Source of the DNA: a virus | Direction: 5' to 3' (one strand) | Virus record (IMG/VR): IMGVR_UViG_3300035182_002586 | Coordinates: 186,001-250,000 of that record | DNA length: 64,000 bases | Shown here: one piece after another, positions 1-64,000 of the stretch | Numbering within the stretch: position 1 is the stretch's first letter | Layout: each line of letters starts with the position of its first letter | Notes under the pieces: generated by a model | Database searches by the model: none | The model's input: only the letters and a program-made list of their open reading frames with translations | What the model was told of the DNA's origin: nothing | Position numbers and translations under genes: made by a program

Positions 1-2
1 TC

Positions 3-224
3 GGGAACATCGTCACGGCGCTGCGGAACGCGTCGATGGGGTTCTACACGCTTCAAGAAGGCGTCTACCTCGTCGTGACGAACACCGACTGCGCGGCGCT
101 ACGAGACTGGCTCGGCGTTCTCGGCGGCACCGTGGTCCTTGTCACGCGGCTGACAGGTGCATGGGCAACGCGCGGGGACGCGGCCCTCACGCAGTGGATT
201 CAGTCGGCTGGGCCGTACTTCTAA
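3..224 (+). CDS. C-terminal end of an unrecognised protein (partial)
   Basis: The frame is open from the left edge, so only the last 73 residues are visible and the true start lies outside the window. An internal ATG at 36 is possible but has no ribosome-binding site. The visible part has alternating hydrophobic stretches (VYLVVTN, GGTVVLVT) that suggest a small beta-rich domain, and it ends in WIQSAGPYF. I recognise no family. The next plus-strand gene starts 25 bases downstream. Confidence 0.55.
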   Translation, partial: GNIVTALRNASMGFYTLQEGVYLVVTNTDCAALRDWLGVLGGTVVLVTRLTGAWATRGDAALTQWIQSAGPYF

Positions 225-249
225 GGTCGTGTAGCCTGTCGTCGTCTCC

Positions 250-1035
250 ATGGACGAGCCCGCGCCGACACCTGCTCCGAAGAAGCCGACAGAACCCGAA
301 CCGAAGCCACCGGGCGACGACGCAGAACTAAGGACGGAGGTTGACAAACTCGCGGATCTGAGCCGGAAGGATGCGTCACCCAAGGAGACGGCAGCCGAAG
401 TCCGGGAGACCCTCGCCTCGCTCGAAACGCTCTCGTGGAAGGCGGCGAGCAACCGCACGCTGAATCTCCAGGTTGTCCTTCGGCGCAGCTACGAAGATGC
501 CGTCACAGCGGCGGGCGCAGCAACCGGGAGCACGGCCGGGGTCACGAAGACGGCTTCGGCCACGCTCATTGCCGCCGTGTGCATCGCCGTCCTTGGCTGG
601 CTTACCACGGTCACGTGCGTCATCGCGCACACGGTCTTCCCGAACGCGGGAGCACCCTCGATCAGGGAGCTGTGGCCAGCTCTCGCAGCGACCTCTGGAG
701 CAGTTCTTCTGCTCGTTGGGATCGCAACGTTGGCGTACCGGTTCGCCTCTCGAACACACGGGCGCGCGATGAGCCACTTCGCGGATGCCCGCGAGACCCG
801 CAGGACCGAAGCCGCCGTCGGGCTCATGCTGATGATCGAGAGCGAGATCAAGCCTGAAAACGCCGATGGGCTGAGGGCATTTGCAGCGAAGCTGCTGGAA
901 CAGCGGCCTGTCAGCGCGCCGCCCATTGACCCGATCTCTGCGGTTCCGGCCGAGGCCACCAAGCTCGCCGAGAAGGCTCTCGACACGGTGCAGGCCACGG
1001 CGGAGAAGGTTCTGGCGGTGGTGAAGGCGAAGTAA
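250..1035 (+). CDS. Two-helix membrane protein of unknown function
   Basis: This 261-residue protein starts at an ATG. Residues 1-30 are rich in Pro, Glu and Lys and probably disordered, followed by a charged helical region to about residue 95. Two strongly hydrophobic segments (about 98-125 and 138-162) predict a membrane hairpin. The C-terminal 100 residues are Ala/Glu/Lys-rich and probably helical. The two-TM layout with long charged tails on the same side fits an inner-membrane anchor, but no family is recognised. It is convergent with the small minus-strand gene at 1072-1251. Confidence 0.75.
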   Translation: MDEPAPTPAPKKPTEPEPKPPGDDAELRTEVDKLADLSRKDASPKETAAEVRETLASLETLSWKAASNRTLNLQVVLRRSYEDAVTAAGAATGSTAGVTKTASATLIAAVCIAVLGWLTTVTCVIAHTVFPNAGAPSIRELWPALAATSGAVLLLVGIATLAYRFASRTHGRAMSHFADARETRRTEAAVGLMLMIESEIKPENADGLRAFAAKLLEQRPVSAPPIDPISAVPAEATKLAEKALDTVQATAEKVLAVVKAK

Positions 1036-1071
1036 CGCCGCCGACGGGTCCACCAGTCGCTTGTCTTGGGA

Positions 1072-1251
1072 CTAGCGCAGCGTGCCCATCGGCAACCCGC
1101 GCTTGAGAGTCAGCGCGGCCTGCATCTCAGGCGAGAGTTTCACCTCCCGCTCACGGACGCCGCCAACGAACCCGGTGGGGGCCGGAGTACGAACCTCGGG
1201 AACCTTCGGGCTCTCGCTGGTACCAACCTTCGGCGCGTCTTGGTCCGGCAT
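1072..1251 (-). CDS. Small hypothetical protein (59 aa)
   Basis: The ATG at 1251 is preceded by AGAGGGG eight bases upstream. It follows the stop of the upstream gene (1266-2024) by 14 bases, so the two probably share a transcript. The N-terminal half is rich in Pro, Thr and Val. The C-terminal half (LSPEMQAALTLKRGLP) could form one amphipathic helix. No family is recognised. It is the last gene of the minus-strand run that begins at 5113. Confidence 0.55.
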   Translation of the reverse strand: MPDQDAPKVGTSESPKVPEVRTPAPTGFVGGVREREVKLSPEMQAALTLKRGLPMGTLR

Positions 1252-1265
1252 CGTGCTCACCCCTC

Positions 1266-2024
1266 TCATTTATACTTCTCGTTCGCATAAGTGGAAAGGC
1301 CAGCACAACCTTCGAGAACGAGCGCTACCGTTGCATCGTCGAAGAAGCCGCTTTCCGTCGCGTCGAAGTACACCACGGCATCAACCTTGCCGGAGGTCAT
1401 CAGCGGCACCCCCATGAACGCGAAGCGGCTCGGGTTCGTCTTCCTTGCGTCGGCATCCTTCATGCCGAGGTGTTCGACCAGATGGCGAACCCAGTCGTCG
1501 AACGACTGGTCTTGCAGGCGGTCGAGGATACGGGGCACGCACATCCTTGCGACCCGTCCGATGATGCCGCTGTGAATCAGGAACTTCCTTCGAGCCGTTC
1601 GGCCATGCTTGCCGTCATCGTCGGCGTCGCCGCCAACGTAATCGAGAAGTTGTACGAGATTGTCGCCGTCGACTTTGTGTAGCGTGATCCGAAGTTTCGT
1701 CACGTCTGATGGATCGAATCCCTTCGCCTTGTAGATCATGCGGTGCAACACGTGGAGGCACCCTGCAAGCTCGGCGGGGCTCGCAGACTCCATGTCCTTC
1801 TTATCCTTGTAGTAGGCCGCCACAACCCGAACGATGACGCACAGGGCTGCGATAGCGAGCGCACACCAGGCGGCCCAGACGAAGAGCATGTCGGGAGTCG
1901 CTTGCGACTTCTCCTTACAGAGTGCGACGACACCCGCGACAACTGGAAGCAAGGCTTGAAGCGTCGCCGATGCCAGCTCACGCGCAAGAAACGGCTTCTG
2001 CTCGATCCCAGGGATTCCTGCCAT
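1266..2024 (-). CDS. Membrane-anchored protein with GAF-like C-terminal domain
   Basis: The start is the ATG at 2024 (MAGIPG). A GTG one codon upstream is an alternative. Two hydrophobic segments at about residues 24-40 and 48-72 predict a membrane anchor. The C-terminal half contains FMGVPLMTSGKVDAVVYFDA and then FFDDATVALVLEGCAGLSTYA. This is the pattern of the last strands and helix of a GAF/PAS-like sensor domain (conserved 'vPl..g.v.gvlyfd...F.d'). A signal-sensing or scaffolding membrane protein is an inference, and no output domain is attached. The 91-base gap to the upstream gene holds no clear ORF. Confidence 0.7.
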   Translation of the reverse strand: MAGIPGIEQKPFLARELASATLQALLPVVAGVVALCKEKSQATPDMLFVWAAWCALAIAALCVIVRVVAAYYKDKKDMESASPAELAGCLHVLHRMIYKAKGFDPSDVTKLRITLHKVDGDNLVQLLDYVGGDADDDGKHGRTARRKFLIHSGIIGRVARMCVPRILDRLQDQSFDDWVRHLVEHLGMKDADARKTNPSRFAFMGVPLMTSGKVDAVVYFDATESGFFDDATVALVLEGCAGLSTYANEKYK

Positions 2025-2115
2025 CACCGTCCATTGGAGCAACGCTCAGTGGACCGAGCAATACTCGCGTCCTGGCGCCCGCCTGCTGTGCGGGCGTCGT
2101 ACACCGGCACCAGGC

Positions 2116-2475
2116 TCATGTGGGGATCGCTGACGACGATTTCTGAGGCAGCGGACGACGATTCTGGATCAAGCAGCGGTTTTGGGGCAAAGCCCCCTCA
2201 TCATCGAGGCTGCGGGTCGCGTTCCTGGGATCTCCGAGGAGGACACCTACGACGCTCTCTACGAGACTGTCATCGCTGGCTCCATCGAGTGGGAGCCCTA
2301 CGTCCCCGATAGCGTCGAGCCCCTTGTCTGCCGCCTTCCGATGCAACGTGGGGGCGCGGCGTAGCCAGGTCTCCACTTCTTGTACGACGGCGCGCTCTGC
2401 TTCGACGGTGCTGTCCCGGACCGCTTTGCGAGCGGACTCGGGGTCGTCGAAGAGGTCGTCGAACGCGCGCGACAC
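2116..2475 (-). CDS. Hypothetical protein (119 aa), coupled to the ADP-ribosylglycohydrolase
   Basis: The start is a GTG at 2475, three bases after the stop of the upstream ADP-ribosylglycohydrolase gene, so translation is probably coupled. The N-terminal 60 residues are acidic and helical (DLFDDPESARKAVRD). The remainder is polar and low in hydrophobic residues, with a basic C-terminus. I recognise no domain. Its position invites the idea of a partner for the glycohydrolase, but the sequence itself does not show this. Confidence 0.65.
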   Translation of the reverse strand: MSRAFDDLFDDPESARKAVRDSTVEAERAVVQEVETWLRRAPTLHRKAADKGLDAIGDVGLPLDGASDDSLVESVVGVLLGDPRNATRSLDDEGALPQNRCLIQNRRPLPQKSSSAIPT

Positions 2476-2478
2476 GGC

Positions 2479-3390
2479 TCAATGGCCGTACTGCATAAGG
2501 TCCAGTTCGAGGCGCCGGAGCTGATCGCACGCTTCGAGCCCCTTCGTCAGGTGCTCCGGGATGGCCGCGTAGCCGTAGTGGGCGCCAGCGAGCCCGCCCG
2601 CGACGGCAGCCGTCGTGTCGGTGTCCCCTCCTGCTCGGATGGCCGCTTGGACACAGGCCGTGTAGCTGTCCGTCAGAACGAGCGCCGCGATGGCTGCGGG
2701 CACCGTCTGGACGACGTGTGCCCCGGTCTGGAGGTCGGTCCCGAGTACGTCTTCGACGCGTCGGTTTTCTGCCTGCATGGCCTGGATCGAACGCAGGCCG
2801 GCGTAGATCTTGGACGTGCTCGGGAGATGGGTCAGGAGCCACGACAACAGGAGCTTCTTCGAGACCCCTGTGACGAGAAGCGCCACCGCTGCGGCGATCA
2901 CGGCCGACCCGTGCTGTGCCTCATCCGACTGGTGGGTGATGGTCGCGTCGAGGCGGGCGAACTCCGCCGCCGATGCCGGAAGCACGTGGTAGAAGGCGCC
3001 GAGCACTCCCGCACGCATGGCGGTGCCGTTGCCCTCCGCACCTTTGACCCCGCTGCTGTCCCACGGGGTCCCACGGGCAAGGCGTCCGAGGGCGTCTGCC
3101 GTCGCACGGCCCATTCCCCGTCTCTCTCCCGAGAGGAACCACTTCGTGTAGTGCGCGGCCGCGTCCACCGGGTCGTACCCGTGCCGTTCGAGCAGGGACT
3201 CGGCCAGACACTTCGACATCATCGTGTCGTCGGTCCACTGACCCGGAGCCAGCCCGTGGAAGCTGCTCGCCTGGTAGGAAAGGCCGTCCCACGCCAGCAG
3301 GCGGCTGTCGAGCATGTGGGCGGTCTCGAAGGGCATCCCGAGGGCATCGCCTACGGCAAGGCCCACGAGGGGGCTCGGGTTCTGTTTCAT
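2479..3390 (-). CDS. ADP-ribosylglycohydrolase (DraG/ARH family)
   Basis: This 303-residue protein has the full signature of the family. GLAVGDALGMPFE (10-22) and WTDDT (52-56) supply the N-terminal metal ligands, followed by EGNGTAMR (119-126) and the C-terminal AGGDTDTT (253-260) with the second Asp/Thr ligand set. Members bind two Mg2+ or Mn2+ ions and hydrolyse the bond joining ADP-ribose to a protein or small molecule. The length is normal and all metal-binding residues are present, so it is probably active. The target is unknown. A phage could use it to reverse ADP-ribosylation by a host defence toxin or by its own transferase; no transferase is visible in the window. The ATG at 3390 sits 12 bases after the upstream stop. 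Confidence 0.93.
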   Translation of the reverse strand: MKQNPSPLVGLAVGDALGMPFETAHMLDSRLLAWDGLSYQASSFHGLAPGQWTDDTMMSKCLAESLLERHGYDPVDAAAHYTKWFLSGERRGMGRATADALGRLARGTPWDSSGVKGAEGNGTAMRAGVLGAFYHVLPASAAEFARLDATITHQSDEAQHGSAVIAAAVALLVTGVSKKLLLSWLLTHLPSTSKIYAGLRSIQAMQAENRRVEDVLGTDLQTGAHVVQTVPAAIAALVLTDSYTACVQAAIRAGGDTDTTAAVAGGLAGAHYGYAAIPEHLTKGLEACDQLRRLELDLMQYGH

Positions 3391-3402
3391 GTTGCGGGGG
3401 AC

Positions 3403-3897
3403 TTACACCGCCGGGGCCGGTTCCAGCTCCGTGGCCTCCACCCAACACGGGGGGAGAGCCTTCTCACGGCCCTTCGCGCCGTCGAGGTTGGGGGCCATGA
3501 CCCGGTAGCTCAGGCCGTGCCCGTCGGACACGTCCATGATCACCACGGTCTGCCCTACGAGCGAAGGCATCGTCGCGGCCCGGTTGCGGCGCTCGCCTTC
3601 GACGTAGCCCCGATCCGCAACGTTCTCGTACCGCACGACACGGGCGCGATCGAGGACGTTCAGCCTTACGGTCACTGCCGGCTTCTTGTCTCGCCGCTCG
3701 ATGCGCGCCTGTGCGTCGGCCTTCGCTTCCTCCCCCGTCGTGTAGAGGGTCAGGTTCCGGTCCTCGGGCGCGCGTCCGAGGCAAGCGCTTCCGGCGGCCC
3801 AGTTGCAGAAGTCCTCTGGAGTGGCCTCGAAGCAGATGTCTGCCATCTCGGAGACGGGCGTGGGGTCGAGCACGGCCCACAGAGTGCTGATCTTCAT
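3403..3897 (-). CDS. Hypothetical protein (164 aa)
   Basis: The start is the ATG at 3897, preceded by an AGAAGAG ribosome-binding site and eight bases after the upstream stop. The protein is mixed alpha/beta. Residues 95-150 (MPSLVGQTVVIMDVSDGHGLSYRVMAPNL) read like a small beta-barrel with a possible nucleic-acid or ligand-binding loop. No family is recognised. It lies in a tight minus-strand run that leads into the ADP-ribosylglycohydrolase. Confidence 0.7.
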   Translation of the reverse strand: MKISTLWAVLDPTPVSEMADICFEATPEDFCNWAAGSACLGRAPEDRNLTLYTTGEEAKADAQARIERRDKKPAVTVRLNVLDRARVVRYENVADRGYVEGERRNRAATMPSLVGQTVVIMDVSDGHGLSYRVMAPNLDGAKGREKALPPCWVEATELEPAPAV

Positions 3898-3905
3898 GCT
3901 CTTCT

Positions 3906-4208
3906 CTACACCGACTTCTTCTTGGGCTTCGTCGCGTGCACCATGCGCCGGTGCAGCTCCATGTAGTCGGCCGTGATCCTCGTCAGGATGCTACCTGCAT
4001 CCCGTACCTGGTCGCCGATCTCCCCCAGGGAGGTAAGCGGTGCCTGGCTCGGCACGGCCTGCTGCTGGAGCTGCGTGTAGACGTGGAACATAGTCGTCTG
4101 TGAAGTCGCGTTACCCAAGTGCCGCACGAGGGTAGGGATGTTCTGCTCGATGCGGGCGATCAGGTCGGCGTCGGGGACTTCGCTCAGCGGGACACTCTTC
4201 TTGGGCAT
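3906..4208 (-). CDS. Small helical protein (100 aa)
   Basis: The start is the ATG at 4208. The sequence is largely helical, with a Gln-rich middle (YTQLQQQAVPSQ) and a strongly basic tail ending KPKKKSV. Such tails often contact DNA or membrane, but nothing specific is recognised. It is the second gene of the run driven by the promoter at 5119-5149, 20 bases after the stop of the 4229-5113 gene. Confidence 0.65.
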   Translation of the reverse strand: MPKKSVPLSEVPDADLIARIEQNIPTLVRHLGNATSQTTMFHVYTQLQQQAVPSQAPLTSLGEIGDQVRDAGSILTRITADYMELHRRMVHATKPKKKSV

Positions 4209-4228
4209 GGGATCCGATCCCGGGCCGG

Positions 4229-5113
4229 CTAGTAGCCGAACCCGATGTAGTTGAAGTAGCTGTTCGACTTGTACGCGAGCTTGAGCGTCACGAGAGCCTC
4301 GTCCTGCCCCATCTTGGCCGCGTCGACGTGATCCTTGTAGTGGTAGCGGAGCTTCGCCTTCTTGGCGGCCTTGCGCATCTCGTCCTGGAGCACACGCGCC
4401 TTCGTGGCGGCCTCGGGGCCTTCCTTCGCCAGCTCGGCGAACTTCTGGCCCCACTCGGCGTAGAAGCTGTTCACGGCGTCCTCAGCGGCCTTCTCCTTGG
4501 CCTCACGCGCCGCCCGCTTCGCGTTCTCCGCGTCGCGCTTCGCCTGTGCGGCCGCCGCCCGCGCGTTCTTGCGCGCTTCCAGCTCAGCCTTCTCCATGAG
4601 GAGGACTTCTTCGGTCACCTCGCGGAGGGGCTTCGGCTCCCACCGGGCGATCATCCGGTCGAGGCGGTCGACCGAGATCTGGAGCATGCGCACGTGCGAC
4701 TCCGCCTGGAATTTTGCGTGGTCGAACAGTCTCTTCCACTCGTACCGGCGCGCCGGATCGGTCTCCGTGCTCGTGTACTCCTCGTACTTCGGCTCGATGA
4801 TGGTGCGGCGACCGTACTTGTACCCGTAGACAGACACGTCCTTGTGGAGGGTCTTGATACGCCCCTCGACGAGATCACTCAGGTGCAGCGCCGCGTTGGT
4901 GAGCTGCTGCGCGATGATCGCACGGTACTCTTGGGTGGCCTTGCACGAGACCTCGAAGGGCTCTCGACCCACGGCCCAACAGTCGCCGACGATGGACCCG
5001 TGCCCCGGGCGCTCGAACCCGTGGTGGACCATGGTGCCGCTCTGCACGTGGAACTCCCCTTCGCAGACGGGGCAGGTGCCGACGATGCCGATCCGGGTGT
5101 GCTGCTTGGCCAT
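4229..5113 (-). CDS. Zinc-finger/coiled-coil protein (294 aa)
   Basis: The start is the ATG at 5113, the first start codon after the two-block promoter motif. Residues 13-45 contain CPVCEG followed by a His/Gly-rich segment (MVHHGFERPGHG) and GDCWAVG. This is a treble-clef-like pattern seen in phage and plasmid hypothetical proteins. Residues 180-245 are an Ala/Lys/Glu-rich coiled coil (KAELEARKNARAAAAQAKRD and onward). The C-terminus is Tyr-rich. A DNA-associated structural role is plausible but unproved. It heads a minus-strand operon running to the ADP-ribosylglycohydrolase and beyond. Confidence 0.8.
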   Translation of the reverse strand: MAKQHTRIGIVGTCPVCEGEFHVQSGTMVHHGFERPGHGSIVGDCWAVGREPFEVSCKATQEYRAIIAQQLTNAALHLSDLVEGRIKTLHKDVSVYGYKYGRRTIIEPKYEEYTSTETDPARRYEWKRLFDHAKFQAESHVRMLQISVDRLDRMIARWEPKPLREVTEEVLLMEKAELEARKNARAAAAQAKRDAENAKRAAREAKEKAAEDAVNSFYAEWGQKFAELAKEGPEAATKARVLQDEMRKAAKKAKLRYHYKDHVDAAKMGQDEALVTLKLAYKSNSYFNYIGFGY

Positions 5114-5118
5114 GTTCC

Positions 5119-5149
5119 TACTACAACGGAACCCTCGGGGTGATCCATC
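5119..5149 (-). promoter_or_regulatory. Two-block promoter motif (GATGGATC-N16-TGTAGTA)
   Basis: On the minus strand, GATGGATC (5142-5149) is followed after exactly 16 bases by TGTAGTA (5119-5125). The spacer begins ACCCCGAGGGT, matching three of the other copies. The ATG at 5113 is only five bases past the second block. If that block is a -10 element, the transcript would be leaderless or nearly so. Confidence 0.7.
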
Positions 5150-5157
5150 CGGTCCCC

Positions 5158-5165
5158 TACTTATC
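5158..5165 (+). promoter_or_regulatory. Possible CTTATC-type promoter element, plus strand
   Basis: TACTTATC lies 14 bases upstream of the ATG at 5180. It resembles the TTCTTATC motif of the late genes but is closer to the start codon. It is divergent to, and partly shares an intergenic region with, the two-block promoter at 5119-5149. Confidence 0.3.
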
Positions 5166-5179
5166 CATTTCCAGCAGGT

Positions 5180-6001
5180 ATGACGTTCCCGGAAGCAGGG
5201 GCCGCCCGCGAGGCATACATCATCGACCAGGTGCGCCAGGGGCGCTTCGAGGTCGAGTTCGCGACCATCACGTCCGACTACAACGGGCACCATGCGGAGT
5301 TCCAGGTCTTCGCGGACGCCCTCAAGGTTGACGGGGTGCGCGTCAACGTGAACGCACAGACGCAGCAGATCATCGCCGACATGACCGGGTGCATGCTGCT
5401 GACCCCGAAGCTCGCGGACCTGATCTGGATGCAGCGTCAGGTGACGTTGCCCCCGATGCCGCGTCCCATCACGTCGGCGACGGCGGCGATGATCGATCAG
5501 TCGAAGAAGATCGACGCAGCCCTCGCGAAGCTCGGGAACCCCAAGGGCCTCATCTGCACGGTCGGCAAGCACTGGGTCATCGACAACGACCTCTCACAGA
5601 CCAAGCTGATCTACGGCGTCCACGGGGCCGAGAACTACGGCTGGCACTTCGAGGGGGCGAGCTACCAGGGCATCGTCGGCGAGCAGATCGCCAGCGGCTT
5701 CAAGGACCCCAATGGACGCGTCTACCGGCTCATCCAGGGCCGTGGGTGGGCGCACAACATGTCCGAGGTCGACTACTCGCAGATCTGCATCTGCGTAGCG
5801 ATCATGTGCAAGGTCGACGGGCAGGACATGGACATCCGGGACCTGCTCCGTGATCCGAATCTCGCCCCCCTCGCCAGCCACAACGGCGTGATGAAGTTCT
5901 TTCGCCAGCCGGGTGTTCCGGAGCCGACCGACCACACGATCATCATGCCGATGATCACGATCACCGCGTCGCCGGGTTCGGACCCGGACACGTCCGCCTG
6001 A
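5180..6001 (+). CDS. Hypothetical protein (273 aa), unrecognised
   Basis: The start is the ATG at 5180 with AGCAGG upstream. The protein looks like a folded alpha/beta enzyme or binding protein rather than a structural repeat. A conserved-looking central block reads GKHWVIDNDL, then GAENYGWHFEGASYQGIVG, then RLIQGRGWAHNMSEVDYSQ. The His, Trp, Asp and Tyr residues concentrated there could form an active site, but I cannot name the family. There is no signal peptide or membrane segment. It starts a plus-strand run with the nuclease-like gene and the SNF2 helicase. Confidence 0.75.
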   Translation: MTFPEAGAAREAYIIDQVRQGRFEVEFATITSDYNGHHAEFQVFADALKVDGVRVNVNAQTQQIIADMTGCMLLTPKLADLIWMQRQVTLPPMPRPITSATAAMIDQSKKIDAALAKLGNPKGLICTVGKHWVIDNDLSQTKLIYGVHGAENYGWHFEGASYQGIVGEQIASGFKDPNGRVYRLIQGRGWAHNMSEVDYSQICICVAIMCKVDGQDMDIRDLLRDPNLAPLASHNGVMKFFRQPGVPEPTDHTIIMPMITITASPGSDPDTSA

Positions 6002-6012
6002 CCCGGTGTAGC

Positions 6013-6408
6013 GTGCCCGCCGTGATCGACGACATATGCCGTGCTCTTCGTGCCTGCCGGCTCCGGTTTGGCGACGAAATCGAGCTGCAAGATGGGATCG
6101 AGCGCCTGTTCCAGGCCAGGGGGTTCCTCTACGAACGCGAGGCTCAGCTCGACGAGGCAGGCCGCGTCGACTTTCTCGTCTTCGGTTCCGGTGAGGTACA
6201 GGCCCCCAGCGTCGCCATCGGCGTCGAGGTGAAGATCAAGGGGTCTACGGCTGAGGTGACACGCCAACTCCACCGGTACGCCTCGACCGGGAAACTCTCG
6301 GGCCTCGTGCTGGCCACGACGCTGATGCGGCACGCCACACAGCTCCGGATGCCCTCCCTCGGGGGTGTGGAGTTCCGCTCCCTCTACCTCTCCGGATCTG
6401 CTTTCTGA
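6013..6408 (+). CDS. Small PD-(D/E)XK-like nuclease
   Basis: The start is assigned to GTG 6013; GTG 6022 is an alternative and neither has a strong ribosome-binding site. The 131-residue protein has a restriction-endonuclease-like core: GRVDFLVFG (motif II Asp), then GVEVKIKGS (the E-x-K motif), then RQLHRYA (the downstream Gln/Tyr helix of many such nucleases). The length suits a stand-alone catalytic core. Its stop codon overlaps the start of the SNF2 helicase gene (TGATG), so the two are translationally coupled and probably work together on DNA. Substrate specificity cannot be read from the sequence. Confidence 0.75.
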   Translation: MPAVIDDICRALRACRLRFGDEIELQDGIERLFQARGFLYEREAQLDEAGRVDFLVFGSGEVQAPSVAIGVEVKIKGSTAEVTRQLHRYASTGKLSGLVLATTLMRHATQLRMPSLGGVEFRSLYLSGSAF

Positions 6409-8144
6409 TGCCCCCTCCCGTTGTCGGTACGGCCGTCTACGACGAGGACCTACGTGTCTGGCGCATCCGGGCCGAGCCCCACGTGATGATGCGCCTCAAG
6501 CGTGTCTTCGGGCGCATCGCACAGAACGCCTTCGGGGAGGTGCGGCTGTCCGCCACCGAGGAGAACTGCCGGGAGCTTGCCTGGTTCACACAGCGCTTCG
6601 CATTCGACGTAGACCGCCCCGACATTCTCCAGGAGCGCGCAGAGGCTCACAGGGGCCGGGAAGACGCCCTGGCGGGCATCTTGTCGACCGATCACGTCCC
6701 TCCCCCGTTCCACACCCTCGCCCTTCCCGCTCGCGAGTACCAACGGCTCGCGGCTGAAATGGTCCTTCGCAACGGGTCCCTTCTGTTGGCGGATGATGTA
6801 GGTCTAGGGAAGACAGCCAGTTCGATCTGCGTCCTCACGGAAGCCAACGCGCTCCCTGCCCTCGTGGTGACCCTCGCTCACCTGCCTCGCCAGTGGGAGG
6901 CCGAGATCAAGAAGTTCGCCCCCCACCTCACGACCCACGTGGTCAAGAAGGGGACCCCCTACGACCTGACGAAAGCCCCTCGGGGTTCCAAGGCACCGAA
7001 CCGGTTCCCCGACGTGATCCTGCTGAACTACCACAAGCTCGCAGGGTGGGCGGACACTCTCGCCGAGAAGGTGAAGACCGTCATCTACGACGAGGCTCAG
7101 GAGCTTCGTCATGCGGGTACGAACAAGCACGCGGCCGCGCGACACATCTCCTCGGCCACGACCTACCGCATGGGGCTCACCGCGACCCCCATCTACAACT
7201 ACGGCGGGGAGATCTACAACGTCATCGACTCCATCAGGCCGGACTCCCTCGGGACACACGAAGAGTTCATGCGCGAGTGGTGCATCGATTGGGGGTACGG
7301 AGCCCGGCCCGGGGACAAGCCCAAGATCCGAGACCCCAAAGCGTTCGGCACCTACGTGCGCAGGTCGGGCCTCATGCTCCGTCGAACCCGCGCCGAGGTT
7401 GGGCGCGAGCTGCCTGCGTTGACCCGTGCCATCCATCACGTGGACGCGGACGAAGAAGCTCTCGACCGTGTGGGAGGCAGTGCCGCCGAGCTGGCGCGCA
7501 TCATCCTCAAGCAAGGGGAGAGCAAGCAGGGCGAGAAGTTCCTTGCGAGCGAGGAGTTCAACAACATCCTCAGGCAGGCAACGGGCATCGCCAAGGCTCC
7601 GTACGTCGCGGACTTCGTGCGGCTTCTCATCGAGAGTGGGGAGAAAGTCGTCCTCTACGGGTGGCACCGCGAGGTCTACTCCCTCTGGATGCACCGGCTC
7701 GCGGATCTCAGCCCGGTGATGTACACGGGGTCGGAGTCCTCTGCGCAGAAGGATGAGTCGAAGCGCAAGTTCCTTGCAGACGAGTCCCCACTCCTCATCA
7801 TCTCACTGCGTGCGGGCGCAGGGCTCGACGGGCTCCAGCACAAGTGCCGCACAGTCGTCTTCGGGGAGCTGGACTGGTCCCCGGGCGTCCACGAACAGTG
7901 CGTTGGACGCGTCTACCGCGACGGGCAGCCGGAACCTGTGCTCGCGTACTTCTTGCTCTCCGAGACTGGTAGCGATCCGGTCGTAGCAGACACGCTCGGG
8001 CTCAAGAAGCAGCAGATCGACGGGCTTCGCGATCCTTCGGCGGACATCGTGGAGACGCTCGAAGCGGATCCCGACCGCATCAAGAAGCTCGCGGAGGCGT
8101 TCTTGAAGCAGCGCGGGATCGCTCTACCCCCTTCCGGCCCCTAG
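6408..8144 (+). CDS. SNF2-type superfamily 2 helicase/translocase
   Basis: This 578-residue protein has both RecA-like lobes. Motif I is ADDVGLGKT (128-136), motif II is DEAQ (228-231, instead of the commoner DEAH), and motif III is GLTATP (256-261). Lobe 2 carries SLRAGAGLDG and EQCVGRVYRDGQ, which hold the arginine finger. The 95-residue N-terminal domain is not recognised. SNF2 proteins translocate on double-stranded DNA and remodel protein-DNA complexes. The coupled PD-(D/E)XK-like gene suggests a helicase-nuclease pair. All motifs look intact. Confidence 0.92.
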   Translation: MPPPVVGTAVYDEDLRVWRIRAEPHVMMRLKRVFGRIAQNAFGEVRLSATEENCRELAWFTQRFAFDVDRPDILQERAEAHRGREDALAGILSTDHVPPPFHTLALPAREYQRLAAEMVLRNGSLLLADDVGLGKTASSICVLTEANALPALVVTLAHLPRQWEAEIKKFAPHLTTHVVKKGTPYDLTKAPRGSKAPNRFPDVILLNYHKLAGWADTLAEKVKTVIYDEAQELRHAGTNKHAAARHISSATTYRMGLTATPIYNYGGEIYNVIDSIRPDSLGTHEEFMREWCIDWGYGARPGDKPKIRDPKAFGTYVRRSGLMLRRTRAEVGRELPALTRAIHHVDADEEALDRVGGSAAELARIILKQGESKQGEKFLASEEFNNILRQATGIAKAPYVADFVRLLIESGEKVVLYGWHREVYSLWMHRLADLSPVMYTGSESSAQKDESKRKFLADESPLLIISLRAGAGLDGLQHKCRTVVFGELDWSPGVHEQCVGRVYRDGQPEPVLAYFLLSETGSDPVVADTLGLKKQQIDGLRDPSADIVETLEADPDRIKKLAEAFLKQRGIALPPSGP

Positions 8145-8168
8145 CGGTGGCCGCGGGACCGTCGCGTC

Positions 8169-8441
8169 ATGCACTCGGACCCCGAACCGCGTGAAGCCGA
8201 GCGCGGACAGAATGCACGAGAGGGAGTGCCCGAACAGGTTGTGGAAGGACCACCTCCACCGGAGCCAGCACCGCCCCCTGAACCAGGTTGGGTGAGTGTG
8301 CGCGAGAAGCTCCAGTGCGTCGTGCCCTACGACACGAAAAGGCTCCCCTTGGAGTCCATCCCCTGGGTGGGTAAGGACAACCAGGGCGTGCTCCGTCTCC
8401 ATGTGAGACGTGTCGATGCACCTTACACAGGATTCGGGTAG
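8169..8441 (+). CDS. Small Pro-rich hypothetical protein (90 aa)
   Basis: The start is the ATG at 8169, 24 bases after the SNF2 gene. Residues 25-40 are almost all Pro and Glu; the C-terminal half looks folded (WVSVREKLQCVVPYD). Overlapping minus-strand frames are also open, so the strand is not certain. The bidirectional hairpin at 8477-8504 ends plus-strand transcription just downstream and makes a minus-strand gene here less likely. No family is recognised. Confidence 0.45.
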   Translation: MHSDPEPREAERGQNAREGVPEQVVEGPPPPEPAPPPEPGWVSVREKLQCVVPYDTKRLPLESIPWVGKDNQGVLRLHVRRVDAPYTGFG

Positions 8442-8476
8442 GAGCAGAGGCCCTAGACGAACGAACACGAAGGGAG

Positions 8477-8504
8477 GGTGACACCTCTCGTGAGGTTCGT
8501 CACC
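8477..8504. terminator. Bidirectional hairpin terminator between convergent genes
   Basis: The stem pairs GGTGACACCTC (8477-8487) with GAGGT-(TC bulge)-GTCACC (8492-8504) around a TCGT loop. There is no U-tract. The stop codon of the minus-strand gene (8500-8502) is inside the right arm. It closes the plus-strand helicase run and the minus-strand run from 13693. Confidence 0.6.
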
Positions 8505-8823
8505 TAGGTTCCACGCGAAGAGAGACCAGTCGCCCACGGCCGCGTTTCTCTTCGGCTGCGGACCCGTAGGTGAAGCACATCTCCGCGAGCATCTTCCTCG
8601 GATAGATCATGGTGAAGTGCTGGTGCTTCGCGTCCCACCACCCCCAGTACGTGCCCGTTGGGTCGTGAGAGATCCGCACGGGCACGATGGGGTTCTTCGT
8701 GTCGCAGGATCGTACCTGCATCTCGGAGGGGAAGAAGTGCTCGTACTCCCCATTCAACTTGCGGGCCGCGAGGAGGTCGGTGAACGCCCCTTCCGGGACC
8801 TCGACGATCTGTACCTGTTCCAC
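8500..8823 (-). CDS. Hypothetical protein (107 aa)
   Basis: The start is assigned to GTG 8823, two bases after the upstream stop and downstream of a GAGGATCGG stretch. An ATG at 8865 would add 14 residues but would overlap the upstream gene by 40 bases. The protein is aromatic-rich in its second half (GTYWGWWDAKHQHFTMIYPR) and has one possible metal or ligand cluster of His/Trp residues. No family is recognised. It is the last gene of the minus-strand operon that begins at 13693. Confidence 0.65.
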   Translation of the reverse strand: MEQVQIVEVPEGAFTDLLAARKLNGEYEHFFPSEMQVRSCDTKNPIVPVRISHDPTGTYWGWWDAKHQHFTMIYPRKMLAEMCFTYGSAAEEKRGRGRLVSLRVEPR

Positions 8824-8825
8824 GG

Positions 8826-9086
8826 CTAGACCGATCCTCGAAAGCCCATCACTCGACTGCGCCATCTCGTGAAGCTGCTCTCGTTCGGGGGCTTGCGCTT
8901 GTCCGCGTCCTGGAACGCCTCCTCCCACGAGGCCCCCTTGCCGAGCACCCACATGTCCCGGCCGAGCAAGATGCCCACCGAGAAGCTCTTGGGACTCGTG
9001 CCTGTAGTGCACCCGAAGGACCGCGCGAAGGCTCCCCACCGACGGTAGGCTTCTTGGCTAGCCTCCCCTCGTGTCATGGCCTTCAT
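8826..9086 (-). CDS. Small hypothetical protein (86 aa)
   Basis: The ATG at 9086 overlaps the stop of the upstream gene in an ATGA, which supports both frames. The protein is basic. Its core (GRDMWVLGKGASWEEAFQDA) looks like a short beta hairpin followed by a helix, as in small phage adaptor or DNA-mimic proteins, but nothing specific is recognised. Confidence 0.65.
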   Translation of the reverse strand: MKAMTRGEASQEAYRRWGAFARSFGCTTGTSPKSFSVGILLGRDMWVLGKGASWEEAFQDADKRKPPNESSFTRWRSRVMGFRGSV

Positions 9087-9985
9087 GGGGTCGCCTCGTC
9101 CAGGAAGCGGAGCCCCTCCTCGACCGACACACGGCACGGGCGGAGGGCGAGCTTCGGCCTCGCTTCCTCCGGCTGGCTGTCGATCACTTCCTGCGCCTTC
9201 TTCTCCGTCTCGTAGACGCACAGGCCGTGGCCGTTCGAGATGACGTGTCCGTGCTCTTCGGTGAGGACGATGCAGACCCCCTCGAAGGGCGGGCCCGCTT
9301 TGCGGAGCAGGGCATCGACGACCTTCCGGGCCGCCGGGATGACCCTGGCGAGCAGCACTTGCTGGTGCACGTGCTCCTGGACCTTCCGCGTCTTCTCCCA
9401 CTCGACCTGCTCGGGAGTCGTTGCCTCGAAGCTGTTCCTGAAGAGATCTCGGTACGAGATGAACCGGAGACCGTACTCCAGCGTGCTGAGTGCGTTCTTG
9501 TCGCCGTCTTCGGCCTCGGGGGTGCGGGTGTTGGCCCGCATGAGAATCCCACTACGGAGCTTCGCCCGGCACGCCTGGTAGATGACGCCGATCTTCGTCC
9601 ATCGGTCGAGCGTCTTCCATTCCTTGAGACGGGCAGTGAGCTTCTGCGAGGTCAGCTCGTCCGCCCACCACTCGGTACCGTCGTGTTGTTCCCCGAGCTG
9701 TCCAAGTTCGAGAAGGTCGGAGTCACTGATGTACCCGGAGTCCCGGTGCACACCACAGAGGATGTCCTGCATCGCCCCGGTCGTGCCGCAGCAGGGCCCG
9801 ATGTAGTCTTCCCCGTCTCGCGTGACGAGCTGCCACCAGTCGGCGGGCTTGAACGGGAGGTAGACCCGGTTGATGCGAGTGGGGTCCGGTTCCGGGTGCC
9901 GCCCCTTGCCTGGTTCCCCGACCCAGTTTCGTTCGTACTGGACCTTGACTCCGACTTCGGACAGACGCTTTTCGTGTTCGGTCAT
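9083..9985 (-). CDS. Hypothetical protein (300 aa)
   Basis: The start is the ATG at 9985 with GAGAGGG upstream. The first 70 residues include Trp-rich VYLPFKPADWWQLV and a GPCCGTTGAMQD stretch with CC and a further CGVH, possibly a metal site. The rest is mainly helical and Gln/Arg/Glu-rich. The C-terminal segment (EGVCIVLTEEHGHVISNGHGLCVYE) forms an alternating beta region. I recognise no family. It sits in the minus-strand operon after the second SNF2 gene. Confidence 0.7.
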   Translation of the reverse strand: MTEHEKRLSEVGVKVQYERNWVGEPGKGRHPEPDPTRINRVYLPFKPADWWQLVTRDGEDYIGPCCGTTGAMQDILCGVHRDSGYISDSDLLELGQLGEQHDGTEWWADELTSQKLTARLKEWKTLDRWTKIGVIYQACRAKLRSGILMRANTRTPEAEDGDKNALSTLEYGLRFISYRDLFRNSFEATTPEQVEWEKTRKVQEHVHQQVLLARVIPAARKVVDALLRKAGPPFEGVCIVLTEEHGHVISNGHGLCVYETEKKAQEVIDSQPEEARPKLALRPCRVSVEEGLRFLDEATP

Positions 9986-10010
9986 CCCTCTCTGAGTACA
10001 CCAGCGAGAG

Positions 10011-10739
10011 TCAGACGACGGTGACCTCGCCATCGTCCTTGAGCTTGATCGCTCCGCTCGTCCACGCGTTCGTGGCTGCACGAAGAGCGAGGAGAGCGTC
10101 TTCTTCCGTCGCATCGATGCCCTGGGTGCCCATGTGGCTCTCGGCTTCATCCTCTGCCGTGATCAGCGTGATCGACGACTCGTTTGGGAGCGTGAGCGTC
10201 TGCATGGCACGAGCACACATGCAGAAGGAAAGGAACTTGAGCCCGGGAACTTCCGCCGAGTGTCCCTTCATGCGGGCCTTCTGGACGAACGCCTGGAGAC
10301 CCCCAAACCAGACCTTCGGCTCGAACTCGTTCTTCACGAACGCTTCGACGCGCTTGTACGAGGCGTTCACGTCGTCGTAGGTGCGCGGCTGCGCGACGGG
10401 GCGGTCGTTCTCGAACACACAGCAGCGTTCGTGCGCGTGTGCGACGTGACCCATGACTCGCTCCAGGGTGATGACCGTGTTGAGGCTCCCTAAGCCGAGC
10501 GTGTCCGCTTGCTGGTACAGGGCAACCCCTCGATCCACTTCCTGGAGGGCGAGCGCGAGGATGTGTTTGAACTCCGGCCAGCGCTCTTCCGGGACGTGCT
10601 TCGGAGGTACGTTCCGCAGGTCGTTGATCTGACGTCCCCACTCCTTGGGGTCCGTCCCGAGCCGGAAGGTGCGGTTCTTCCGCGCGAGTTCGTCACGGAC
10701 CGCGAAGAGCGAGGCGTTCAGCGTGAGCTGCGAGGTCAG
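10011..10739 (-). CDS. Helical hypothetical protein (about 242 aa), start uncertain
   Basis: The frame is clearly coding from about 10700 downwards. No ATG, GTG or TTG lies near its beginning unless it overlaps the zinc-ribbon gene completely. I place the start at CTG 10739, which has AAGGA seven bases upstream and overlaps the neighbour by 47 bases. The protein is mostly helical (RNVPPKHVPEERWPEFKHIL) with a conserved-looking stretch of His/Cys residues (GHVAHAHERCCVFEND). A DNA- or cofactor-binding helical bundle is possible. No family is recognised. Confidence 0.6.
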   Translation of the reverse strand: MTSQLTLNASLFAVRDELARKNRTFRLGTDPKEWGRQINDLRNVPPKHVPEERWPEFKHILALALQEVDRGVALYQQADTLGLGSLNTVITLERVMGHVAHAHERCCVFENDRPVAQPRTYDDVNASYKRVEAFVKNEFEPKVWFGGLQAFVQKARMKGHSAEVPGLKFLSFCMCARAMQTLTLPNESSITLITAEDEAESHMGTQGIDATEEDALLALRAATNAWTSGAIKLKDDGEVTVV

Positions 10740-10887
10740 GACCCGATCCTTGCGGTAGCGGAGGGATCGGGTCCAGCTCGTCGCACTCTTTGCACCACAC
10801 CTTCGTGGTGTTCCCCTGCTCGTCCCTCCACGTGACGTACGAGTTCGCAACGGGGGTCCCACACTGCGCACAGACAGGCTCGGGCAT
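10693..10887 (-). CDS. Small zinc-ribbon protein (64 aa)
   Basis: The start is the ATG at 10887, close behind the upstream stop at 10893. CAQC at residues 6-9 and CKEC about 23 residues later make a classic two-knuckle zinc ribbon. The Pro-rich, Leu-rich tail is not conserved in any way I can name. Such proteins usually bind DNA, RNA or a protein partner. The 3' end overlaps the start region of the next gene. Confidence 0.7.
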   Translation of the reverse strand: MPEPVCAQCGTPVANSYVTWRDEQGNTTKVWCKECDELDPIPPLPQGSGPDLAAHAERLALRGP

Positions 10888-10892
10888 GACGG

Positions 10893-11435
10893 TTACTCCG
10901 CGTCCCGCACTACACCGACGGAGACCTCGACGCGCTTGCCGCGGACAGCCTCGAAGAGTTCCCTGTCCGGCTTCGGGCCGGCGTAGTAGCCCGGAGGGAC
11001 GATCAGGTGCCCTTTCCGGCAGCCCTTCATCTTGCAGCGATCCGCGTCCGGAAGGCTCGCAGGGTCGTACCCGTCCCGGGGGACGCGGAACTCCTCGAAG
11101 CCGTTGGGGTCGATCCACGCCGAGAACTCCATCGTGTGGTAGAGGGGGCTCTGAAACGTCAGACCGATGAGCGGGAGCTGGAGGATGTACGCGCTGTCGT
11201 GCTCGCAGTCCGTAGCGTCTCCGAGGTACGCCTTCAACACACACTGCTTGGAGTGCTCGTGGTACTGGAGGTTCGCCTGACCGAACCGGAGCCACCTGAT
11301 ACGGTCGCCGTACTCGTGGCAGTCGAACACGGTCACGACCGTGATGCACCGGTCCGCTTCCCGCGAGAGCTTGCGGAAGTCCGCGGGCGTCACGATGAAC
11401 GGGGCCTTCTTCACGTCCTCAGTGCTCTTCGACAT
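10893..11435 (-). CDS. Hypothetical protein (180 aa) beside the SNF2 helicase
   Basis: The ATG at 11435 overlaps the stop of the SNF2 helicase gene in TGATG, so translation is coupled. The protein is beta-rich in the first 110 residues and contains several Cys/His residues (FDCHEYGDR, KQCVLKAYLGDATDCEH, DRCKMKGCRKGH) that could form one or two metal sites. The coupling suggests it acts with the helicase. I do not recognise the family. Confidence 0.7.
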   Translation of the reverse strand: MSKSTEDVKKAPFIVTPADFRKLSREADRCITVVTVFDCHEYGDRIRWLRFGQANLQYHEHSKQCVLKAYLGDATDCEHDSAYILQLPLIGLTFQSPLYHTMEFSAWIDPNGFEEFRVPRDGYDPASLPDADRCKMKGCRKGHLIVPPGYYAGPKPDRELFEAVRGKRVEVSVGVVRDAE

Positions 11436-13693
11436 CACGACTCCCCGTTGGCCGGCGGGCGGCCGACCTGGCGCCAGTACTTCGTGCAGAGAGCAGCGGC
11501 CAGCTCCCACTGCTTGTCCGTGAGGCCGCTGAGGACCTCGTTCGCGAGCTTGTGGCCAATGCCACCGTCGGACGCGTTGAAGCCCACGTCGTTCTGCATG
11601 CGGGCGCGATCCGGGTCGAGACCGGCGAGCGTGAGCACCGCCGACATGGCCCACTTGTCACGGGCGCTGGCGGGACCACGACGCGCGGGCTCGTCGGCCG
11701 GCTGCACGTGACGCAGCTCGGGAGGGAGCATTCGGTTCTCGGCGACGGCCTTCGCACGCTCCTCGGCGTATCGGGCGATACGCTCCTCGGCGTTCTTCTT
11801 CGCCTCGTCGGCCTTGCGGGCCTCGTTCGCCGCTTCCTCCGCCAGCCGAGCGAAGTCAACCTCGGGGAGGAGGACCGGTTCCACCGAGTCCCCCGCGCGG
11901 ATGCGGGAAGCATCGACCGAAGCGTTGATCATCGCCTGCTTCGAGGCGAGGAGCGTGAAGATGCGCGCGTCGAGCGGGTGCTCCGCGACGATTTGCGTGA
12001 TGACGACGCCACGGCTTTGACCTATGCGACACACGCGATCTTCCGCCTGTTCGTTCAAAGCGGGCGTGAATTCCTGGTCGAGGAAGATGGCGTGGCACGC
12101 CTTCGTCAGCGTGATCGCGACGCCACCGGCCTTGATGGTCGCGGCGATGCCCTTGAGCTTGCCATTCTGAAAGTCTTCCTCGATGCGCGACCGCTCTTCG
12201 GCGGGGATCTCGCCGGTGATCTTCGCCCACCCCTCACGAGTGGCGAGAAGGTCGACCGCCGCGAGGTGCGCGGAGAAGACCACGACAGGCTCTTCCTGCT
12301 CCTCGTAATCCGAGACCATCTCCAAGAGAGCGGGGATCTTCGCGCGGGCGAGCATCTCGCGGGCGCGGGAGAACTCCGTGAAGCTCGTCCCGTCCATCCG
12401 GGCGATCTTCGCGCGGGCGTCTTCGATCGACTCCAGGGCGAGGGGCTCCGGAAGGTCCGCCTCGAAGGGATCCTCGTCGCTGATGATCCGGTCCCACAGG
12501 GACGGGGACTGCGCGCGGAGGATGTTCATCGCCTTGTCGCACGCCTTCACGGCCTTGGCGTCGATCGACACGCTGACCTGGCGGTAGGTCTTCACCGGCA
12601 GCTCGGGGAGCACGTCGATGCGCATGCGGCGCAGCGAGACCTTGCGCAAGTGCTTGGTGACCAGCGCCTCGTCCGGGGTGCCCCACTCGTAACCGTAGTC
12701 GCCACGCCACCCGTTGAAGGCGACGCAGAAGTTGTCCCAACTGCCGAACGCCTCGCGGGCGATGTCGGCCGCCTGGAGGACCGACCAGATCTCCTGCGGG
12801 CGGTTGAGGAGGGGCGTGGCCGTGAGCAGCCAGACCTTGCCCTGGTTCTTACGGACCAGCTCCGACATGTTGCGGAAGCGGGTCGTGCGCAGCGCCTTCG
12901 AGTTCTTGACCGCGTGGGCCTCGTCCGCGATGAGGACCGTGCCACACGCGCAGTTGCCCACCAGCTCCGCCGGGAGGATGTCGTAGTTGATGACGATGAC
13001 CTCGCCGGCCTGCGGCCAGCGGAAGCTACCGCGACCCGACAGGACTTCGATCTTGAGGTCGGGGCGCCATTTGGCCGCCTCGCGCTTCCACACGCCCTTC
13101 GCGACCGCCGGGGCCACGATGATGACGGGGGACTTCTTCGGGATCGCGAGAAGCGCCTGGACCGTCTTGCCGAGGCCCATCTGGTCCGCGAGGAGCGCGC
13201 CCCACCGGTTGGTGAGCCAACGGACGCCCTCACGCTGGAACGGGAAGAGGAACAGGCCGCGCCCACGGAGAAGCGCGTCGGCCTCGTCGAGGCGCCCTTC
13301 GGCCTCGGTCACACCGGCCTTGAAGTCCGCCGCCTTGGCCTGGAGGGCCGCCGACAGCTCCGGGAGCATGTCGAGCACGAAGCCCGACTTGCGAAGCTGA
13401 TCGACGATGAACATCGCCTTGTCGAGCGACGCGACGTTCACCCGGCGCGTGCCGTCGTAGCGGGCGCTGGCCGTAGCCGCGCGATACTCACCGAAACGGT
13501 CACCGAGGAAGCCGTGGATGCGAAAGAGGACGTTCTGGCCGTCGCGCGCGACCTCGATCTTGACGGAATCGAGTTCCCCGGCGCAGAGGGCGCACTTGGT
13601 GACCCACGGGGGGCCGAACACGAAGCCCTGGCCCACGCCCACGTTCGCGCCGCAGCCAGAACAAGCACCCGCGTAGTAGTTCTTTCGAGCCAT
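11435..13693 (-). CDS. SNF2-type helicase with N-terminal zinc ribbon
   Basis: The 752-residue protein starts at the ATG at 13693, immediately below the two-block promoter. It opens with a zinc ribbon (CSGC 11-14 and CALC 34-37). Helicase motifs follow: ADQMGLGKT (169-177), DEAH (257-260), LLTATP, and in lobe 2 an AGGVAITLTKA region and EDRVCRIGQSRG. The last 170 residues hold an Ala/Glu coiled coil and a small helical domain, perhaps a loader. The order and the RIGQ arginine motif fit the SMARCAL1/RapA-like part of the SNF2 family. It is only distantly related to the SNF2 protein at 6408-8144 and is likely active. Confidence 0.93.
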   Translation of the reverse strand: MARKNYYAGACSGCGANVGVGQGFVFGPPWVTKCALCAGELDSVKIEVARDGQNVLFRIHGFLGDRFGEYRAATASARYDGTRRVNVASLDKAMFIVDQLRKSGFVLDMLPELSAALQAKAADFKAGVTEAEGRLDEADALLRGRGLFLFPFQREGVRWLTNRWGALLADQMGLGKTVQALLAIPKKSPVIIVAPAVAKGVWKREAAKWRPDLKIEVLSGRGSFRWPQAGEVIVINYDILPAELVGNCACGTVLIADEAHAVKNSKALRTTRFRNMSELVRKNQGKVWLLTATPLLNRPQEIWSVLQAADIAREAFGSWDNFCVAFNGWRGDYGYEWGTPDEALVTKHLRKVSLRRMRIDVLPELPVKTYRQVSVSIDAKAVKACDKAMNILRAQSPSLWDRIISDEDPFEADLPEPLALESIEDARAKIARMDGTSFTEFSRAREMLARAKIPALLEMVSDYEEQEEPVVVFSAHLAAVDLLATREGWAKITGEIPAEERSRIEEDFQNGKLKGIAATIKAGGVAITLTKACHAIFLDQEFTPALNEQAEDRVCRIGQSRGVVITQIVAEHPLDARIFTLLASKQAMINASVDASRIRAGDSVEPVLLPEVDFARLAEEAANEARKADEAKKNAEERIARYAEERAKAVAENRMLPPELRHVQPADEPARRGPASARDKWAMSAVLTLAGLDPDRARMQNDVGFNASDGGIGHKLANEVLSGLTDKQWELAAALCTKYWRQVGRPPANGES

Positions 13694-13698
13694 GCTCC

Positions 13699-13729
13699 CT
13701 CTACCCCACGACCCCGGAGGCGATCCATC
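13699..13729 (-). promoter_or_regulatory. Two-block promoter motif (GATGGATC-N16-GGTAGAG)
   Basis: On the minus strand, GATGGATC (13722-13729), 16 bases, then GGTAGAG (13699-13705). The spacer starts GCCTCCGGGGTC, like the other copies. The ATG at 13693 is five bases past the second block, the same geometry as at 5119-5149. It drives the SNF2 operon. Confidence 0.7.
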
Positions 13730-13775
13730 CAGGGGGGTCGACATTTCCTCGGTTCGAGGAGGGGAGGGGGTTCCG

Positions 13776-13790
13776 GGGGCTCATAGCCCC
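13776..13790 (-). terminator. Hairpin after the 13801-14250 gene
   Basis: A GGGGCT/AGCCCC stem with a CAT loop lies ten bases past the stop codon of the minus-strand gene. There is no U-tract. It separates that gene from the promoter of the SNF2 operon. Confidence 0.45.
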
Positions 13791-13800
13791 ATGTACACCG

Positions 13801-14250
13801 TCAGCCTTCCTTCGGGGGCTCAGCCTTCACCTCGGCCTCACGGGCCTCACGCTTCGCCTTGTCGAGCTTGCCGAGGCTCTTGATGCCCAAGGGAGTCCGC
13901 GGCCCCGTCTGCCCCCTCTGGAGGTCCTTGGTGACCTGCTGGACGCTCTGCTCTACCCTTTGGTCCCGACGAGCCCCTTCGAGCTTCTGGATCTCTGCGA
14001 GAGCGTAGTCCTCGGCCGCGACGACGAGCCGACCCAACGCAGCCGTGTCGATTCTCTTGAGGGTAGGCTGCCCCTGCCCCATGAAGGTCAGGGGCAGACG
14101 CCGGATCACCTTCTGTTGGTGGGTGCGGAAGCCGACCTCCAGGTTGTACTTCGGCTTCTCTGTCTTGAGGATCAGGACCGTTACGACGAGCCCTTGCTCC
14201 TCGAACTCCTTGACCTTCTCCCACTCCAAGTAGTCTTCTCGGTTGCGCAT
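13801..14250 (-). CDS. Hypothetical protein (149 aa)
   Basis: The start is the ATG at 14250. The first half is alpha/beta (MRNREDYLEWEKVKEFEEQG, then LVVTVLILKTEKPKYNLEVGF). The second half is a long charged helix rich in Lys, Arg, Gln and Glu, which would suit coiled-coil or nucleic-acid contact. No family is recognised. It stands alone, with a hairpin behind it, and is divergent from the gene at 14332. Confidence 0.65.
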   Translation of the reverse strand: MRNREDYLEWEKVKEFEEQGLVVTVLILKTEKPKYNLEVGFRTHQQKVIRRLPLTFMGQGQPTLKRIDTAALGRLVVAAEDYALAEIQKLEGARRDQRVEQSVQQVTKDLQRGQTGPRTPLGIKSLGKLDKAKREAREAEVKAEPPKEG

Positions 14251-14295
14251 GCGGGCGTCCTCAGGGTAGCTCGGGCGTGGTTTGGGTCAATCCAG

Positions 14296-14324
14296 CCTCA
14301 CCGAGGATCCTTTCTTCGGTGAGG
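14296..14324 (+). promoter_or_regulatory. Inverted repeat that includes the ribosome-binding site of the 14332 gene
   Basis: CCTCACCGA (14296-14304) pairs perfectly with TCGGTGAGG (14316-14324) across an 11-base loop. The 3' arm contains the only good ribosome-binding site (TGAGG) seven bases before the ATG at 14332. In RNA the site would be masked, so translation could be controlled by this hairpin. It could instead be an operator in the divergent intergenic region. Confidence 0.45.
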
Positions 14325-14331
14325 TTTGGTG

Positions 14332-14979
14332 ATGTCTCATCCACGTCGAATCGAGTGTTTCTTGATCGAGAGCACGAATGACCACTGGGTCTACCTGCGC
14401 CGGTACCGATCGACGTACCCTGAGGCCGGGCAGTGCCCTCGCGCCCCCGGTGCATACCACAACGCCGAAGCCCTGATCAGCGAAATCCAGGCAGAGATGC
14501 CTGTGTCGGGCGACCTGGGTGTGCCCCATGACGACCCGCGGTGGCCTCTCAAGTGTGATCACTGCGCCTACATCTTCCAGCCGGAGGACCAGTGGCAGGT
14601 CAACCACCGGCGGAAGTACGTGCACCAGGCCACAGGGCGAACCTACGCGCTCACCGGCCCCGAGAACTGCAACACAGACAAGTCCATCGACGCCCCCGTT
14701 GGAGCGCTCTGGCGTGCAGACTGGCTCGAAGATCTCGACTGGCGGGGCCCGGACGGCAAGAGCTACATCGTGCGGACACCCGGGGGCGACTGGACCATCG
14801 ATGGCCCGTCCACCACCGGCGGAGGGGTTCGTCAGTCCAAGGAGAGCGGTGGAGGCTGGACGCGCAGCGGGGAAGCACCCCACTTCACCGTCCGTCCCTC
14901 CATCCTGATCGGGAAGCAACCGAACGGGAGCTACACGTACCACGGCTTCATGAACGCCGGGTTCCTCGACGAGTGCTAG
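14332..14979 (+). CDS. Hypothetical protein with CxxC and DUF6527-like C-terminus
   Basis: The start is the ATG at 14332, after the in-frame TTG and GTG codons. A CDHC motif near residue 73 and a later Cys suggest a metal site. The second half contains GGDWTIDGPSTTGGG and then GEAPHFTVRPSILI and TYHGFMNAGFLDEC. This order (W-x-x-x-G-x-x-P-x-x-T-x-x-PSI, then a YHGF-type block) resembles DUF6527-type phage proteins of unknown function. The match is from memory and needs a profile search. The stop codon TAG shares CTAG with the convergent gene. Confidence 0.75.
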   Translation: MSHPRRIECFLIESTNDHWVYLRRYRSTYPEAGQCPRAPGAYHNAEALISEIQAEMPVSGDLGVPHDDPRWPLKCDHCAYIFQPEDQWQVNHRRKYVHQATGRTYALTGPENCNTDKSIDAPVGALWRADWLEDLDWRGPDGKSYIVRTPGGDWTIDGPSTTGGGVRQSKESGGGWTRSGEAPHFTVRPSILIGKQPNGSYTYHGFMNAGFLDEC

Positions 14980-15389
14980 GTCTTCGGGGTCTCTACAGGG
15001 TCCCCGGCGAAGGTCAGGGGCTCTCCGTGCGGGTCCCACGGTAGTTGGACCCGCAGACCCTTCTTCTTGCCGTTGCACACGGTGCAACGCTCCAGCACGC
15101 CGCCGATGCACCCATTGTGAGGGACGCGCCCCACCCCCTGACAGGCGCGGCACGGCCCGTTCTCCATTCTGAGGGGGTTGTCCTCGTAGTAGTCGACGAG
15201 ACGTGTAGCTTCCTCCGTCGTCAGGTGGTCGTTGCTGCGAAAGAAGGCGATCGCAGCCTGTGCCCTTTCGTCTCGCCATGCACCCCACACGTGGTCGTAC
15301 TCCGCGAGCACGATCCGGGCGGGCGACCCTTCTGGCTCCAGGGCGATCTTGGCGCGCAGCTCAGTCCACTCGGCTTTGGAGAGGGGCAT
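14976..15389 (-). CDS. DnaJ-type zinc-finger protein (137 aa)
   Basis: The start is the ATG at 15389. Residues 83-113 contain CRACQGVG and CTVCNGKKKG, two CxxCxGxG-like repeats of the kind that bind zinc in DnaJ-family cysteine-rich domains. There is no J domain. The N-terminal 75 residues are helical. Stand-alone versions occur in phages, where they may help protein folding or bind partners. It is divergent from the SIMPL-like gene, with only 49 bases between the start codons. Confidence 0.75.
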   Translation of the reverse strand: MPLSKAEWTELRAKIALEPEGSPARIVLAEYDHVWGAWRDERAQAAIAFFRSNDHLTTEEATRLVDYYEDNPLRMENGPCRACQGVGRVPHNGCIGGVLERCTVCNGKKKGLRVQLPWDPHGEPLTFAGDPVETPKT

Positions 15390-15396
15390 GGGCGGG

Positions 15397-15419
15397 CTCT
15401 ACACCGGGTTGGTGTAAGG
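15397..15419. promoter_or_regulatory. Divergent TGTA-type elements between 15389 and 15439
   Basis: The minus strand reads TGTAGAG at 15397-15403, identical to the second block of the two-block motif. The plus strand reads TGTAAGG at 15413-15419. Neither has a GATGGATC block 16 bases upstream. The two face away from each other as an imperfect inverted repeat (CTACACC/GGTGTAA). They could be weak divergent promoters. Confidence 0.3.
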
Positions 15420-15438
15420 GGCCGTGGAGGAGAGCACC

Positions 15439-16131
15439 ATGCCCCACTACGGATCGACCGACAGCATCCACGTCCAGGCCAAGGGGAGCACCCCGACGGC
15501 CTTCGTCAGCGCGACCTTCAAGGCAAACATCAACACGGTCGCGAAGACGGGTCCGGCCGCCAAGGAAGCTGCCAAGGAGCGCATCGCGGCCATCTGGGAG
15601 GTCCTCAAGGCGTTCGGTCCGGCCGCCGGCATCGACACCGACCGTCTGCGCACGACGTTCGCCGTGGACAGTAGCAAGGAGCACGACCGAACCACCGGGG
15701 AGCTGCGGTTCCTCGGCTACAAGGCGGCCTACTCGATCACCTTCACGGCCAAGAACGTGCTCGAAGCAACGCGCCTCCACGACGCGCTCACGAGCATCGA
15801 GGGCGTCGAGAGCCCCTCGCCCGTCTTCAACATCAACGAGAGCCCCGAGATCTATGCGCAGGCGTTCAAGGTGGCGGCCGATGCTGCGCGGGTGAAGTTC
15901 CGCCTTCAGTGCGAAGCGCTCGGGCTGGATCCGAACGCCTACGAGCCGGCGACCTGGACCATCGAGGAAGAGCAGCAGCACGGCAAGACGCTCTCGGTGG
16001 GCAACGGCCCCAAGGCGTCGGCGGTGGGCATGGAGCCCGGCAAGGCCACTCTGGCGATGACCGTCACCTTCGTGTTCGTCGCCAAGAAGGGCTCGACGAT
16101 CGCCGTGACCGGCAGCGGTCTGCCTGGCTGA
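15439..16131 (+). CDS. SIMPL-domain (DUF541)-like protein, apparently cytoplasmic
   Basis: The start is the ATG at 15439, preceded by GGAGGAG. The 230 residues follow the SIMPL layout: an early strand (IHVQAKGSTPTAFVSATFKA), a long helix ending at VLKAFGPAAGIDTDRL, a GYKAAYSITFTAKN strand, a second helix, VESPSPVFNINES, then a long helix (YAQAFKVAADAARVKFRL) and final strands. Bacterial SIMPL proteins are usually exported, but this one has no signal peptide. Its role in a phage is unknown; particle or multimer assembly is one possibility known for the family. Confidence 0.7.
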   Translation: MPHYGSTDSIHVQAKGSTPTAFVSATFKANINTVAKTGPAAKEAAKERIAAIWEVLKAFGPAAGIDTDRLRTTFAVDSSKEHDRTTGELRFLGYKAAYSITFTAKNVLEATRLHDALTSIEGVESPSPVFNINESPEIYAQAFKVAADAARVKFRLQCEALGLDPNAYEPATWTIEEEQQHGKTLSVGNGPKASAVGMEPGKATLAMTVTFVFVAKKGSTIAVTGSGLPG

Positions 16132-16138
16132 ACTCCCG

Positions 16139-16171
16139 GAGAGGGGCTCTACGTGAGTTCAAGCCCCTCTC
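16139..16171. terminator. Bidirectional hairpin between convergent genes
   Basis: A perfect ten-base stem, GAGAGGGGCT (16139-16148) with AGCCCCTCTC (16162-16171), around a 13-base loop. The loop holds the stop codon of the minus-strand gene at 16149. It sits eight bases after the plus-strand stop at 16131. There is no U-tract. Confidence 0.65.
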
Positions 16172-16550
16172 GCAAGTCGTGTGCGATGCTACGGAAGTGG
16201 GCCCGGGTCTCACGGCAGATGCGGTCCCCGGGCTTCACAGCTTCTCGACATGCTCGGGGCCGGTCCTCGTAGACCGAGCACGACGTGTTCTGGAGGAGGT
16301 TGCCGCGCAGGGCAACACAGGCGCAGATCTGAGCCCCTTTGAAGGGGCCCTGTCGCTGTGTGGCCCATCTCGTTCGGATGGCCCCCTCGCCAGCCATGTC
16401 CGACTGGTACACGTGGAGTCGAACAAACTTGGGGCCTAGACGCACCACATCTTCCGCCGTGACGTCACAGAGTGCAGGTTGATCTTCCGTGGAGACGCAG
16501 CAGGCACCGCACGTCAGACAGGTCTCTGCGGTGATGGTCTCCCGTGCCAC
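16149..16550 (-). CDS. YkgJ-like cysteine-cluster protein (133 aa)
   Basis: The start GTG at 16550 overlaps the upstream stop (TAGTG). CLTCGACC near the N-terminus and, later, CSVYEDRPRACR followed by GDRICRETR match the CxxCxxCC-and-RPxxCR arrangement of the YkgJ/UPF0153 family, thought to chelate zinc or iron. The spacing and the RP-x-x-C motif are intact. It is the last gene of the operon headed by the GHKL-metallopeptidase. Its task in a phage is unknown. Confidence 0.8.
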   Translation of the reverse strand: MARETITAETCLTCGACCVSTEDQPALCDVTAEDVVRLGPKFVRLHVYQSDMAGEGAIRTRWATQRQGPFKGAQICACVALRGNLLQNTSCSVYEDRPRACREAVKPGDRICRETRAHFRSIAHDLREGLELT

Positions 16551-16879
16551 TATCGGCCGTCCTGCGTGGGGTGCCACCCCATCGAGATCTCCAGCTCCTC
16601 GGCCACGTCTGCGGCCTGGAGGAGCATCCGAGCGAGGACGCGCGCCGTTCGCGGGCTCATCCCACGCTTGACCCCCTTCTCCTGGCCAATGAGGACGACC
16701 GGGGCGTAGGCCACACGGTGCTTGTTCGGAGCACCGTTGGGCAACGTCTCGGGGGCGTCCATCTGCCCTACGTACACATCGAGCGGCTCCCCCTTGCTCC
16801 ACTCGGGGTGTGTCATCATCGGGCGTTCGTTGATCTTGCGGGTCTTGATCCGCTGATACTTGCGTGTGTCCTCCGCCAT
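16550..16879 (-). CDS. Hypothetical protein (109 aa)
   Basis: The start is the ATG at 16879. It is basic at the N-terminus (KYQRIKTRKINERP), then has two short strands (DVYVGQMDAPETLP, HRVAYAPVVLIGQ) and a C-terminal helix (RTARVLARMLLQAADVAEEL). No family is recognised. It lies 68 bases after the GHKL-metallopeptidase gene and overlaps the YkgJ-like gene by one base. Confidence 0.65.
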   Translation of the reverse strand: MAEDTRKYQRIKTRKINERPMMTHPEWSKGEPLDVYVGQMDAPETLPNGAPNKHRVAYAPVVLIGQEKGVKRGMSPRTARVLARMLLQAADVAEELEISMGWHPTQDGR

Positions 16880-16947
16880 AGTCTTCGCTCCAGTCCAAGA
16901 TATCCTACCACGGTAGCGCGGCCGTGTACCCCTAGAACCGTCGGACG

Positions 16948-18396
16948 CTACTTCGCACTGTACTTCCGAAAGAAGTCGGGGTCTTTGAGGGCAAGGGACA
17001 CCATCTTCGCGCCGAGACGGGAGAGGGCGTGGTCGAACTCGTCCGTCAGATGCCCCCCGTACTCGTGCGACAGCTCGTGGATCAGGAGGTCGTTCACCTC
17101 TTCGGTCGCCCCCCGCTCGAACCACTTCTTGCCGAGGCGGTCGTGATTGAACGTGAGCTGCGCGCCGCCGTAGTTCGCGGCCCACCGGTCCGTCATGCGC
17201 CCTCGCTCGAAGTGCACGTCGACGGAACGGCCGAGGAGCTTCCACGCCAGCTCGTGGGCGTAGGTCGCCAGGTTCGTCATCCCGGGGGTCCACTCGGACT
17301 CGGGGATGTAGCGAGCGTCCCTCGCATCCGGGTCGTTGCTGTAAGGCTTCGGCGTAGGCGCGATGCGCCCCGAGGGAAGGGTAGCGCCAGTGCTACGGAT
17401 GTTCCTCCAGGCGTCCTTCGAGAACGTTCCGCCGGGGATCACTGTGTACCCGTCGGCCACGAGGCGGCGATTCGCCTCCGGATCCGTGGGGTCGAAGATG
17501 GCGCGCTTCTCCCCAAACTGGTGGGTGAGCACCGTGTCCACGGCTTCGGCGACGACACGCTCATCCGCGAGTGCTTCCTGGATCGCCGGGAGTGCGGCCT
17601 GGTCGGGCCGAAGGGTCTCGTGTATCTCGTTCAGCACGAGGACCGCCAGCTCCCGCGCATAGGCGGGAGTCACGTTGTCCCGATCCGAGTTGAGAGGGAT
17701 CTTCTGCATGACCTCGACCGTCCACGGGAGGTCAGTCTCGACGACGGGGATCCCCATCTCGTAGATACGCGAGACGTTATCGATCGGCTCGTACACACGG
17801 ATGGTGGTCTTGCGCGCCGTCTTGCGCAGGTAGCCTTCCGCGTCAGCGATCTCCGTGGGCAACGTGGCCTCGAACGTCCGAAGAGGGGTCCGGATGGGGA
17901 TGACTTCGTTGTTCAGCGTCGTGGGGACCGGAGGAAGCAGCAGCTTCGCGGCCCGGATCACTTGCGCGTACTCGTCGCGCGTCATGCGCAACACGCAGTA
18001 GAAGATAGAGCCTCGTTCGAGATGGTTCCGAACAGGGCGCCGGCCGTTCTTGTCGAAGGCGAAGCCCCCCTTGGTCGAGAGGACCTCGGCCTTCTCGCAT
18101 GCGGCGAGCACGAGCTTCTCGCCGAGGTTGAAACGCCCTCGCTTCGTGGGGTCGCTTTTCTTGTTCGATTCCGCGTACAGCGTGAACGCGTGCGTCAGGT
18201 CCGCGAAGCCATCCGGGTCGTCGTCCTCGACGAGCATCGTCACGAGAGGGCGCCCCTCGACAGGCTCCATCTTCACCGTGACTTTGCTGGTCTTGGTGTC
18301 CCACGCGTTCTGGACCAGCTCGTAGAGGATGAACTCCATCCCCTTACGCTTGAGCAACTTGGCCAGACCCTCACGGTCAACTTCGAACCAACCCAT
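16948..18396 (-). CDS. GHKL-type ATPase fused to an HExxH metallopeptidase domain
   Basis: The 482-residue protein starts at the ATG at 18396 with a GGAGGATCC ribosome-binding site. The N-terminus carries the Bergerat ATP-binding motifs: ELVQNAWD (26-33, N box), DDPDGF (59-64, G1) and GRFNLGEK (87-94, G2). These are the motifs of Hsp90, MutL, gyrase B and MORC ATPases. The C-terminus has LLIHELSHEYGGHL, with HELSH at 440-444, the zinc site of a gluzincin- or metzincin-like peptidase; a third ligand may be the following Glu, Asp or His residues. The joining of the two activities is unusual. It heads an operon with two small genes and has its own two-block promoter. Confidence 0.85.
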   Translation of the reverse strand: MGWFEVDREGLAKLLKRKGMEFILYELVQNAWDTKTSKVTVKMEPVEGRPLVTMLVEDDDPDGFADLTHAFTLYAESNKKSDPTKRGRFNLGEKLVLAACEKAEVLSTKGGFAFDKNGRRPVRNHLERGSIFYCVLRMTRDEYAQVIRAAKLLLPPVPTTLNNEVIPIRTPLRTFEATLPTEIADAEGYLRKTARKTTIRVYEPIDNVSRIYEMGIPVVETDLPWTVEVMQKIPLNSDRDNVTPAYARELAVLVLNEIHETLRPDQAALPAIQEALADERVVAEAVDTVLTHQFGEKRAIFDPTDPEANRRLVADGYTVIPGGTFSKDAWRNIRSTGATLPSGRIAPTPKPYSNDPDARDARYIPESEWTPGMTNLATYAHELAWKLLGRSVDVHFERGRMTDRWAANYGGAQLTFNHDRLGKKWFERGATEEVNDLLIHELSHEYGGHLTDEFDHALSRLGAKMVSLALKDPDFFRKYSAK

Positions 18397-18439
18397 GGAT
18401 CCTCCTACACCGCGGGGGCAGCGAAGCCTCCCGTACCCC

Positions 18440-18470
18440 CTCTACAACGTGACCTTGGGGGTGATCCATC
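18440..18470 (-). promoter_or_regulatory. Two-block promoter motif (GATGGATC-N16-TGTAGAG)
   Basis: GATGGATC (18463-18470), a 16-base spacer starting ACCCCCAAGGTC, and TGTAGAG (18440-18446), all on the minus strand. The start codon at 18396 is 43 bases downstream, so this copy has a normal leader with a GGAGG ribosome-binding site. Confidence 0.75.
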
Positions 18471-18503
18471 GGCGTAGGGGGACGTAGGGATCAACGCGAC
18501 AGT

Positions 18504-18548
18504 TTGCGTCTACCGTCGCGGTTCGCGGATCTTCCGATGGAGACGCAA
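18504..18548 (+). repeat. Inverted repeat upstream of the 18556 gene
   Basis: TTGCGTCT (18504-18511) and AGACGCAA (18541-18548) are perfect inverted copies 29 bases apart. The second arm ends seven bases before the start codon at 18556. It could be an operator for the plus-strand pair or a leader hairpin. Confidence 0.4.
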
Positions 18549-18555
18549 GAGTGAG

Positions 18556-19191
18556 ATGTCAGATTGGACGAGCCTCATCCAGAACGCCGTCGCGGGCCTC
18601 ATCACTGGGGGTGCCGGGGCGACGAGCACATTCCTCGCTGTTTTCAAGGACATCAAGAAGCGCCTGGACAGCGTGGAGAAGACTGTAGGGTCAGCCGGAT
18701 CCTCCATCGAACCCCGCACTGGCTTCTTCTTGCTCCTCGGGCAGCTCACCGAGGCCATGGACAAGGCCAACGAGGAGATCCGGAAGCTCCGTCGAGGGTT
18801 CGACAACCTCGAAGACGACCCCCCGGATTGGTTCACCCGCGCGATGAACCGTCGTCCGAGCTACGCGCCGGACCACTCACAGGACTACGAACGGATCGAG
18901 AAGATCGCGAAGAGCGCTCTCGACCGAGCGAAGCAGGTCGAGAGCGAAGTCGAGGAGATGCGCAAGGACGTGGACCGTATGAGCCGCGACTTCGTGAGTC
19001 AAGACAGCTTCGACCACGACTCCGCGAAGCGTCTCGAAGACATCCGGAAGCTCCAGGAGAACCTGTCCACCGTGAACGGGTTCCTCCGTGGAGTCATGGC
19101 GACCCTCGGGTACATCGACACACCGCCTCAGCCGCCGCCTCAGCCTCAGCCTCAGCCCACGACCCCGCAGCTTCCTCCGAGGAGAAAGTGA
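18556..19191 (+). CDS. Membrane-anchored coiled-coil protein (211 aa)
   Basis: The start is the ATG at 18556. Residues 8-30 (IQNAVAGLITGGAGATSTFL) form one Gly/Ala-rich membrane helix. A long charged coiled coil follows (KDIKKRLDSVEKTV; later YERIEKIAKSALDRAKQVES). The protein ends with a Pro/Gln tail of repeated PQ dipeptides. A single N-terminal TM helix with a long coiled coil fits an inner-membrane spanin-like or septum-binding protein, but no Rz-like partner is evident and the assignment is not made. The small gene at 19194 follows after two bases. Confidence 0.75.
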   Translation: MSDWTSLIQNAVAGLITGGAGATSTFLAVFKDIKKRLDSVEKTVGSAGSSIEPRTGFFLLLGQLTEAMDKANEEIRKLRRGFDNLEDDPPDWFTRAMNRRPSYAPDHSQDYERIEKIAKSALDRAKQVESEVEEMRKDVDRMSRDFVSQDSFDHDSAKRLEDIRKLQENLSTVNGFLRGVMATLGYIDTPPQPPPQPQPQPTTPQLPPRRK

Positions 19192-19193
19192 TC

Positions 19194-19451
19194 ATGAGCG
19201 CCAAGGAAGAGAACGACGCAATGCAGAAGCTCGCAGACGAGTCGGCCAAGACCGTCGAGTTGAGCCGCAAGTTCCACGAGGCGATCCGGAAGAGCGGGCC
19301 CCCGCCGAAGCGGGACAAGGACAGCACCCCGGTGCGTATCGCACCGCTCTACACGCCCTCGCCCATGATGTCCCCTTTCGCGAACGCAGCCGCAGCCGCA
19401 GCCCTGCTCGCGGACACCGCCGCAGCCGTCGCTGTGGTCGCGAAGAAGTAG
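19194..19451 (+). CDS. Small protein with Ala-rich hydrophobic C-terminus (85 aa)
   Basis: The start is the ATG at 19194, preceded by GAGGAGAAAG and two bases after the upstream stop, so the two genes are co-translated. The first 40 residues are a charged helix. Residues 60-83 (FANAAAAAALLADTAAAVAV) form one Ala-rich stretch that may be a tail-anchored membrane helix, ending KK. It may partner the coiled-coil protein before it. No family is recognised. Confidence 0.65.
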   Translation: MSAKEENDAMQKLADESAKTVELSRKFHEAIRKSGPPPKRDKDSTPVRIAPLYTPSPMMSPFANAAAAAALLADTAAAVAVVAKK

Positions 19452-19475
19452 TCGCCGCTTCTCCCCTCCCCTAGG

Positions 19476-19498
19476 CCCGGAGGCCAGCAGCCTCCGGG
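19476..19498 (+). terminator. Hairpin between 19451 and 19509
   Basis: CCCGGAGGC (19476-19484) pairs with GCCTCCGGG (19490-19498) around a CAGCA loop. The nine-base G+C stem lies 25 bases after a stop codon and ten bases before the next start. It has no U-tract. It could act as a terminator or, being so close, reduce translation of the next gene. Confidence 0.5.
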
Positions 19499-19508
19499 GT
19501 GAAGACCC

Positions 19509-19976
19509 ATGTACTCGAACGCGAACCAGATCATCCCGAACTTGTGGCAGGGAGCTGCACCCCCCGTCGGGGGCACGATCGCAGCCGCCGGGTTCACGAT
19601 GCTGGTGTTGTGCGCGCAAGAGTACCAGCCCGCAGCCGTTTACTTTCCTGGGGTCGAGGTGGTCCACGCCGCCAACGATGACAACTTCGAGGCGGTGACA
19701 CGAGAGCAGGCTGCCACCGCCCTTGCGGCCGCACGTCGGGTCGATGCAGCTCTCCGGCAAGGTCAGAAGGTCCTCGTCACGTGTCGCATGGGCCTCAACC
19801 GGTCGGGTCTCGTGACCGGGATCGCGCTCCACTTGTTTACGGGCCTCCCCGGTGTGGTCTGCGTCCGGAAGATTCGCCAGGCTCGACGCGGTGCGCTTGG
19901 AAACCCCATCTTCCGCGCGATGATCGGCCGTCTCGGGGCCGTGCAGCAGACCGACGACTGGTTCGAGGGGTACTAG
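19509..19976 (+). CDS. Dual-specificity-type protein phosphatase
   Basis: The 155-residue protein ends its core with VLVTCRMGLNRSG, the C-x5-R phosphatase loop: Cys92 is the nucleophile and Arg98 binds phosphate, followed by Ser99. The usual His before Cys is Thr here, as in some members. The ANDDNFEA stretch around residue 55 may supply the general acid. The N-terminus (NQIIPNLWQGAAPP) matches the start of compact DUSP domains. It would remove phosphate from Tyr, Ser or Thr, or from a nucleotide or RNA 5' end. The substrate is unknown. No protein kinase is visible in the window. Confidence 0.85.
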   Translation: MYSNANQIIPNLWQGAAPPVGGTIAAAGFTMLVLCAQEYQPAAVYFPGVEVVHAANDDNFEAVTREQAATALAAARRVDAALRQGQKVLVTCRMGLNRSGLVTGIALHLFTGLPGVVCVRKIRQARRGALGNPIFRAMIGRLGAVQQTDDWFEGY

Positions 19977-19989
19977 CGCAGACCCTCTG

Positions 19990-20020
19990 GATGGATCATG
20001 ATACCCCTCCCATTGTAGAG
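19990..20020 (+). promoter_or_regulatory. Two-block promoter motif (GATGGATC-N16-TGTAGAG)
   Basis: GATGGATC (19990-19997), 16 bases, then TGTAGAG (20014-20020). The spacer differs from the other four (ATGATACCCC...), which shows that the two blocks and their distance are the conserved part. The ATG at 20027 is six bases downstream. Confidence 0.7.
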
Positions 20021-20026
20021 AGTGTC

Positions 20027-20194
20027 ATGTCCCGCAAGAACAAGGTCGAGATCATCAAGGTCGAAGAGCCCACGCCCCGCAGCGCCGTGGCGCTCGCGAT
20101 GCAGCGCCGCTACGGCTACGGCGTGAAGATCTTCAAGGATCGCCGCGCCCCCCGCGGCGGCGCCAAGCGCCAGGATCACCACGAGGGTTGGTGA
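20027..20194 (+). CDS. Small basic protein (55 aa)
   Basis: The start is the ATG at 20027, directly under its own two-block promoter. The protein is rich in Lys and Arg (MSRKNKVEIIKVEE, QRRYGYGVKIFKDRR) and ends in a His-rich tail (RQDHHEGW). A small, separately expressed basic protein could be a host-takeover or nucleic-acid-binding factor. I recognise no family. It stands alone between a promoter and a terminator hairpin. Confidence 0.7.
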   Translation: MSRKNKVEIIKVEEPTPRSAVALAMQRRYGYGVKIFKDRRAPRGGAKRQDHHEGW

Positions 20195-20218
20195 TTGGCT
20201 CGGGTGGTGTAACTGAAA

Positions 20219-20256
20219 GGGCTCCACGGCGACGAACCAAGCGCCACCATGGAGCC
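20219..20256. terminator. Hairpin between convergent genes
   Basis: GGCTCCA (20219-20226, with one extra base) pairs with TGGAGCC (20250-20256), extended by AAG/CTT on the outside. It lies between the stop at 20194 and the minus-strand stop at 20262. There is no clear U-tract. Confidence 0.45.
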
Positions 20257-20261
20257 TTCGG

Positions 20262-20459
20262 TCATTTCTCCGGCGTAGGAAGCGTCGGATCCGACGGATC
20301 CGACGGCAGCTTCTTGACCTCCAGACGCGCGATCTTCCAGGCGCGCTGAACGACCCAAGACAGGGATCGGTCGAGTCTGGCCGCCTCGTCCTTGATCTCC
20401 TGGAGGGTCTCCTCCGGGAAGTAGAGTGACTGCTTCCTTTTATCCGTCGTGTTGTTCAT
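20262..20459 (-). CDS. Ribbon-helix-helix protein (65 aa), myxobacterial-type
   Basis: The start is the ATG at 20459. KQSLYFPEETLQEIKDEAAR is the strand and first helix of a CopG/Arc-type fold, and LDRSLSWVVQRAWKIAR completes it. This exact flavour (SLYFPEE...LDRSLSW) matches, as far as I recall, a small TIGR-type family largely limited to Myxococcales, which hints at the host. Such proteins bind DNA as dimers and usually repress transcription. Its start codon overlaps that of the divergent HNH gene (CATG), so the usual upstream operator region is missing. Confidence 0.8.
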   Translation of the reverse strand: MNNTTDKRKQSLYFPEETLQEIKDEAARLDRSLSWVVQRAWKIARLEVKKLPSDPSDPTLPTPEK

Positions 20460-21000
20460 GGAGAAGACCTGCTTCACTTGTGGGGTGTATAAGGACACTT
20501 CCGACTTCTATCGGGACAAGTCCAAGAGTGACGGCCTCAGCTATCAGTGCAAGGGTTGCACTTCGATACGGGTCAAGCAGCGCAACTGGAGACCGTCAAA
20601 GATTTGTTTGGAGAGTGGGTGTGCTAAAGTAGCTAGACGTAGAGGGCTGTGTCCTAAACACTTTCATCGTAAGTTCGTGAACCCAGACTATCTGCGGCGG
20701 CGAGAGGGTGGGACAATCACACCGGATGGGTACATTGTCATTGTTCGAAAGGGTCATCCTAACGCGACGACCAACGGAGGCATTCTAGAGCACCGGTGGG
20801 TGATGTCGGAGTTCCTGGAGCGTCCCCTGCGAGACAATGAGTACGTACACCACAAGAACGGAGTTCGAGACGACAACCGTTTGGAGAACCTGGAGTTGTG
20901 GTGTTCGTCACAACCTCCGGGGCAACGCGTCACCGATCTCCTCGCATGGGCTCGTGAGATCCTGAGTGTGTATGCAGGGGACGAGCTAAAAGTAACCTGA
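20458..21000 (+). CDS. HNH homing endonuclease with N-terminal zinc fingers
   Basis: The start is the ATG at 20458 (MEKTCFTCG). Residues 5-34 form a CxxC...CKGC zinc finger, then a second Cys-rich finger follows (ICLESGCAKVARRRGLCPKH). The HNH core is LEHRWVMSEFL..., YVHHKNGVRDDNRLENLELW, with the HH pair and Asn typical of phage homing enzymes. Base composition is visibly more A+T-rich than the neighbours (for example 20580-20690), a sign of separate origin. It would cut DNA at a specific site to spread itself. Confidence 0.9.
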   Translation: MEKTCFTCGVYKDTSDFYRDKSKSDGLSYQCKGCTSIRVKQRNWRPSKICLESGCAKVARRRGLCPKHFHRKFVNPDYLRRREGGTITPDGYIVIVRKGHPNATTNGGILEHRWVMSEFLERPLRDNEYVHHKNGVRDDNRLENLELWCSSQPPGQRVTDLLAWAREILSVYAGDELKVT

Positions 21001-21002
21001 CC

Positions 21003-21779
21003 ATGCCTCGCACAATCGTCTTCGGTGACATCCACGGAATGCTCGACGAGCTACGTCGACTGATCGACGCACTCAAGGTCGAACAGGAGGATCGTCTTGT
21101 CTTCCTCGGAGACCTCATCGACAAGGGCCCGGACTCGCAGGGTGTTGTCCAATTCGTCCGTGAGAACGGGTGGAAGTGTCTCAAAGGCAACCATGAGGAG
21201 ACGGCTCTGCGCTGGCTTCGGCACGAGGAGAAGCACGCTGCGAACCCGAAGTACGAGAACCCGATGAAGATCGGGCCGGACCGGTTCGCACCCTGGCTGA
21301 CCCTCAAGCCCGAGGACGTGGCCTGGCTGCGCACGCTCCCCGTCACCGCCGACCTCGGGGGCGGCACCATCGCGGTGCACGCGGGCTTCATGCCGCGCAT
21401 CCCGATCGACAAGCAGGAGAAGAATCACATCCTGCGGTTGCGGTGGGTCGACGACACCACAGGTAAGCCTGTGCCCATGGACCGCTCCCCCGACGGCATC
21501 AAAGTACCCGAGGGCACCCATCCGTGGATGGAGGTCTGGGACGGCCCTCAGGGGGTCGTCTACGGGCACGTCGTCCACACCCTCGACGTGCCCCGGGTAG
21601 ACATCCGACCCGGTGGGGTCAGAGCGTGGTGTTACGGCATCGACACCGGAGGCGTCCACGGAGGGCGGCTCACGGCCCTCGTCTTCGCAGACGAGACCTC
21701 GGCCCCGCAGATCGTCCAGGTCAACGCTGATCGGGTCTACGTGCCGTTCGGCATCCACGGAAACGGCAAGATGGACTGA
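21003..21779 (+). CDS. PPP-type metallophosphatase
   Basis: The 258-residue protein has every motif of the calcineurin-like superfamily in order: GDIHG (8-12), GDLIDKGPDS (36-45), GNHE (62-65), HAG (126-128), then VVYGHVVH and CYGIDTG. It uses two metal ions to remove phosphate from protein Ser/Thr or to cleave dinucleoside polyphosphates; lambda phosphatase and ApaH share the layout. The His at GNHE and the YGH His are present, so it should be active. It starts two bases after the HNH stop and ends in an inverted repeat shared with the convergent gene. Confidence 0.9.
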   Translation: MPRTIVFGDIHGMLDELRRLIDALKVEQEDRLVFLGDLIDKGPDSQGVVQFVRENGWKCLKGNHEETALRWLRHEEKHAANPKYENPMKIGPDRFAPWLTLKPEDVAWLRTLPVTADLGGGTIAVHAGFMPRIPIDKQEKNHILRLRWVDDTTGKPVPMDRSPDGIKVPEGTHPWMEVWDGPQGVVYGHVVHTLDVPRVDIRPGGVRAWCYGIDTGGVHGGRLTALVFADETSAPQIVQVNADRVYVPFGIHGNGKMD

Positions 21780-21803
21780 TCCTGCGTGGGGTCAATCCAT
21801 CTT
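21768..21803. terminator. Inverted repeat carrying both stop codons of convergent genes
   Basis: AAGATGGACTGA (21768-21779) and TCAATCCATCTT (21792-21803) pair over 12 bases with one mismatch around a 12-base loop. Each arm encodes the last three residues and stop (KMD, stop) of its own gene, so both proteins end identically. It likely acts as a bidirectional terminator. Confidence 0.65.
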
Positions 21804-22205
21804 CTGCCTTGGGAAGGTCCTCTGGATCACGTGCACGTGATCTGTGGTAACTCCCATCATCTCGCGGATGATGTTGATCGCAAGCCCCGCGTTGAAGTCC
21901 TTACACGAGAAAGCGTCAAGGCTGAACTTGTTCTGGAGGGGCCATGCGTGGAGCGACAGGTGACTCGTCGAGATCACCTGGATCGACGAAATGCCGCCCT
22001 CATCCTCGAACGTCCCCGTGCGCTTGACGCGTTCGAGTACTTCTGGATCTACCGGGACTTCGTACACTTGCGCCTTGTCGAGGGGCTTCATTTCCAACGC
22101 CTCGACGATCTTCGCGAACAGGTCTTCCAAACGCTCGCGCGTGAAGACCGACGAATCCGCTACGTACGCGTCCATGACGAGGTGGAGCCCGGCCGAGTCT
22201 TTCAT
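21792..22205 (-). CDS. S-adenosylmethionine decarboxylase-family proenzyme
   Basis: The 137-residue protein matches the short prokaryotic SpeD/SpeH form. GLHLVMDAY is the first strand. ISTSHLSLHAWP holds Ser81 (the pyruvoyl-forming residue) and His86, and FSLDAFSC holds Cys101; the +5 and +20 spacing from Ser to His and Cys is that of the family. The Glu that usually precedes the cleaved Ser is Thr80. The family makes decarboxylated AdoMet for polyamines. Some phage members are reported to act instead on ornithine or arginine. The start ATG at 22205 overlaps the stop of the GIY-YIG gene (ATGA). Confidence 0.85.
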   Translation of the reverse strand: MKDSAGLHLVMDAYVADSSVFTRERLEDLFAKIVEALEMKPLDKAQVYEVPVDPEVLERVKRTGTFEDEGGISSIQVISTSHLSLHAWPLQNKFSLDAFSCKDFNAGLAINIIREMMGVTTDHVHVIQRTFPRQKMD

Positions 22206-22903
22206 TGAGAGTCTTCCTTTTCCGTACGCGCACGTTTGGCAGCGGCGACTTTAGCCCCGTGGCCCGGAGGCTTAGGGCGTCCCCGTTGATAAGCTCCGAT
22301 CTTCTCTCGGTGTTCATCGGACAACTTCCGCCCCAACATCTTGCCCTTCATCGCAGCAGCGATCTTGGCTCGATGTTCCTCGGACTTTGGTTGCCCTCGT
22401 CGGGCCTGGCTCATTGCAGCTCGACGCTCAGCAGAAAATGGTACGCCTCGGTGTGCCTCAATCAGACTTGTTACATGTTCCACTTGTGCAGGAGATCGAG
22501 GCTTCCCGCGTTGCGCGGCTCCGATCCTCTCCCGATGCGTGGGGGTCAGGGGCTTCCCTTTTAGAGCAGCCGACACCTTTGCCCGACTCTCAGCAGAGAG
22601 AGTCTTACCCCCTCGTCCTCCGCTCTCTATGTTGTACCCAAACTCCGGTTGGTCCGACTTGAAGTAAGACACCCAGTAGCGCTCTCGCTCGTAGGCCGCA
22701 TCCTCAGTGATACACCACTCAAGAACCTTGAACTCAAATTCACTCTGCCCGTACTTCTTTAGAGCACGGCCAATGCAAGTCTCTGGGCAGGTCCGTCGTG
22801 CATCTGTGTGATGAGCACGCCACCGTGTTACGGCGTGATTCGCCTTGCCCACGTAGCGTTTACCAGACGCGCAGTGAGTAATTACGTAGACACAAGGCTT
22901 CAT
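22202..22903 (-). CDS. GIY-YIG homing endonuclease with NUMOD3 repeats
   Basis: Residues 1-95 are the catalytic domain: CVYVIT and RYVGKA represent the GIY and YIG elements, followed by TRWRAHH (the catalytic Arg helix) and AYERERYWVSYF with the metal-binding Glu, ending at FGYNIESGG. The rest is a row of short helical DNA-binding repeats (LSAESRAKVSAALKGK, SEEHRAKIAAAMKGK, LSDEHREKIGAYQRG) of the NUMOD3 kind. It would make site-specific cuts for its own spread. It is inserted between an exported protein gene and the AdoMet decarboxylase gene, overlapping the latter by four bases. Confidence 0.9.
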   Translation of the reverse strand: MKPCVYVITHCASGKRYVGKANHAVTRWRAHHTDARRTCPETCIGRALKKYGQSEFEFKVLEWCITEDAAYERERYWVSYFKSDQPEFGYNIESGGRGGKTLSAESRAKVSAALKGKPLTPTHRERIGAAQRGKPRSPAQVEHVTSLIEAHRGVPFSAERRAAMSQARRGQPKSEEHRAKIAAAMKGKMLGRKLSDEHREKIGAYQRGRPKPPGHGAKVAAAKRARTEKEDSQ

Positions 22904-22906
22904 GTC

Positions 22907-23530
22907 TCACCAGAAAGCGAAGTTGGCCCCAATGAATGGGTTGGAGCGCAGCTCGGAGAACGTTACGGCGTAGCCGAGATACAACCCGAAGTTTCTGGTG
23001 AGGTCGAGACCAACGCCAGCCCCGAACGACCGGATCCCCACGGCAACGTTGAAGTTCAACGAACGATAGAAAAACGGTTCGACCAGTACACCGACGTCCA
23101 CGGCGTCTGACCACGGGCTGCGCTTGAACGCGTCGAGCCCGAGGACCCCCATGGACGCCTTCACCCGGAAGCGGAACCCGTAGTCCGGCTCCACGTGCTG
23201 TGCAGCGACGATCTTCATGTTCCCGGAGCCGTCGACGCTGTACCCGCACCACGACATATGGAGCTTCCACGGCACGGGCTCTGAGCCGCTCCCGTAGATG
23301 CGGCTGTCCTTGTCCACCACGATGGTGATGGGGTCCACGGTGAAGGTCGGCTTCTCCGTCTGAAGGCAGTGCTTCTCCTTGAGGACCTTCACGAACACGT
23401 CCATGTCCTCTTTGGGCACGCACGTGGACCCCGCAGCGCAAGCTGTGGGCGTGGCAGGGTCACTCGCCCACGCGGCCGAAGAAGTCAGAAGGGCGAGAGC
23501 CGTTACGAGAACGGCTAGGGCGTGACGCAT
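22907..23530 (-). CDS. Exported envelope protein (207 aa), beta-barrel-like C-terminus
   Basis: Residues 1-23 are a typical Sec signal peptide (MRHALAVLVTALALLTSSAA, then WAS before the likely cleavage). Four Cys residues follow in the mature N-terminal half. The last 70 residues alternate polar and hydrophobic residues (VLVEPFFYRSLNFNVAVGI, LYLGYAVTFSEL) and end in a terminal Trp, as in outer-membrane beta-barrels. A phage-encoded envelope protein could act in lysis or in blocking superinfection. I recognise no family. It is in line with three membrane or zinc-ribbon genes upstream. Confidence 0.75.
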   Translation of the reverse strand: MRHALAVLVTALALLTSSAAWASDPATPTACAAGSTCVPKEDMDVFVKVLKEKHCLQTEKPTFTVDPITIVVDKDSRIYGSGSEPVPWKLHMSWCGYSVDGSGNMKIVAAQHVEPDYGFRFRVKASMGVLGLDAFKRSPWSDAVDVGVLVEPFFYRSLNFNVAVGIRSFGAGVGLDLTRNFGLYLGYAVTFSELRSNPFIGANFAFW

Positions 23531-23545
23531 GGGGAAGCCTCCCGT

Positions 23546-24454
23546 CTACTTGAATTCGCGGGCGAGGTGGTCGAGCCCGTCGACGAGTGCCCGCGTCTCT
23601 TTCTCGACGCGAAGAATGCCGTCGAGGGCCTTCTTGAGGTGGTCCGCGTGGGCCTTGGCAGCGTGGTCGCCTCCGTGGGCCATCATCGCGACCTCGGACT
23701 GGATGCCCTTGAGGAACTGCTCGCTCTGGTGAGTGCGAGCAAGAGCCTCGTTCATCCACTGGTGCACGTCACGGATGCGGTTCATGACCGAGCTGCCGGC
23801 GTACCGGCGCATCACGCGGACGGGCATCATGTCGGAGGCCGTCTTCACGTCCGCCATCCACGCCTTCGTCTCGCTCACGGTCTCCTGGATGAAGGACATG
23901 ATGCGGTTGGCTTCGTGGAGGATGTTCGCCTTCTCGAAGTCTTTGACGATCTCGTCCGCCATCTCGGCGACCGCGTAGAACGCATCACCCTTCTGCTTGA
24001 GACCGGGCCTGCGCTGATAGTTCTTCGGCAGGAAGCCGCGAGCCTCTTGACCCATGAGGCGCATCATGTTGAGGGCCGTCTGGAGCTTGCGCGTCGCCTC
24101 CTGCATGTCCTTCAGCGACAGCTCGGCGAGAGGTTCGAGCCGGTTCACGGCTGCCGTGCGCTGAGAGGACAGTTTCGGCATGGGAGCCATCTCCGGAGGC
24201 GGGTTGCACTGGTAGCACGAGTCAACGTACTCGGTGCGCTTCGGGCCCTTGCACCGGCACTGCATGGTGTTGCCGCAGGCTAGGCAGATCTTGTTCGTGT
24301 GCTCGTGGACGGGCGCCGGGACGACCTTGTGTTCCTCGCCGGGCTTGCACCTCTCGCACGAGTCCACGTAGACCACGGGGGTCTCGCCGTAGCACTTGCA
24401 CTGCTCGACGATGGCTCGGCAGGTGTTGCACAGGACGTGGTAGTGCCCGTCCAT
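23546..24454 (-). CDS. Tandem zinc-ribbon and coiled-coil protein (302 aa)
   Basis: The start is the ATG at 24454, after GGCGGGAG and close to the upstream stop. The first 90 residues contain two copies of one module: CNTCRAIVEQCKC then YVDSCERC, and CLACGNTMQCRC then YVDSCYQC. Each gives a complete Cys6-type site, so this is an internal duplication. The remainder is long alpha-helix with heptad-like spacing. A scaffolding or membrane-associated role is possible. No family is recognised. It lies in the membrane-protein cluster. Confidence 0.75.
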   Translation of the reverse strand: MDGHYHVLCNTCRAIVEQCKCYGETPVVYVDSCERCKPGEEHKVVPAPVHEHTNKICLACGNTMQCRCKGPKRTEYVDSCYQCNPPPEMAPMPKLSSQRTAAVNRLEPLAELSLKDMQEATRKLQTALNMMRLMGQEARGFLPKNYQRRPGLKQKGDAFYAVAEMADEIVKDFEKANILHEANRIMSFIQETVSETKAWMADVKTASDMMPVRVMRRYAGSSVMNRIRDVHQWMNEALARTHQSEQFLKGIQSEVAMMAHGGDHAAKAHADHLKKALDGILRVEKETRALVDGLDHLAREFK

Positions 24455-24456
24455 GA

Positions 24457-25014
24457 TCAACTCCCGCCGTACTTCTTGAGGAGGTCGTCGACGTGCTGAG
24501 CGGAGACCCCGGAGTTGTCCTTCACGGTCACCGCGATCACGTCAGGCTTCACGACGATCACCTTGTCCACGTCTTTGTTCTTCACCCCGTCCGGAAGCTG
24601 CACCTCGACGGGCTTGTCAGAACCCGGAGGCGTGAACGTCACCGTACTCGGGTTCGAGAAGAGTCCTGGGTTCTGGATCGGTACGACCACTGCCTGTGTG
24701 TCCCCCTTCGAGTCGGGGACGCCCACCGGGATGATCTTGCCGTCCTTGTCGACGCGGTTCGGAGGGACGGAGTTGGCAACGTCGATGACGGTCGCCTCCG
24801 GGTCCTTCTTGCCTAGCAGACGAGCCAGCCAGCCACCGATCTGTAGCTCTTTCAGCCCCATCGTGAGCAGGAGCCCTGCCAGGATGATGAGGACGATGGC
24901 CACGATGAGCCCCACGCCGGGAGCCAAGAGCTTCGTGCCGACCCACTTGAGGACGGCCTTCGTCTTCTCCCACGCCGTCGCCCAGAACGAGGGGCTCTCC
25001 TGAGTGTCAGCCAC
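24457..25014 (-). CDS. Single-pass membrane protein (185 aa)
   Basis: The start is the ATG at 25014. Residues 33-55 (GVGLIVAIVLIILAGLLLTM) form one very strong membrane helix. The N-terminal 30 residues are amphipathic and would face the cytoplasm. The C-terminal 120 residues are a polar domain with Pro/Asp/Val stretches and a final helix. It lies between the three-helix membrane gene and the zinc-ribbon gene. A lysis or envelope role fits the context but is an inference. Confidence 0.75.
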   Translation of the reverse strand: MADTQESPSFWATAWEKTKAVLKWVGTKLLAPGVGLIVAIVLIILAGLLLTMGLKELQIGGWLARLLGKKDPEATVIDVANSVPPNRVDKDGKIIPVGVPDSKGDTQAVVVPIQNPGLFSNPSTVTFTPPGSDKPVEVQLPDGVKNKDVDKVIVVKPDVIAVTVKDNSGVSAQHVDDLLKKYGGS

Positions 25015-25017
25015 GGC

Positions 25018-25434
25018 TCAGCCCTTCGGAGGCTCCGGGGGCTCCGGGTCCTTGGGGATCGGGATCTCGGCCGGAGCTGCCACCGAGGCTGCGGGCGGCG
25101 TGGAGTCCTTGTCCTTGCCTCCCAGCTCCTTGATGAACTTGCGGAAGTGGACGTAGACCCACCCGCTCGCCAGGCCGCAGATCCCGCCGTACATCACACG
25201 AGCGAGCACGCTGGTGAGGAGCGGCGTCGGCCACGGGAACTTCTTCGACAGTAGGCCGAGAACCATCCCCGTGCCGATGGCACCGAGGGGCAGGAAGATC
25301 CCCGCGTAGTACCGGTTGGTCGGCGCGGCGAGCCACACGGTCTCGACGATGCGTCGGATCGCGTAGGTGAAGACGAACACGCCGAGGCAGAGCAGGCCGG
25401 TCTGCCAGTTCACGAAGGTGGAGAACAGGTCCAT
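25018..25434 (-). CDS. Three-helix membrane protein, holin-like
   Basis: The start is the ATG at 25434. Hydrophobic segments at about residues 12-32, 44-62 and 72-95 predict three membrane helices. A basic stretch (HFRKFIKEL) and a Pro/Glu-rich tail follow. Three helices, short loops and a charged C-terminus are the layout of class I holins, but also of other small membrane proteins. No endolysin is in the window. The late-type TTCTTATC motif lies 30 bases upstream. Confidence 0.7.
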   Translation of the reverse strand: MDLFSTFVNWQTGLLCLGVFVFTYAIRRIVETVWLAAPTNRYYAGIFLPLGAIGTGMVLGLLSKKFPWPTPLLTSVLARVMYGGICGLASGWVYVHFRKFIKELGGKDKDSTPPAASVAAPAEIPIPKDPEPPEPPKG

Positions 25435-25464
25435 AAGGGGGAAGCCCTTTCACCCCCTACCGGG

Positions 25465-25472
25465 GATAAGAA
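25465..25472 (-). promoter_or_regulatory. Late-type promoter motif TTCTTATC
   Basis: TTCTTATC on the minus strand, preceded by GTTTT, ends 30 bases before the start codon at 25434. Similar motifs with similar spacing lie upstream of the 40070, 47112 and 54338 start codons. Confidence 0.5.
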
Positions 25473-25486
25473 AAACAGGGAGATCG

Positions 25487-25756
25487 TCAGTTCTCCTTGA
25501 CTTTGACGCCTTCCGTCAGAGAGACGACGTGACTGGTGGAACGCGTCACGTTGACCTCAGGGTCCAACGAGCTGACGGACAGCTCGCCGGCCTCCCACTT
25601 GTCGATCTCCACGAGCTTGCTGTGGATGGTCGCTGCCTGGTCCGGCGTCAGAACGGGGCTGGAGAGATGGTCGTGGAGGCGCTTACGCGCCACCGCGGCT
25701 GCTTCCCGTCGCTGCTCTACCGGGATGTCCAGGTAGTTCATGTGCTTGACGGCCAT
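25487..25756 (-). CDS. Small tail-region protein (89 aa)
   Basis: The ATG at 25756 overlaps the stop of the large structural gene (TGATG). The first 60 residues are an amphipathic helical pair (PVEQRREAAAVARKRLHDHL, then TIHSKLVEIDKWEAGEL) and the tail is beta-like (VNVTRSTSHVVSLTEG). The coupling to a structural gene suggests an assembly chaperone or a small structural component. No family is recognised. Confidence 0.65.
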   Translation of the reverse strand: MAVKHMNYLDIPVEQRREAAAVARKRLHDHLSSPVLTPDQAATIHSKLVEIDKWEAGELSVSSLDPEVNVTRSTSHVVSLTEGVKVKEN

Positions 25757-28700
25757 CAGGTCAACCTCGGGCTCAGGATGATGGTCGACGGATCGACCGC
25801 GTAGTGGACGTTGTTGGTCAGCAGCGGGTGCCCTTCGATGCGGTAGAGGTCTGCCGCTGCGGTCCCTTCGGCCGTCCCGTTCGTGCTGATGGCGATGTAG
25901 GAGGTCTTCGGGTTGGTGTCCTTGAGCTGGACGCCGTTCGTGATGACCAGCATCATCAGCTCGTCTCCCGGCGAAACCTCCGTGGCGCCTACGCTGGTGG
26001 GCGCGTTCCGAACGAGGAATGCTCGACCCGTGATGACGTTGGTGTGGCCTGCGGGTGCCTGGATCTGGCCTTGGGCGGCTACGACTTCCCCGCCCGGGTG
26101 CGAACCCGAAGCAGTGAAGGCGGACCCTCCACGGTTCGTCCGGAAGTTGACCAGGAGGGAGTAGTTCCCCTGTTCCCCGTCGACGTGCACCACAACGTCC
26201 CCGGGGGCGCCCGAAGCGGTCGAGGCAGCGTTGAGCGGAGCTTCCGACTGCTCCAGGGCACTCATCTGCGCGAGGCCCGCCATCAGCGTGCCCACGCCCG
26301 TGTTCCCGAGGTAGACGAACGTGCCTGCGGTCCCGTCCCCGAGGCCGAGGCTGCCCCCACGGAAGTCCTTGTCCCTCCACAGGGCGCCGAGCGGGAGACG
26401 CTCAGTGGCCCCTAGGTAGGCAGTATCGGCTTCGATGAGAGTGGCTTCGCCGCTCGCCGCTCCGTCGATCAGCACGCGCGGACGCGCTGCAATCGGAGAG
26501 ACCGGCGGGTAGACAGTGGGATCCTCGTAGCCCACGTTGCGGAAGTCGAAAGCGTTGGTGAGGAGGAGCGTCGGGTTCTTGGTGTCCCCGGAGAAGCGTC
26601 CCGTCCCGAGGGTCGTTGCGAAACCCACAGAGGCGAGGACTTCGAGGACCTTCTGGTTCGGCCGCGTGAGACCGTTCGGGATCAGGTGTGTGGTTGAGAG
26701 CTGGTAGGCGACGCCGCTCGTGAGAGGACCGGGGGCGTACCCGATGTCCGAGTAGCTCGTCTGCGAGCCCCACGCATCCCCCTGGTAGGGCGTACGCGAG
26801 TAGTTGACGACGACCTGATCGGTCCCCGTGGCGGGGCCCGGAAGCACGCTGGTCGGCCCGTTGATGATCGCGTTGACGTTGTTCGTGCGCACCGGGTCGA
26901 CGGCCTGGTTGCGCATCAGCGACGTGCTGGTCGGCCTCGTGAGCACGAGACGGAACTCGTGGTTGAGGTCGAACGAGCCCCGGTCGAAGCCGAAGATCGA
27001 CGACTCGATCACATAGTTCCCGGAAGCGAACGACGTGATCGGGTTGAGGACCGACTTCGAGAGGTCGAGCGCGTCGGCGTTGATGATGAACGTGCTGTCA
27101 CCATCGTCGTCGATCTCGACCCAGAAGGTCGGACCCTGGAAGTCCTGACGGAGCAGGTTGCGTGCGCCCGCGCCAGTGGGTGCACGCGTCGTCGGGTTGT
27201 ATGCCGACCCGTTGGCCTGGTAGTCACCCGCCTCATAGACGGCGAAGAGGCGGGCGATGCCGTAGAACGGCGGCAGTTCGAGGCCCATGCGGCCCAGGCC
27301 CCGGGTGTCCGTGAAGAAGCGGAGACCCGCGAACGTGATGCCACCGAAGGTGAACGCCGCGTTGTACGTCGCCGGGGTGCCCGGCGGGTTGAAGTTGAAC
27401 GTCGAGAAGATCGCGTACGACAGCGATCCGTTCGAGTACGGGACGTAGTTCTTGTCCCCGTCTGTGAAGGACGCGCCCTTCTTCGACAAGCACATGAAGT
27501 TGACGCCCTCAGCGAAGTTCGTGCTGGCCGCGTCCTGCCAGAGAATCGGGCAACGCACCTCGCCCCAACCGGGCACGAGATGCCGCGGAAGGGTCACGTA
27601 TAGGTTGTTGGTGCTCGCCGTGGGGAACGTCGTTCCCGAGAAGAGCTGGAGGGGATCGGTCGTTGCCCACTTCGGCGTGGCCGCATCCGCCTTGAGCAGC
27701 GGCATGAGGTTCTGCGCGTGCGAGAGCGTGTAGTTGACACCCACAGCCACGGGCATCGACGTTGCCAGCGTGAGCTTGGTCACGTCTGCGCCCGGAGCCA
27801 CCGCCGTCACGACGTAGGTTCCGGCTGCCCCACCGAGGGCTACAACGAGAACGTCTCCGATCTGCGTGCCCGCAGTGACGAAGTTCTTCGATGCATCCGT
27901 AAACGTCGTGGAACCAGCGCCGACACCCACAGTACCCGTCGTGAAAGACGTCGGGGCGACGTTGGCCGAGGTGCCGTCCATGGTCCGGAACTCGGTCGGC
28001 CACACGATGCGACGGAACGGCTGGAGGATGACCGTCTTCGAGCCGAGGTCCCCGTAGGTCTCTGCGGTCGAGGGTAGCGAGTTCTTGTACATCGCGCTCC
28101 GGTACTTCGACCAGAGCGGTGCCCACGTGATCCTCGTTGGCAGGTTCGTCGGCACGACCCCCGACTGCTGGAGAAGCAGCTCGGTGCTCGGGCTGATGTA
28201 GTTGACCGAGTGCATCGAGTCCGGCTTGCGGGAGAGACCGCGCCCTGCCCCGTACACGACGTGCGCCGTGATGTAGAGCTGGTTGCCGGTTGCCGGGAAG
28301 CTCGGTCCGAGCGTGATCACGAGGTCGTCGTTCGGCCCCGGGTTCGCCGGAGTCACCGTGTACAGTGACGCGGACACCGGGGTCGTCTGACCATCGACGC
28401 GGATGTCGACCGCGTGTGCGTACCCATCGTTGACGAAGCGCACCTGATCGGCGTCACCACCCGGGAGTCCGCTCTTGAACTGCGAAATCGGGATGGAGAG
28501 CACGTCGTTCGGAGAGAACACGCTCGGCGTTGCACGCGTCGTGTGCGTGACCGTCAGCGACAAGGACCACCCGACGTTGGACGGGGAAGGAACGGCCACG
28601 CCGTTGGCCTTCGCGATCAGCTCGACCGGCTGCAACGCAGCCGCGTCCGAGAAGATCATGCGGATGTCGTCGGCGCCGTCGAGACGAGTCACGCCGAGAG

Positions 28701-30096
28701 CAACACCACTGCCGACCGAAGCGATCTTGTCCTGGTACGCGACGAACGGACCCTGCGGCCCCGCGCCCGAGCGTTTCCAGTTGGCGCGGAGCTGTCCGCG
28801 CACGAGCTTGTCGAGGTTCGTTCGAAGCATCGCCTCGTAGTCGAACCCGTTCGGGTTGATCGCGTGGCGGAGATCGAGCACGTCGGTCGACGCGATCTGG
28901 TCCGAGAAGAGACCGTCAGGACGGCCTGACATGACCACGACCGGAGTGCCCGCTGCGTGCGTCTCGGCGCGGGTGCCGTTGACGCCACGGATCACGCCCG
29001 TGACGTTCGTACCCGTGATGCCCGCGTACGTCATCAGCTCGTCGCCGACCTTGATGAGGACCGGGAATGCAGGCGTCGCCGGGAGCGGCACCCCCGAGGA
29101 GGACGCCAGAACGAACGTCGTCGCAGCGGCCGTGATGGACGAAGCGAGCGTCGGAACCGTCGAGAACGTTAGGATTCCGGTTCGGTCGACCGCGAGCGGG
29201 TTCCGGTTGAACGCGCCGTTGAGGTTCTGGCTCGGGTCTCCCGACCAGGCCACGCCGTTGCGACGGAAGACGGCGGCGATCGGGATGGCGTACGTGTAGC
29301 CGTCGACCGTGCCGAGAGCGTTCGAGGTTCCATCCCCAGCTCGCCACAGACCGGGATCCCCCAGCGTGGTGCGCATGTTCTGGAAGATGAATGACGTCGG
29401 AGAAGCCGCAGCGCCCTGCGCCTTGACGATCGCCGGGTCGAAGCCGTCCGGGTTGCTCGTGAGACCCACGAGCCCCTTCGCGACACGGATGCGGTACTGG
29501 AGCTGGAGCCTCTGCGTCGTCTCGAAGCCGATGGCCGGATCGACGAGATCATCGGGGAGGAACGCGAAGCCACCCTCGACGTTGCCGTAGCGCCAGATGG
29601 CGGACCCTGCCGGCTTGTTCGTGGTCGACGGGTTCGGCGGGATACGCGCGACCCACGCCTCCAGGAACACGAAGTCGACTCGGAAGTCACCGCTGTTCGC
29701 GGGCGGGGGATCGAGAGCGATCACGTTCGTCGTGTCGCTGTTGTTCGGTGCACCGGGAGGCGTACCCGTACGCGTGCCTGCGACGGGGATGAGCCACCCG
29801 TTGACCGCAGCCCACATGACCGATTGGGTTTCGCCCGTGCGCTGACGTCCGAAGCGGAGCCAGTTCGACCACGCGGGGTTCGTCTGGAAGTCCGACGGGA
29901 GACTGGTTTCGTTGCCAAGCCAACCAGACGGGGTGTCTCGGAGGGCGCCCGTTCGGTGCTCCTCGTTCGAGATCTGCTGGAGGAAGTTCAACTCGGAGTC
30001 GAGCGGCGGCTTCCCTTCCTGCCAGAGAACCTGGAGGAATGCAGTACCTTGAGGGGCAAGAACCCGGGAGACCCCACCACCGAAGTTGTCGGTCAT
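25756..30096 (-). CDS. Large virion structural protein (1446 aa), paralogue of the 43042 protein
   Basis: The start is the ATG at 30096. The N-terminal 400 residues align with the 43042-45630 protein through shared landmarks: QEGKPPLDSELNFLQQ, TPSGW, VNGW, a V-x-L-E-x-W strand, LQYRIRV, LWRAGDGTSNALGTVDGY and FRRN, then a PDGLFSD...DLRHA block. The QxGKPxLDxELN pattern resembles DUF4815-type proteins of phage baseplates or fibres. The C-terminal 900 residues are beta-rich with Gly/Thr/Asn-rich strands and no clear enzyme motif. It would be an adhesin or baseplate part at the virion surface. Confidence 0.82.
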   Translation of the reverse strand: MTDNFGGGVSRVLAPQGTAFLQVLWQEGKPPLDSELNFLQQISNEEHRTGALRDTPSGWLGNETSLPSDFQTNPAWSNWLRFGRQRTGETQSVMWAAVNGWLIPVAGTRTGTPPGAPNNSDTTNVIALDPPPANSGDFRVDFVFLEAWVARIPPNPSTTNKPAGSAIWRYGNVEGGFAFLPDDLVDPAIGFETTQRLQLQYRIRVAKGLVGLTSNPDGFDPAIVKAQGAAASPTSFIFQNMRTTLGDPGLWRAGDGTSNALGTVDGYTYAIPIAAVFRRNGVAWSGDPSQNLNGAFNRNPLAVDRTGILTFSTVPTLASSITAAATTFVLASSSGVPLPATPAFPVLIKVGDELMTYAGITGTNVTGVIRGVNGTRAETHAAGTPVVVMSGRPDGLFSDQIASTDVLDLRHAINPNGFDYEAMLRTNLDKLVRGQLRANWKRSGAGPQGPFVAYQDKIASVGSGVALGVTRLDGADDIRMIFSDAAALQPVELIAKANGVAVPSPSNVGWSLSLTVTHTTRATPSVFSPNDVLSIPISQFKSGLPGGDADQVRFVNDGYAHAVDIRVDGQTTPVSASLYTVTPANPGPNDDLVITLGPSFPATGNQLYITAHVVYGAGRGLSRKPDSMHSVNYISPSTELLLQQSGVVPTNLPTRITWAPLWSKYRSAMYKNSLPSTAETYGDLGSKTVILQPFRRIVWPTEFRTMDGTSANVAPTSFTTGTVGVGAGSTTFTDASKNFVTAGTQIGDVLVVALGGAAGTYVVTAVAPGADVTKLTLATSMPVAVGVNYTLSHAQNLMPLLKADAATPKWATTDPLQLFSGTTFPTASTNNLYVTLPRHLVPGWGEVRCPILWQDAASTNFAEGVNFMCLSKKGASFTDGDKNYVPYSNGSLSYAIFSTFNFNPPGTPATYNAAFTFGGITFAGLRFFTDTRGLGRMGLELPPFYGIARLFAVYEAGDYQANGSAYNPTTRAPTGAGARNLLRQDFQGPTFWVEIDDDGDSTFIINADALDLSKSVLNPITSFASGNYVIESSIFGFDRGSFDLNHEFRLVLTRPTSTSLMRNQAVDPVRTNNVNAIINGPTSVLPGPATGTDQVVVNYSRTPYQGDAWGSQTSYSDIGYAPGPLTSGVAYQLSTTHLIPNGLTRPNQKVLEVLASVGFATTLGTGRFSGDTKNPTLLLTNAFDFRNVGYEDPTVYPPVSPIAARPRVLIDGAASGEATLIEADTAYLGATERLPLGALWRDKDFRGGSLGLGDGTAGTFVYLGNTGVGTLMAGLAQMSALEQSEAPLNAASTASGAPGDVVVHVDGEQGNYSLLVNFRTNRGGSAFTASGSHPGGEVVAAQGQIQAPAGHTNVITGRAFLVRNAPTSVGATEVSPGDELMMLVITNGVQLKDTNPKTSYIAISTNGTAEGTAAADLYRIEGHPLLTNNVHYAVDPSTIILSPRLT

Positions 30097-30277
30097 TTCT
30101 GCGATCCCTTCTGCATCCGGGGCCGCATCAATGGAAGCGCGGCCTCCCCGTGCGGAAGCATGAAAAGAAACGCGAGGGTGGCCCCTTGGCCCCGGTCGGG
30201 CACGAGACCTCCGGATGGGCTATGCCGCTGGTGTGGTCCGAGAATGTCCGAACGGGCACGAGAATGTCCGCCCCCTC
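30097..30277. other. Intergenic region upstream of two divergent genes
   Basis: About 180 bases between the start of the minus-strand structural gene and the promoter of the plus-strand lipoprotein. I see no convincing ORF, no TTCTTATC element at the usual distance from 30096, and no strong hairpin. It probably holds the minus-strand leader or a promoter I do not recognise. Confidence 0.4.
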
Positions 30278-30308
30278 GATGGATCGCCCCCGGGGTCGCG
30301 CTGTACAG
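30278..30308 (+). promoter_or_regulatory. Two-block promoter motif (GATGGATC-N16-TGTACAG) of the lipoprotein gene
   Basis: GATGGATC (30278-30285), a 16-base spacer starting GCCCCCGGGGTC, and TGTACAG (30302-30308). The ATG at 30326 follows 17 bases later with TAGGAG in between. This is the only copy inside the structural half and it points against the direction of the surrounding genes. Confidence 0.7.
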
Positions 30309-30325
30309 GGTCTAGGAGTGTTCCC

Positions 30326-31348
30326 ATGACCAAGACCAAGACCCTCTTCGTAGCGGTGACTTCAGCAATTCTCGCGGCCTGTTCAGGTGGTAACTTCGAC
30401 GTCGCGCCGGGGGACGACGACTCGGCCACGCTGGACACCGGAGCGGAGATCGAGACCCTCCCCAACATCGATGCCCCCGAGGTCGGGGACACCGGGACCG
30501 ACACGGGCGCCTCTGAGGCCGGGGACACCGGGACGATCGACAGCGCTCCCGAGGCCGGGGACACCGGGTCGGATACGGGTGCCTCTGAGGCCGGGGACAC
30601 CGGGACCGACACGGGCGCCTCTGAGGTCGGGGACACCGGGGTGGCCGACAGCGCTCCCGAGGCCGGGGACACCGGGACCGACACCGGGATGGTCGACTCG
30701 GGGGTGGTGGCCGACTCCGGCGACTCCGGCGACTCCGGCCCTCCCTGTACAGAGTGGACGAGGCGGTGCGTGGGGATGCAGTTGGAGCAGTGCGTTAGCA
30801 CGAGCGACGGTGGTACGAGCGATAGTGGCACGAGTAGCACTGCGTGGGTGACCATTGGCGGCCTCTGTAACTACGCCTGCCTCGACGCCACGAGCACGAA
30901 GAGGGCCACGTGCGCGTGCGATGCACCTCTCGGACGCTTCTCGACGGTCGCGGACACCAAGTCGCCCGACGGGTACGCCATCAAGGACACGAAGACCGGC
31001 CTCACGTGGGCCGACAGCGACATCAAAGCGTCGTTGTCGGGGATCTCGTTGGCGTGCGCCTCTTACGGAAAAGGCGGATGGCGCGTGCCCACGAAGGCCG
31101 AGTGGGAAGCCATCCTAGGGCAGGTCACGGGTCCTGTTCCGTACACTACGAACTACGCGCAGGTCTCGTGTTACGGGCCGGACGCCCCTCCCGTGTTCAA
31201 GTTCCCTGTGACTACAACGTCCCCTCTGACGCAGTACTGGTCGAGTGATTCGACGCCCACGGGCACGCCTCTGGTCATCGACATCTACTACGGAGAGTGG
31301 GTCACGGCGCCGGCCTCGTCGAACCAGCTCCGCTGCGTCCACGATTGA
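30326..31348 (+). CDS. Lipoprotein with 12-residue repeats and DUF1566-like domain (moron)
   Basis: The ATG at 30326 follows TAGGAG. Residues 1-19 are a lipoprotein signal peptide with lipobox LAAC (Cys19). Residues 52-123 are six 12-residue repeats (EAGDTGTDTGAS and variants), followed by a Ser/Gly/Asp linker. A Cys-rich stretch leads to the C-terminal domain: TGLTWAD, GGWRVPTKAEWEAIL, QYWSSDSTP and LRCVHD. This is the order of DUF1566 (Lcl-type, C-lectin-like) domains common in secreted myxobacterial proteins. It would sit on the cell surface or in the periplasm. Its strand, promoter and terminator set it apart from the structural genes, so superinfection exclusion or another lysogenic-conversion role is plausible. 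Confidence 0.85.
   Translation: MTKTKTLFVAVTSAILAACSGGNFDVAPGDDDSATLDTGAEIETLPNIDAPEVGDTGTDTGASEAGDTGTIDSAPEAGDTGSDTGASEAGDTGTDTGASEVGDTGVADSAPEAGDTGTDTGMVDSGVVADSGDSGDSGPPCTEWTRRCVGMQLEQCVSTSDGGTSDSGTSSTAWVTIGGLCNYACLDATSTKRATCACDAPLGRFSTVADTKSPDGYAIKDTKTGLTWADSDIKASLSGISLACASYGKGGWRVPTKAEWEAILGQVTGPVPYTTNYAQVSCYGPDAPPVFKFPVTTTSPLTQYWSSDSTPTGTPLVIDIYYGEWVTAPASSNQLRCVHD
30479..30694 (+). repeat. Six in-frame 36-base direct repeats
   Basis: Six tandem 36-base units each encode E(A/V)GDTG plus six variable residues (TDTGAS, TIDSAP, SDTGAS, TDTGAS, VADSAP, TDTGMV). The DNA of units is nearly identical (GGCCGGGGACACCGGG-type core), so copy number could change by slippage or recombination. Confidence 0.85.
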
Positions 31349-31354
31349 AACGAC

Positions 31355-31390
31355 TCGACCCCTCACCAGTGTTCACTGGTGAGGGGTCGA
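31355..31390. terminator. Perfect 17-base hairpin between convergent genes
   Basis: TCGACCCCTCACCAGTG (31355-31371) and CACTGGTGAGGGGTCGA (31374-31390) pair completely across a TT loop. It starts six bases after the lipoprotein stop. The last codons and stop of the minus-strand GIY-YIG remnant lie in the same palindrome. There is no U-tract. Confidence 0.75.
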
Positions 31391-31978
31391 AGTGTCGACC
31401 CCTTCGACGAACTCCCACCGGAACCCGGCGACCATTGCAGTCACCCCTCGCGCACATCGAGCGAGAGTGTCAGGTGCGCATCCGACAACCCTCGCGGCTG
31501 CTGACAGGGAGGGGTACTCAGCTACCGTACTTCCAAGTGCGTCGATCTGACGAATTTTACACCGATGGGGGAAGGTGCGACCGAGACGTGAAGCCGCGAT
31601 CTTTTGCCGGTGCTCTTCGGTCTGAGGTCCCCGCTCCACCCCACGATTTCTCGTATGCCCCGCGTGTGCCTTACTCAGGGCAGCTTTCGTGGAGTCCGGT
31701 ATCCCAGGATGGGTGGCTTTGATCAAAGCTGACAGCTTTTCGATCGCCCCTGGTTGTGCGAACCGTCTCTTCTGAACTTCGCTCTGCTTCTTCCGGGTCT
31801 CTTCCTGAGTGCACCGCACATTACCGCCGGGCTCAAGATTGTAGCCAAACCTTCGATCTTGTGTTTGAAAGTGGCCTACCCACTTCATTTCAGCGGCGTT
31901 CGCCTCTACCTGTGTGGGGACGACTTCGAGGACGGTTAGGTCAAATGCGCCACGTCCGTACTTGAGAAGAGCACGGTA
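31373..31978 (-). pseudogene. 5'-truncated GIY-YIG homing endonuclease
   Basis: The frame opens at 31978 after an in-frame TGA (31979-31981), four codons beyond the stop of the upstream structural gene. It reads YRALLKYGRGAFDLTVLEV, then FGYNLEPGG. This corresponds to the second half of the catalytic domain of the intact enzyme at 22202-22903 (RALKKYGQSEFEFKVLE, FGYNIESGG). The first 45 or so residues, with the GIY and YIG strands and catalytic Arg, are missing. NUMOD-like repeats and a helix-turn-helix-like C-terminal region (SLSAAARVVGCAPDTLARCA) remain. A start at ATG 31888 is possible but would be inactive as a nuclease. A DNA-binding fragment could persist. Confidence 0.8.
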
Positions 31979-31992
31979 TCAATAGATCAGTG

Positions 31993-32682
31993 CTAATACG
32001 TGAGCGCCCACGAACCGATCCGCACGCGCTTGCTCGCGTGCGGGTTGGATAGCTTCAGGATGAAGCTGAGCCCCTGACTGGCCGGCGGGATGAAGACGAC
32101 AGCGCCGCTCGTGGCCGGCGTCCACGTGACCCCGTTGTCGAAGCTGACTTCCCCGGTGATGTACGTGGATGTAGCAGCGAGTTCACTGTAAACTCTCGTA
32201 AACCGAGACGTAGCGGGGTCAGTATCTACGGCCTCCCACAGCTCCCACGTGGGGACCACGTAGGCGGGCGCCGGTCCGACGAGCGGGATCATGACCGTCT
32301 GGAGCACCCCCGTCGGCGTGAGCGACCATGCCGGCTTGGGGTTGAGGGCCGGAGACGCTCGTTCCCCCATCGGCAGCGACGGCGGATTGGGTCCGTTCGG
32401 GCTGATGCCGTGAGAGTTCAGAGGGTCCACGTCGGCGGTGTTGAGGAGGTCGTCGTAAACAATCCTCGTGAACCCCGCGTAGTAGGCGAGAAGCCCCGCG
32501 TGCTTCTTGGTGATGAGGTCGGACAGGCTCGTCGGGGGCGTCAAGATAGACACCCCGTCCGGAACGCGGAGAACGAACTGACCGTTCAACGCAGACTGCC
32601 CGTTGGCGGGGTACCGCACGTCGACAATCTTGAGGTTGCTGACGACCGGCCCGAACATGTCGATGAGGTAGTGCGCTGACAT
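31993..32682 (-). CDS. Structural protein (229 aa), fibre or baseplate associated
   Basis: The start is the ATG at 32682; GTG 32691 is an alternative. The protein is beta-rich. An N-terminal section (LIDMFGPVVSNLKIVDVRY) is followed by a helical segment and a C-terminal beta sandwich (YITGEVSFDNGVTWTP; FILKLSNPHASKRVRIGSWALTY). It follows the 2460-residue fibre gene by five bases, so it may be a tip or attachment protein. No family is recognised. Confidence 0.7.
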   Translation of the reverse strand: MSAHYLIDMFGPVVSNLKIVDVRYPANGQSALNGQFVLRVPDGVSILTPPTSLSDLITKKHAGLLAYYAGFTRIVYDDLLNTADVDPLNSHGISPNGPNPPSLPMGERASPALNPKPAWSLTPTGVLQTVMIPLVGPAPAYVVPTWELWEAVDTDPATSRFTRVYSELAATSTYITGEVSFDNGVTWTPATSGAVVFIPPASQGLSFILKLSNPHASKRVRIGSWALTY

Positions 32683-32687
32683 GTTCC

Positions 32688-35600
32688 TCACCCCCTCCCG
32701 TTGTTGCTGCGGAAGGCGGTTCTATCGAAGTAGGGGTTGCCGGGTGTGAACCCGTACCCGTACTTCGTTGCCGTGGTGGACTTGACGTTGGTGAGACGCA
32801 GTGTCTCGACCTTGTTCGCCGGGGTGAGGAAGCGGTGATTGTACTGGCTCCCACGGAGCCGGTAGTACAGCGAGGGTTCGCCGAAGGACGGACCGCCGGA
32901 CTGCCAGACCGGCCTCGACATGTGCACGAAGCGCTCTTCGATGTCGACCTGACTACCCGTGATCTCCACATCGTGGAGGGTCACCTCGTCCGCATCGGTG
33001 AGCTGGACAGCCGGCATCTTGTCGCTGATCGTCCAGCAGAACACGTCCTCGCGAGGCATGATGTAGACGCTGATCGGGGTGTTGGTGGTGAAGTCGGCGG
33101 CTGACGCGGGGGACACCTCGATGACATCTGTGTCGAGCGTGATCGTGCGGTTCCCGTCGAAGTGAACCACCATGGGCGTGATCACCGGGTTGGCCGACAC
33201 GTTGAAGAGACGAACACCCGGCTGGATGTTCATGAGCCCTGCACCCGGAACGTCCGCTACGTTGAACGTCAGGGTTCGACCTACCCACGTGGCTACGTTG
33301 TTGAGGTTGGCTCCCGACTTGAGCAGGGGGAACGCCACAGGGATTTGAGTGGTCGCCGAGGTGTAGTACCCGAAGGCGGCTGCACCCGTGTCGTCGTGCC
33401 AGAGGTACCCAGCAGAAATGACCCACCGAGACATCCGGTTGTTCCAACGGATCGTGACCTTCCTCGCCTTGGGTTTGACGTTCGAGGTGAGGACGGGGGC
33501 CGTGAAGCCAGGGCCAGGGGCCTGACCCTCCGCAATACCCCACACGCCAGAGGAGCCCGTGAGAGTAGCGAGGGTGCCCGACCGTTGTACCTGGCCCGAA
33601 GGGGTCACCATGTACCAGGTCAGGTCCCCCGTCGTCTGGTTGTTGTAGACGACGAGGTACTGGTGACCGTTCCAGGCGAGCGAGGCTACACCGTCCTCGC
33701 TACCGACCAGAGGCACGATCACGTTTTCCTGGCGGAACTGGAAGGTACCCTTCTTCCACGTGGAGAGGACGATGGCGCTGTTGCCGACGCCAACGTTGAT
33801 GCCCGTGTAGAGGACGGCGTACTCGTCCGTCACGTCATTGTACACGGCATCGTTGAGGCGGAGGATGGTGGTCCCGAACGGTGCCAGGTCTGCCCACGAC
33901 CCGTACCCGAGAGCCTTCGGGCGAGGGTTAATGCCGCTCATTGCGGCACTCATCAACCCCGTGTTCTCGGCGAGCTGCGGGAGGTTCGTGACATCCCCGA
34001 TCCCGCCACTCAGGATCATCCCGTACACGACCGTGCCCGGACCCACGTTCTTGAACGTGGTGGAGGTGCTCGGGTGCATGAAGATCTTCCTCGTGAGGAG
34101 ATCGTGGTCGAGCACGACATAGCCACCGGCATCACGGTAATCGTCGACACCACCCTTGCGGGTCTTGTTGACGATCACGATGTCTCCGGGCTGGCAGTTC
34201 ACCGGGTGATCGATTGTATCGTAGAGATACCCGTCTCCAGCGATGACCCCGATACCGAGGTTTGCGTTGAAGGACTTGCCGATCGCAGCATCCTCTGCGG
34301 CTACACGCTTCACCTGGACGGCGTAACCAAGGCCCGTTTCGGGGACGATGGCGTACTCGATCTGACGGAGCGGGTCGGTCCCACCAGGGAGGCTGCCACG
34401 CCTCCACATGACGATGAAGTTCTTGCCGTCCCAGAGGATCTTTGGATTGGTGTACGCTCCCGTCAGTTCTGAGGCGTTGATCAGGTAGGACACTGCGCCG
34501 CTGGCGTCGCCGGTGCCCGTGAAGATCGCGACACCAATCGCGCTGCCTCCGTAAGGGGCGGCGTCCGTCGGGTTCGTGCCTGCGACCCACACGGCCGCGT
34601 AGACCTTGCCCGAGTAGGCCATGTCGCAGGCGTAGAGCTGGTGCGTCCCCAAGATCGTGGGGAACCCGTTCTGGTCTCCGCACGAAACCCGGGCGAGTTC
34701 GGTGATCTTGTGTTGGATCACCGCGTCGCCGGTCAGCTCCGTACCCTGCTCGAAGCCGTCTTCGTCTCCCGGCATCGTGCCGAAGCACACGAATCCGTTG
34801 AACGGCTGGACGATCGAGTAGTTGGCAGCCGTCCAGCAAGCGACGAACCGGCTACCGTCCCAGATGACGACCGGGCTGCTCGGCGTCGTAGGGCTCTTCG
34901 CCATGTAGTCGTAGGGCGAACCGTTGGGGTTCGACCAGAGGTCGTTCATGAACTCCGTGCGGATGTTCTGCTGCTGCTCCAGGGACTCGATCCACGTGAT
35001 CGACCCGTTGCTTGCGTCAGGAGCGGACCCTAGCGGATTCGCGACAAGCACGGTGGTCGAGTTGACGTAGGCGATGATCGGGAAGTACCCCCGGTTGGCG
35101 AGGGTGGTCGTTGCGTTGATCTGTAGGTAGTGCCCGACCGACTGCGGCGTCATGCCGGTAAGGCCGGTGACCGTCATGTGGCCGGAAGAGAACGCGGTGA
35201 TGGAGGCGGCCGCTCCACTCTGCCCCGAGAGCACCGCGAGGAGGTTGAGCTGCTCGTGTGCACGCGTCCGGATCTTCGTGCGCCCCGTCTGATCCGTGTA
35301 CACGGCTTCCATGACCGTGCGAGGATCGAGCGCGTTGGTGTACGAGTACGAAGAGGGGTACACGAAGCAGTTGCGGTAGCCGTCGGTGGCAAACCCTCCC
35401 GTGAACGTGACCGGCGAGCCGTGCCTCGTGTACACGTGGTTGAACGTATACTGCGTGGGGCTCAGTGCGTTGGTCCCGACCACCTGGAGCGACCGGAGAC
35501 CTGACTGATAGGGTCCGAACGACTGACGGTAGAACGCCGTACGCGCGAGTGGGGCGACCGCGCCGCTGTAGATGCGGTCGAGGAAGCCGTAGCAGTTGTC

Positions 35601-38600
35601 GCCCCATGCGATAGCGACGCTGGGGGTCTCGTTCCGAGCAGCGTACTTCTCGGAGAAGCCCTTCTTGTCACCGACTGCAACGCCCTCGTAGAAGATGTTG
35701 CCTTCGATACGGGCGTGGGTATCGTCTCCGAAGTCCTCTCGGATGCCGTTGAGGGCGCTGTTGGTGAGGTTCCGCTCCTTTCGGTACATGAGCGGAGTCA
35801 GAGAAGTCGACGGGGTGCCGTTCGTCGGAGGCGTGTCATCCGCGAACGTCGTGTAGCTCGTTCCCATGAGGAGCCGCCCGTCCGATGCGACGCGGAACCC
35901 TGGGTTCTTGATACGGCCGTTGCTCCCGCCTGCGTCTGCAAGCGCCCACTTGACGTGTGTGGTCCCGCTTGCGATGGCCGGTGCGAGGAGGCTAAGGTCC
36001 GTGTCGATCGTGATCGTGTGCTCGTCGTAGATCCCCGTGATGACAGCGAGAGTGCCGCTGGGCCCGGCGTCCGGGAAGAAGACGACCTCCCCGAAGAGAC
36101 CACCTCCGAGGTTGCTCAGTGTGGCCCGCAGCAGGTTTCCGTCGTGTCCCGGCGTGAACCCGTCACCGAAGTAGAAGCTCGGATCGGACAGGTAGAAGAC
36201 GCCGCCGGACACCGTGTACGTACCCAGCTCGGAACGGATCTCCCCCTTTGAGGGGCTGACGATGGACCAGTCTGAGCCCGTCCAGGTCACGTCCGGGATC
36301 AGAGAGGGGACGACCGGCGTTGCAAGAGTAGTGTTCCACTGGTGGTGGAAGTTGAGCGCGGAGACCTCACGGTCGTGCGAGCGCGTGTCGTACCACCCCT
36401 GGTTCGGACGTACGCCGATGGGCGCACGTGAGCTGAGGGACCGGCTGGACACCTCGATGTCGCGTGCCATGTGCTCGGTGGCCAGGGCCGCAGACACGTC
36501 GATGCGACGCGGAGCCTGCGAGAGAATCTGCCCTGCGTCGTTCAGAAGGACAGCACAGGTGGAGAGGTGCTCTCGGAACGGGTGGGGGGACTTGGCTGTG
36601 AGACCCGCTGCGTCGATGAAGGACGAGTCAAGCCCGTTGTCGAAGTTGTAGATCTTGTCCGACGACAGGTATGAAGTGGTGTTGAAGCTCTGGTAGACGA
36701 GCAGCCACTTGTTGTCGCCGTGTGAGATACGTACGAAGTCCGGCTCGCGTGCTTCGAGAGCGTATTCATTCGACGTGTAGTCGTTGTCCGTCAACGCGAT
36801 GGCAGCGTCCGTGAACCCGCCCGGGTTGAGACGGCGGACCCATAGCTTCGAGGTGGGTGCAATTGCCCACACGATGCCGGTGTTGTCGTCGTAGTCGACA
36901 GCACCTACAGGTTCCGGCTTCGTCGTGATGAGGTGGATGGTCGAGGGGTTCACGAAGGCGGAAACCACGCCATCGAACCCACGGTTTCCAGCAGCACCGG
37001 CATCATTGAGATAGAGGAACCGGCTTCCACGCTGGATACCGGACGCGGCCCACGAACCCCAGATGCCTGTGAACACGGCGTCCGTGAAGTCGCCTGTGTT
37101 GCTGGCGCCTGCCGTCCCGAAGTACAGAGGGTGACTTCGGATGGAGTACGCGTAGAGGAACCCGCCGTAGTCGTCCGCGTCCACATCCGTGGAGGACACG
37201 ACTTGGTTCGCCATCGCTCCGTTGTGGTCGGCGGTGACGTTGGTGAACGTCCCGCCTCCGGCCGTGTATGCAAACGTCGCGAATGTCGAGTTCAGGAGCG
37301 TTCCATCATAGGCCCAGAACCCGATGGCAACCTTGTACCCCGTCCCCGTCGAGTACTTCTCGACTGCGACAGACGGGTGGTCCGTGCAGACGTTGTAGGG
37401 GGCCGGCACGTCCGCCAGGATCTCGTACGGCGATGCTAGCGTGGTGGTAGCCCCCTTGAGGAGATACCGTACGCCCCCCATGTCCGTGGCTACAGGTCGA
37501 TCCAGGTAGATGGTGTTCCCAGACACCCCGGTGACTTGGAAGTCGCCCTTGACGTTCCCCCATACGATCTGGAGGGAGCTTCCGGGCATAACGCCCGCCG
37601 TCGTGAAATTGGTGCTGCTATCGTACAGGAAGTCGCTTCCAGAGGTCTGCCCGAAAACGCTGGTGATCACGAGCGTTCGGACGCCTTGGTACATCACGGT
37701 TGGACCCGTGCCGCCGTTTCTTTGCGTCCATACAACCGAGTACTCGTCCTGGCCCTCGTGATAGGCAACACGCGGGTAATGCCCGAGCGTGTGGTTCCGT
37801 GCGTTCCCGGATGTGGCGTTGAAGAACGGAGTGGTCGTCTTCTTGACGTCGATGCCGGGGGTGCCGAGAGACCAGGAGATGAAGGTGTTGTTCGCGTCGT
37901 TTCCGACGGCTGTGATGTTGGAGACCTCGACCGAAGTAGGGGAAAGGTACGTGATGATCTTGAATGTGCCGTTGTTTCCACCAGAGGCAGCACTGAAGAT
38001 CGTGAGGTTGAAACCCACGACGCTCGGGGTGATGTCTGTCAGGCCCGTGATGGTTGCGACACCGGCAACGACCGTGGTGACCGAGGCGTGCGTACCCGTC
38101 GGCGCAGGGTAGACGCGTGTACCGTCGGCACGGACTTCGTTGAACCACAGGCCCGTGCCGATGGCCTGGAAGACACCCCAGACCCTTCGGTTTGAGTTCC
38201 ACGCGATGTCGTATCCGTAGACCGTGACATCATCCGGGAGATCGAACGTGAGGGGGCTGAGGAACGTCCCGAAGATGGTGGTCGTCGAAGTCGGATCGTA
38301 GACACCCGTAGGCGTGTTCGGCCCGAACTTCACGAAGGGGTCGGTAGTTCCAACCGCCACGTTTTGGCGGGACACGAGCTTCGTTGCCGAACCTTCCCCT
38401 TCGAGGATGATTCCGGGCGGGACCGACAGAGACCCCGTGTAGTAGTAGCGACCCTTGCGGAGGTGGACGACGCCGTAGCCGCTGGCGAACGCATCCTTGA
38501 GGAGCTGATCCAGGTCTGCGGTCGTATCCCTTGCGCCCGTTTGAGACCCGAGAGGGAGAGCCTGCTGCGGGTTTGCGTCTGCACCGGGGGACTGCGCCGG

Positions 38601-40070
38601 AGCCGAGCTGTCGCCCATCGTGAGGGCGGTCTTATCCCCCACGTGCAGCTCCATGGTAGTCGGACTGTCCGTGAAAGACGGGCTGACGCCGTTCTGCACG
38701 AAGCGCCACGAACCCGATACAGCCCCGAAGCCACTCGTGTAGCGGAAGTAACGGAACGCATGCGTTGCCGGACCCGGGTAGTGTCCGTCGAGGGTGCCGA
38801 ACTCGACCCCTTGCACAAGATCTTCGTCGGAAGCGCGGGCCTGTGCGTAGAAGAAGTTCGAGTCCTTCGCCGTGGTGGACGACAGACGCCAGACACAAGC
38901 ATCTACATCGAACATGACCAGGCCCGGCTCACGGGCGCTGAACATGTCGCTGCGCGGCCTGTACAGAGTCGCTGCGCTGTTGCGGGTGAAGCTATGGTCG
39001 ACGGCCCAGAAGACCGCGAAGAGGCTCAGACGTCCTGCGGGACCTACCCCGCCCGTGACCTTGATGTCATCCCCGAGACGAGGCGCGCACGAGAAGCGGA
39101 CCACGCCGGCTGCGTAGTCGATCGTCATCCGCTGATCAGCAGCGGGGATCGTCGAGTCGATGACCGGGTTCAGCGACGCGATTGGGGACATCATGTCCGG
39201 CGCCGTACCCGAGCCGTCGGACTTGTAGAGGATGACACGGTAGCCCGTGGCATCGAGACCCTGCCCGGGGCCTCCAGTCGTGGGTCCTCCGAAGATCGCA
39301 TCCGCACGATCCCCCAACCCGTAGAACGGGGGGATGATGTTCACGATGCGGTCAGCGTTGATCGCAGTGAGGGTCGGAGCCGGATCCGAATGGAGCGTGG
39401 ACCCCGGCTTGACCATGAGGAACGTCTGCTCGCGTCCGAGAGGGCCTGACCCCGGGACGGCGAAGAGCTGGACGGCCTTCGGCTTGACGATCGTGTACGC
39501 GTACTGCTCCGTCCCTGCGTCGAGGGGGGTGGCGGCGCCTGTGGTCTTGCGAATGCTCGTCAGGGTCAGCCGCGTGGTGCTGACGCCGCTGATGAAGGCG
39601 ACGGCGTTGCCGTTGGTGAGCGCTGCGGTCTCGGACGCGTGGATGATCAGGAGATCGCCGTAGTTCACCCCTGCGGCGATGAAGTCCGCCTGGAGGTCGT
39701 CCCAGTGGGTCGTGTCCGAAGCGAACCCCTGCTGCCCCGTTCGCACGGGGGTCTCAGAGGGGCCGTACCACTTGGCGACTTCCGCAGGTCCCGGGGACGG
39801 TACGTCTGCGACCTGGTTAAGCCTCGACAGGTCGTACAGCGGGAGGCCGGATGGCGCGACCGAGTTCACGTCCTGGAGGAAGAGGGACGGGAGCGTCTGG
39901 TAGGGCTCTGCGTTGACGGACCCCACCCCAACGACGCCTTCCGGCAGGAGGCCGGAGTCGCCGATCGTCAGTGCTTTCCCGCCAGCGGCGAAGTCTGCAC
40001 GACGGAGCTGCTCCAGCTCCTTGCGGGTGAGGTTCGAGTAGGAACCCGTTGCGGTGAAAGTACCGGCCAT
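32688..40070 (-). CDS. Giant tail-fibre protein (2460 aa) with beta-helix and propeller-like repeats
   Basis: The start is the ATG at 40070. Residues 1-510 are an unrecognised beta-rich head. Residues about 520-570 (DLDQLLKDAFASGYGVVHLR, KGRYYYTGSLSVPPGIILEG) are the classic entry of a pectate-lyase-like right-handed beta-helix, often used to degrade polysaccharide. The following 1700 residues repeat strands of the type EYSVVWT, KWLLVYQ, RFVACWT, YAAVWVA, NFIVMWR, EYAVLYT and QYLVVYN about every 60-120 residues, suggesting a beta-propeller. A short beta tail ends the protein. It would bind or degrade surface polysaccharide. Confidence 0.82.
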   Translation of the reverse strand: MAGTFTATGSYSNLTRKELEQLRRADFAAGGKALTIGDSGLLPEGVVGVGSVNAEPYQTLPSLFLQDVNSVAPSGLPLYDLSRLNQVADVPSPGPAEVAKWYGPSETPVRTGQQGFASDTTHWDDLQADFIAAGVNYGDLLIIHASETAALTNGNAVAFISGVSTTRLTLTSIRKTTGAATPLDAGTEQYAYTIVKPKAVQLFAVPGSGPLGREQTFLMVKPGSTLHSDPAPTLTAINADRIVNIIPPFYGLGDRADAIFGGPTTGGPGQGLDATGYRVILYKSDGSGTAPDMMSPIASLNPVIDSTIPAADQRMTIDYAAGVVRFSCAPRLGDDIKVTGGVGPAGRLSLFAVFWAVDHSFTRNSAATLYRPRSDMFSAREPGLVMFDVDACVWRLSSTTAKDSNFFYAQARASDEDLVQGVEFGTLDGHYPGPATHAFRYFRYTSGFGAVSGSWRFVQNGVSPSFTDSPTTMELHVGDKTALTMGDSSAPAQSPGADANPQQALPLGSQTGARDTTADLDQLLKDAFASGYGVVHLRKGRYYYTGSLSVPPGIILEGEGSATKLVSRQNVAVGTTDPFVKFGPNTPTGVYDPTSTTTIFGTFLSPLTFDLPDDVTVYGYDIAWNSNRRVWGVFQAIGTGLWFNEVRADGTRVYPAPTGTHASVTTVVAGVATITGLTDITPSVVGFNLTIFSAASGGNNGTFKIITYLSPTSVEVSNITAVGNDANNTFISWSLGTPGIDVKKTTTPFFNATSGNARNHTLGHYPRVAYHEGQDEYSVVWTQRNGGTGPTVMYQGVRTLVITSVFGQTSGSDFLYDSSTNFTTAGVMPGSSLQIVWGNVKGDFQVTGVSGNTIYLDRPVATDMGGVRYLLKGATTTLASPYEILADVPAPYNVCTDHPSVAVEKYSTGTGYKVAIGFWAYDGTLLNSTFATFAYTAGGGTFTNVTADHNGAMANQVVSSTDVDADDYGGFLYAYSIRSHPLYFGTAGASNTGDFTDAVFTGIWGSWAASGIQRGSRFLYLNDAGAAGNRGFDGVVSAFVNPSTIHLITTKPEPVGAVDYDDNTGIVWAIAPTSKLWVRRLNPGGFTDAAIALTDNDYTSNEYALEAREPDFVRISHGDNKWLLVYQSFNTTSYLSSDKIYNFDNGLDSSFIDAAGLTAKSPHPFREHLSTCAVLLNDAGQILSQAPRRIDVSAALATEHMARDIEVSSRSLSSRAPIGVRPNQGWYDTRSHDREVSALNFHHQWNTTLATPVVPSLIPDVTWTGSDWSIVSPSKGEIRSELGTYTVSGGVFYLSDPSFYFGDGFTPGHDGNLLRATLSNLGGGLFGEVVFFPDAGPSGTLAVITGIYDEHTITIDTDLSLLAPAIASGTTHVKWALADAGGSNGRIKNPGFRVASDGRLLMGTSYTTFADDTPPTNGTPSTSLTPLMYRKERNLTNSALNGIREDFGDDTHARIEGNIFYEGVAVGDKKGFSEKYAARNETPSVAIAWGDNCYGFLDRIYSGAVAPLARTAFYRQSFGPYQSGLRSLQVVGTNALSPTQYTFNHVYTRHGSPVTFTGGFATDGYRNCFVYPSSYSYTNALDPRTVMEAVYTDQTGRTKIRTRAHEQLNLLAVLSGQSGAAASITAFSSGHMTVTGLTGMTPQSVGHYLQINATTTLANRGYFPIIAYVNSTTVLVANPLGSAPDASNGSITWIESLEQQQNIRTEFMNDLWSNPNGSPYDYMAKSPTTPSSPVVIWDGSRFVACWTAANYSIVQPFNGFVCFGTMPGDEDGFEQGTELTGDAVIQHKITELARVSCGDQNGFPTILGTHQLYACDMAYSGKVYAAVWVAGTNPTDAAPYGGSAIGVAIFTGTGDASGAVSYLINASELTGAYTNPKILWDGKNFIVMWRRGSLPGGTDPLRQIEYAIVPETGLGYAVQVKRVAAEDAAIGKSFNANLGIGVIAGDGYLYDTIDHPVNCQPGDIVIVNKTRKGGVDDYRDAGGYVVLDHDLLTRKIFMHPSTSTTFKNVGPGTVVYGMILSGGIGDVTNLPQLAENTGLMSAAMSGINPRPKALGYGSWADLAPFGTTILRLNDAVYNDVTDEYAVLYTGINVGVGNSAIVLSTWKKGTFQFRQENVIVPLVGSEDGVASLAWNGHQYLVVYNNQTTGDLTWYMVTPSGQVQRSGTLATLTGSSGVWGIAEGQAPGPGFTAPVLTSNVKPKARKVTIRWNNRMSRWVISAGYLWHDDTGAAAFGYYTSATTQIPVAFPLLKSGANLNNVATWVGRTLTFNVADVPGAGLMNIQPGVRLFNVSANPVITPMVVHFDGNRTITLDTDVIEVSPASAADFTTNTPISVYIMPREDVFCWTISDKMPAVQLTDADEVTLHDVEITGSQVDIEERFVHMSRPVWQSGGPSFGEPSLYYRLRGSQYNHRFLTPANKVETLRLTNVKSTTATKYGYGFTPGNPYFDRTAFRSNNGRG

Positions 40071-40104
40071 TTTCCGCCTATCCCTGCTTCATCCCGGTGG
40101 TGCT

Positions 40105-40112
40105 GATAAGAA
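40105..40112 (-). promoter_or_regulatory. Late-type promoter motif TTCTTATC
   Basis: TTCTTATC on the minus strand, preceded by GAAGG, lies 34 bases before the start of the 2460-residue fibre gene at 40070. It is the intergenic gap between two structural genes. Confidence 0.5.
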
Positions 40113-40133
40113 CCTTCGTGGCTTCTACGCCGA

Positions 40134-42308
40134 TCACGGCGGGAGCCACTCTACTTCGTCTACGGCGAGGGAAGAACCCGCACCCTTGACGAGCCCCAAC
40201 CCAAAGAAGATCGGGTACTCCCCCGCACCGTTGTCCGCCGTGAAGAACCCGGTGTTGTAGGAGATGATGTGTTCGGTTGCGCTCAGGGACAGAACTCCCG
40301 TCTGGCAGCCGCGTAGCTCCAGAGCGAAGTTCAGGTCCGGGTCGCCCATCGTCCGGCCGAGGTCGCAGTGGCCCGTTGCACCAGGCACCTGCACGGTGAG
40401 GAGAGCGCCTCCCGGGTGGTCCAGAGCCGCGTTTCCCGTGTACGGACCCACGGCCGTGAGTGCGGCGAGGGTGAGCCCCTTCACACGGATCTTCCCGGTG
40501 TTTCGAGCGATCCCCGTATTGAATGCCCGTTGGTAGATGCGGACGTGGTTGGCCGCATCTCCTGCCAAGACCGCCGAGTAGTTGGGCTGCCCGATCGGGT
40601 GCATGGCCGAGTAGTCGACGTGAGGGTAGATCGCCTGATCCCCAACGACCTGCGCGTCCTGTGTCCCCACCGTGATGACGGTGGCCGAGACGTACGGTGC
40701 CGGAGGGGCTGAGAGCGTGGGATCGATACGATCCGTCGCCACGGGGGTGTGCGTGGTCAGGTAGCGATACTTCTCGTCCCGGAAGGGCTCGAACGTGTCC
40801 GTGGACGAGGTGATGCCCGTTTGCGCCCACGAGTTGAAGATGAAGGCCAGAGAGCTGGTCGTAGCCGCCGAGGAGACCGGCCGGCGCAACTGCGCTACCA
40901 CTCGGGCAACCCCCAGGGTAGGGGTGTGAGGAGTGGACATACCAGCGTAGGCTAGTGCGGGATCGAGGTGTTGGACCTGATCTCCGACCTGCGGAGCAGC
41001 CGTGTTGGTGTAGGTGGAACCGGCTCCGGTCTTCCTCGTGAGGTAGTAGGGGACGGGGAGCCAGGCCATTGCTCCGAAGTCCGTGAGATCGTAAGCGATC
41101 GGGTCCGCTGTCGTCACGAAGTCGGCAGGAAGAAGCGCACCGGAGGCGATCGTTCCAGGCAGCCATGCGTTGTCCACAAGCCCGTCCACACGCAGATCCG
41201 TGTCGAACACGAATGGTGTGTGGTAGTGCACCACGCCAGAGATCGTGACCGTCGGGATGACACCCGTTTCCGTGATGGTCCACGAAGCAGTTGTGGGAGC
41301 TGCTGCCGAGAGGGCGTCACGGAAGATGTAGCGACGGTTGAGGGACTGAATGCCTTCGGCGTCTTCGGGTACCGCATCGTAGTTCGGGGGGTACGCCGAG
41401 TAGATGTTCGCCGCGAGGTAGTTGGCCGCCATGGCGGCGGGAGCGATCGCTGCGTCCGAGATGGCGTAGGTCTCACGCCAGTGGACGATCAGGTAGGAAC
41501 CGTGGGCGCCGGCACCGTAACCAACCTGGTGCAACGCGTACTTGGCGATCTGGTAGGCCGGAAAGTCCGCCGTGTACGGTGTGTAGAAGGAACCCGGGTA
41601 TGCCGAGTAATCCTTGAGGTACGGGAGACGATACGTGAGCGAAATCATGTCCGGCGAAACGTTCGTCGCCGTGTAGTCCACCTGTGTGGTGTCTCGCAGA
41701 GTCTCGTTGAAGTCCGCCGAAGGGCACGTTAGTGCAGCCGGCCGGGTTGCTGTCGAACCCAACCAGAGGGCTGCGTAGAGGGTCGTCGTCCCTGCGTTGA
41801 GGAAGTTGCCGTCTGTCGAGAAGTAGACGGCAACCACGCCACGGTCAGCGGGGTAGACGACGCCCACTGTGGCGCCAGATAGCCCCAGGTTCGGCGTGAT
41901 GAAGTGGGAGAAGACAGCGGTGGTGCCGTTCGTGTACGCACCGTGGTACCCACTCACGCCCCATCCCGGCAACCCGCTGTTCGGCACGGCGAGATTGCTG
42001 AAGCCCATCTTGTTCGGGCGGACCGGGAACAGGTACTTGGCCTGCTCGATGAAGTCGAGGACGGACTCTCCGTCGATCGGTCCTCCGACGCTGGAGAGCA
42101 CGGGGGTGGTCCCACCGGGCGGGTAGTACGGGTTGACGCCGATCGCGCTCGCCATGTGGGCGTCGTGCGGGTTCAGAATGTGCGCGCTGAGAGCCGCGCC
42201 GCCACCGCCACCGGACACGAAGAGGAGAGACGACGCCGGGACGGTGCCTGCGGGCAGACGACCAGGGCCAGGGTTGACGACCGCGTTGGGGTCTTTGTTC
42301 GACGGCAT
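40134..42308 (-). CDS. Virion structural protein (724 aa)
   Basis: The ATG at 42308 overlaps the stop of the HNH gene (TAATG). The first 60 residues are low complexity, Pro/Gly/Ala-rich (PSSLLFVSGGGGGAAL-like), followed by LNPHDAHMASAIGV and a long beta-rich body with many Thr, Tyr and Asn residues. No catalytic motif is seen. Position and composition suggest a fibre or baseplate component. The ribosome-binding site must lie inside the HNH gene. Confidence 0.75.
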   Translation of the reverse strand: MPSNKDPNAVVNPGPGRLPAGTVPASSLLFVSGGGGGAALSAHILNPHDAHMASAIGVNPYYPPGGTTPVLSSVGGPIDGESVLDFIEQAKYLFPVRPNKMGFSNLAVPNSGLPGWGVSGYHGAYTNGTTAVFSHFITPNLGLSGATVGVVYPADRGVVAVYFSTDGNFLNAGTTTLYAALWLGSTATRPAALTCPSADFNETLRDTTQVDYTATNVSPDMISLTYRLPYLKDYSAYPGSFYTPYTADFPAYQIAKYALHQVGYGAGAHGSYLIVHWRETYAISDAAIAPAAMAANYLAANIYSAYPPNYDAVPEDAEGIQSLNRRYIFRDALSAAAPTTASWTITETGVIPTVTISGVVHYHTPFVFDTDLRVDGLVDNAWLPGTIASGALLPADFVTTADPIAYDLTDFGAMAWLPVPYYLTRKTGAGSTYTNTAAPQVGDQVQHLDPALAYAGMSTPHTPTLGVARVVAQLRRPVSSAATTSSLAFIFNSWAQTGITSSTDTFEPFRDEKYRYLTTHTPVATDRIDPTLSAPPAPYVSATVITVGTQDAQVVGDQAIYPHVDYSAMHPIGQPNYSAVLAGDAANHVRIYQRAFNTGIARNTGKIRVKGLTLAALTAVGPYTGNAALDHPGGALLTVQVPGATGHCDLGRTMGDPDLNFALELRGCQTGVLSLSATEHIISYNTGFFTADNGAGEYPIFFGLGLVKGAGSSLAVDEVEWLPP

Positions 42309-43045
42309 TAGCCCACCATGCTCGACGTTTGAAGTGTGTCCCTACGGGCAGCCCGGAACGAAGGAATACTCTTACCCCTTCGACACATGCTCACGGCAGA
42401 TCGGGTGACTCCAGCAAGCACCGCGACCTTAGCGTCAGACATCGTTCCAACAAGTGCGTGCCACTCCCGAACGAGTCTGAGATCTGCGGGGTACTCCACA
42501 CCTCTTGCAGTTTCATCGAAAACGGATAGCAGGACCTCAGAGTACCCGTTCTTCGTCTGCCTCGTGTTGGTGTTCGTTCGTACGCGATGGCAGTTCGCAC
42601 AAACAAGGTGGCACTTAGCAACCTCTCGTCGAAGCTCTTCGAGAGTGTGTCGAAGAAGCCAGCTCACATGCGTGGTCTTCTCCGCTACGTGATCGAAGTC
42701 CATCTGGCAGGACTTCAAGTTCCTACCGCAGTCTGCACAAGGGAGTCGTTCTTTCAGGGTGTCTACGATTGCTCGGTGGTACTTGTACGTTCTCGTGTGG
42801 TAGCTGTGGTCACCTTTGTATGTACGGAGCCTGTGGCAACAAGCACACACAAGATCGCACTTTGCAACCTCCGCTAGTACGACGGACCAGTCTGCGTAGA
42901 GGTACAGCCAAGAGATCTTCTTGATCTTCAAGGCCCTATCTCGGTGATCAAAGTCCATTGCACACGACGCGAACGAGTGCCCACAGTCCTGGCAAGGCCC
43001 GGCTTTCAACGCAGCTAGAGCTTCCCTTCGTTCGCTGGGGGTCAT
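42308..43045 (-). CDS. Tandem-HNH homing endonuclease
   Basis: The 245-residue protein contains two copies of one HNH module. Each has a CxxC knuckle (CQDCG; CADCG), MDFDH, and an EVAKCxLVCAxCHRxRT block that supplies two Cys ligands and the last His. A C-terminal 60-residue region with a helix-turn-helix look (MSDAKVAVLAGVTRSAVSMCRRG) may recognise DNA. The gene is wedged between two structural genes with ATGA and TAATG overlaps at its ends. It is a paralogue of the 45627 gene. Confidence 0.88.
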   Translation of the reverse strand: MTPSERREALAALKAGPCQDCGHSFASCAMDFDHRDRALKIKKISWLYLYADWSVVLAEVAKCDLVCACCHRLRTYKGDHSYHTRTYKYHRAIVDTLKERLPCADCGRNLKSCQMDFDHVAEKTTHVSWLLRHTLEELRREVAKCHLVCANCHRVRTNTNTRQTKNGYSEVLLSVFDETARGVEYPADLRLVREWHALVGTMSDAKVAVLAGVTRSAVSMCRRGKSIPSFRAARRDTLQTSSMVG

Positions 43046-45630
43046 CGCTTGCTCAGGAGGTTGCCCTTGATCCGGAACACGCTCGCGACCGTCGTGTTCT
43101 GGGTAAGGTCAGAGTTGAAGACCACGTTGTTCCTCTCGTCGAAGAAGGCTCCCCGAATGAGGAGCATGAGGGCAAGCTGCCCCGGCATCCCGATCGGAGA
43201 GGCGGGAGGAAGCTCCACGAGGACAGGTAGGATGACCTTGTGGCGCGTCGGATCGGACAGGTCTTGTGCGTACGCGTTCGGGACGTACCCACCGGAGTAG
43301 TTCTTGAAGAACGTGCGCCCTTCCACGTCCGTGTCGCCGATACCCCGAGTGAACGTCGCGAGGTTGGTCGTGTCCGGGGAGTAGGGGACGTTGACCGGGA
43401 GCTGGAGGAAGCCTGTGGCAGCGTTGAAGGTCGCCGTAGCCACCTCCGCACGCCCGTTGAACATGTGCTCCCCGTCGAAGCTACCAGCCGAAGTGGGGTA
43501 CACCCCGCCCGTCTGCACGTACGCGTAGGGGAACGGGTACGCTTCATCCGGCGACCCCGAACCGACCGTCAGCGTGTAGATCTTGTCGGAGACATACCGG
43601 GGGATGACGGAGAGTGTCGTGCCGACGATGGCACTGCGGACCGTCTGAGGGGCTCGGGTCTGGTACCAGAGCGAGATCTGCTCGTCGTTCTGCGGCAGGG
43701 GCCTGAGAGACGAGTACGTGATGGCGATCACGTCGCCAGGGCTCGTGTAGTCCGCAGCGTTCGAGAACGTGACGATGCGACCCGTCGAGTCGAGCGAGAC
43801 GCCTCCCACGAGCGGACCACCGTTCCGGAGGACGGTGTTGATCGTGTTCACGCGCTCCGGCATGATGAAGGACGAGGCGTTGACGGTCTCCGTGCTCGCA
43901 GCCAGCGTGATGGTCTGGTTGACCGTCGTGTACTGGAGCTGCACCTCGCGGTGGGCGTTGTCGAACCCACAAGAGGCTGCGAGAGCGGAGTACGCAACCG
44001 GAGCGGCTGCGGGGAGCTGTGCCGGGTTGTTGACCGTAATACTAGACGTACCGTACGTGCTTGTCGGTGTGTACGTGAGCCCCTGGCCCGACGGGTACGC
44101 CACGAGGATGTCGATGTCGAGCGGTTCGTCGGTGAGGCCGATGCCCGTGTAGGACACGAAGAAGGACAGGTCCACGGGGACCACGGGATCTGCCCCGAGG
44201 CCAGAGACCGATCCGATGTACGGCATCGCGTCGACACACTTCTTGCCCGCCGCAGCACCGGACCACCTCGCTGCCACGATGTCCATGAACAGGACCTCGG
44301 CAGGGTTGTACGAGGCCCAGTTGAAGGCTGCGTACGGGTAGATCGGAAGCGCCGTGGGGTCGATGGTGACCGTGGACCCGATCAGCCACCCGCCCAAGGG
44401 GGCCGGGATCCGCACCGTGACGACTTCGGTGATGGCGCGATCGGAGAAGACGCGGCGAGCTGCATCGAACTCCCCGATGAGCGGGCCGCCGGGCGTCGAA
44501 CCCGTGACAATGCCGTCTCCACCGTGGGCGTTGCTGATGCCGATCTCGTCGTTGAACAGGAACGTGTGCCCGCTCACCCCGCCACCGTAGAGGGTCGTCG
44601 TCCACTCGGTGTTGAGGTCGTTGTCGAGGAGGTTCTGGAACGAGCGACGGAGGACGTCCGAGTAGTCCCATCCGGTGGGGGAGACACCCACGCGGAAGTC
44701 TACGAGGTCGCTTCCGTCGAGGAGGTCGTAGAAACGACCGTCGGGGCGTCCAGAGGGGCCACCGAAAGCGCCTGCGCCGTTCTGGTTCGAGTTGCGATCG
44801 AACGCCGTCTGGTTGCGACGGAAGGCGCCGATCAGAGGCATCGCGTAGACGTACCCGTCGACTGTGTTGAGAGCGTTCGCCGGGTTGCCGTCACCTGCAC
44901 GCCAGAGAGCGGGGTCACCGTTCGCAGCTTGGTTGACGTAGGGGAAGATGGTGGCCACGCCATCCGGCGCAGCGGGGCCCGTGGGGCTGCTGTTGGCGAA
45001 GATAGCGGGGTCGTTGAGGACGTACGGGTAGGCGAAGATGTCGACCCCGGAAATCACGCGAAGACGGTACTGGATCTGGACGCGCTTGGTGGACTCCGCG
45101 CCTACGCCGGCATCCAAAATGTCATCCGCCGGGTTCAGTGCGGCGTCCGACCCGATGGGGACCTTCACGTTGCCGTTGAGCCAAATGCGTCCCGTGAAGG
45201 ACTTGCCATCTGTGCTCGGAGACGCCGAGATCAGCTTGCGCCAGACCTCCAGGATCACGACGTCCGTGCGCTTCGTGCCAGCCCCTACGGGAGCTGCCGG
45301 GAGCGTGATCTGGTTGTCCGTGACCATCGAGGTGTTCGTGACCTGGATGATCCACCCGTTGACGTGTGCCGTGAGCGGGCTGATGGTGAAGATGTTCGGG
45401 GCCGTGATCGAGAACCCGAGAGGTGCACCTCCGAGGAGATCTGGAGAGATCCACCCGGAAGGCGTGCTCAAACGGATGGCGCGCTGTGCCGCCCCGTCAT
45501 CGATGTCCTGCGCAAGGTTCAGCTCCTTGTCGAGGACCGGCTTGCCTGCTTGGTAGACCGCCGTTTCCCACGCACGACCATCGGGGTCGAGGTATCCGGA
45601 GACGGCAGGCCCGTAGTTCTTCTGGCTCAT
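43042..45630 (-). CDS. Virion structural protein (862 aa), paralogue of the 25756 protein
   Basis: The start is the ATG at 45630. The N-terminal half repeats the landmarks of the 25756-30096 protein: YQAGKPVLDKELNLAQD, TPSGW, VNGWIIQV, LEVWRKL, IQYRLRV, LWRAGDGNPANALNTVDGY, FRRNQ and a PDGRFYD...DFRVG block. The C-terminal half differs and is beta-rich. The pair suggests an ancient duplication followed by divergence of the distal, probably receptor-facing part. It lies between the two tandem-HNH genes. Confidence 0.82.
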   Translation of the reverse strand: MSQKNYGPAVSGYLDPDGRAWETAVYQAGKPVLDKELNLAQDIDDGAAQRAIRLSTPSGWISPDLLGGAPLGFSITAPNIFTISPLTAHVNGWIIQVTNTSMVTDNQITLPAAPVGAGTKRTDVVILEVWRKLISASPSTDGKSFTGRIWLNGNVKVPIGSDAALNPADDILDAGVGAESTKRVQIQYRLRVISGVDIFAYPYVLNDPAIFANSSPTGPAAPDGVATIFPYVNQAANGDPALWRAGDGNPANALNTVDGYVYAMPLIGAFRRNQTAFDRNSNQNGAGAFGGPSGRPDGRFYDLLDGSDLVDFRVGVSPTGWDYSDVLRRSFQNLLDNDLNTEWTTTLYGGGVSGHTFLFNDEIGISNAHGGDGIVTGSTPGGPLIGEFDAARRVFSDRAITEVVTVRIPAPLGGWLIGSTVTIDPTALPIYPYAAFNWASYNPAEVLFMDIVAARWSGAAAGKKCVDAMPYIGSVSGLGADPVVPVDLSFFVSYTGIGLTDEPLDIDILVAYPSGQGLTYTPTSTYGTSSITVNNPAQLPAAAPVAYSALAASCGFDNAHREVQLQYTTVNQTITLAASTETVNASSFIMPERVNTINTVLRNGGPLVGGVSLDSTGRIVTFSNAADYTSPGDVIAITYSSLRPLPQNDEQISLWYQTRAPQTVRSAIVGTTLSVIPRYVSDKIYTLTVGSGSPDEAYPFPYAYVQTGGVYPTSAGSFDGEHMFNGRAEVATATFNAATGFLQLPVNVPYSPDTTNLATFTRGIGDTDVEGRTFFKNYSGGYVPNAYAQDLSDPTRHKVILPVLVELPPASPIGMPGQLALMLLIRGAFFDERNNVVFNSDLTQNTTVASVFRIKGNLLSKR

Positions 45631-46451
45631 GCCGCCCTCTCACCGCGACGGTTCAGCACGACACCAGCTTTACGCCGGTACCAAGCCACCATCTCTCGTG
45701 AAATGCCTGTCTTCATCGCCAGTTCCTTGTCAGGCACCACCCCAAGAAGCTCCGGGTGGGGGAAGGGCACGAACCTCTGGTCCGTTGGGGTCGGGATGCG
45801 TGTCTCGATCTCACGAAAGCGTTGAATGAGAAGATCCCCGTAACAGGGGGCTTCTGGACGCACTTTCGTGAATCCTCGACTGCGGTGGCAGTTCGCACAC
45901 ACAAGGTGGCATTTCCGCAGTTCAGACACGAGGACGTTGGTGGGGCCCCCCACAAGTCGCGCGACATTCGACACCTTTGCCTCGACCCCCGTGTGGTCGA
46001 AGTCCATCTGGCACGGCTTGAAGTACCCACCGCAGTCGAGGCAGGGGGTCGTAGACTTCAACTCGTCCAGAATCGCCTTGTGTTGCTCGAAACGTCGCGT
46101 CTTGTAGCTGTTGCTGCCGTGGTACGTGCGAAGCCGGTGGCAGTTGGCGCATACGAGGTCGCACTTGGCGATCTCGTTCAGCACCGTCTCCCAGGTGAAC
46201 ATACGTTTGACCATGGACGCGACATCATCTGTTTTGAATGCCGGGTCACGATGATCGAAGTCCATCACGTAGTATGGGAAGGCCCTTCGGCAGTCCGTGC
46301 AGGGCTCTGACTTGAGCCTCTGGACCTCAGCGTAACGATCATGTCGTCGACGCTTGTTGGCGACGGCCATACGGCCATTGAGCACATCCCTGTGCCCCGC
46401 GTAGTACGCTCGGTGGTAGGCGTTTTTTTCGATCCGATCTTTGTGCGGCAT
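45627..46451 (-). CDS. Tandem-HNH homing endonuclease (274 aa)
   Basis: The start is the ATG at 46451. A basic N-terminus (KNAYHRAYYAGHRD) precedes two HNH modules: CTDCRR/VMDFDH/CDLVCANCHRLRT and CLDCGG/QMDFDH/CHLVCANCHRSRG. The C-terminal region (KELAMKTGISREMVAWYRRKAG) is helix-turn-helix-like and would recognise the target. It overlaps the downstream structural gene by four bases (ATGA). It is related to the 42308-43045 protein, although the N-terminal extension and the linkers differ. Confidence 0.88.
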   Translation of the reverse strand: MPHKDRIEKNAYHRAYYAGHRDVLNGRMAVANKRRRHDRYAEVQRLKSEPCTDCRRAFPYYVMDFDHRDPAFKTDDVASMVKRMFTWETVLNEIAKCDLVCANCHRLRTYHGSNSYKTRRFEQHKAILDELKSTTPCLDCGGYFKPCQMDFDHTGVEAKVSNVARLVGGPTNVLVSELRKCHLVCANCHRSRGFTKVRPEAPCYGDLLIQRFREIETRIPTPTDQRFVPFPHPELLGVVPDKELAMKTGISREMVAWYRRKAGVVLNRRGERAA

Positions 46452-46458
46452 GGCCCCC

Positions 46459-47112
46459 TCAGAAGGTCAGTCGCCACGTAATTGTGAGCGTCGACGTAGG
46501 TGGCTTGGAAATTGCGTTGAACGTGAGGTAGTTGATGAGAGTCTCTTTCGTCGTGAGATCGACGAGAGGGTTGTACGGCCCGTTCGGGGGACTCACGGGG
46601 TTGCGGATCGACAGGTTCGTCGAGATGTTCCCGCCTACGAGTCCCATCTCGCAGAGTGGACCCACGGCCTCCGACTCGCTGAACGTCGTCGTGAAGTCCA
46701 CGACGTGCGTGGGGATCGCAGTCGGGACGCCTCCAGCGTCGATGAACTGCGTCTGCGCGAAGGTCTTGCGGCTCAGCTCTGAAAAGAGAGCGCGCTGTGT
46801 GGCGGTCGGAGCGGGCGGGGCCAGGGGGTTCCAGCCAACGTCACCCGTACCGACTGCGAGAACATAGGCGCTGAACGGTGGCTCGGCGCTCAGCTTCATC
46901 AAGCGAGCGATCAGGATCGAGGCGTCGAGGACGACGAGATTGCGGTGCTCGCGCTCGTCCTGGATCTCCCCGGTCTCGCCGTCTCGGAGGGTGATGAAGA
47001 CATCGCCACGGATGTAGTAGCCAGACGGACCGAGTTTCTCCTCGTTCCGCAAGCCCATTCCGAAGCTAGGGGGCGCCGCCTGTACCGAGCGAAATTGCTC
47101 GCCGATTTTCAT
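46459..47112 (-). CDS. Tail/baseplate protein (217 aa)
   Basis: I place the start at ATG 47112 because GGAGGG lies seven bases upstream; ATG 47118 is too close to it. The protein is alpha/beta with a conserved-looking VLAVGTGDVGWN block (a common feature of phage baseplate-type proteins), a segment rich in Thr and Phe (VDFTTTFSESEAVGPL) and a final beta strand TLTITWRLTF. No enzyme motif is seen. It is the first structural gene downstream of the 47144 late-type motif. Confidence 0.72.
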   Translation of the reverse strand: MKIGEQFRSVQAAPPSFGMGLRNEEKLGPSGYYIRGDVFITLRDGETGEIQDEREHRNLVVLDASILIARLMKLSAEPPFSAYVLAVGTGDVGWNPLAPPAPTATQRALFSELSRKTFAQTQFIDAGGVPTAIPTHVVDFTTTFSESEAVGPLCEMGLVGGNISTNLSIRNPVSPPNGPYNPLVDLTTKETLINYLTFNAISKPPTSTLTITWRLTF

Positions 47113-47118
47113 TCTCAT

Positions 47119-47140
47119 CCCTCCGCGTTCAATCGGAGGG
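47119..47140 (-). promoter_or_regulatory. Hairpin that sequesters a ribosome-binding site
   Basis: In the mRNA, CCCTCCG (47134-47140) can pair with CGGAGGG (47119-47125) across an eight-base loop. The second arm is the ribosome-binding site of the 47112 start codon, so translation could be limited until the hairpin opens. Confidence 0.4.
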
Positions 47141-47143
47141 GGA

Positions 47144-47150
47144 CATAAGA
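47144..47150 (-). promoter_or_regulatory. Late-type promoter motif (TCTTATG variant)
   Basis: The minus strand reads TTCCTCTTATG at this place, a close variant of TTCTTATC, 31 bases before the start codon at 47112. It is the weakest of the four matches. Confidence 0.4.
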
Positions 47151-47164
47151 GGAACCGCGCGGTT

Positions 47165-48457
47165 CTACGTGGCGGAGGCCGAAACCGTGGCGGAGGCCGA
47201 AACCGCAGCCGTGGCACCGTAGCCCATCGCCGCCGCCGCGCTGGTGGCTGCCTCGGCTACGAGGGGCATGCTGACGATGAGCAACGTGGCCGGACCCGGG
47301 GGGATCGGCGTCAGGTTGTCGGCCGTGATGAAGACCGGAGGGACCGTCGCCCCTGTATTGTCGAAGAGCTTCCAGGCCGTGTTGTTCAACAGGGCGACGC
47401 GGTTCTTGACCCACGTTTCCTGCAAGGTTGCCGTCACGGCGCCGTCGATGGGCGCCGGCACGAAGTCGTTGTTGTGCGACCCCGTGAACTCCAGGATGAA
47501 CTTGGCGTCCACCAGCCGGGGGAAGGGGGCGAAGAGAACGTCCTGGTTGAGCGCCGTCGCGTAGGGGGTCGGGGTGACAGACCCTCCGAACGTGTAGAGC
47601 GGCCGTGGGTCGAGGGGCTGCGGGAGGGTGTACGTGTCGTACGCCTTCGAGCAGACGCCCACCTCGTCGACCTGCATGGTCGAATTCGGTACGGCGGTGA
47701 CGAGTGCCGGGGAGAAGAACACGAGCCCGAGAGGGTTCCCGAGCAGCCCTCCAGACACCTCTCCCGTGAAGTCGCTGACTCGGAACGTCCCCGTCGAGGC
47801 CGCCTTGACCCACTGGAAAGCCGAAGTGGGCGGGGAGATGGCGTCCCCGCCAAGGTCGACGACACCAGGGCCTAGAGCCACCTGGTAGTAGATCGTCGAG
47901 CGCATGGGGGTGCTGAGGACGAGGACGAGGCTGGTAGCTCCTCGTTCAACGACCACGGAGGTCACGGGGATGGGGGGTCCGTTGACCTCCGTGACCGTGT
48001 AGCTCGTCGGATCCGTCAGTGCCGCGTTCTGGAGTAGTTCTGCGTTGAAGACCAGGTGGATGCGGGTCTCCGAGGTCCCGACAGCGCGGAAAGCTCCCCC
48101 AGGACCACTCGGCCCTGCGAAGGTGGCCGTGTTGTGCGCCGGGTTGATCGGCGTGCCTACCGTGCTCGTGATCCCTACGACGGTGACTTCGTAGGGGATG
48201 TGGATGAGCGGGGGTGCACTGACGATCAGGCGTGCCGTCGTCCCGGAGGGACGCTGCACCGACGTGACCGTGACCGGAGGAGAGACCTGGTAGTTCGCCG
48301 GATTTGCAGACGCCGCGTCGTACGCAACGACATCGTTGAACTCGACGTCGATCGCGTACGGGGTGATCGCGGTGGCACCGGTGACGATGAAGTCCGCGAT
48401 TGACCCGTACGGGTCAATACCGAGAGCACTAGTTCCGTAGGGGCCGACGAAAGGCAT
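47165..48457 (-). CDS. Structural protein with Ig-like modules (430 aa)
   Basis: The start is the ATG at 48457, with TAGGAG eight bases upstream. It opens MPFVGPYGTSALGIDPYG, similar in style to the start of the 1838-residue neighbour. Two regions resemble bacterial Ig-like domains (TPYAIDVEFNDVVAYDAA; ETRIHLVFNAELLQNAALTD), the pattern 'f...l...al.d...Y.v'. The last 30 residues are Ala/Ser-rich with VSASAT repeated twice, encoded by two identical 18-base units. It would be part of a fibre or tail tip. Confidence 0.75.
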   Translation of the reverse strand: MPFVGPYGTSALGIDPYGSIADFIVTGATAITPYAIDVEFNDVVAYDAASANPANYQVSPPVTVTSVQRPSGTTARLIVSAPPLIHIPYEVTVVGITSTVGTPINPAHNTATFAGPSGPGGAFRAVGTSETRIHLVFNAELLQNAALTDPTSYTVTEVNGPPIPVTSVVVERGATSLVLVLSTPMRSTIYYQVALGPGVVDLGGDAISPPTSAFQWVKAASTGTFRVSDFTGEVSGGLLGNPLGLVFFSPALVTAVPNSTMQVDEVGVCSKAYDTYTLPQPLDPRPLYTFGGSVTPTPYATALNQDVLFAPFPRLVDAKFILEFTGSHNNDFVPAPIDGAVTATLQETWVKNRVALLNNTAWKLFDNTGATVPPVFITADNLTPIPPGPATLLIVSMPLVAEAATSAAAAMGYGATAAVSASATVSASAT

Positions 48458-48467
48458 CTGAGGGCTC

Positions 48468-51400
48468 CTAGGAATCGATGAAGAGTTGGACCGTGCCCGC
48501 AGACGGGTCGCGGACGATGCGGTAGTCGTGGAACAACCCATCCAAGAAGTCGAACGGGAGTCCGCCCACGATGGTCAGGCTGTTCATGTCGTAGACGAGA
48601 ACGTACCTCTCTCCCGTGACGACGGTGACAAGGCCCAAGCCGAAGGTCAGGCCGGGGGCGGAGAAGCCGAACCGGACCTGCGAGTCCCCGAGACCCCCGG
48701 AGGCGTCGTTCAGCAGCCGGATCCGGAAGAGGATCTGCGTTTGGAGACCAGGGGCGTCCGGGAGCGGCGTCATGTTGCGGTACGCCGTCTTCGTGCCGAC
48801 CCCCAGGGTTCCGTACGTCAACACCCCGGCGAAGGCTGAACGGGACACCTCGCTCGGGTTGTCGCTCTGGATGGTCCACGGGGTCGGCGACAGCGTATTC
48901 TCGGGGAGAGCCGTGCCGTCGTAGACGAGGCAGACACGGTTCTGGTAGGAGAGTGTCCCGAGGTCCGAGAACGAGTCGTCGAACGGTGCGAGGATGTCGG
49001 AGTCCCCGGTGATCGTCTCGACGAGCTGGAGGCTGTTGTAGAGCACGTCGTCCGGCACGATTAGCCGGATCTGGCTCGTAGCGTTGTTGAGGATGAACGG
49101 CCCGTTGTTGTTCAGCACGTCCTCGGGCCGGTTGAGGCCCGAGATAGGGACGAGCGTGGGGACAGGGTGGCGCACTTCACTCGTCTGCGTGAGCAGCATC
49201 GGTGGCGTACCCTGGTTCAACCGCGTGTAGGCCGCGATGGTCGCATCCTGGAGGAAGTCCGGGGCCGTTTGCGGGGGGATCCCCGTCGAGCTGCTCCAGA
49301 ACCCGGTGTGCGGGTGCGCCACCATCGCCGTGAGGTGCTCTGGCGACGAGATGGTGTTCCGCTGGTTGAGGATCTGGTGGGGCGGGACGGTGCGAAGTTC
49401 GACCGGCGACCGGACGATGCCGAAGCGCACGAAGTCCCACGAGGACTGCGAGAGGTTGGTCGGGTCGAAGGCTCCGAACGCGATCGCAGGAAGTCCGCCG
49501 GAGATCTTCCGCACGATCCCTGCGAGGGACGAAGGCAGGTCGAGGTTGTTGTACCCGAGCTGGATGATCGGGGCGGCTGCTCCGTCGAGGAAGAGAGCAA
49601 CCCCACCCCCAGGATCTCGGACCAGCCGGTAGGTGTGCTGGATGGACCAGTCGACCTGCGCAGGGATTCGGTACGTGACCCTTGACGGCTGCACCGGGAA
49701 CGGTGTCGACACGTCTACGGTCAGGGCCATGGAGGCCACGGAAGCAATGAGGTAGACGCCCTTGTTCGGGCCATCGTCGACGATCAGGTAGTCGCCTGCC
49801 ACGACTCCTGCGGCCACGAAGTCGGCCGCGCCGTCTCCGAGTGCGTTCCCGATCACGAGTGCGTTGCGCCCCTGCGTCTTGGTCGGGAGGTGGTAGTCCA
49901 CGAGCGTGCCCGTGCTCGTACCCTTCCAGATACCCGCGAATCGCTTCGGGTTGCTGTAGACCTGCCACGCGTTCGCGTAGAACCAGTCGACGACGGAGAG
50001 GGCGCCTGTGCTGCTAGAGGTGGCCGACCCCCATGAGATGACCCCGTTGGCAACCGGTGCCGGGATGGAGAACGACGTGTACGGCATCGTCCCAAGGAGG
50101 ACGGCATCGGCGAACACCGAGACGACGTTGGATCCGGGCACAACGACGAAGCGGTATGTGTGCGGCTTGCCGTCGAACCACTCGAAGGCGAACTGCCCAC
50201 CCAAGAGAGGCACACCGTCCGAGTGGAACGTGACGTAGCGCGTCCCGCTGACGTCCTGGAGCAAAATGCCCACAGACCTCCCGAGGTCGTAGGTCTGAGC
50301 CGTGATGCCTGCGAAGCCCGTCCCGTCCACCGTGTAGGACCGGACCTGCACTCGGATCTCCATGATGTAGGAGCCCGAGGTGGCCACCACGTGGGGGAGG
50401 TTCGTGTCGTCGACGTAGTAGACCTTGCCGCTGCCTACGAGCGCGTCGGTGATGCGCAGCGTACGGCCGACCATCGTTGCCGTAGCCGTCCCCATCGGCG
50501 TCCACGCGGTGGGAGTGGCGTTCTCCGGGAGACAACGCCCGCCGTAGCTGTACTTCGAGCTGGCGTGATCCGGGAAGAAGCAGAGCTGAATGAGACGGTC
50601 CCCATCATCGATCGCCGCCATCATCGCGTTCGGGGCGATCCCGTGCGTGAAGGTCCGAAGCTGTGCTCCGATGTCGAGCACCACGTCGGACGAGGCGATG
50701 AGCAAGGGCTCGATCTTCATGTACCCACGGAAGTCACCTCCGACGAGCCCGACGAGCGCCTCGGTGGCCTCCGTCGTCGCACTCGTCGAGTCGACGAGCA
50801 GAACGCTGCTCCCGATGATGGTCTCGTTCCCGTGGTAGCCGATGGGCGTCCACGGAGGGGTAGACTCTTCTGGCGGCTGCGTAGCCTCGTAGGAGACGAA
50901 GCTGGACGGTGCGGTCTGTGTGGGGTTGGTCGGCAGGACCGTGTAGCTGAGGAAGCTCCACGTCGAGGTGTTCTCCGCAGGGCGAGAGATCGAACCGAAG
51001 AACACCCCCTGGAGAGCCAGGAACGGGTCGTCCAGCTCCTCCAGGAAGGGCAGGTCAGCCTCCACGAGGCGGAGCGATTCGACCACTTCTCCGTCGACGT
51101 AGAGGCGCAGGATGCCCGAAAGGTCCCGGTAGATGCGGTAGCTGTGGAGGATCGACCAGTCGAACTCGAAGGGGGCTCCAGTGGCGTTGCCCGAACCGTC
51201 GATGCCACCGGACCAGGCGGAGATGTCCGAGGGGTCGTTGCCGTACCCCTTCTTGAGGAAGCCGATCTTCTTCACTCCACCGTCATCGAGGAAGCCGACG
51301 ATGGCTGCGCGCAGGTCGTCCGAGTACCCCACCGCGACGCCCGTGAAGACGCCTTGCGGGATGGGGTCCGCGTTGATGAGGCAGCGCCAGGCGGCTGCGA

Positions 51401-53984
51401 ACACGTGGTCGAACGTGAGGTCGACGGGCCGTGTCCAGAAGATGGGGTTCCCGCTCGGGAACGGCCCGCCCGTGTTGTCACCGACCACGAGCTGGTTGGA
51501 AGAGATGACCGCCGTACCCGTGCCCACACGCGTCCACGGGTTTGTCGGATCCGACTCGGGGAGGACCGTCGCCTCGTAGCGAAGGAAGGTCGAATCGATC
51601 GGCCGGCTGAGCGGCGGGAAGGCGATCTTCTGGCTTGGGGAGTTGAGCAGGAGAAGGTTGGGGTCGTTCAACAGTGCCGTGTACGCGCGCTCGTAGGCGC
51701 GGTACTTCACGTCACGCTGAAGGGGGGCCGCGAGAGCCGCCTGGAAGTCATCCTTCGGATCTACTACGGTCCACGGGCTCAGTGTCGCATCGGCCGTGAG
51801 GGCGCCCACGATCGTCACGATGTTTCCACTCGTGACGCCTGCGATCACATGGTCCCCGGCGTTGACGCCGAGAGAGATCGTCAGACGCATGCCCACGTTC
51901 GCAGAGCTGAGCGACGCGCCCGGGAGCTGGAACTGCGTCGAAGAGTAGACCGCCGCGTTGATACCTGACTGAACGGTGACCGGAGGGACAAAGTTCTCAG
52001 GCCGCGTCAGAACGCACCGGTACGCGTAGGTGTGCTGCGTGAGGGGGTCCGTACGCCTACGCGAGTTCAAGGCGAACTGCGTGTTGTTCAGCGCCCGGAT
52101 TTCGACCATGGGGTCACGGACCCACGAGTAGTCGACGCGCACGTCAGCGCTGTGTGGGGGCGCCGTGGGCATTACGATCTGCCCGAGGAGCCCAATGACG
52201 TTGCTGGCTTGCGTAGGCACACCATTGATGCGGACCACCACGTCCGTGGCGTTGTCCGCGATCTGCCCGTGGCGAGGGTCGAAGAGCGTCCAGGCGAGTG
52301 TGCCTGCGGCCGGGTCGGGGAGCGAGAACGACGCCTGCACTCGAACGCGCGTTGCGGACACGACGCCGGTGACGAGGAACGTCCCACCGTTCGTAGTGCC
52401 CCCGGAGAGGCTCAGGTAATGCCCGATGGCCGTTGTGGTGAACGATGCTCCAGGGCAGGACACATCCGTGACTGAGACGACCGAAGCGCCCGTACCAGAC
52501 TGGAGAGTCAACGGGGGCTTGGCGATCGGGCCCTTGTCCACGAAGATCGAGCGAGCATCCAGGGGGACCGACCCGGAGAAGGTCCCGAGGTTGAAGCTTG
52601 CGTCGATGGGGTTGCCGGCGATGTCGTGCGGCGTACCGGACGCGTTGATCGTCAGCGTGTAGGTGCCCGCACCCATTCCGACCGTGCGGAGTAGCACCTG
52701 CGTGGGCGAGACCTGCGAGGCGCTCCGGATCTGGACGGCTGTGGGACCCGTGATCGTGTAGTCCTCGATCCGCACGATCCCTGAGTCGGCTCGCATCTCT
52801 TCGCTGAACGTCACCAGGACGAAGCCGTTGGGGAGGAACTCGACCGCCGAGAGGCGCGGATGGTCCACGACCGTGAGAAGGTTGTCGTGCCTCGTGATCG
52901 GTAGCCCGGAGACCTTCTGCTTGAGCCCTTGGTAAGTGATCGCGTAGTTGCGGTTGTTCGTGGGCTTCGTGGTCGTCAGGACCATACGCCGCACAGCCGT
53001 GGTGTGTGTCCACGTGAGGGCTGAGGTATCCGTGGCGACAAGGGTATTGTCCACCTGCACACTCGCGGGGGACAGGATCGCACTGATGCGAGCCATCACC
53101 CCGAGGTTAGGGGAGGACGCCGGACCCGTGACCTCGATGTAGTCGCCGAGGTTCTGCGAGGTGAACGACCCCGGCAGGTTCAACACGTGCGTGAAGAACG
53201 TCCCCTCGTCGGGATCGCCTACGGACCCACCAGTCCCGGAACCGATCACGTCGACTTCGGGGTAGGCGTCCACGACATCGATCGGCACCCCACCGTCCGT
53301 GGGGCGGATCACGTACTTTGTGTAATCGCACACCCCGTCATATTGAACTTGCTGCGTCAAGGGCAACAAGATCGTGTACGAGTCGAGATTGGTGGGGGCT
53401 GCCCCTTGGAGGTGCTCGGCGATCGCTACCGTCTCGTAGACGACCGCGACGTTCGAGCCGTCTTCCTCTCCAGACTCGGTGACGGTGACCGTCTCCGTGA
53501 CGATCGGGCGTGTACCCTGGCGGGTCACCAGGGCTTCGGCGACGGCGACGGACTCTGCAAGCGGGACGTTCGCGTTGCCCGTGAAGAGCGTGTAGGTGAA
53601 GCTCCCCGAGACCGTTGCAACGTCGCTGACCTCGATGTGGATCAGCAGTGGGCGGCCGTCTGCGAAGTCCGGGTGCGTGGAGATCGTGACGAGGGCGTAG
53701 GTACCCGGAGTGCCGATGGGGCCCGGGTTAGGAGCGACGTAGATCGAGCCGTTGTAGGCCCCTACGAACACGCCAGCGAGGACGGCAGGGTTGCCGTCCA
53801 CTGTCACATTAAGCGTGAAGAGGTCGAGGTCCGCGTCCGACGCAACGACGAAAGCGACCGTCGCGTTGACCGGGACCCCCGACGCATCGATGGCGGGGTC
53901 CGTGCTAACGAGCTGCGGCCCCCCAGAGGACAGGGCGTAGCCCGCGTAGGGCGTACCTCCGTAGGAGCCCTGTCCGTACGACAT
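48468..53984 (-). CDS. Large fibre protein (1838 aa) with Ig-like and LamG-like modules
   Basis: The start is the ATG at 53984. The first 700 residues are beta-rich and include an SbsA-like Ig segment (FVLVTFSEEMRADSG, then TYTLTINASGTPHDIAGNPI). The second half holds at least four concanavalin/LamG-like modules, each with a DWSIxHTYRLVRDPGGGVALF-type strand pair (FDWSILHSYRIYRDLSG; FEWFDGKPHTYRFVVV; DFLDGLFHDYRIVRDPSAG). Such modules bind glycans or proteins. The fourth module stops after VQLFIDS, where the others continue for 40-60 residues, so the C-terminus looks truncated. Confidence 0.8.
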   Translation of the reverse strand: MSYGQGSYGGTPYAGYALSSGGPQLVSTDPAIDASGVPVNATVAFVVASDADLDLFTLNVTVDGNPAVLAGVFVGAYNGSIYVAPNPGPIGTPGTYALVTISTHPDFADGRPLLIHIEVSDVATVSGSFTYTLFTGNANVPLAESVAVAEALVTRQGTRPIVTETVTVTESGEEDGSNVAVVYETVAIAEHLQGAAPTNLDSYTILLPLTQQVQYDGVCDYTKYVIRPTDGGVPIDVVDAYPEVDVIGSGTGGSVGDPDEGTFFTHVLNLPGSFTSQNLGDYIEVTGPASSPNLGVMARISAILSPASVQVDNTLVATDTSALTWTHTTAVRRMVLTTTKPTNNRNYAITYQGLKQKVSGLPITRHDNLLTVVDHPRLSAVEFLPNGFVLVTFSEEMRADSGIVRIEDYTITGPTAVQIRSASQVSPTQVLLRTVGMGAGTYTLTINASGTPHDIAGNPIDASFNLGTFSGSVPLDARSIFVDKGPIAKPPLTLQSGTGASVVSVTDVSCPGASFTTTAIGHYLSLSGGTTNGGTFLVTGVVSATRVRVQASFSLPDPAAGTLAWTLFDPRHGQIADNATDVVVRINGVPTQASNVIGLLGQIVMPTAPPHSADVRVDYSWVRDPMVEIRALNNTQFALNSRRRTDPLTQHTYAYRCVLTRPENFVPPVTVQSGINAAVYSSTQFQLPGASLSSANVGMRLTISLGVNAGDHVIAGVTSGNIVTIVGALTADATLSPWTVVDPKDDFQAALAAPLQRDVKYRAYERAYTALLNDPNLLLLNSPSQKIAFPPLSRPIDSTFLRYEATVLPESDPTNPWTRVGTGTAVISSNQLVVGDNTGGPFPSGNPIFWTRPVDLTFDHVFAAAWRCLINADPIPQGVFTGVAVGYSDDLRAAIVGFLDDGGVKKIGFLKKGYGNDPSDISAWSGGIDGSGNATGAPFEFDWSILHSYRIYRDLSGILRLYVDGEVVESLRLVEADLPFLEELDDPFLALQGVFFGSISRPAENTSTWSFLSYTVLPTNPTQTAPSSFVSYEATQPPEESTPPWTPIGYHGNETIIGSSVLLVDSTSATTEATEALVGLVGGDFRGYMKIEPLLIASSDVVLDIGAQLRTFTHGIAPNAMMAAIDDGDRLIQLCFFPDHASSKYSYGGRCLPENATPTAWTPMGTATATMVGRTLRITDALVGSGKVYYVDDTNLPHVVATSGSYIMEIRVQVRSYTVDGTGFAGITAQTYDLGRSVGILLQDVSGTRYVTFHSDGVPLLGGQFAFEWFDGKPHTYRFVVVPGSNVVSVFADAVLLGTMPYTSFSIPAPVANGVISWGSATSSSTGALSVVDWFYANAWQVYSNPKRFAGIWKGTSTGTLVDYHLPTKTQGRNALVIGNALGDGAADFVAAGVVAGDYLIVDDGPNKGVYLIASVASMALTVDVSTPFPVQPSRVTYRIPAQVDWSIQHTYRLVRDPGGGVALFLDGAAAPIIQLGYNNLDLPSSLAGIVRKISGGLPAIAFGAFDPTNLSQSSWDFVRFGIVRSPVELRTVPPHQILNQRNTISSPEHLTAMVAHPHTGFWSSSTGIPPQTAPDFLQDATIAAYTRLNQGTPPMLLTQTSEVRHPVPTLVPISGLNRPEDVLNNNGPFILNNATSQIRLIVPDDVLYNSLQLVETITGDSDILAPFDDSFSDLGTLSYQNRVCLVYDGTALPENTLSPTPWTIQSDNPSEVSRSAFAGVLTYGTLGVGTKTAYRNMTPLPDAPGLQTQILFRIRLLNDASGGLGDSQVRFGFSAPGLTFGLGLVTVVTGERYVLVYDMNSLTIVGGLPFDFLDGLFHDYRIVRDPSAGTVQLFIDS

Positions 53985-53987
53985 GGA

Positions 53988-54338
53988 TCAGCTCTTCGCT
54001 TCGGGCTTCTTCGAGGGAGCGTCGGTGACGGCGCGGAGGAAGTCCGTGACCTGCACCACGAGGACGGGAGCGTACGGCGACGAGGGCTCCTTGATGACGC
54101 CCGAGAGCCGCTCCCACTCGGCATCCGAGAGATCGACGACGGCGCCCGAGGCCCACTCGACATCCTTGAACTTCTGCCGGATGTCCGATGCGACGAAGAT
54201 GTCGGCGGCCGTCTTCCCCCACTTGAGGTCCATGAGCATCTGGCCCATGAACTCCTTGAAGGTGTAGGTGCGGTCCGTCACCTCGTCGGTCATGAGGTCA
54301 CGGAGGCGGATGGGGGCGGGGATCTGGATGTATCTCAT
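53988..54338 (-). CDS. Small structural or assembly protein (116 aa)
   Basis: The start is the ATG at 54338. The protein is compact and helical (MRYIQIPAPIRLRDLMTDEV; FKEFMGQMLMDLKWGKTAAD; LSDAEWERLSGVI) and ends in a charged Lys/Glu tail. It directly precedes the 1838-residue fibre gene with three bases between, which fits a trimerisation or assembly chaperone for the fibre. No family is recognised. Confidence 0.65.
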   Translation of the reverse strand: MRYIQIPAPIRLRDLMTDEVTDRTYTFKEFMGQMLMDLKWGKTAADIFVASDIRQKFKDVEWASGAVVDLSDAEWERLSGVIKEPSSPYAPVLVVQVTDFLRAVTDAPSKKPEAKS

Positions 54339-54378
54339 CTGGGTCTGGCTCCTGCTAGAGGGCTCGAAACGTCCTGGC

Positions 54379-54386
54379 GATAAGAA
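54379..54386 (-). promoter_or_regulatory. Late-type promoter motif TTCTTATC
   Basis: TTCTTATC on the minus strand, preceded by GCTTC, ends 40 bases before the start codon at 54338. It lies in the gap after the 54391-54993 gene and would start a transcript for the 1838-residue fibre. Confidence 0.5.
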
Positions 54387-54390
54387 GAAG

Positions 54391-54993
54391 CTAGGTGGTG
54401 ACCTCCCACACGGAATCCACCTGGATATCCGTGAGCGGAGACACACCGCAGCGGGCTCCTGAGTAGAGCACCCCCGTGCTGTCGGGTGCTCCCGTGACGA
54501 TCCACGTCCTGTATGTGAGCGTCCCGCAGTCGATGTCACGGGCTCGCATCTTGTAGTACGTGACGACGTTCGACGCAGGGGGGATGATGACCGAGGCGCC
54601 GCCGCTGGAGAACTTGGCAAGCGCCTGCGTCTTCATCGTCCAGACGTGTCGAGTGTCTCTCCATGGGGACGTGAGCATCGACAACGACACCGTGTGTGTG
54701 CTGTGGCTTGGGTTCGCCATGTCGTACTGACGCGAGGCAGTAGCCGTCGAGCCGGCAGGGACCCGTTCTTGCCTCGTGCCGGAACGAACGATGGGGGTCA
54801 GCATCAACGTGATGTTAGAGTCCCTGTCCGTTATCCCCCACCCACGGGTGACGAAAGTGTGCTGACGGACAGCACCCCCATAGGCCCCCGAGCCCTTGTC
54901 CATAGAACGGGGGTTCGTAGGCTGACCTGCGATGGTACGGCCCGCTTGTACGCAGCACCGAAGAGTCGTTGCACCACGATCGACTGAGGCCAC
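54391..54993 (-). CDS. Structural protein (200 aa) with a C-terminal module shared with 58514
   Basis: The start is the GTG at 54993, after GGGGG and 11 bases from the upstream stop. The C-terminal 60 residues (VTYYKMRARDIDCGTLTYRT, WIVTGAPDSTGVLYSGARCG, VWEVTT) align with almost the whole 61-residue protein at 58514-58699 (KYFKMRAKD, WTVVGQPD, WETRS). The N-terminal part is polar and Thr/Ser-rich. It would be a fibre accessory or tip protein. Confidence 0.72.
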   Translation of the reverse strand: MASVDRGATTLRCCVQAGRTIAGQPTNPRSMDKGSGAYGGAVRQHTFVTRGWGITDRDSNITLMLTPIVRSGTRQERVPAGSTATASRQYDMANPSHSTHTVSLSMLTSPWRDTRHVWTMKTQALAKFSSGGASVIIPPASNVVTYYKMRARDIDCGTLTYRTWIVTGAPDSTGVLYSGARCGVSPLTDIQVDSVWEVTT

Positions 54994-55004
54994 GTTTCAC
55001 CCCC

Positions 55005-56786
55005 TCAGTAGAACTGGTTGCTGGACAGTGGAAGCGTCGATTGATCCCACGGGCCCAACAGGTAGGGCATCCCGTCAGAATTGGCGTTCGTGCTCTGCCA
55101 GTGGTTCCTGAACTGGACCCAACGTTTACCGTCCCATGTGTCATTACACTGAGCGCCGCAAGCCAGGTAGATCCACCGGTATGTACCCTTACGAAGTCGG
55201 GAACCCTGGTTTGGGGATGTGACCCAGATGGGTTCTCGGAGAAGTGCTTGAACGTACGTGGACTGAGTTTTCTCGGGGTCCGTCAGAGAGTAGCCCCACG
55301 AGTTCATCAGTGTGACGGGGCCACCGTTGTATGCCGTCCCTGGACGAAGTATTGCCGGCAAACAGACTGCGATGTTCTCGTTGGAACCAAGGCCACGGCG
55401 ACGAGTGGCTTTCATGTTGTACCGATCCGTTCGGATGTTGATGGACCCGAACGCAAAGCTGTAGTGGTCGGTAGTGTCTCCTTGCAGCCCTGTCTTGGTA
55501 TAGGAGGCGTTTTGTGTGCTGAACGACGTGTTAGTGTGCCCACCCGTCCAACAAGCGTAGGGATCAACGTCCCCCTCTTCGGTGTCGTCAAGACGCTGGA
55601 AGTAGAATCCCGCGTAGTCAACAGACGAGAAGCTGACCATGTTCATGGCGATGATCCAAGAACCGTCCCCACTCTGCCCGGGACGTTCGATCGCGTTCGC
55701 GCACATGACATGGGAGTTTCCCGTCGCAGAAGACTGAAACTGGTTGGAAGGGTCCCACCAGCTCGACGTCCCGCCCCCAAGGGCACCATACATCCCAAAG
55801 ACTCCTGTGCTAGGCACAGCAGCCTGTGTGTTCCCGGTGCCCCCAAGGCACGGACCCACGGTCGCCGTGCAACCAGCGGCGTTGGCTGCGAGGTAGGAGA
55901 AGCGTTGCGCGTTCTCTGTGAGCACGGAGAGGCGTTGGTAGAACCAGTGCCCGCGACGATTGGCGTCTGTGGAGTCGCGGGCGAACACCATCTCGCACAC
56001 GAACTCTTCGATCGTGCCTGTAGGCGTCAGCGTTGCGCTGGTCGAGGCTCCGGTGATCACGTCTGTGTTCGACCAGCCTCGGGCACCGGCTCCGGAACCT
56101 GTGTGTCGCGGGAGAATGACTGCGTACCCCACGCCAGAGGTCGGGTCGTAGGTCACCCCCAGAAGCTCACCCTCGGCGTTCGAGTTGGCTTGCGTGACCT
56201 TCTCGCCACGCAAGAACGTCCCTACCGGGAAGGTCGAGAGCGGGACCTTGAGCGTGCTCGGGCCCTGCATGCAGATCCACGAGGCGTTACCGATGGTGAC
56301 GGTGTTGTTGGCGTTGGTGTTTACGATGTCGAGCGTGGGATCTCGCTCCGTCCAGGAGATGGACCCCGAGGTTTCCACGGTGGACCCCGCCGCGTTACGG
56401 ATGATGCACGAAGTCGCCGAGAGCACCTGGACAATCTGAAACGTCCCGTTGTTCCCAGACGTATTCGCGCCCGTGATGGTCAAGAACCTGCCTTCGCTCC
56501 CACCGAAAGCCGCCGTCGAGAGACCTGACAACCCGGTGAGGGTCAGCAGGTCGTTGTTCATCGTCGTGAAGTTCGTTCCCGCGATGGTGCCGTTGTTCGT
56601 GATGACGCCGATGCCCCACTTGTCGTTCTGAGGTAGGCCGCTCGTGTCCTTGTTGGTGCCGTCAGACGACGCCTTGACGATCCACCCTGCCTTCTTCATG
56701 GCGCGCGTGAGCTTCCACACTGCCTGGAAGTAGTAGCAGTTGAACGTATCGGGCGGGGGGATGTTCGGAACAACGACGTGAGCCAT
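55005..56786 (-). CDS. Virion structural protein (593 aa), tandem paralogue of 56793
   Basis: The start is the ATG at 56786. The sequence runs parallel to the 56793-58514 protein throughout: KLTRAMKKAGW, GGSEGRFLTITGANTSGNNG, FQIVQVLSATSCIIRNAAG, SWICMQGPSTLKVPL, GELLGVTYD, CANAIERPGQSGDGSW and GPWDQSTLPL. Gly/Asn/Ser-rich strands dominate and there is no catalytic signature. The adjacent copy shows a tandem gene duplication. Confidence 0.8.
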   Translation of the reverse strand: MAHVVVPNIPPPDTFNCYYFQAVWKLTRAMKKAGWIVKASSDGTNKDTSGLPQNDKWGIGVITNNGTIAGTNFTTMNNDLLTLTGLSGLSTAAFGGSEGRFLTITGANTSGNNGTFQIVQVLSATSCIIRNAAGSTVETSGSISWTERDPTLDIVNTNANNTVTIGNASWICMQGPSTLKVPLSTFPVGTFLRGEKVTQANSNAEGELLGVTYDPTSGVGYAVILPRHTGSGAGARGWSNTDVITGASTSATLTPTGTIEEFVCEMVFARDSTDANRRGHWFYQRLSVLTENAQRFSYLAANAAGCTATVGPCLGGTGNTQAAVPSTGVFGMYGALGGGTSSWWDPSNQFQSSATGNSHVMCANAIERPGQSGDGSWIIAMNMVSFSSVDYAGFYFQRLDDTEEGDVDPYACWTGGHTNTSFSTQNASYTKTGLQGDTTDHYSFAFGSINIRTDRYNMKATRRRGLGSNENIAVCLPAILRPGTAYNGGPVTLMNSWGYSLTDPEKTQSTYVQALLREPIWVTSPNQGSRLRKGTYRWIYLACGAQCNDTWDGKRWVQFRNHWQSTNANSDGMPYLLGPWDQSTLPLSSNQFY

Positions 56787-56792
56787 GTCTCC

Positions 56793-58514
56793 TCACTGAA
56801 CCGGAGCGGTGGATTGGTCCCAAGGACCGAAGCAAACGGCCTGATCGTAGAGCGTTGTACCGGTAGTATCCAACGTGACCCACTTCTTCGAGTCGTATGT
56901 GTCAAATGCCGTAGATCCACAGAGAGACCGGCACCAGCGAAGGGTCCCTTTTCGGATCTTCATGTTCGCAACTTCGGTCACAACCCAGACGGGCTCTGTC
57001 ACCGCAACGGTGTTGACTGCGTTTGCGACCTTTTCGGGGTCTGTAGTGGGAGTCGAGTTCAACAGGCTAGCTAGCCCAGACCCGTGCCCCCACGCGAGCG
57101 TTGCGGCGAGCATATCGACGAAGCCGTCACCGGAGAGCCCTCTTTTACGCCAACCCGTGAAAGCTCCACGGGCACCATTGCTAAGGTTACCCATCCGCCA
57201 CGAGATGTCGTTGTCGATGACACCGACCTCTGTGGTTCGACTGCGTGTCCCGATGCTGACGGAGGACGTGAGGGTACACCATGCGAACGGGTTGACATCT
57301 CCCTCCTCACTGTCATCGCAGCGCATGAAGAAGAACCCCCCGTTTGCACGGGCACCGTTGCCGCTACCAGTGCAACCGACGCTCCACATGAAGCTGCCGT
57401 CCGCACTCTGTCCGGTGCGCTCGATCGCGTTGGCAACCATAATCTGAGCGTTGCCGAATGGGCCCGCAGCAGTGTAGTTCGTGCGATGCCAGTATTGCCC
57501 GAGCGTCGTTCCTCCAGTGCCACTCGGGGCCCAAGTGCCCACAGAGGGGAACGTGTTACTCGTTCCACCTCCACCGGGGCACACGGCTGCCGTACAGCCT
57601 GCGGAACCCGCCAACGTGGAGAACAACGAGGTGCTCTCCCCCACGATGTCCACGCACTGGTGGAAGATGTTCCCCGCTCGATAACGGTCCGAGTTGCTGT
57701 TCTGACTGAACACCGTCTCCTGAACATACTCAACGATCGTCCCATTTGGGTTGACCGTTGCCCCGCTCGTCGAGCCTGTGATGACATAGGTGGAGGTGCC
57801 GTCCTGGTGCCAGCCACGTCGGCTCGCGCCCGATCCCGTCACCCGAGGCATGACCACGAGATAGCCCGTACTGGTCCCATCCCAGGTGATGCCTACAAGC
57901 TCCCCCTCTGCACCGGTCGTAGCTTGCGTAATGGTCTCCCCACGAAAGAACGAGCCCGATGCTGCGACCGTGATCGGGATCTTGAGAACACTCGGCCCAC
58001 GAAGAAGAATCCACGACCCGTTGCCGAACGATGGGTAGGAGACACCCGTGATGGGGTCTTTCTCAGCCCAAGTGAGGCCAACCGTACCGTTGTTGGCATC
58101 GCCTGCGACGCCAGAGGCGTTCCGAATCCAGCAGCTCGTCGCGCTGACAACGTTGACGATCTGGAACGTCCCGTTGTTACCACCAGAAGCCGCTCCGGCG
58201 ATGGTCAGGAAACGCCCCTCTGAGCCACCCTGGTTGCTCGGCGTGGGGCTGACGAGACCCGTGAGTCCCGTGAGCAAGAGGTCGTCCCCGGTCTTTGTGG
58301 TGATGGAGAAGCTGTTGCCGGTCTGCCCCCCAACGGCTGCGGGGGCGCCCCAGAGGCAGCTTGTGATAGCGGCGGAGGTGTCCTTCGACGTGCCGTTGCC
58401 CGACGCACGGTAGAGCCACCCTGCCTTGATGAGGGCGAGGGTGAGCTTCCAAACACCGTTGGTCGTCTCGGTGTTTGCAGAGAGGGTGTAGTTGGGGATC
58501 GTGACATTCGCCAT
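56793..58514 (-). CDS. Virion structural protein (573 aa), tandem paralogue of 55005
   Basis: The ATG at 58514 overlaps the upstream stop (TAATG). Shared blocks with the 55005 protein include KLTLALIKAGW, GGSEGRFLTIAGAASGGNNG, FQIVNVVSATSCWIRNASG, SWILLRGPSVLKIPI, ANAIERTGQSADGSF and GPWDQSTAPVQ. Identity is moderate overall and high in these blocks. It would be part of the tail tip or a fibre. The two copies may form heteromers or give variant surfaces. Confidence 0.8.
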   Translation of the reverse strand: MANVTIPNYTLSANTETTNGVWKLTLALIKAGWLYRASGNGTSKDTSAAITSCLWGAPAAVGGQTGNSFSITTKTGDDLLLTGLTGLVSPTPSNQGGSEGRFLTIAGAASGGNNGTFQIVNVVSATSCWIRNASGVAGDANNGTVGLTWAEKDPITGVSYPSFGNGSWILLRGPSVLKIPITVAASGSFFRGETITQATTGAEGELVGITWDGTSTGYLVVMPRVTGSGASRRGWHQDGTSTYVITGSTSGATVNPNGTIVEYVQETVFSQNSNSDRYRAGNIFHQCVDIVGESTSLFSTLAGSAGCTAAVCPGGGGTSNTFPSVGTWAPSGTGGTTLGQYWHRTNYTAAGPFGNAQIMVANAIERTGQSADGSFMWSVGCTGSGNGARANGGFFFMRCDDSEEGDVNPFAWCTLTSSVSIGTRSRTTEVGVIDNDISWRMGNLSNGARGAFTGWRKRGLSGDGFVDMLAATLAWGHGSGLASLLNSTPTTDPEKVANAVNTVAVTEPVWVVTEVANMKIRKGTLRWCRSLCGSTAFDTYDSKKWVTLDTTGTTLYDQAVCFGPWDQSTAPVQ

Positions 58515-58699
58515 TAGGAACGGGTCTCCCACTTCGAGGCCACGACGATCTCTTGCAGATTGGGGTGTTCCCCCACGAAAGGTCCTTGGTAGTACCGTCC
58601 GTCTACGTCCGGTTGACCCACGACGGTCCAGTGCCGCCACGTCAGTTCAGCAGCATTCCCGTCTTTTGCTCGCATCTTGAAGTACTTGGTGGCCGCCAT
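58514..58699 (-). CDS. Small structural module (61 aa) related to the C-terminus of 54391
   Basis: The start is the ATG at 58699. It consists only of the module found at the end of the 54391-54993 protein: KYFKMRAKD, TWRHWTVVGQPDVDGRYYQG and VVASKWETRS. It precedes one large paralogue (56793) while its larger relative follows the other (55005), so the four genes form a mirror-like arrangement. It overlaps the next gene by one base. Confidence 0.75.
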   Translation of the reverse strand: MAATKYFKMRAKDGNAAELTWRHWTVVGQPDVDGRYYQGPFVGEHPNLQEIVVASKWETRS

Positions 58700-58706
58700 C
58701 GGTGCC

Positions 58707-61700
58707 TCAGACGTAGGTGACTTCGAGTTGGGCCATCTTGCAGGTTGCCTGGTCACCTGCCGTTGGCGACCCCACCAACGCGATCTGTACTTCGTAGTCG
58801 TGCTCGGCTCCGGCTGCGAGGTTGCCGGAGATGTCGACCGAGGAAAGAAGCACCGGCGTCGCCGACGATGTAGAGAGCGTCGAGCTGGTCACCACCGAAG
58901 CCGAGGTCAGGTCGTAGAGCCGGATCTGTGCGGTGAGTCCGTTCGTGCTCTCCAGGTATGCTTTGAATTTGATCCGCTTGGTCGACCCTCCATCGAGGGT
59001 CGGGAAGTAGTGGTTCGGATTGAACCGGATGAGTCCAATGCCGGTGAACGCCGTCGTACCCGTTGACTGCGCCCCAGAGACTCCGTACGCCGCAGCGTAG
59101 GTCCTCGCCGAGAGACGAGTGCCACCCGGAGCCCCGAGACTCTTCAAGGCGTCCAAGACCCCTTGAACGTTGGTAGAACCGAACGTCGGCGTGTTCGTGT
59201 CCACGTAGGCCACTGCCGAAGCGTTGGTGGTGCCACCAACGCTCAACGCTGACCAAGCACCGTTTGCCCGAACGTAGGCAGTTGTGGCGGCTACCGTGGA
59301 CCCCTGAACGAGGTAGAACGAACCGTCTGGCGCCGAACCAGATGGTGCGCCTACACCACTGGAGATTGCCGGTAGCGTCGGCCCTCCAAGATAGAGGGCC
59401 GTCGATGCCCCCAGAACGAGTTGGTTGAGACCGACGTATGCCTGCTCTGCACCGGAGATACTGAAAGACACCTTCCCGGCCGCTCCCGCGCCCACAGGCG
59501 AGGGGACAGTCAAGACGATGTTGCCCGGGGACGTGTTCAGGGCCGCCGATGCCCACGGGGCCTGCGACGTGATCGTCAGGGCGTGGGTCGCGTGGTCGGA
59601 GGTCGCCGTGGCCTGCGTGATGAGGGGGTTCTGGTTTTCTTCCCACCGGAACGTCCCGGTGCGCATCGTGACGACACCGCCTGAACCCGTAAGTGCCGTG
59701 ACCTGCGGGCTTGCATACGTGTTCGTCAGGTCTCCCGCAGAGAAGTTGGGTAGGTCGGCCGTGCTAATGGTCGTGTAGGTGAGCTGCGTGGGAGAAGTCG
59801 CTTTGATGAAGTGCCCCGAGGAGGGCGCGAACCCAGGGGCACTCACCCCGTTGAGCTTTGCGACCGTCGGGCCCGGATAGCTTCCAGAAAGGTCCCCCGA
59901 AGCAGGGCCCGTTGGAGTTGCTCCACCACCCGTGCCCACGGCAACCCATGACCCACCCTGGTAGGAGTAGAGCGCCGTTGTACCGTCCGTCCCGTCCGTT
60001 CGCATGAAGAGCGAACCGTTGGGCTCCGTGGCCGAGGCAGGGACACCGGTTCCCTTCGTGATGGTCGGCCCGCTCGTCTGGACTGTGAGCTTGCCTGCCG
60101 TGAGCGTCTGCGAGCCGAAGTCCGGGGTGATCTTCGAGCCCGCGATGGCCGCCGACCCCGAGATGTTTGCGTTGACGATGAAGTTCCACGCGGAGACCGT
60201 CCCACTCGTCGCCACCAAGACCGTGTTCGCCGAGGGCGTTGCGTTGACACTCGTGCCGTTGATCTTGGCGACCGTGGGGTTCGGGTACGTCCCCGAGAGG
60301 TCCCCTCCCGCAGGGCCCGTGGGAGGACCACCAGCACCCGCACCGACTTGGTACCAGGCCCCACCCTGCCGGGTGTAGAGACCGTTCGAGCCGTCGGTGC
60401 CATCTGTCTGGATGTAGAGCGAGCCGTTTGCCGGCGTTGTCGCCGGAGCCCCGGTCCCCTTCGTGATCGTCGGACCAGAGGAGCCGACCGTAAACTGCGT
60501 CCCTGCGAGGACCGTCCCCGTCGTCTGGACCGTCTGGCCCCCGAAGTCTGGCGAGATCTTCGTGCCCGCGATGGCCGCTGAGGCCGAGACGTTGGCGTTG
60601 GCCAGATAGCCGTAGGAGAGTGCTGCCGCCCCCGAGACCATCAGGATGTGGCTCGTTGTGAGGCTGCCCGAGACAGGCACCGTCGCGCCGTTGATCTTGG
60701 CCACGGTCGGTCCGGGGTACGTCCCCGAGAGGTCACCCGAAGCCGAGCCCGACGGAGCGCCCAAAGACGCCCACGTTGTGCCCTGACGCACCCAGAGCAC
60801 GTCGGTCGTATCCGCTGCCCCGGTCTTCATGTAGACCGAACCCGTGGGCTCGTTGGCTACGGGTGTCGCCGAGCCCGAGGTCAGCGTCGGAATGCTCGTG
60901 AGCGTCACCGGGTTCACGCCCGTGCCGCCCATGTAGAGCTTCTTACCCGAGGCGATGTTCACGCCCGTGTCGAGAACGTGGGCGATGGCAGCGGGGGTCC
61001 CGTCCTCCCAGACCTGGAGCACACCGGAGATACCCGAGTGCTGGAGGACCTGGATGTACCCCCCGTGCGTCGAGCTGTAGGTGTTGTTCCCGAGCGTGAC
61101 GATGAGCCCACCACCGAAAGCCGCTGCACTGCCAGCGTTTCCGCCAATGACCTGAACGCTGCCGCCCGCGGACGCTGTGATGCCGGGCTTGCCGTGCTGC
61201 CCCTGGAAGATGTAGTTGTAGGCGTCTCCAGAGGGGGAGTTGGAGCTGGCCGGGGCGAACGTGTACGCAGTGACAATCGTGCTGTCGATGGCGAAGAACG
61301 GGGCCACCGCCTGGACGATGCCACTGACGCCAGAGAGGAACGCTACGACGGGGTTGGGATACGACCCTGAAAGATCGCCGCTTGCCGGCCCTGACGTACC
61401 ACCGCCCGAGCCTGCTGAACCGAGCGAGTAGAAGTTGGTTCCGTCCGTGTAGACGATGGCAGAGCCTCCGAAAGGCACCTGTACCGTAAGGCCCGTCGGC
61501 CCCTTCACGTTGACGTTGAACCCACCCGTCGTCGCGTTGCGGACGAACCAGACAGAGCCACTCGTCGAGGCCGCGTTGGCGTTGAGAAGAGGGAAGATGG
61601 CCGTGCGGTCTGCCGGGGTGTTCCCGTAGAACTCGATGACCGGGTGACCGTACTCCGCTGCCGACAACGTGTGATCCGAGATCGCCACATTGATCTGCTG

Positions 61701-63650
61701 GACGGCAGCCCACTGCGGGCTCGACCCCGTGGCGAAGAGGATCTGCGAAACCGTGGCCACCCCAACGGTCAGGGTCCCCGTCGTCAGGATGTTCTGTGAG
61801 CCGAAGCTCGGGTTGATCTTCGTGCCCGCGATGGCGGCCGAAGCGGAGACGTTCGCATCCGCGACGTACCCATAGGAGAGGGCCGAAACCCCGCTCACCT
61901 GGAGGACGTGGCCCGTTGTGAGTGCACCTGCTGCCGGGAGGGTCGCCCCATTGGCCTTGGCCACGGTCGGATTGGGGTAAGTACCGGAGAGGTCGCCCCC
62001 CGCGCTACCAGTCGGCTGCCCGCCACCAAGAGCGAACCATGAGCCGGCCTGGCGCGAGTAGAGCGCAGACGAAGCATCCGTGCCGTCCGTGCGAAGGAAG
62101 AGGGATCCGTTCGCTTCGTTGGAGACGGGCACCCCCGTTCCCGAGGTGAGCGTGGGACCGCTCGTGGAAGCGACCTGGAGCTTCGCGCCCGTGATCGTGC
62201 CGGTTGTCAGGATGTTCTGCGCACCGAAGTTCGGGGAGATCTTCGTACCAGCGATGCCCGCCCCGGAGGCGACGTTCGCATCCCCGATGTAGTCATAGGC
62301 CAGCGCCGACACGCCCGAGACCTGGAGGACATGCCCTGTGGTCAGAGCACCGGAAGCGGGGACGGAGGCTCCGTTGATCTTCACGACCGCAGGGGTCGCC
62401 GCACTTCCGGACAGGTCTCCGGCGAGGATGATGGCGCCCTGCGCGCCGACGGTCGCCGAGGGGAGGTCGCCCGCCGTGAGAGCGGCGTACGTGAGCGATG
62501 TCGCACCGAGAGCCTTGAGGAACTGCCCGGCCAAGGGTGCGGAACCAGGGGCCGTCACCCCATTCAGCTTCGCGACTGTGGGGCTGGGGTACGTCCCCGA
62601 GAGATCTCCGCCAGCGCTGCCCGAAGGTGTCGTGGAGACGGTTGCCCACGTGGGGTCTGCTCCGGCGCCGTTCGTCTGGAGGAGCTGCCCCGAAGAGCCT
62701 GCCGCGAGTCGTGTCCACTGCGTACCATTGAAGAAGAGAACGTCCCCACGAGTCTGGCTGGTGATCGAGAGGTCGGTGATCCCGACGGTCGTAGCGCCGA
62801 TCAGGTTCCCGGCAGCATTCGTACGAACGTAGGCGTTGGCCGCCAGAGAGACCGGGGCGACCCGCGAAACGAGCCAGTCGGTCCCGTCGTAGACCGCCTC
62901 CGCGTCGTACACAGACGTCCCACTGACCGGGGCCGTGAAGGTGGCGATTGCCGGCCCCCCGACACCGTTGTGGAGCACGAACCCGCCCGAGGTCGAAGCG
63001 ATCGAGAGCAGGTAGCGGACCGTCTTGCCGATGGCAGTCCCGGTCGTCACCAGCTCCTCTGTGTAGGCACCGGTTCCTGTGGCGAGCAGGATGCGATAGG
63101 GCTTGTCCGTGCCATCCGTGTACGGAACGACCGACGCCGAGGAGCTGGTGTAGTTGATTCGTTGGACGTTGCCGACCCAACGGCCCACACGCGTGCGAAC
63201 GAACCTCAGATAGGCATCGAGCTGATCGTTCGTTGTAGCGTCCGCTCGACCTGCCCAACCCGCCGCGATCGCCAGTGTGGGCGTCGCGCCGATGTTGTGC
63301 ATGTTTGACGACTGGCCCGGACTCGGAAGGATCATCCCGTCTTCGTCAGCGACGCCGAAGAAGCGGATGTCCACCGTGGTCCCCGAGAGGTCCACACGCG
63401 TCAGCTTGACGAGGTATACGCCGTCGAGGGTCGGAGGGTCGACCGTGGCAACCTGTGCGGTGGGGTTCGTGATGCTAGGTGGCGACGACAGGGGGCTCGG
63501 CCAGGAGACGATCTGCCAGCTCCAGCTCGTCGCTCCAGGGCCGGCAGCGTCCGTGAGAGTGACGGGCAGGCCGCGCACGAAGCCGAGCACCGACTGGCCG
63601 TTGCCGCCGATGTTCGCACCCTGCGTGAACTGGATCATCGCCTGAGCCAT
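58707..63650 (-). CDS. Large repetitive tail-fibre protein (1647 aa)
   Basis: The start is the ATG at 63650. Residues 1-340 hold an Ig/PKD-like domain (GATSWSWQIVSWPSPLS) and beta-rich sections. Residues about 340-1350 contain about seven GDLSGTYPNPTVAKLNG-type repeats, most followed by a HVLQVSGVSALSYGYVADAN-type and AAIAGTKISPxFGxQ segment and LYSRQ-type strands. This repeat is well known in phage fibres. The last 110 residues form a separate beta sandwich (RIKFKAYLESTNGLTAQIRL; DYEVQIALVGSP; KMAQLEVTYV), probably the receptor-facing tip. Confidence 0.85.
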   Translation of the reverse strand: MAQAMIQFTQGANIGGNGQSVLGFVRGLPVTLTDAAGPGATSWSWQIVSWPSPLSSPPSITNPTAQVATVDPPTLDGVYLVKLTRVDLSGTTVDIRFFGVADEDGMILPSPGQSSNMHNIGATPTLAIAAGWAGRADATTNDQLDAYLRFVRTRVGRWVGNVQRINYTSSSASVVPYTDGTDKPYRILLATGTGAYTEELVTTGTAIGKTVRYLLSIASTSGGFVLHNGVGGPAIATFTAPVSGTSVYDAEAVYDGTDWLVSRVAPVSLAANAYVRTNAAGNLIGATTVGITDLSITSQTRGDVLFFNGTQWTRLAAGSSGQLLQTNGAGADPTWATVSTTPSGSAGGDLSGTYPSPTVAKLNGVTAPGSAPLAGQFLKALGATSLTYAALTAGDLPSATVGAQGAIILAGDLSGSAATPAVVKINGASVPASGALTTGHVLQVSGVSALAYDYIGDANVASGAGIAGTKISPNFGAQNILTTGTITGAKLQVASTSGPTLTSGTGVPVSNEANGSLFLRTDGTDASSALYSRQAGSWFALGGGQPTGSAGGDLSGTYPNPTVAKANGATLPAAGALTTGHVLQVSGVSALSYGYVADANVSASAAIAGTKINPSFGSQNILTTGTLTVGVATVSQILFATGSSPQWAAVQQINVAISDHTLSAAEYGHPVIEFYGNTPADRTAIFPLLNANAASTSGSVWFVRNATTGGFNVNVKGPTGLTVQVPFGGSAIVYTDGTNFYSLGSAGSGGGTSGPASGDLSGSYPNPVVAFLSGVSGIVQAVAPFFAIDSTIVTAYTFAPASSNSPSGDAYNYIFQGQHGKPGITASAGGSVQVIGGNAGSAAAFGGGLIVTLGNNTYSSTHGGYIQVLQHSGISGVLQVWEDGTPAAIAHVLDTGVNIASGKKLYMGGTGVNPVTLTSIPTLTSGSATPVANEPTGSVYMKTGAADTTDVLWVRQGTTWASLGAPSGSASGDLSGTYPGPTVAKINGATVPVSGSLTTSHILMVSGAAALSYGYLANANVSASAAIAGTKISPDFGGQTVQTTGTVLAGTQFTVGSSGPTITKGTGAPATTPANGSLYIQTDGTDGSNGLYTRQGGAWYQVGAGAGGPPTGPAGGDLSGTYPNPTVAKINGTSVNATPSANTVLVATSGTVSAWNFIVNANISGSAAIAGSKITPDFGSQTLTAGKLTVQTSGPTITKGTGVPASATEPNGSLFMRTDGTDGTTALYSYQGGSWVAVGTGGGATPTGPASGDLSGSYPGPTVAKLNGVSAPGFAPSSGHFIKATSPTQLTYTTISTADLPNFSAGDLTNTYASPQVTALTGSGGVVTMRTGTFRWEENQNPLITQATATSDHATHALTITSQAPWASAALNTSPGNIVLTVPSPVGAGAAGKVSFSISGAEQAYVGLNQLVLGASTALYLGGPTLPAISSGVGAPSGSAPDGSFYLVQGSTVAATTAYVRANGAWSALSVGGTTNASAVAYVDTNTPTFGSTNVQGVLDALKSLGAPGGTRLSARTYAAAYGVSGAQSTGTTAFTGIGLIRFNPNHYFPTLDGGSTKRIKFKAYLESTNGLTAQIRLYDLTSASVVTSSTLSTSSATPVLLSSVDISGNLAAGAEHDYEVQIALVGSPTAGDQATCKMAQLEVTYV
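59700..62635 (-). repeat. Internal repeat array of the 58707 fibre gene
   Basis: Imperfect in-frame repeats of roughly 100-150 codons, each starting near a GDLSGTYPxPTVAK-encoding segment. Limits are approximate. Stretches of DNA recur with few changes, so recombination between units could shorten or reshuffle the fibre. Confidence 0.7.
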
Positions 63651-64000
63651 CAGATCCTCGCACCCCCCGCTCGAAGCGGGGCTAGTCGTCGGTGGATGAA
63701 CGTTGCAGAGACCCCAAGCTGTTTGGCCACTTCCACTTTGGTCAACCCTTGGCTCAGAAGGGAGAGAATCTCAGACGTGCTCAGGTCTGAACGCCAAGCG
63801 TGGTGATTTTGTCCCCCGGCCTTCCCCCGTCGTGAAGCGGACACTTTAGCTCTGACTTCCGCCGACAGCTCTTTGCCCTTCATCGAAGAGGGGCGGCCAA
63901 GATTCGCCAGACGGACGGCATCACGAACATGCGGGGGTCGAGGGACACCGCGCTTTGCGGCTGCGAGCCGTTCGTAGTGTTCCGAAGGGTTCGGATTCCG
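63650..64000 (-). CDS. Homing endonuclease with NUMOD3-type repeats (partial, 5' end outside)
   Basis: The frame stays open to the right edge of the window, so only the C-terminal 116 residues are seen. It contains YERLAAAKRGVPRPPHVRDA, GRPSSMKGKELSAEVRAKVS and ASRRGKAG, the NUMOD3-like repeats of GIY-YIG enzymes, then a helix-turn-helix-like end (LLSQGLTKVEVAKQLGVSAT). The catalytic domain, if present, lies beyond the window. Its stop overlaps the start of the 58707 fibre gene (TGATG). Confidence 0.8.
   Translation of the reverse strand, partial: RNPNPSEHYERLAAAKRGVPRPPHVRDAVRLANLGRPSSMKGKELSAEVRAKVSASRRGKAGGQNHHAWRSDLSTSEILSLLSQGLTKVEVAKQLGVSATFIHRRLAPLRAGGARI

Follow-up and report, generated by a model that had tools for sequence, protein, structure and literature searches.

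Promoters of ECF (group IV) sigma factors combine a GT-type -10 core with a -35 element such as TTGAAC, and T4 late promoters consist of a single -10-type block without a -35. For giant phages, two papers describe jumbo phages lacking an RNA polymerase of their own which encode sigma homologues presumed to guide the host enzyme to the promoters of the phage (PMC7598289, PMC7824862). The -10 core of sigmaE is given as GTC in PMC7598289, and in phiKZ late promoters transcription starts at TATG or directly beside it (PMC5312081, PMC7598289). Almost nothing is known of how transcription is controlled in uncultured huge phages that have no RNA polymerase of their own; here, we present explicit candidate promoters with predicted transcription starts for such a genome.

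The analyzed window comprises 64,000 nucleotides and represents positions 186001-250000 of the IMG/VR record IMGVR_UViG_3300035182_002586 (528,957 bp; hereafter G000). Baseplate J, DNA polymerase A, RecA, GroEL and clamp loader proteins, together with about 54 tRNA genes and a tmRNA, mark G000 as a huge tailed phage. A search of IMG/VR with the baseplate protein yielded 37 related loci, most at 43-68% identity, and among these approximately 37 relatives six phages (G000, G003, G004, G009, G012 and G013) were analyzed in depth; the phage records are linear and may be incomplete. A near DNA match for the DNA described here was sought in phages and none was found. Gene starts are the calls of a simple purpose-written gene caller, which rewards Shine-Dalgarno sequences, and chance levels were taken from the shuffled window, a reversed-motif control and order-3 Markov genomes of the same composition. 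Within the tRNA set, one gene carries the stop-codon anticodon TTA, and G004, with about 40 tRNAs and a tmRNA, carries one with the anticodon TCA; both are possible suppressor tRNAs.

Position and conservation of the two-block motif

An earlier note on this DNA had described a two-block motif at five places in the window, each just upstream of a gene on the same strand. All five copies are present on the strands and at the coordinates reported there (Table 1), and they fit the pattern GATGGATC-N16-KGTAGWR with variants in block 2; the exact pattern matches twice in the window compared with 0.00 expected from shuffles. Across G000 we found about sixty copies of this element, termed class I. Scanning at up to three mismatches returned 62 matches (13 for the reversed control), and 66 of the 78 occurrences of the GATGGATC octamer in 529 kb are followed by NGTA 15 or 16 bases on, a combination found 0-1 times in order-3 Markov genomes. 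The resulting position weight matrix (PWM) reads GATGGATC-R-N10-C-N-C-R-Y-KGTAGWR-GGGRC-ATG, with 48 sites at spacer 16. A spacer of exactly 16 bases holds for the five window copies, none of which has 15, but not for the genome, where the 57 sites matching GATGGATC-N15/16-NGTAG divide into 41 with 16 and 16 with 15 bases. The spacer consensus R-CCYCC-RRGGT derived from the window is likewise not general, the positions conserved genome-wide being only R at 9, C at 20 and 22, and RY at 23-24.

The association with gene starts extends to the whole genome. At 51 of the 57 sites, a called start follows on the same strand no more than 60 bases downstream (4% at random). The distance of 5-6 bases between second block and start codon, noticed in the window, is a genome-wide rule, with 39 of the 57 sites showing a distance of exactly 5 (0.1% at random). 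Site 3 does lie on the strand of its gene but 43 bases off, with a further element, GGTGTA-N9-ATG, in between. Random scatter of the motif inside genes, set beforehand as the refuting outcome of a genome-wide scan, was not found. The region at 417-529 kb, rich in short genes, holds 39 of the 57 sites, and the genes served there are presumably of an early type.

Whether the spacer has 15 or 16 bases, block 2 is followed by the start codon at a distance of 5 bases, which is what a -35 role for block 1 and a transcription start set by block 2 would lead one to expect. With block 2 as -10, the predicted start coincides with the A of the ATG or is adjacent to it, and the mRNA would therefore be leaderless or nearly so. 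The spacing of 15 or 16 bases is within the range of 15-18 expected of sigma-dependent bacterial-type promoters, and the blocks differ from the sigma70 consensus TTGACA/TATAAT, for which G000 shows no excess (one site compared with 0-2 in simulations). In G004, class I copies stand back to back in divergent orientation with 5-11 bases between their first blocks, thus leaving no room for another promoter upstream, and a composite class I/II element is found 9 bases before a tRNA gene.

Scanning viral contigs for the exact class I motif with its start codon gave 0 matches, because relatives use different blocks. A loose scan detected GGTTGATC-N16-TGTAGA in three relatives, and unbiased two-word searches upstream of genes in the five fetched relatives identified counterparts in each: GGTTGATC-N16-TGTAGGA in G004 (91 PWM sites, 39 with the start at +5), TGAGATC-N13-CGTARTA in G009 (61 PWM sites), GTTGAATCC-N13-GTGTTCY in G003 (35 PWM sites), as well as TTGAAC-N16/17-TGTACT in G012 and TTAGAT-N15-NGTAG in G013 (few sites each). 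GTA is kept in the -10 of all lineages except G003, and the -35 and the spacer vary by lineage. Taken together, position, strand, spacer, the start locked to block 2, the counterparts and the divergent copies strongly support the proposal of the earlier note that class I is a two-block promoter with predicted near-leaderless mRNAs.

Table 1. Coordinates of promoter elements, associated genes and sigma-related genes. Entries marked "window" are numbered from the first base of the window, all others from the first base of the named record.
Feature	Record	Coordinates	Strand	Description
Class I site 1	window	5119..5149	-	GATGGATC-N16-TGTAGTA, ATG 5 bases downstream
Gene after site 1	window	4229..5113	-	294 aa, no Pfam match
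Class I site 2	window	13699..13729	-	GATGGATC-N16-GGTAGAG, ATG 5 bases downstream
Gene after site 2	window	11435..13693	-	SNF2/RapA-like helicase, 752 aa; Pfam SNF2-rel_dom 1.5e-23, Helicase_C 1.7e-11
Class I site 3	window	18440..18470	-	GATGGATC-N16-TGTAGAG, 43 bases 5' of gene, in tandem with class II element
Class II element GGTGTA after site 3	window	18406..18411	-	between site 3 and gene, 9 bases before ATG
Gene after site 3 and class II element	window	16948..18396	-	482 aa, HATPase-like
Class I site 4	window	19990..20020	+	GATGGATC-N16-TGTAGAG, ATG 6 bases downstream
Gene after site 4	window	20027..20194	+	55 aa, no match
Class I site 5	window	30278..30308	+	GATGGATC-N16-TGTACAG, ATG 17 bases downstream
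Gene after site 5	window	30326..31348	+	340 aa, Lcl_C-like C terminus
Class II element GGTGTA	window	3907..3912	-	before gene 3403-3897
Class II element GGTGTA	window	9997..10002	-	before gene 9083-9985
Class II element GGTGTA	window	15400..15405	-	before gene 14976-15389; inverted TACACC 5 bases upstream, forming a back-to-back pair
ECF-like sigma candidate gene	G000	93299-94480		outside the window
Class I site before candidate gene	G000	93249-93279		
Partial ECF-like paralogue	G000	491832-492497		mainly insert region
Class I site upstream of paralogue	G000	491769-491799		
ECF-like candidate	G003	208448-209767		extra segment inside insert
ECF-like candidate	G009	484271-485476		extra segment inside insert
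Double sigma-region-4 protein gene	G000	71524-72171		215 aa
Region-4-only protein gene	G000	479437-479790		117 aa
Class I site upstream of region-4-only gene	G000	477794		
Further sigma factor gene	G009	255580-256143	-	region 2 and region 4
Further sigma factor gene	G009	77010-77819	+	region 2 and region 4
tRNA gene, anticodon TTA	G000	123254-123328		
tRNA gene, anticodon TCA	G004	302161-302233		
Words GCTAAAA and CCGATAGGG	LR745208.1	1-50000		region searched

The GGTGTA element

A two-word search in G000 recovered a second element, GGTGTA placed 9-11 bases before ATG (class II), which has no -35 and has the TGTA core in common with class I. At 14-18 bases before starts, GGTGTA was counted 100 times in G000, 50 in G004, 65 in G009, 21 in G003, 88 in G012 and 37 in G013, compared with an expectation of 0.3-1.2 in the six genomes (1.2 in G000) and 0-4 for control words. 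It was also found in four more relatives and is weak or absent in more distant records; Tunturi_5 was searched and lacks it, and LR745208.1 shows a weak enrichment (7 compared with 1 for the control). Divergent back-to-back pairs number 16 in G000 against 0.5 expected, with 0 convergent ones. A Shine-Dalgarno-like sequence precedes 5-16% of class II starts and 35-47% of the others, the latter figure being inflated by the gene caller. Within the window, class II precedes four genes, at site 3 in tandem with class I.

Wholly intergenic copies of GGTGTA in G000 number 178 compared with the 100 at called starts, and some of this surplus may drive unannotated small genes or RNAs. In LR745208.1, the words GCTAAAA and CCGATAGGG occur approximately 47 and 25 bases before starts and look like a sigma28/FliA-type promoter (TAAA-N15-CCGATA), so that this related huge phage may use another sigma class.

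Candidate readers of class I

Two readers had been considered for the motif, a phage RNA polymerase and a phage-modified sigma factor. The former found no backing: G000 gave no Pfam match to an RNA polymerase beta subunit, the catalytic motif DxDGD is absent from its called proteins and from the open reading frames of all six phages, and a T7-type single-subunit enzyme (PF00940) was not matched, a search rendered uninformative by control genomes that likewise gave no match. The latter now has a concrete candidate gene, whose product is ECF-like with an apparently split region 2. In a Pfam search of G000 for sigma region 2, the sole match was spurious, lying out of frame in a baseplate gene; the candidate family was traced through G003 and G009 and has members in all six phages and in further contigs, with a mean identity of 28% between lineages. 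Neither the phage records searched nor 84,980 bacterial and archaeal species genomes contained it, and all members found are in phage contigs.

Pfam Sigma70_r2 matches 10 of 14 family members (best 4e-7), covering the first half of that domain in all six members scanned with coordinates; the G000 protein alone reaches E = 0.024, below the curated cut-off. Past an insert, the second half of region 2 resumes as F..YL..AV.NH.ANF.RT..RR.KE. Beyond this lies a possible C-terminal helix-turn-helix, and one C-terminal piece of the family matches Sigma70 region 2 at 0.0067. Sigma70_r4_2 weakly matches one member (0.03-0.05), and the C-terminal part of the G000 protein matches a PHROG sigma family at 1.2e-4. 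Two AlphaFold models of the family were calculated (mean pLDDT 73 and 77), the candidate model showing helices at 321-384. A fold search with the G000 model placed ECF sigma factors in the first seven positions, sub-threshold, and one with a 252-aa relative returned many sigma factors plus MerR/excisionase folds for the insert, whose neighbors are of the MerR/RdfS/BldC type; leading sigma factors scored E 0.2-2, with none at E < 0.1. A MerR/excisionase-like winged-helix domain is apparently inserted in region 2. In the family members of G003 and G009, the insert contains an extra zinc-ribbon/HNH-like segment.

A class I site precedes the candidate gene in G000, and the G004 gene is preceded by AGTTGATC-N16-TGTAGGT-N5-ATG. 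In G003, the site precedes an internal ATG, which is probably the true start, and none was seen before the gene in G009, G012 and G013. The sites in three of the six phages suggest autoregulation there. G000 additionally encodes a partial paralogue with a class I site upstream, a possible competitor or regulator.

We consider it probable that class I is a promoter of the phage's own, giving near-leaderless mRNAs and read by the host core RNA polymerase together with the phage ECF-like sigma factor, and that class II operates beside it. GATGGATC would act as the -35 and KGTAGW as the -10 at a sigma-like spacing of 15-16 bases, and transcription would start no further than one or two bases from the start codon, yielding leaderless or nearly leaderless mRNA. 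The host core enzyme would probably be steered to class I by the ECF-like protein, with the conserved region 2.3/2.4 reading the GTA core and either the inserted domain or the C-terminal helix-turn-helix reading the lineage-specific -35. Class II would be read by the same factor, alone or together with a conserved double sigma-region-4 protein. Our inference that class I is read by the ECF-like protein draws on sequence and fold matches, both weak, on the context of the gene and on divergence in parallel: class I and the ECF-like family (28% mean identity) vary between lineages, and class II and the double sigma-region-4 protein (64% mean identity) stay constant. This parity, in combination with the upstream class I sites, makes the ECF-like family the best candidate for class I, and the shared TGTA core favors one factor for both classes. 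The double sigma-region-4 protein also occurs in LR745208.1 despite weak class II there, which makes the link between this protein and class II a weak one. More tentatively, the insert might read the -35 and factor and promoter might have co-diverged, resulting in mutually orthogonal class I promoters, a clade-wide class II and mostly leaderless mRNAs.

A different protein might also read class I, an alternative which we rate as unlikely while giving it some weight: a region-4-only protein or the double sigma-region-4 protein, working alongside region 2 of a host sigma factor, or serving as activators, on the model of T4 AsiA/MotA or gp33/gp55. Both genes exist in G000. The region-4-only protein is a clear region 4 (E 1e-18, Pfam 5.6e-18), its gene is found where copies of the motif are dense and has a class I site upstream, and it could be the reader of the -35; however, G003, G004 and G009, which do have class I promoters, hold no clear counterpart (best local match 0.0013, in G003). 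The double protein, with two region-4-type helix-turn-helix segments, is present in all six phages, but these segments look nearly invariant across lineages with different -35 blocks, and it is disfavored as class I reader since it looks too conserved. Further recognizable sigma factors with regions 2 and 4 are encoded by G009 (two genes) and also by G024.

It is improbable that class I is an ordinary promoter for an alternative (ECF-type) sigma factor of the host, each lineage matching the sigma of its own host. The GTA core and the -35 variants TTGAAC, TTGATC and GGATC do resemble ECF promoters, and lineage divergence as well as early-infection use would be explained, but a 529-kb phage with dozens of near-identical copies of this element as its main promoter would then depend on a host stress sigma, and these phages carry sigma genes of their own, some behind class I sites. 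An RNA-level signal, i.e., a translation enhancer or a binding site in a longer leader, would fit the fixed distance to start codons and is nevertheless very improbable in view of the closely spaced divergent copies and the tRNA-associated composite in G004 and of a start distance that is constant from block 2 and not from block 1. Equally remote are operators or stoperators of a repressor, known as asymmetric repeated intergenic sites in temperate actinophages, against which speak the strict same-strand orientation to starts, the fixed start distance, the spacer of 15-16 bases and the -10-like core common to class II.

Comparison with known systems

Searches of an open-access literature collection found no description of this motif or of either promoter class, and none of leaderless transcripts in huge phages or of a MerR-type winged helix splitting a sigma region 2. 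The candidate reader of class I can be tested without culturing the phage, and the clade provides a naturally occurring series of candidate sigma/promoter pairs that diverge from one another. In parallel, the promoter classes allow operons and gene starts to be annotated in these genomes, and they raise the question of how the first transcripts arise without sigma70 promoters.

With their single -10-type block and no -35, class II elements are formally like the T4 late promoters served by gp55/gp33; the sequences are unrelated (GGTGTA compared with TATAAATA), and no gp55 homologue was identified. The likeness of class I to ECF (group IV) systems comprises two short blocks 15-17 bases apart with a GTN-type -10 core, and a candidate with a putative region 2 and a possible C-terminal helix-turn-helix, whose leading neighbors in the PDB, all sub-threshold, include M. 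tuberculosis SigE and SigH as well as E. coli sigmaE. An ECF-like reading is in keeping with the GTA core and with -35 sequences like TTGAAC, considering ECF promoters in general and the sigmaE core GTC named at the outset. The difference lies in a candidate whose region 2 is apparently broken by a winged-helix insert and which was found in phage contigs only. As in phiKZ and AR9, phage-specific promoters are at work in a giant phage, if our reading holds; according to PMC5312081 and PMC7598289, however, the phiKZ and AR9 promoters are served by multisubunit RNA polymerases of the phages themselves, of which none was found in G000, and the early ones are AT-rich. The jumbo phages lacking an RNA polymerase come close in that their own polymerase was not found, sigma-like proteins are encoded and capture of the host core is presumed; their sigma homologues are recognizable as such, and the accessible parts of PMC7598289 and PMC7824862 do not give their promoter sequences, whereas in the G000 clade two promoter classes and their divergence between lineages are visible.
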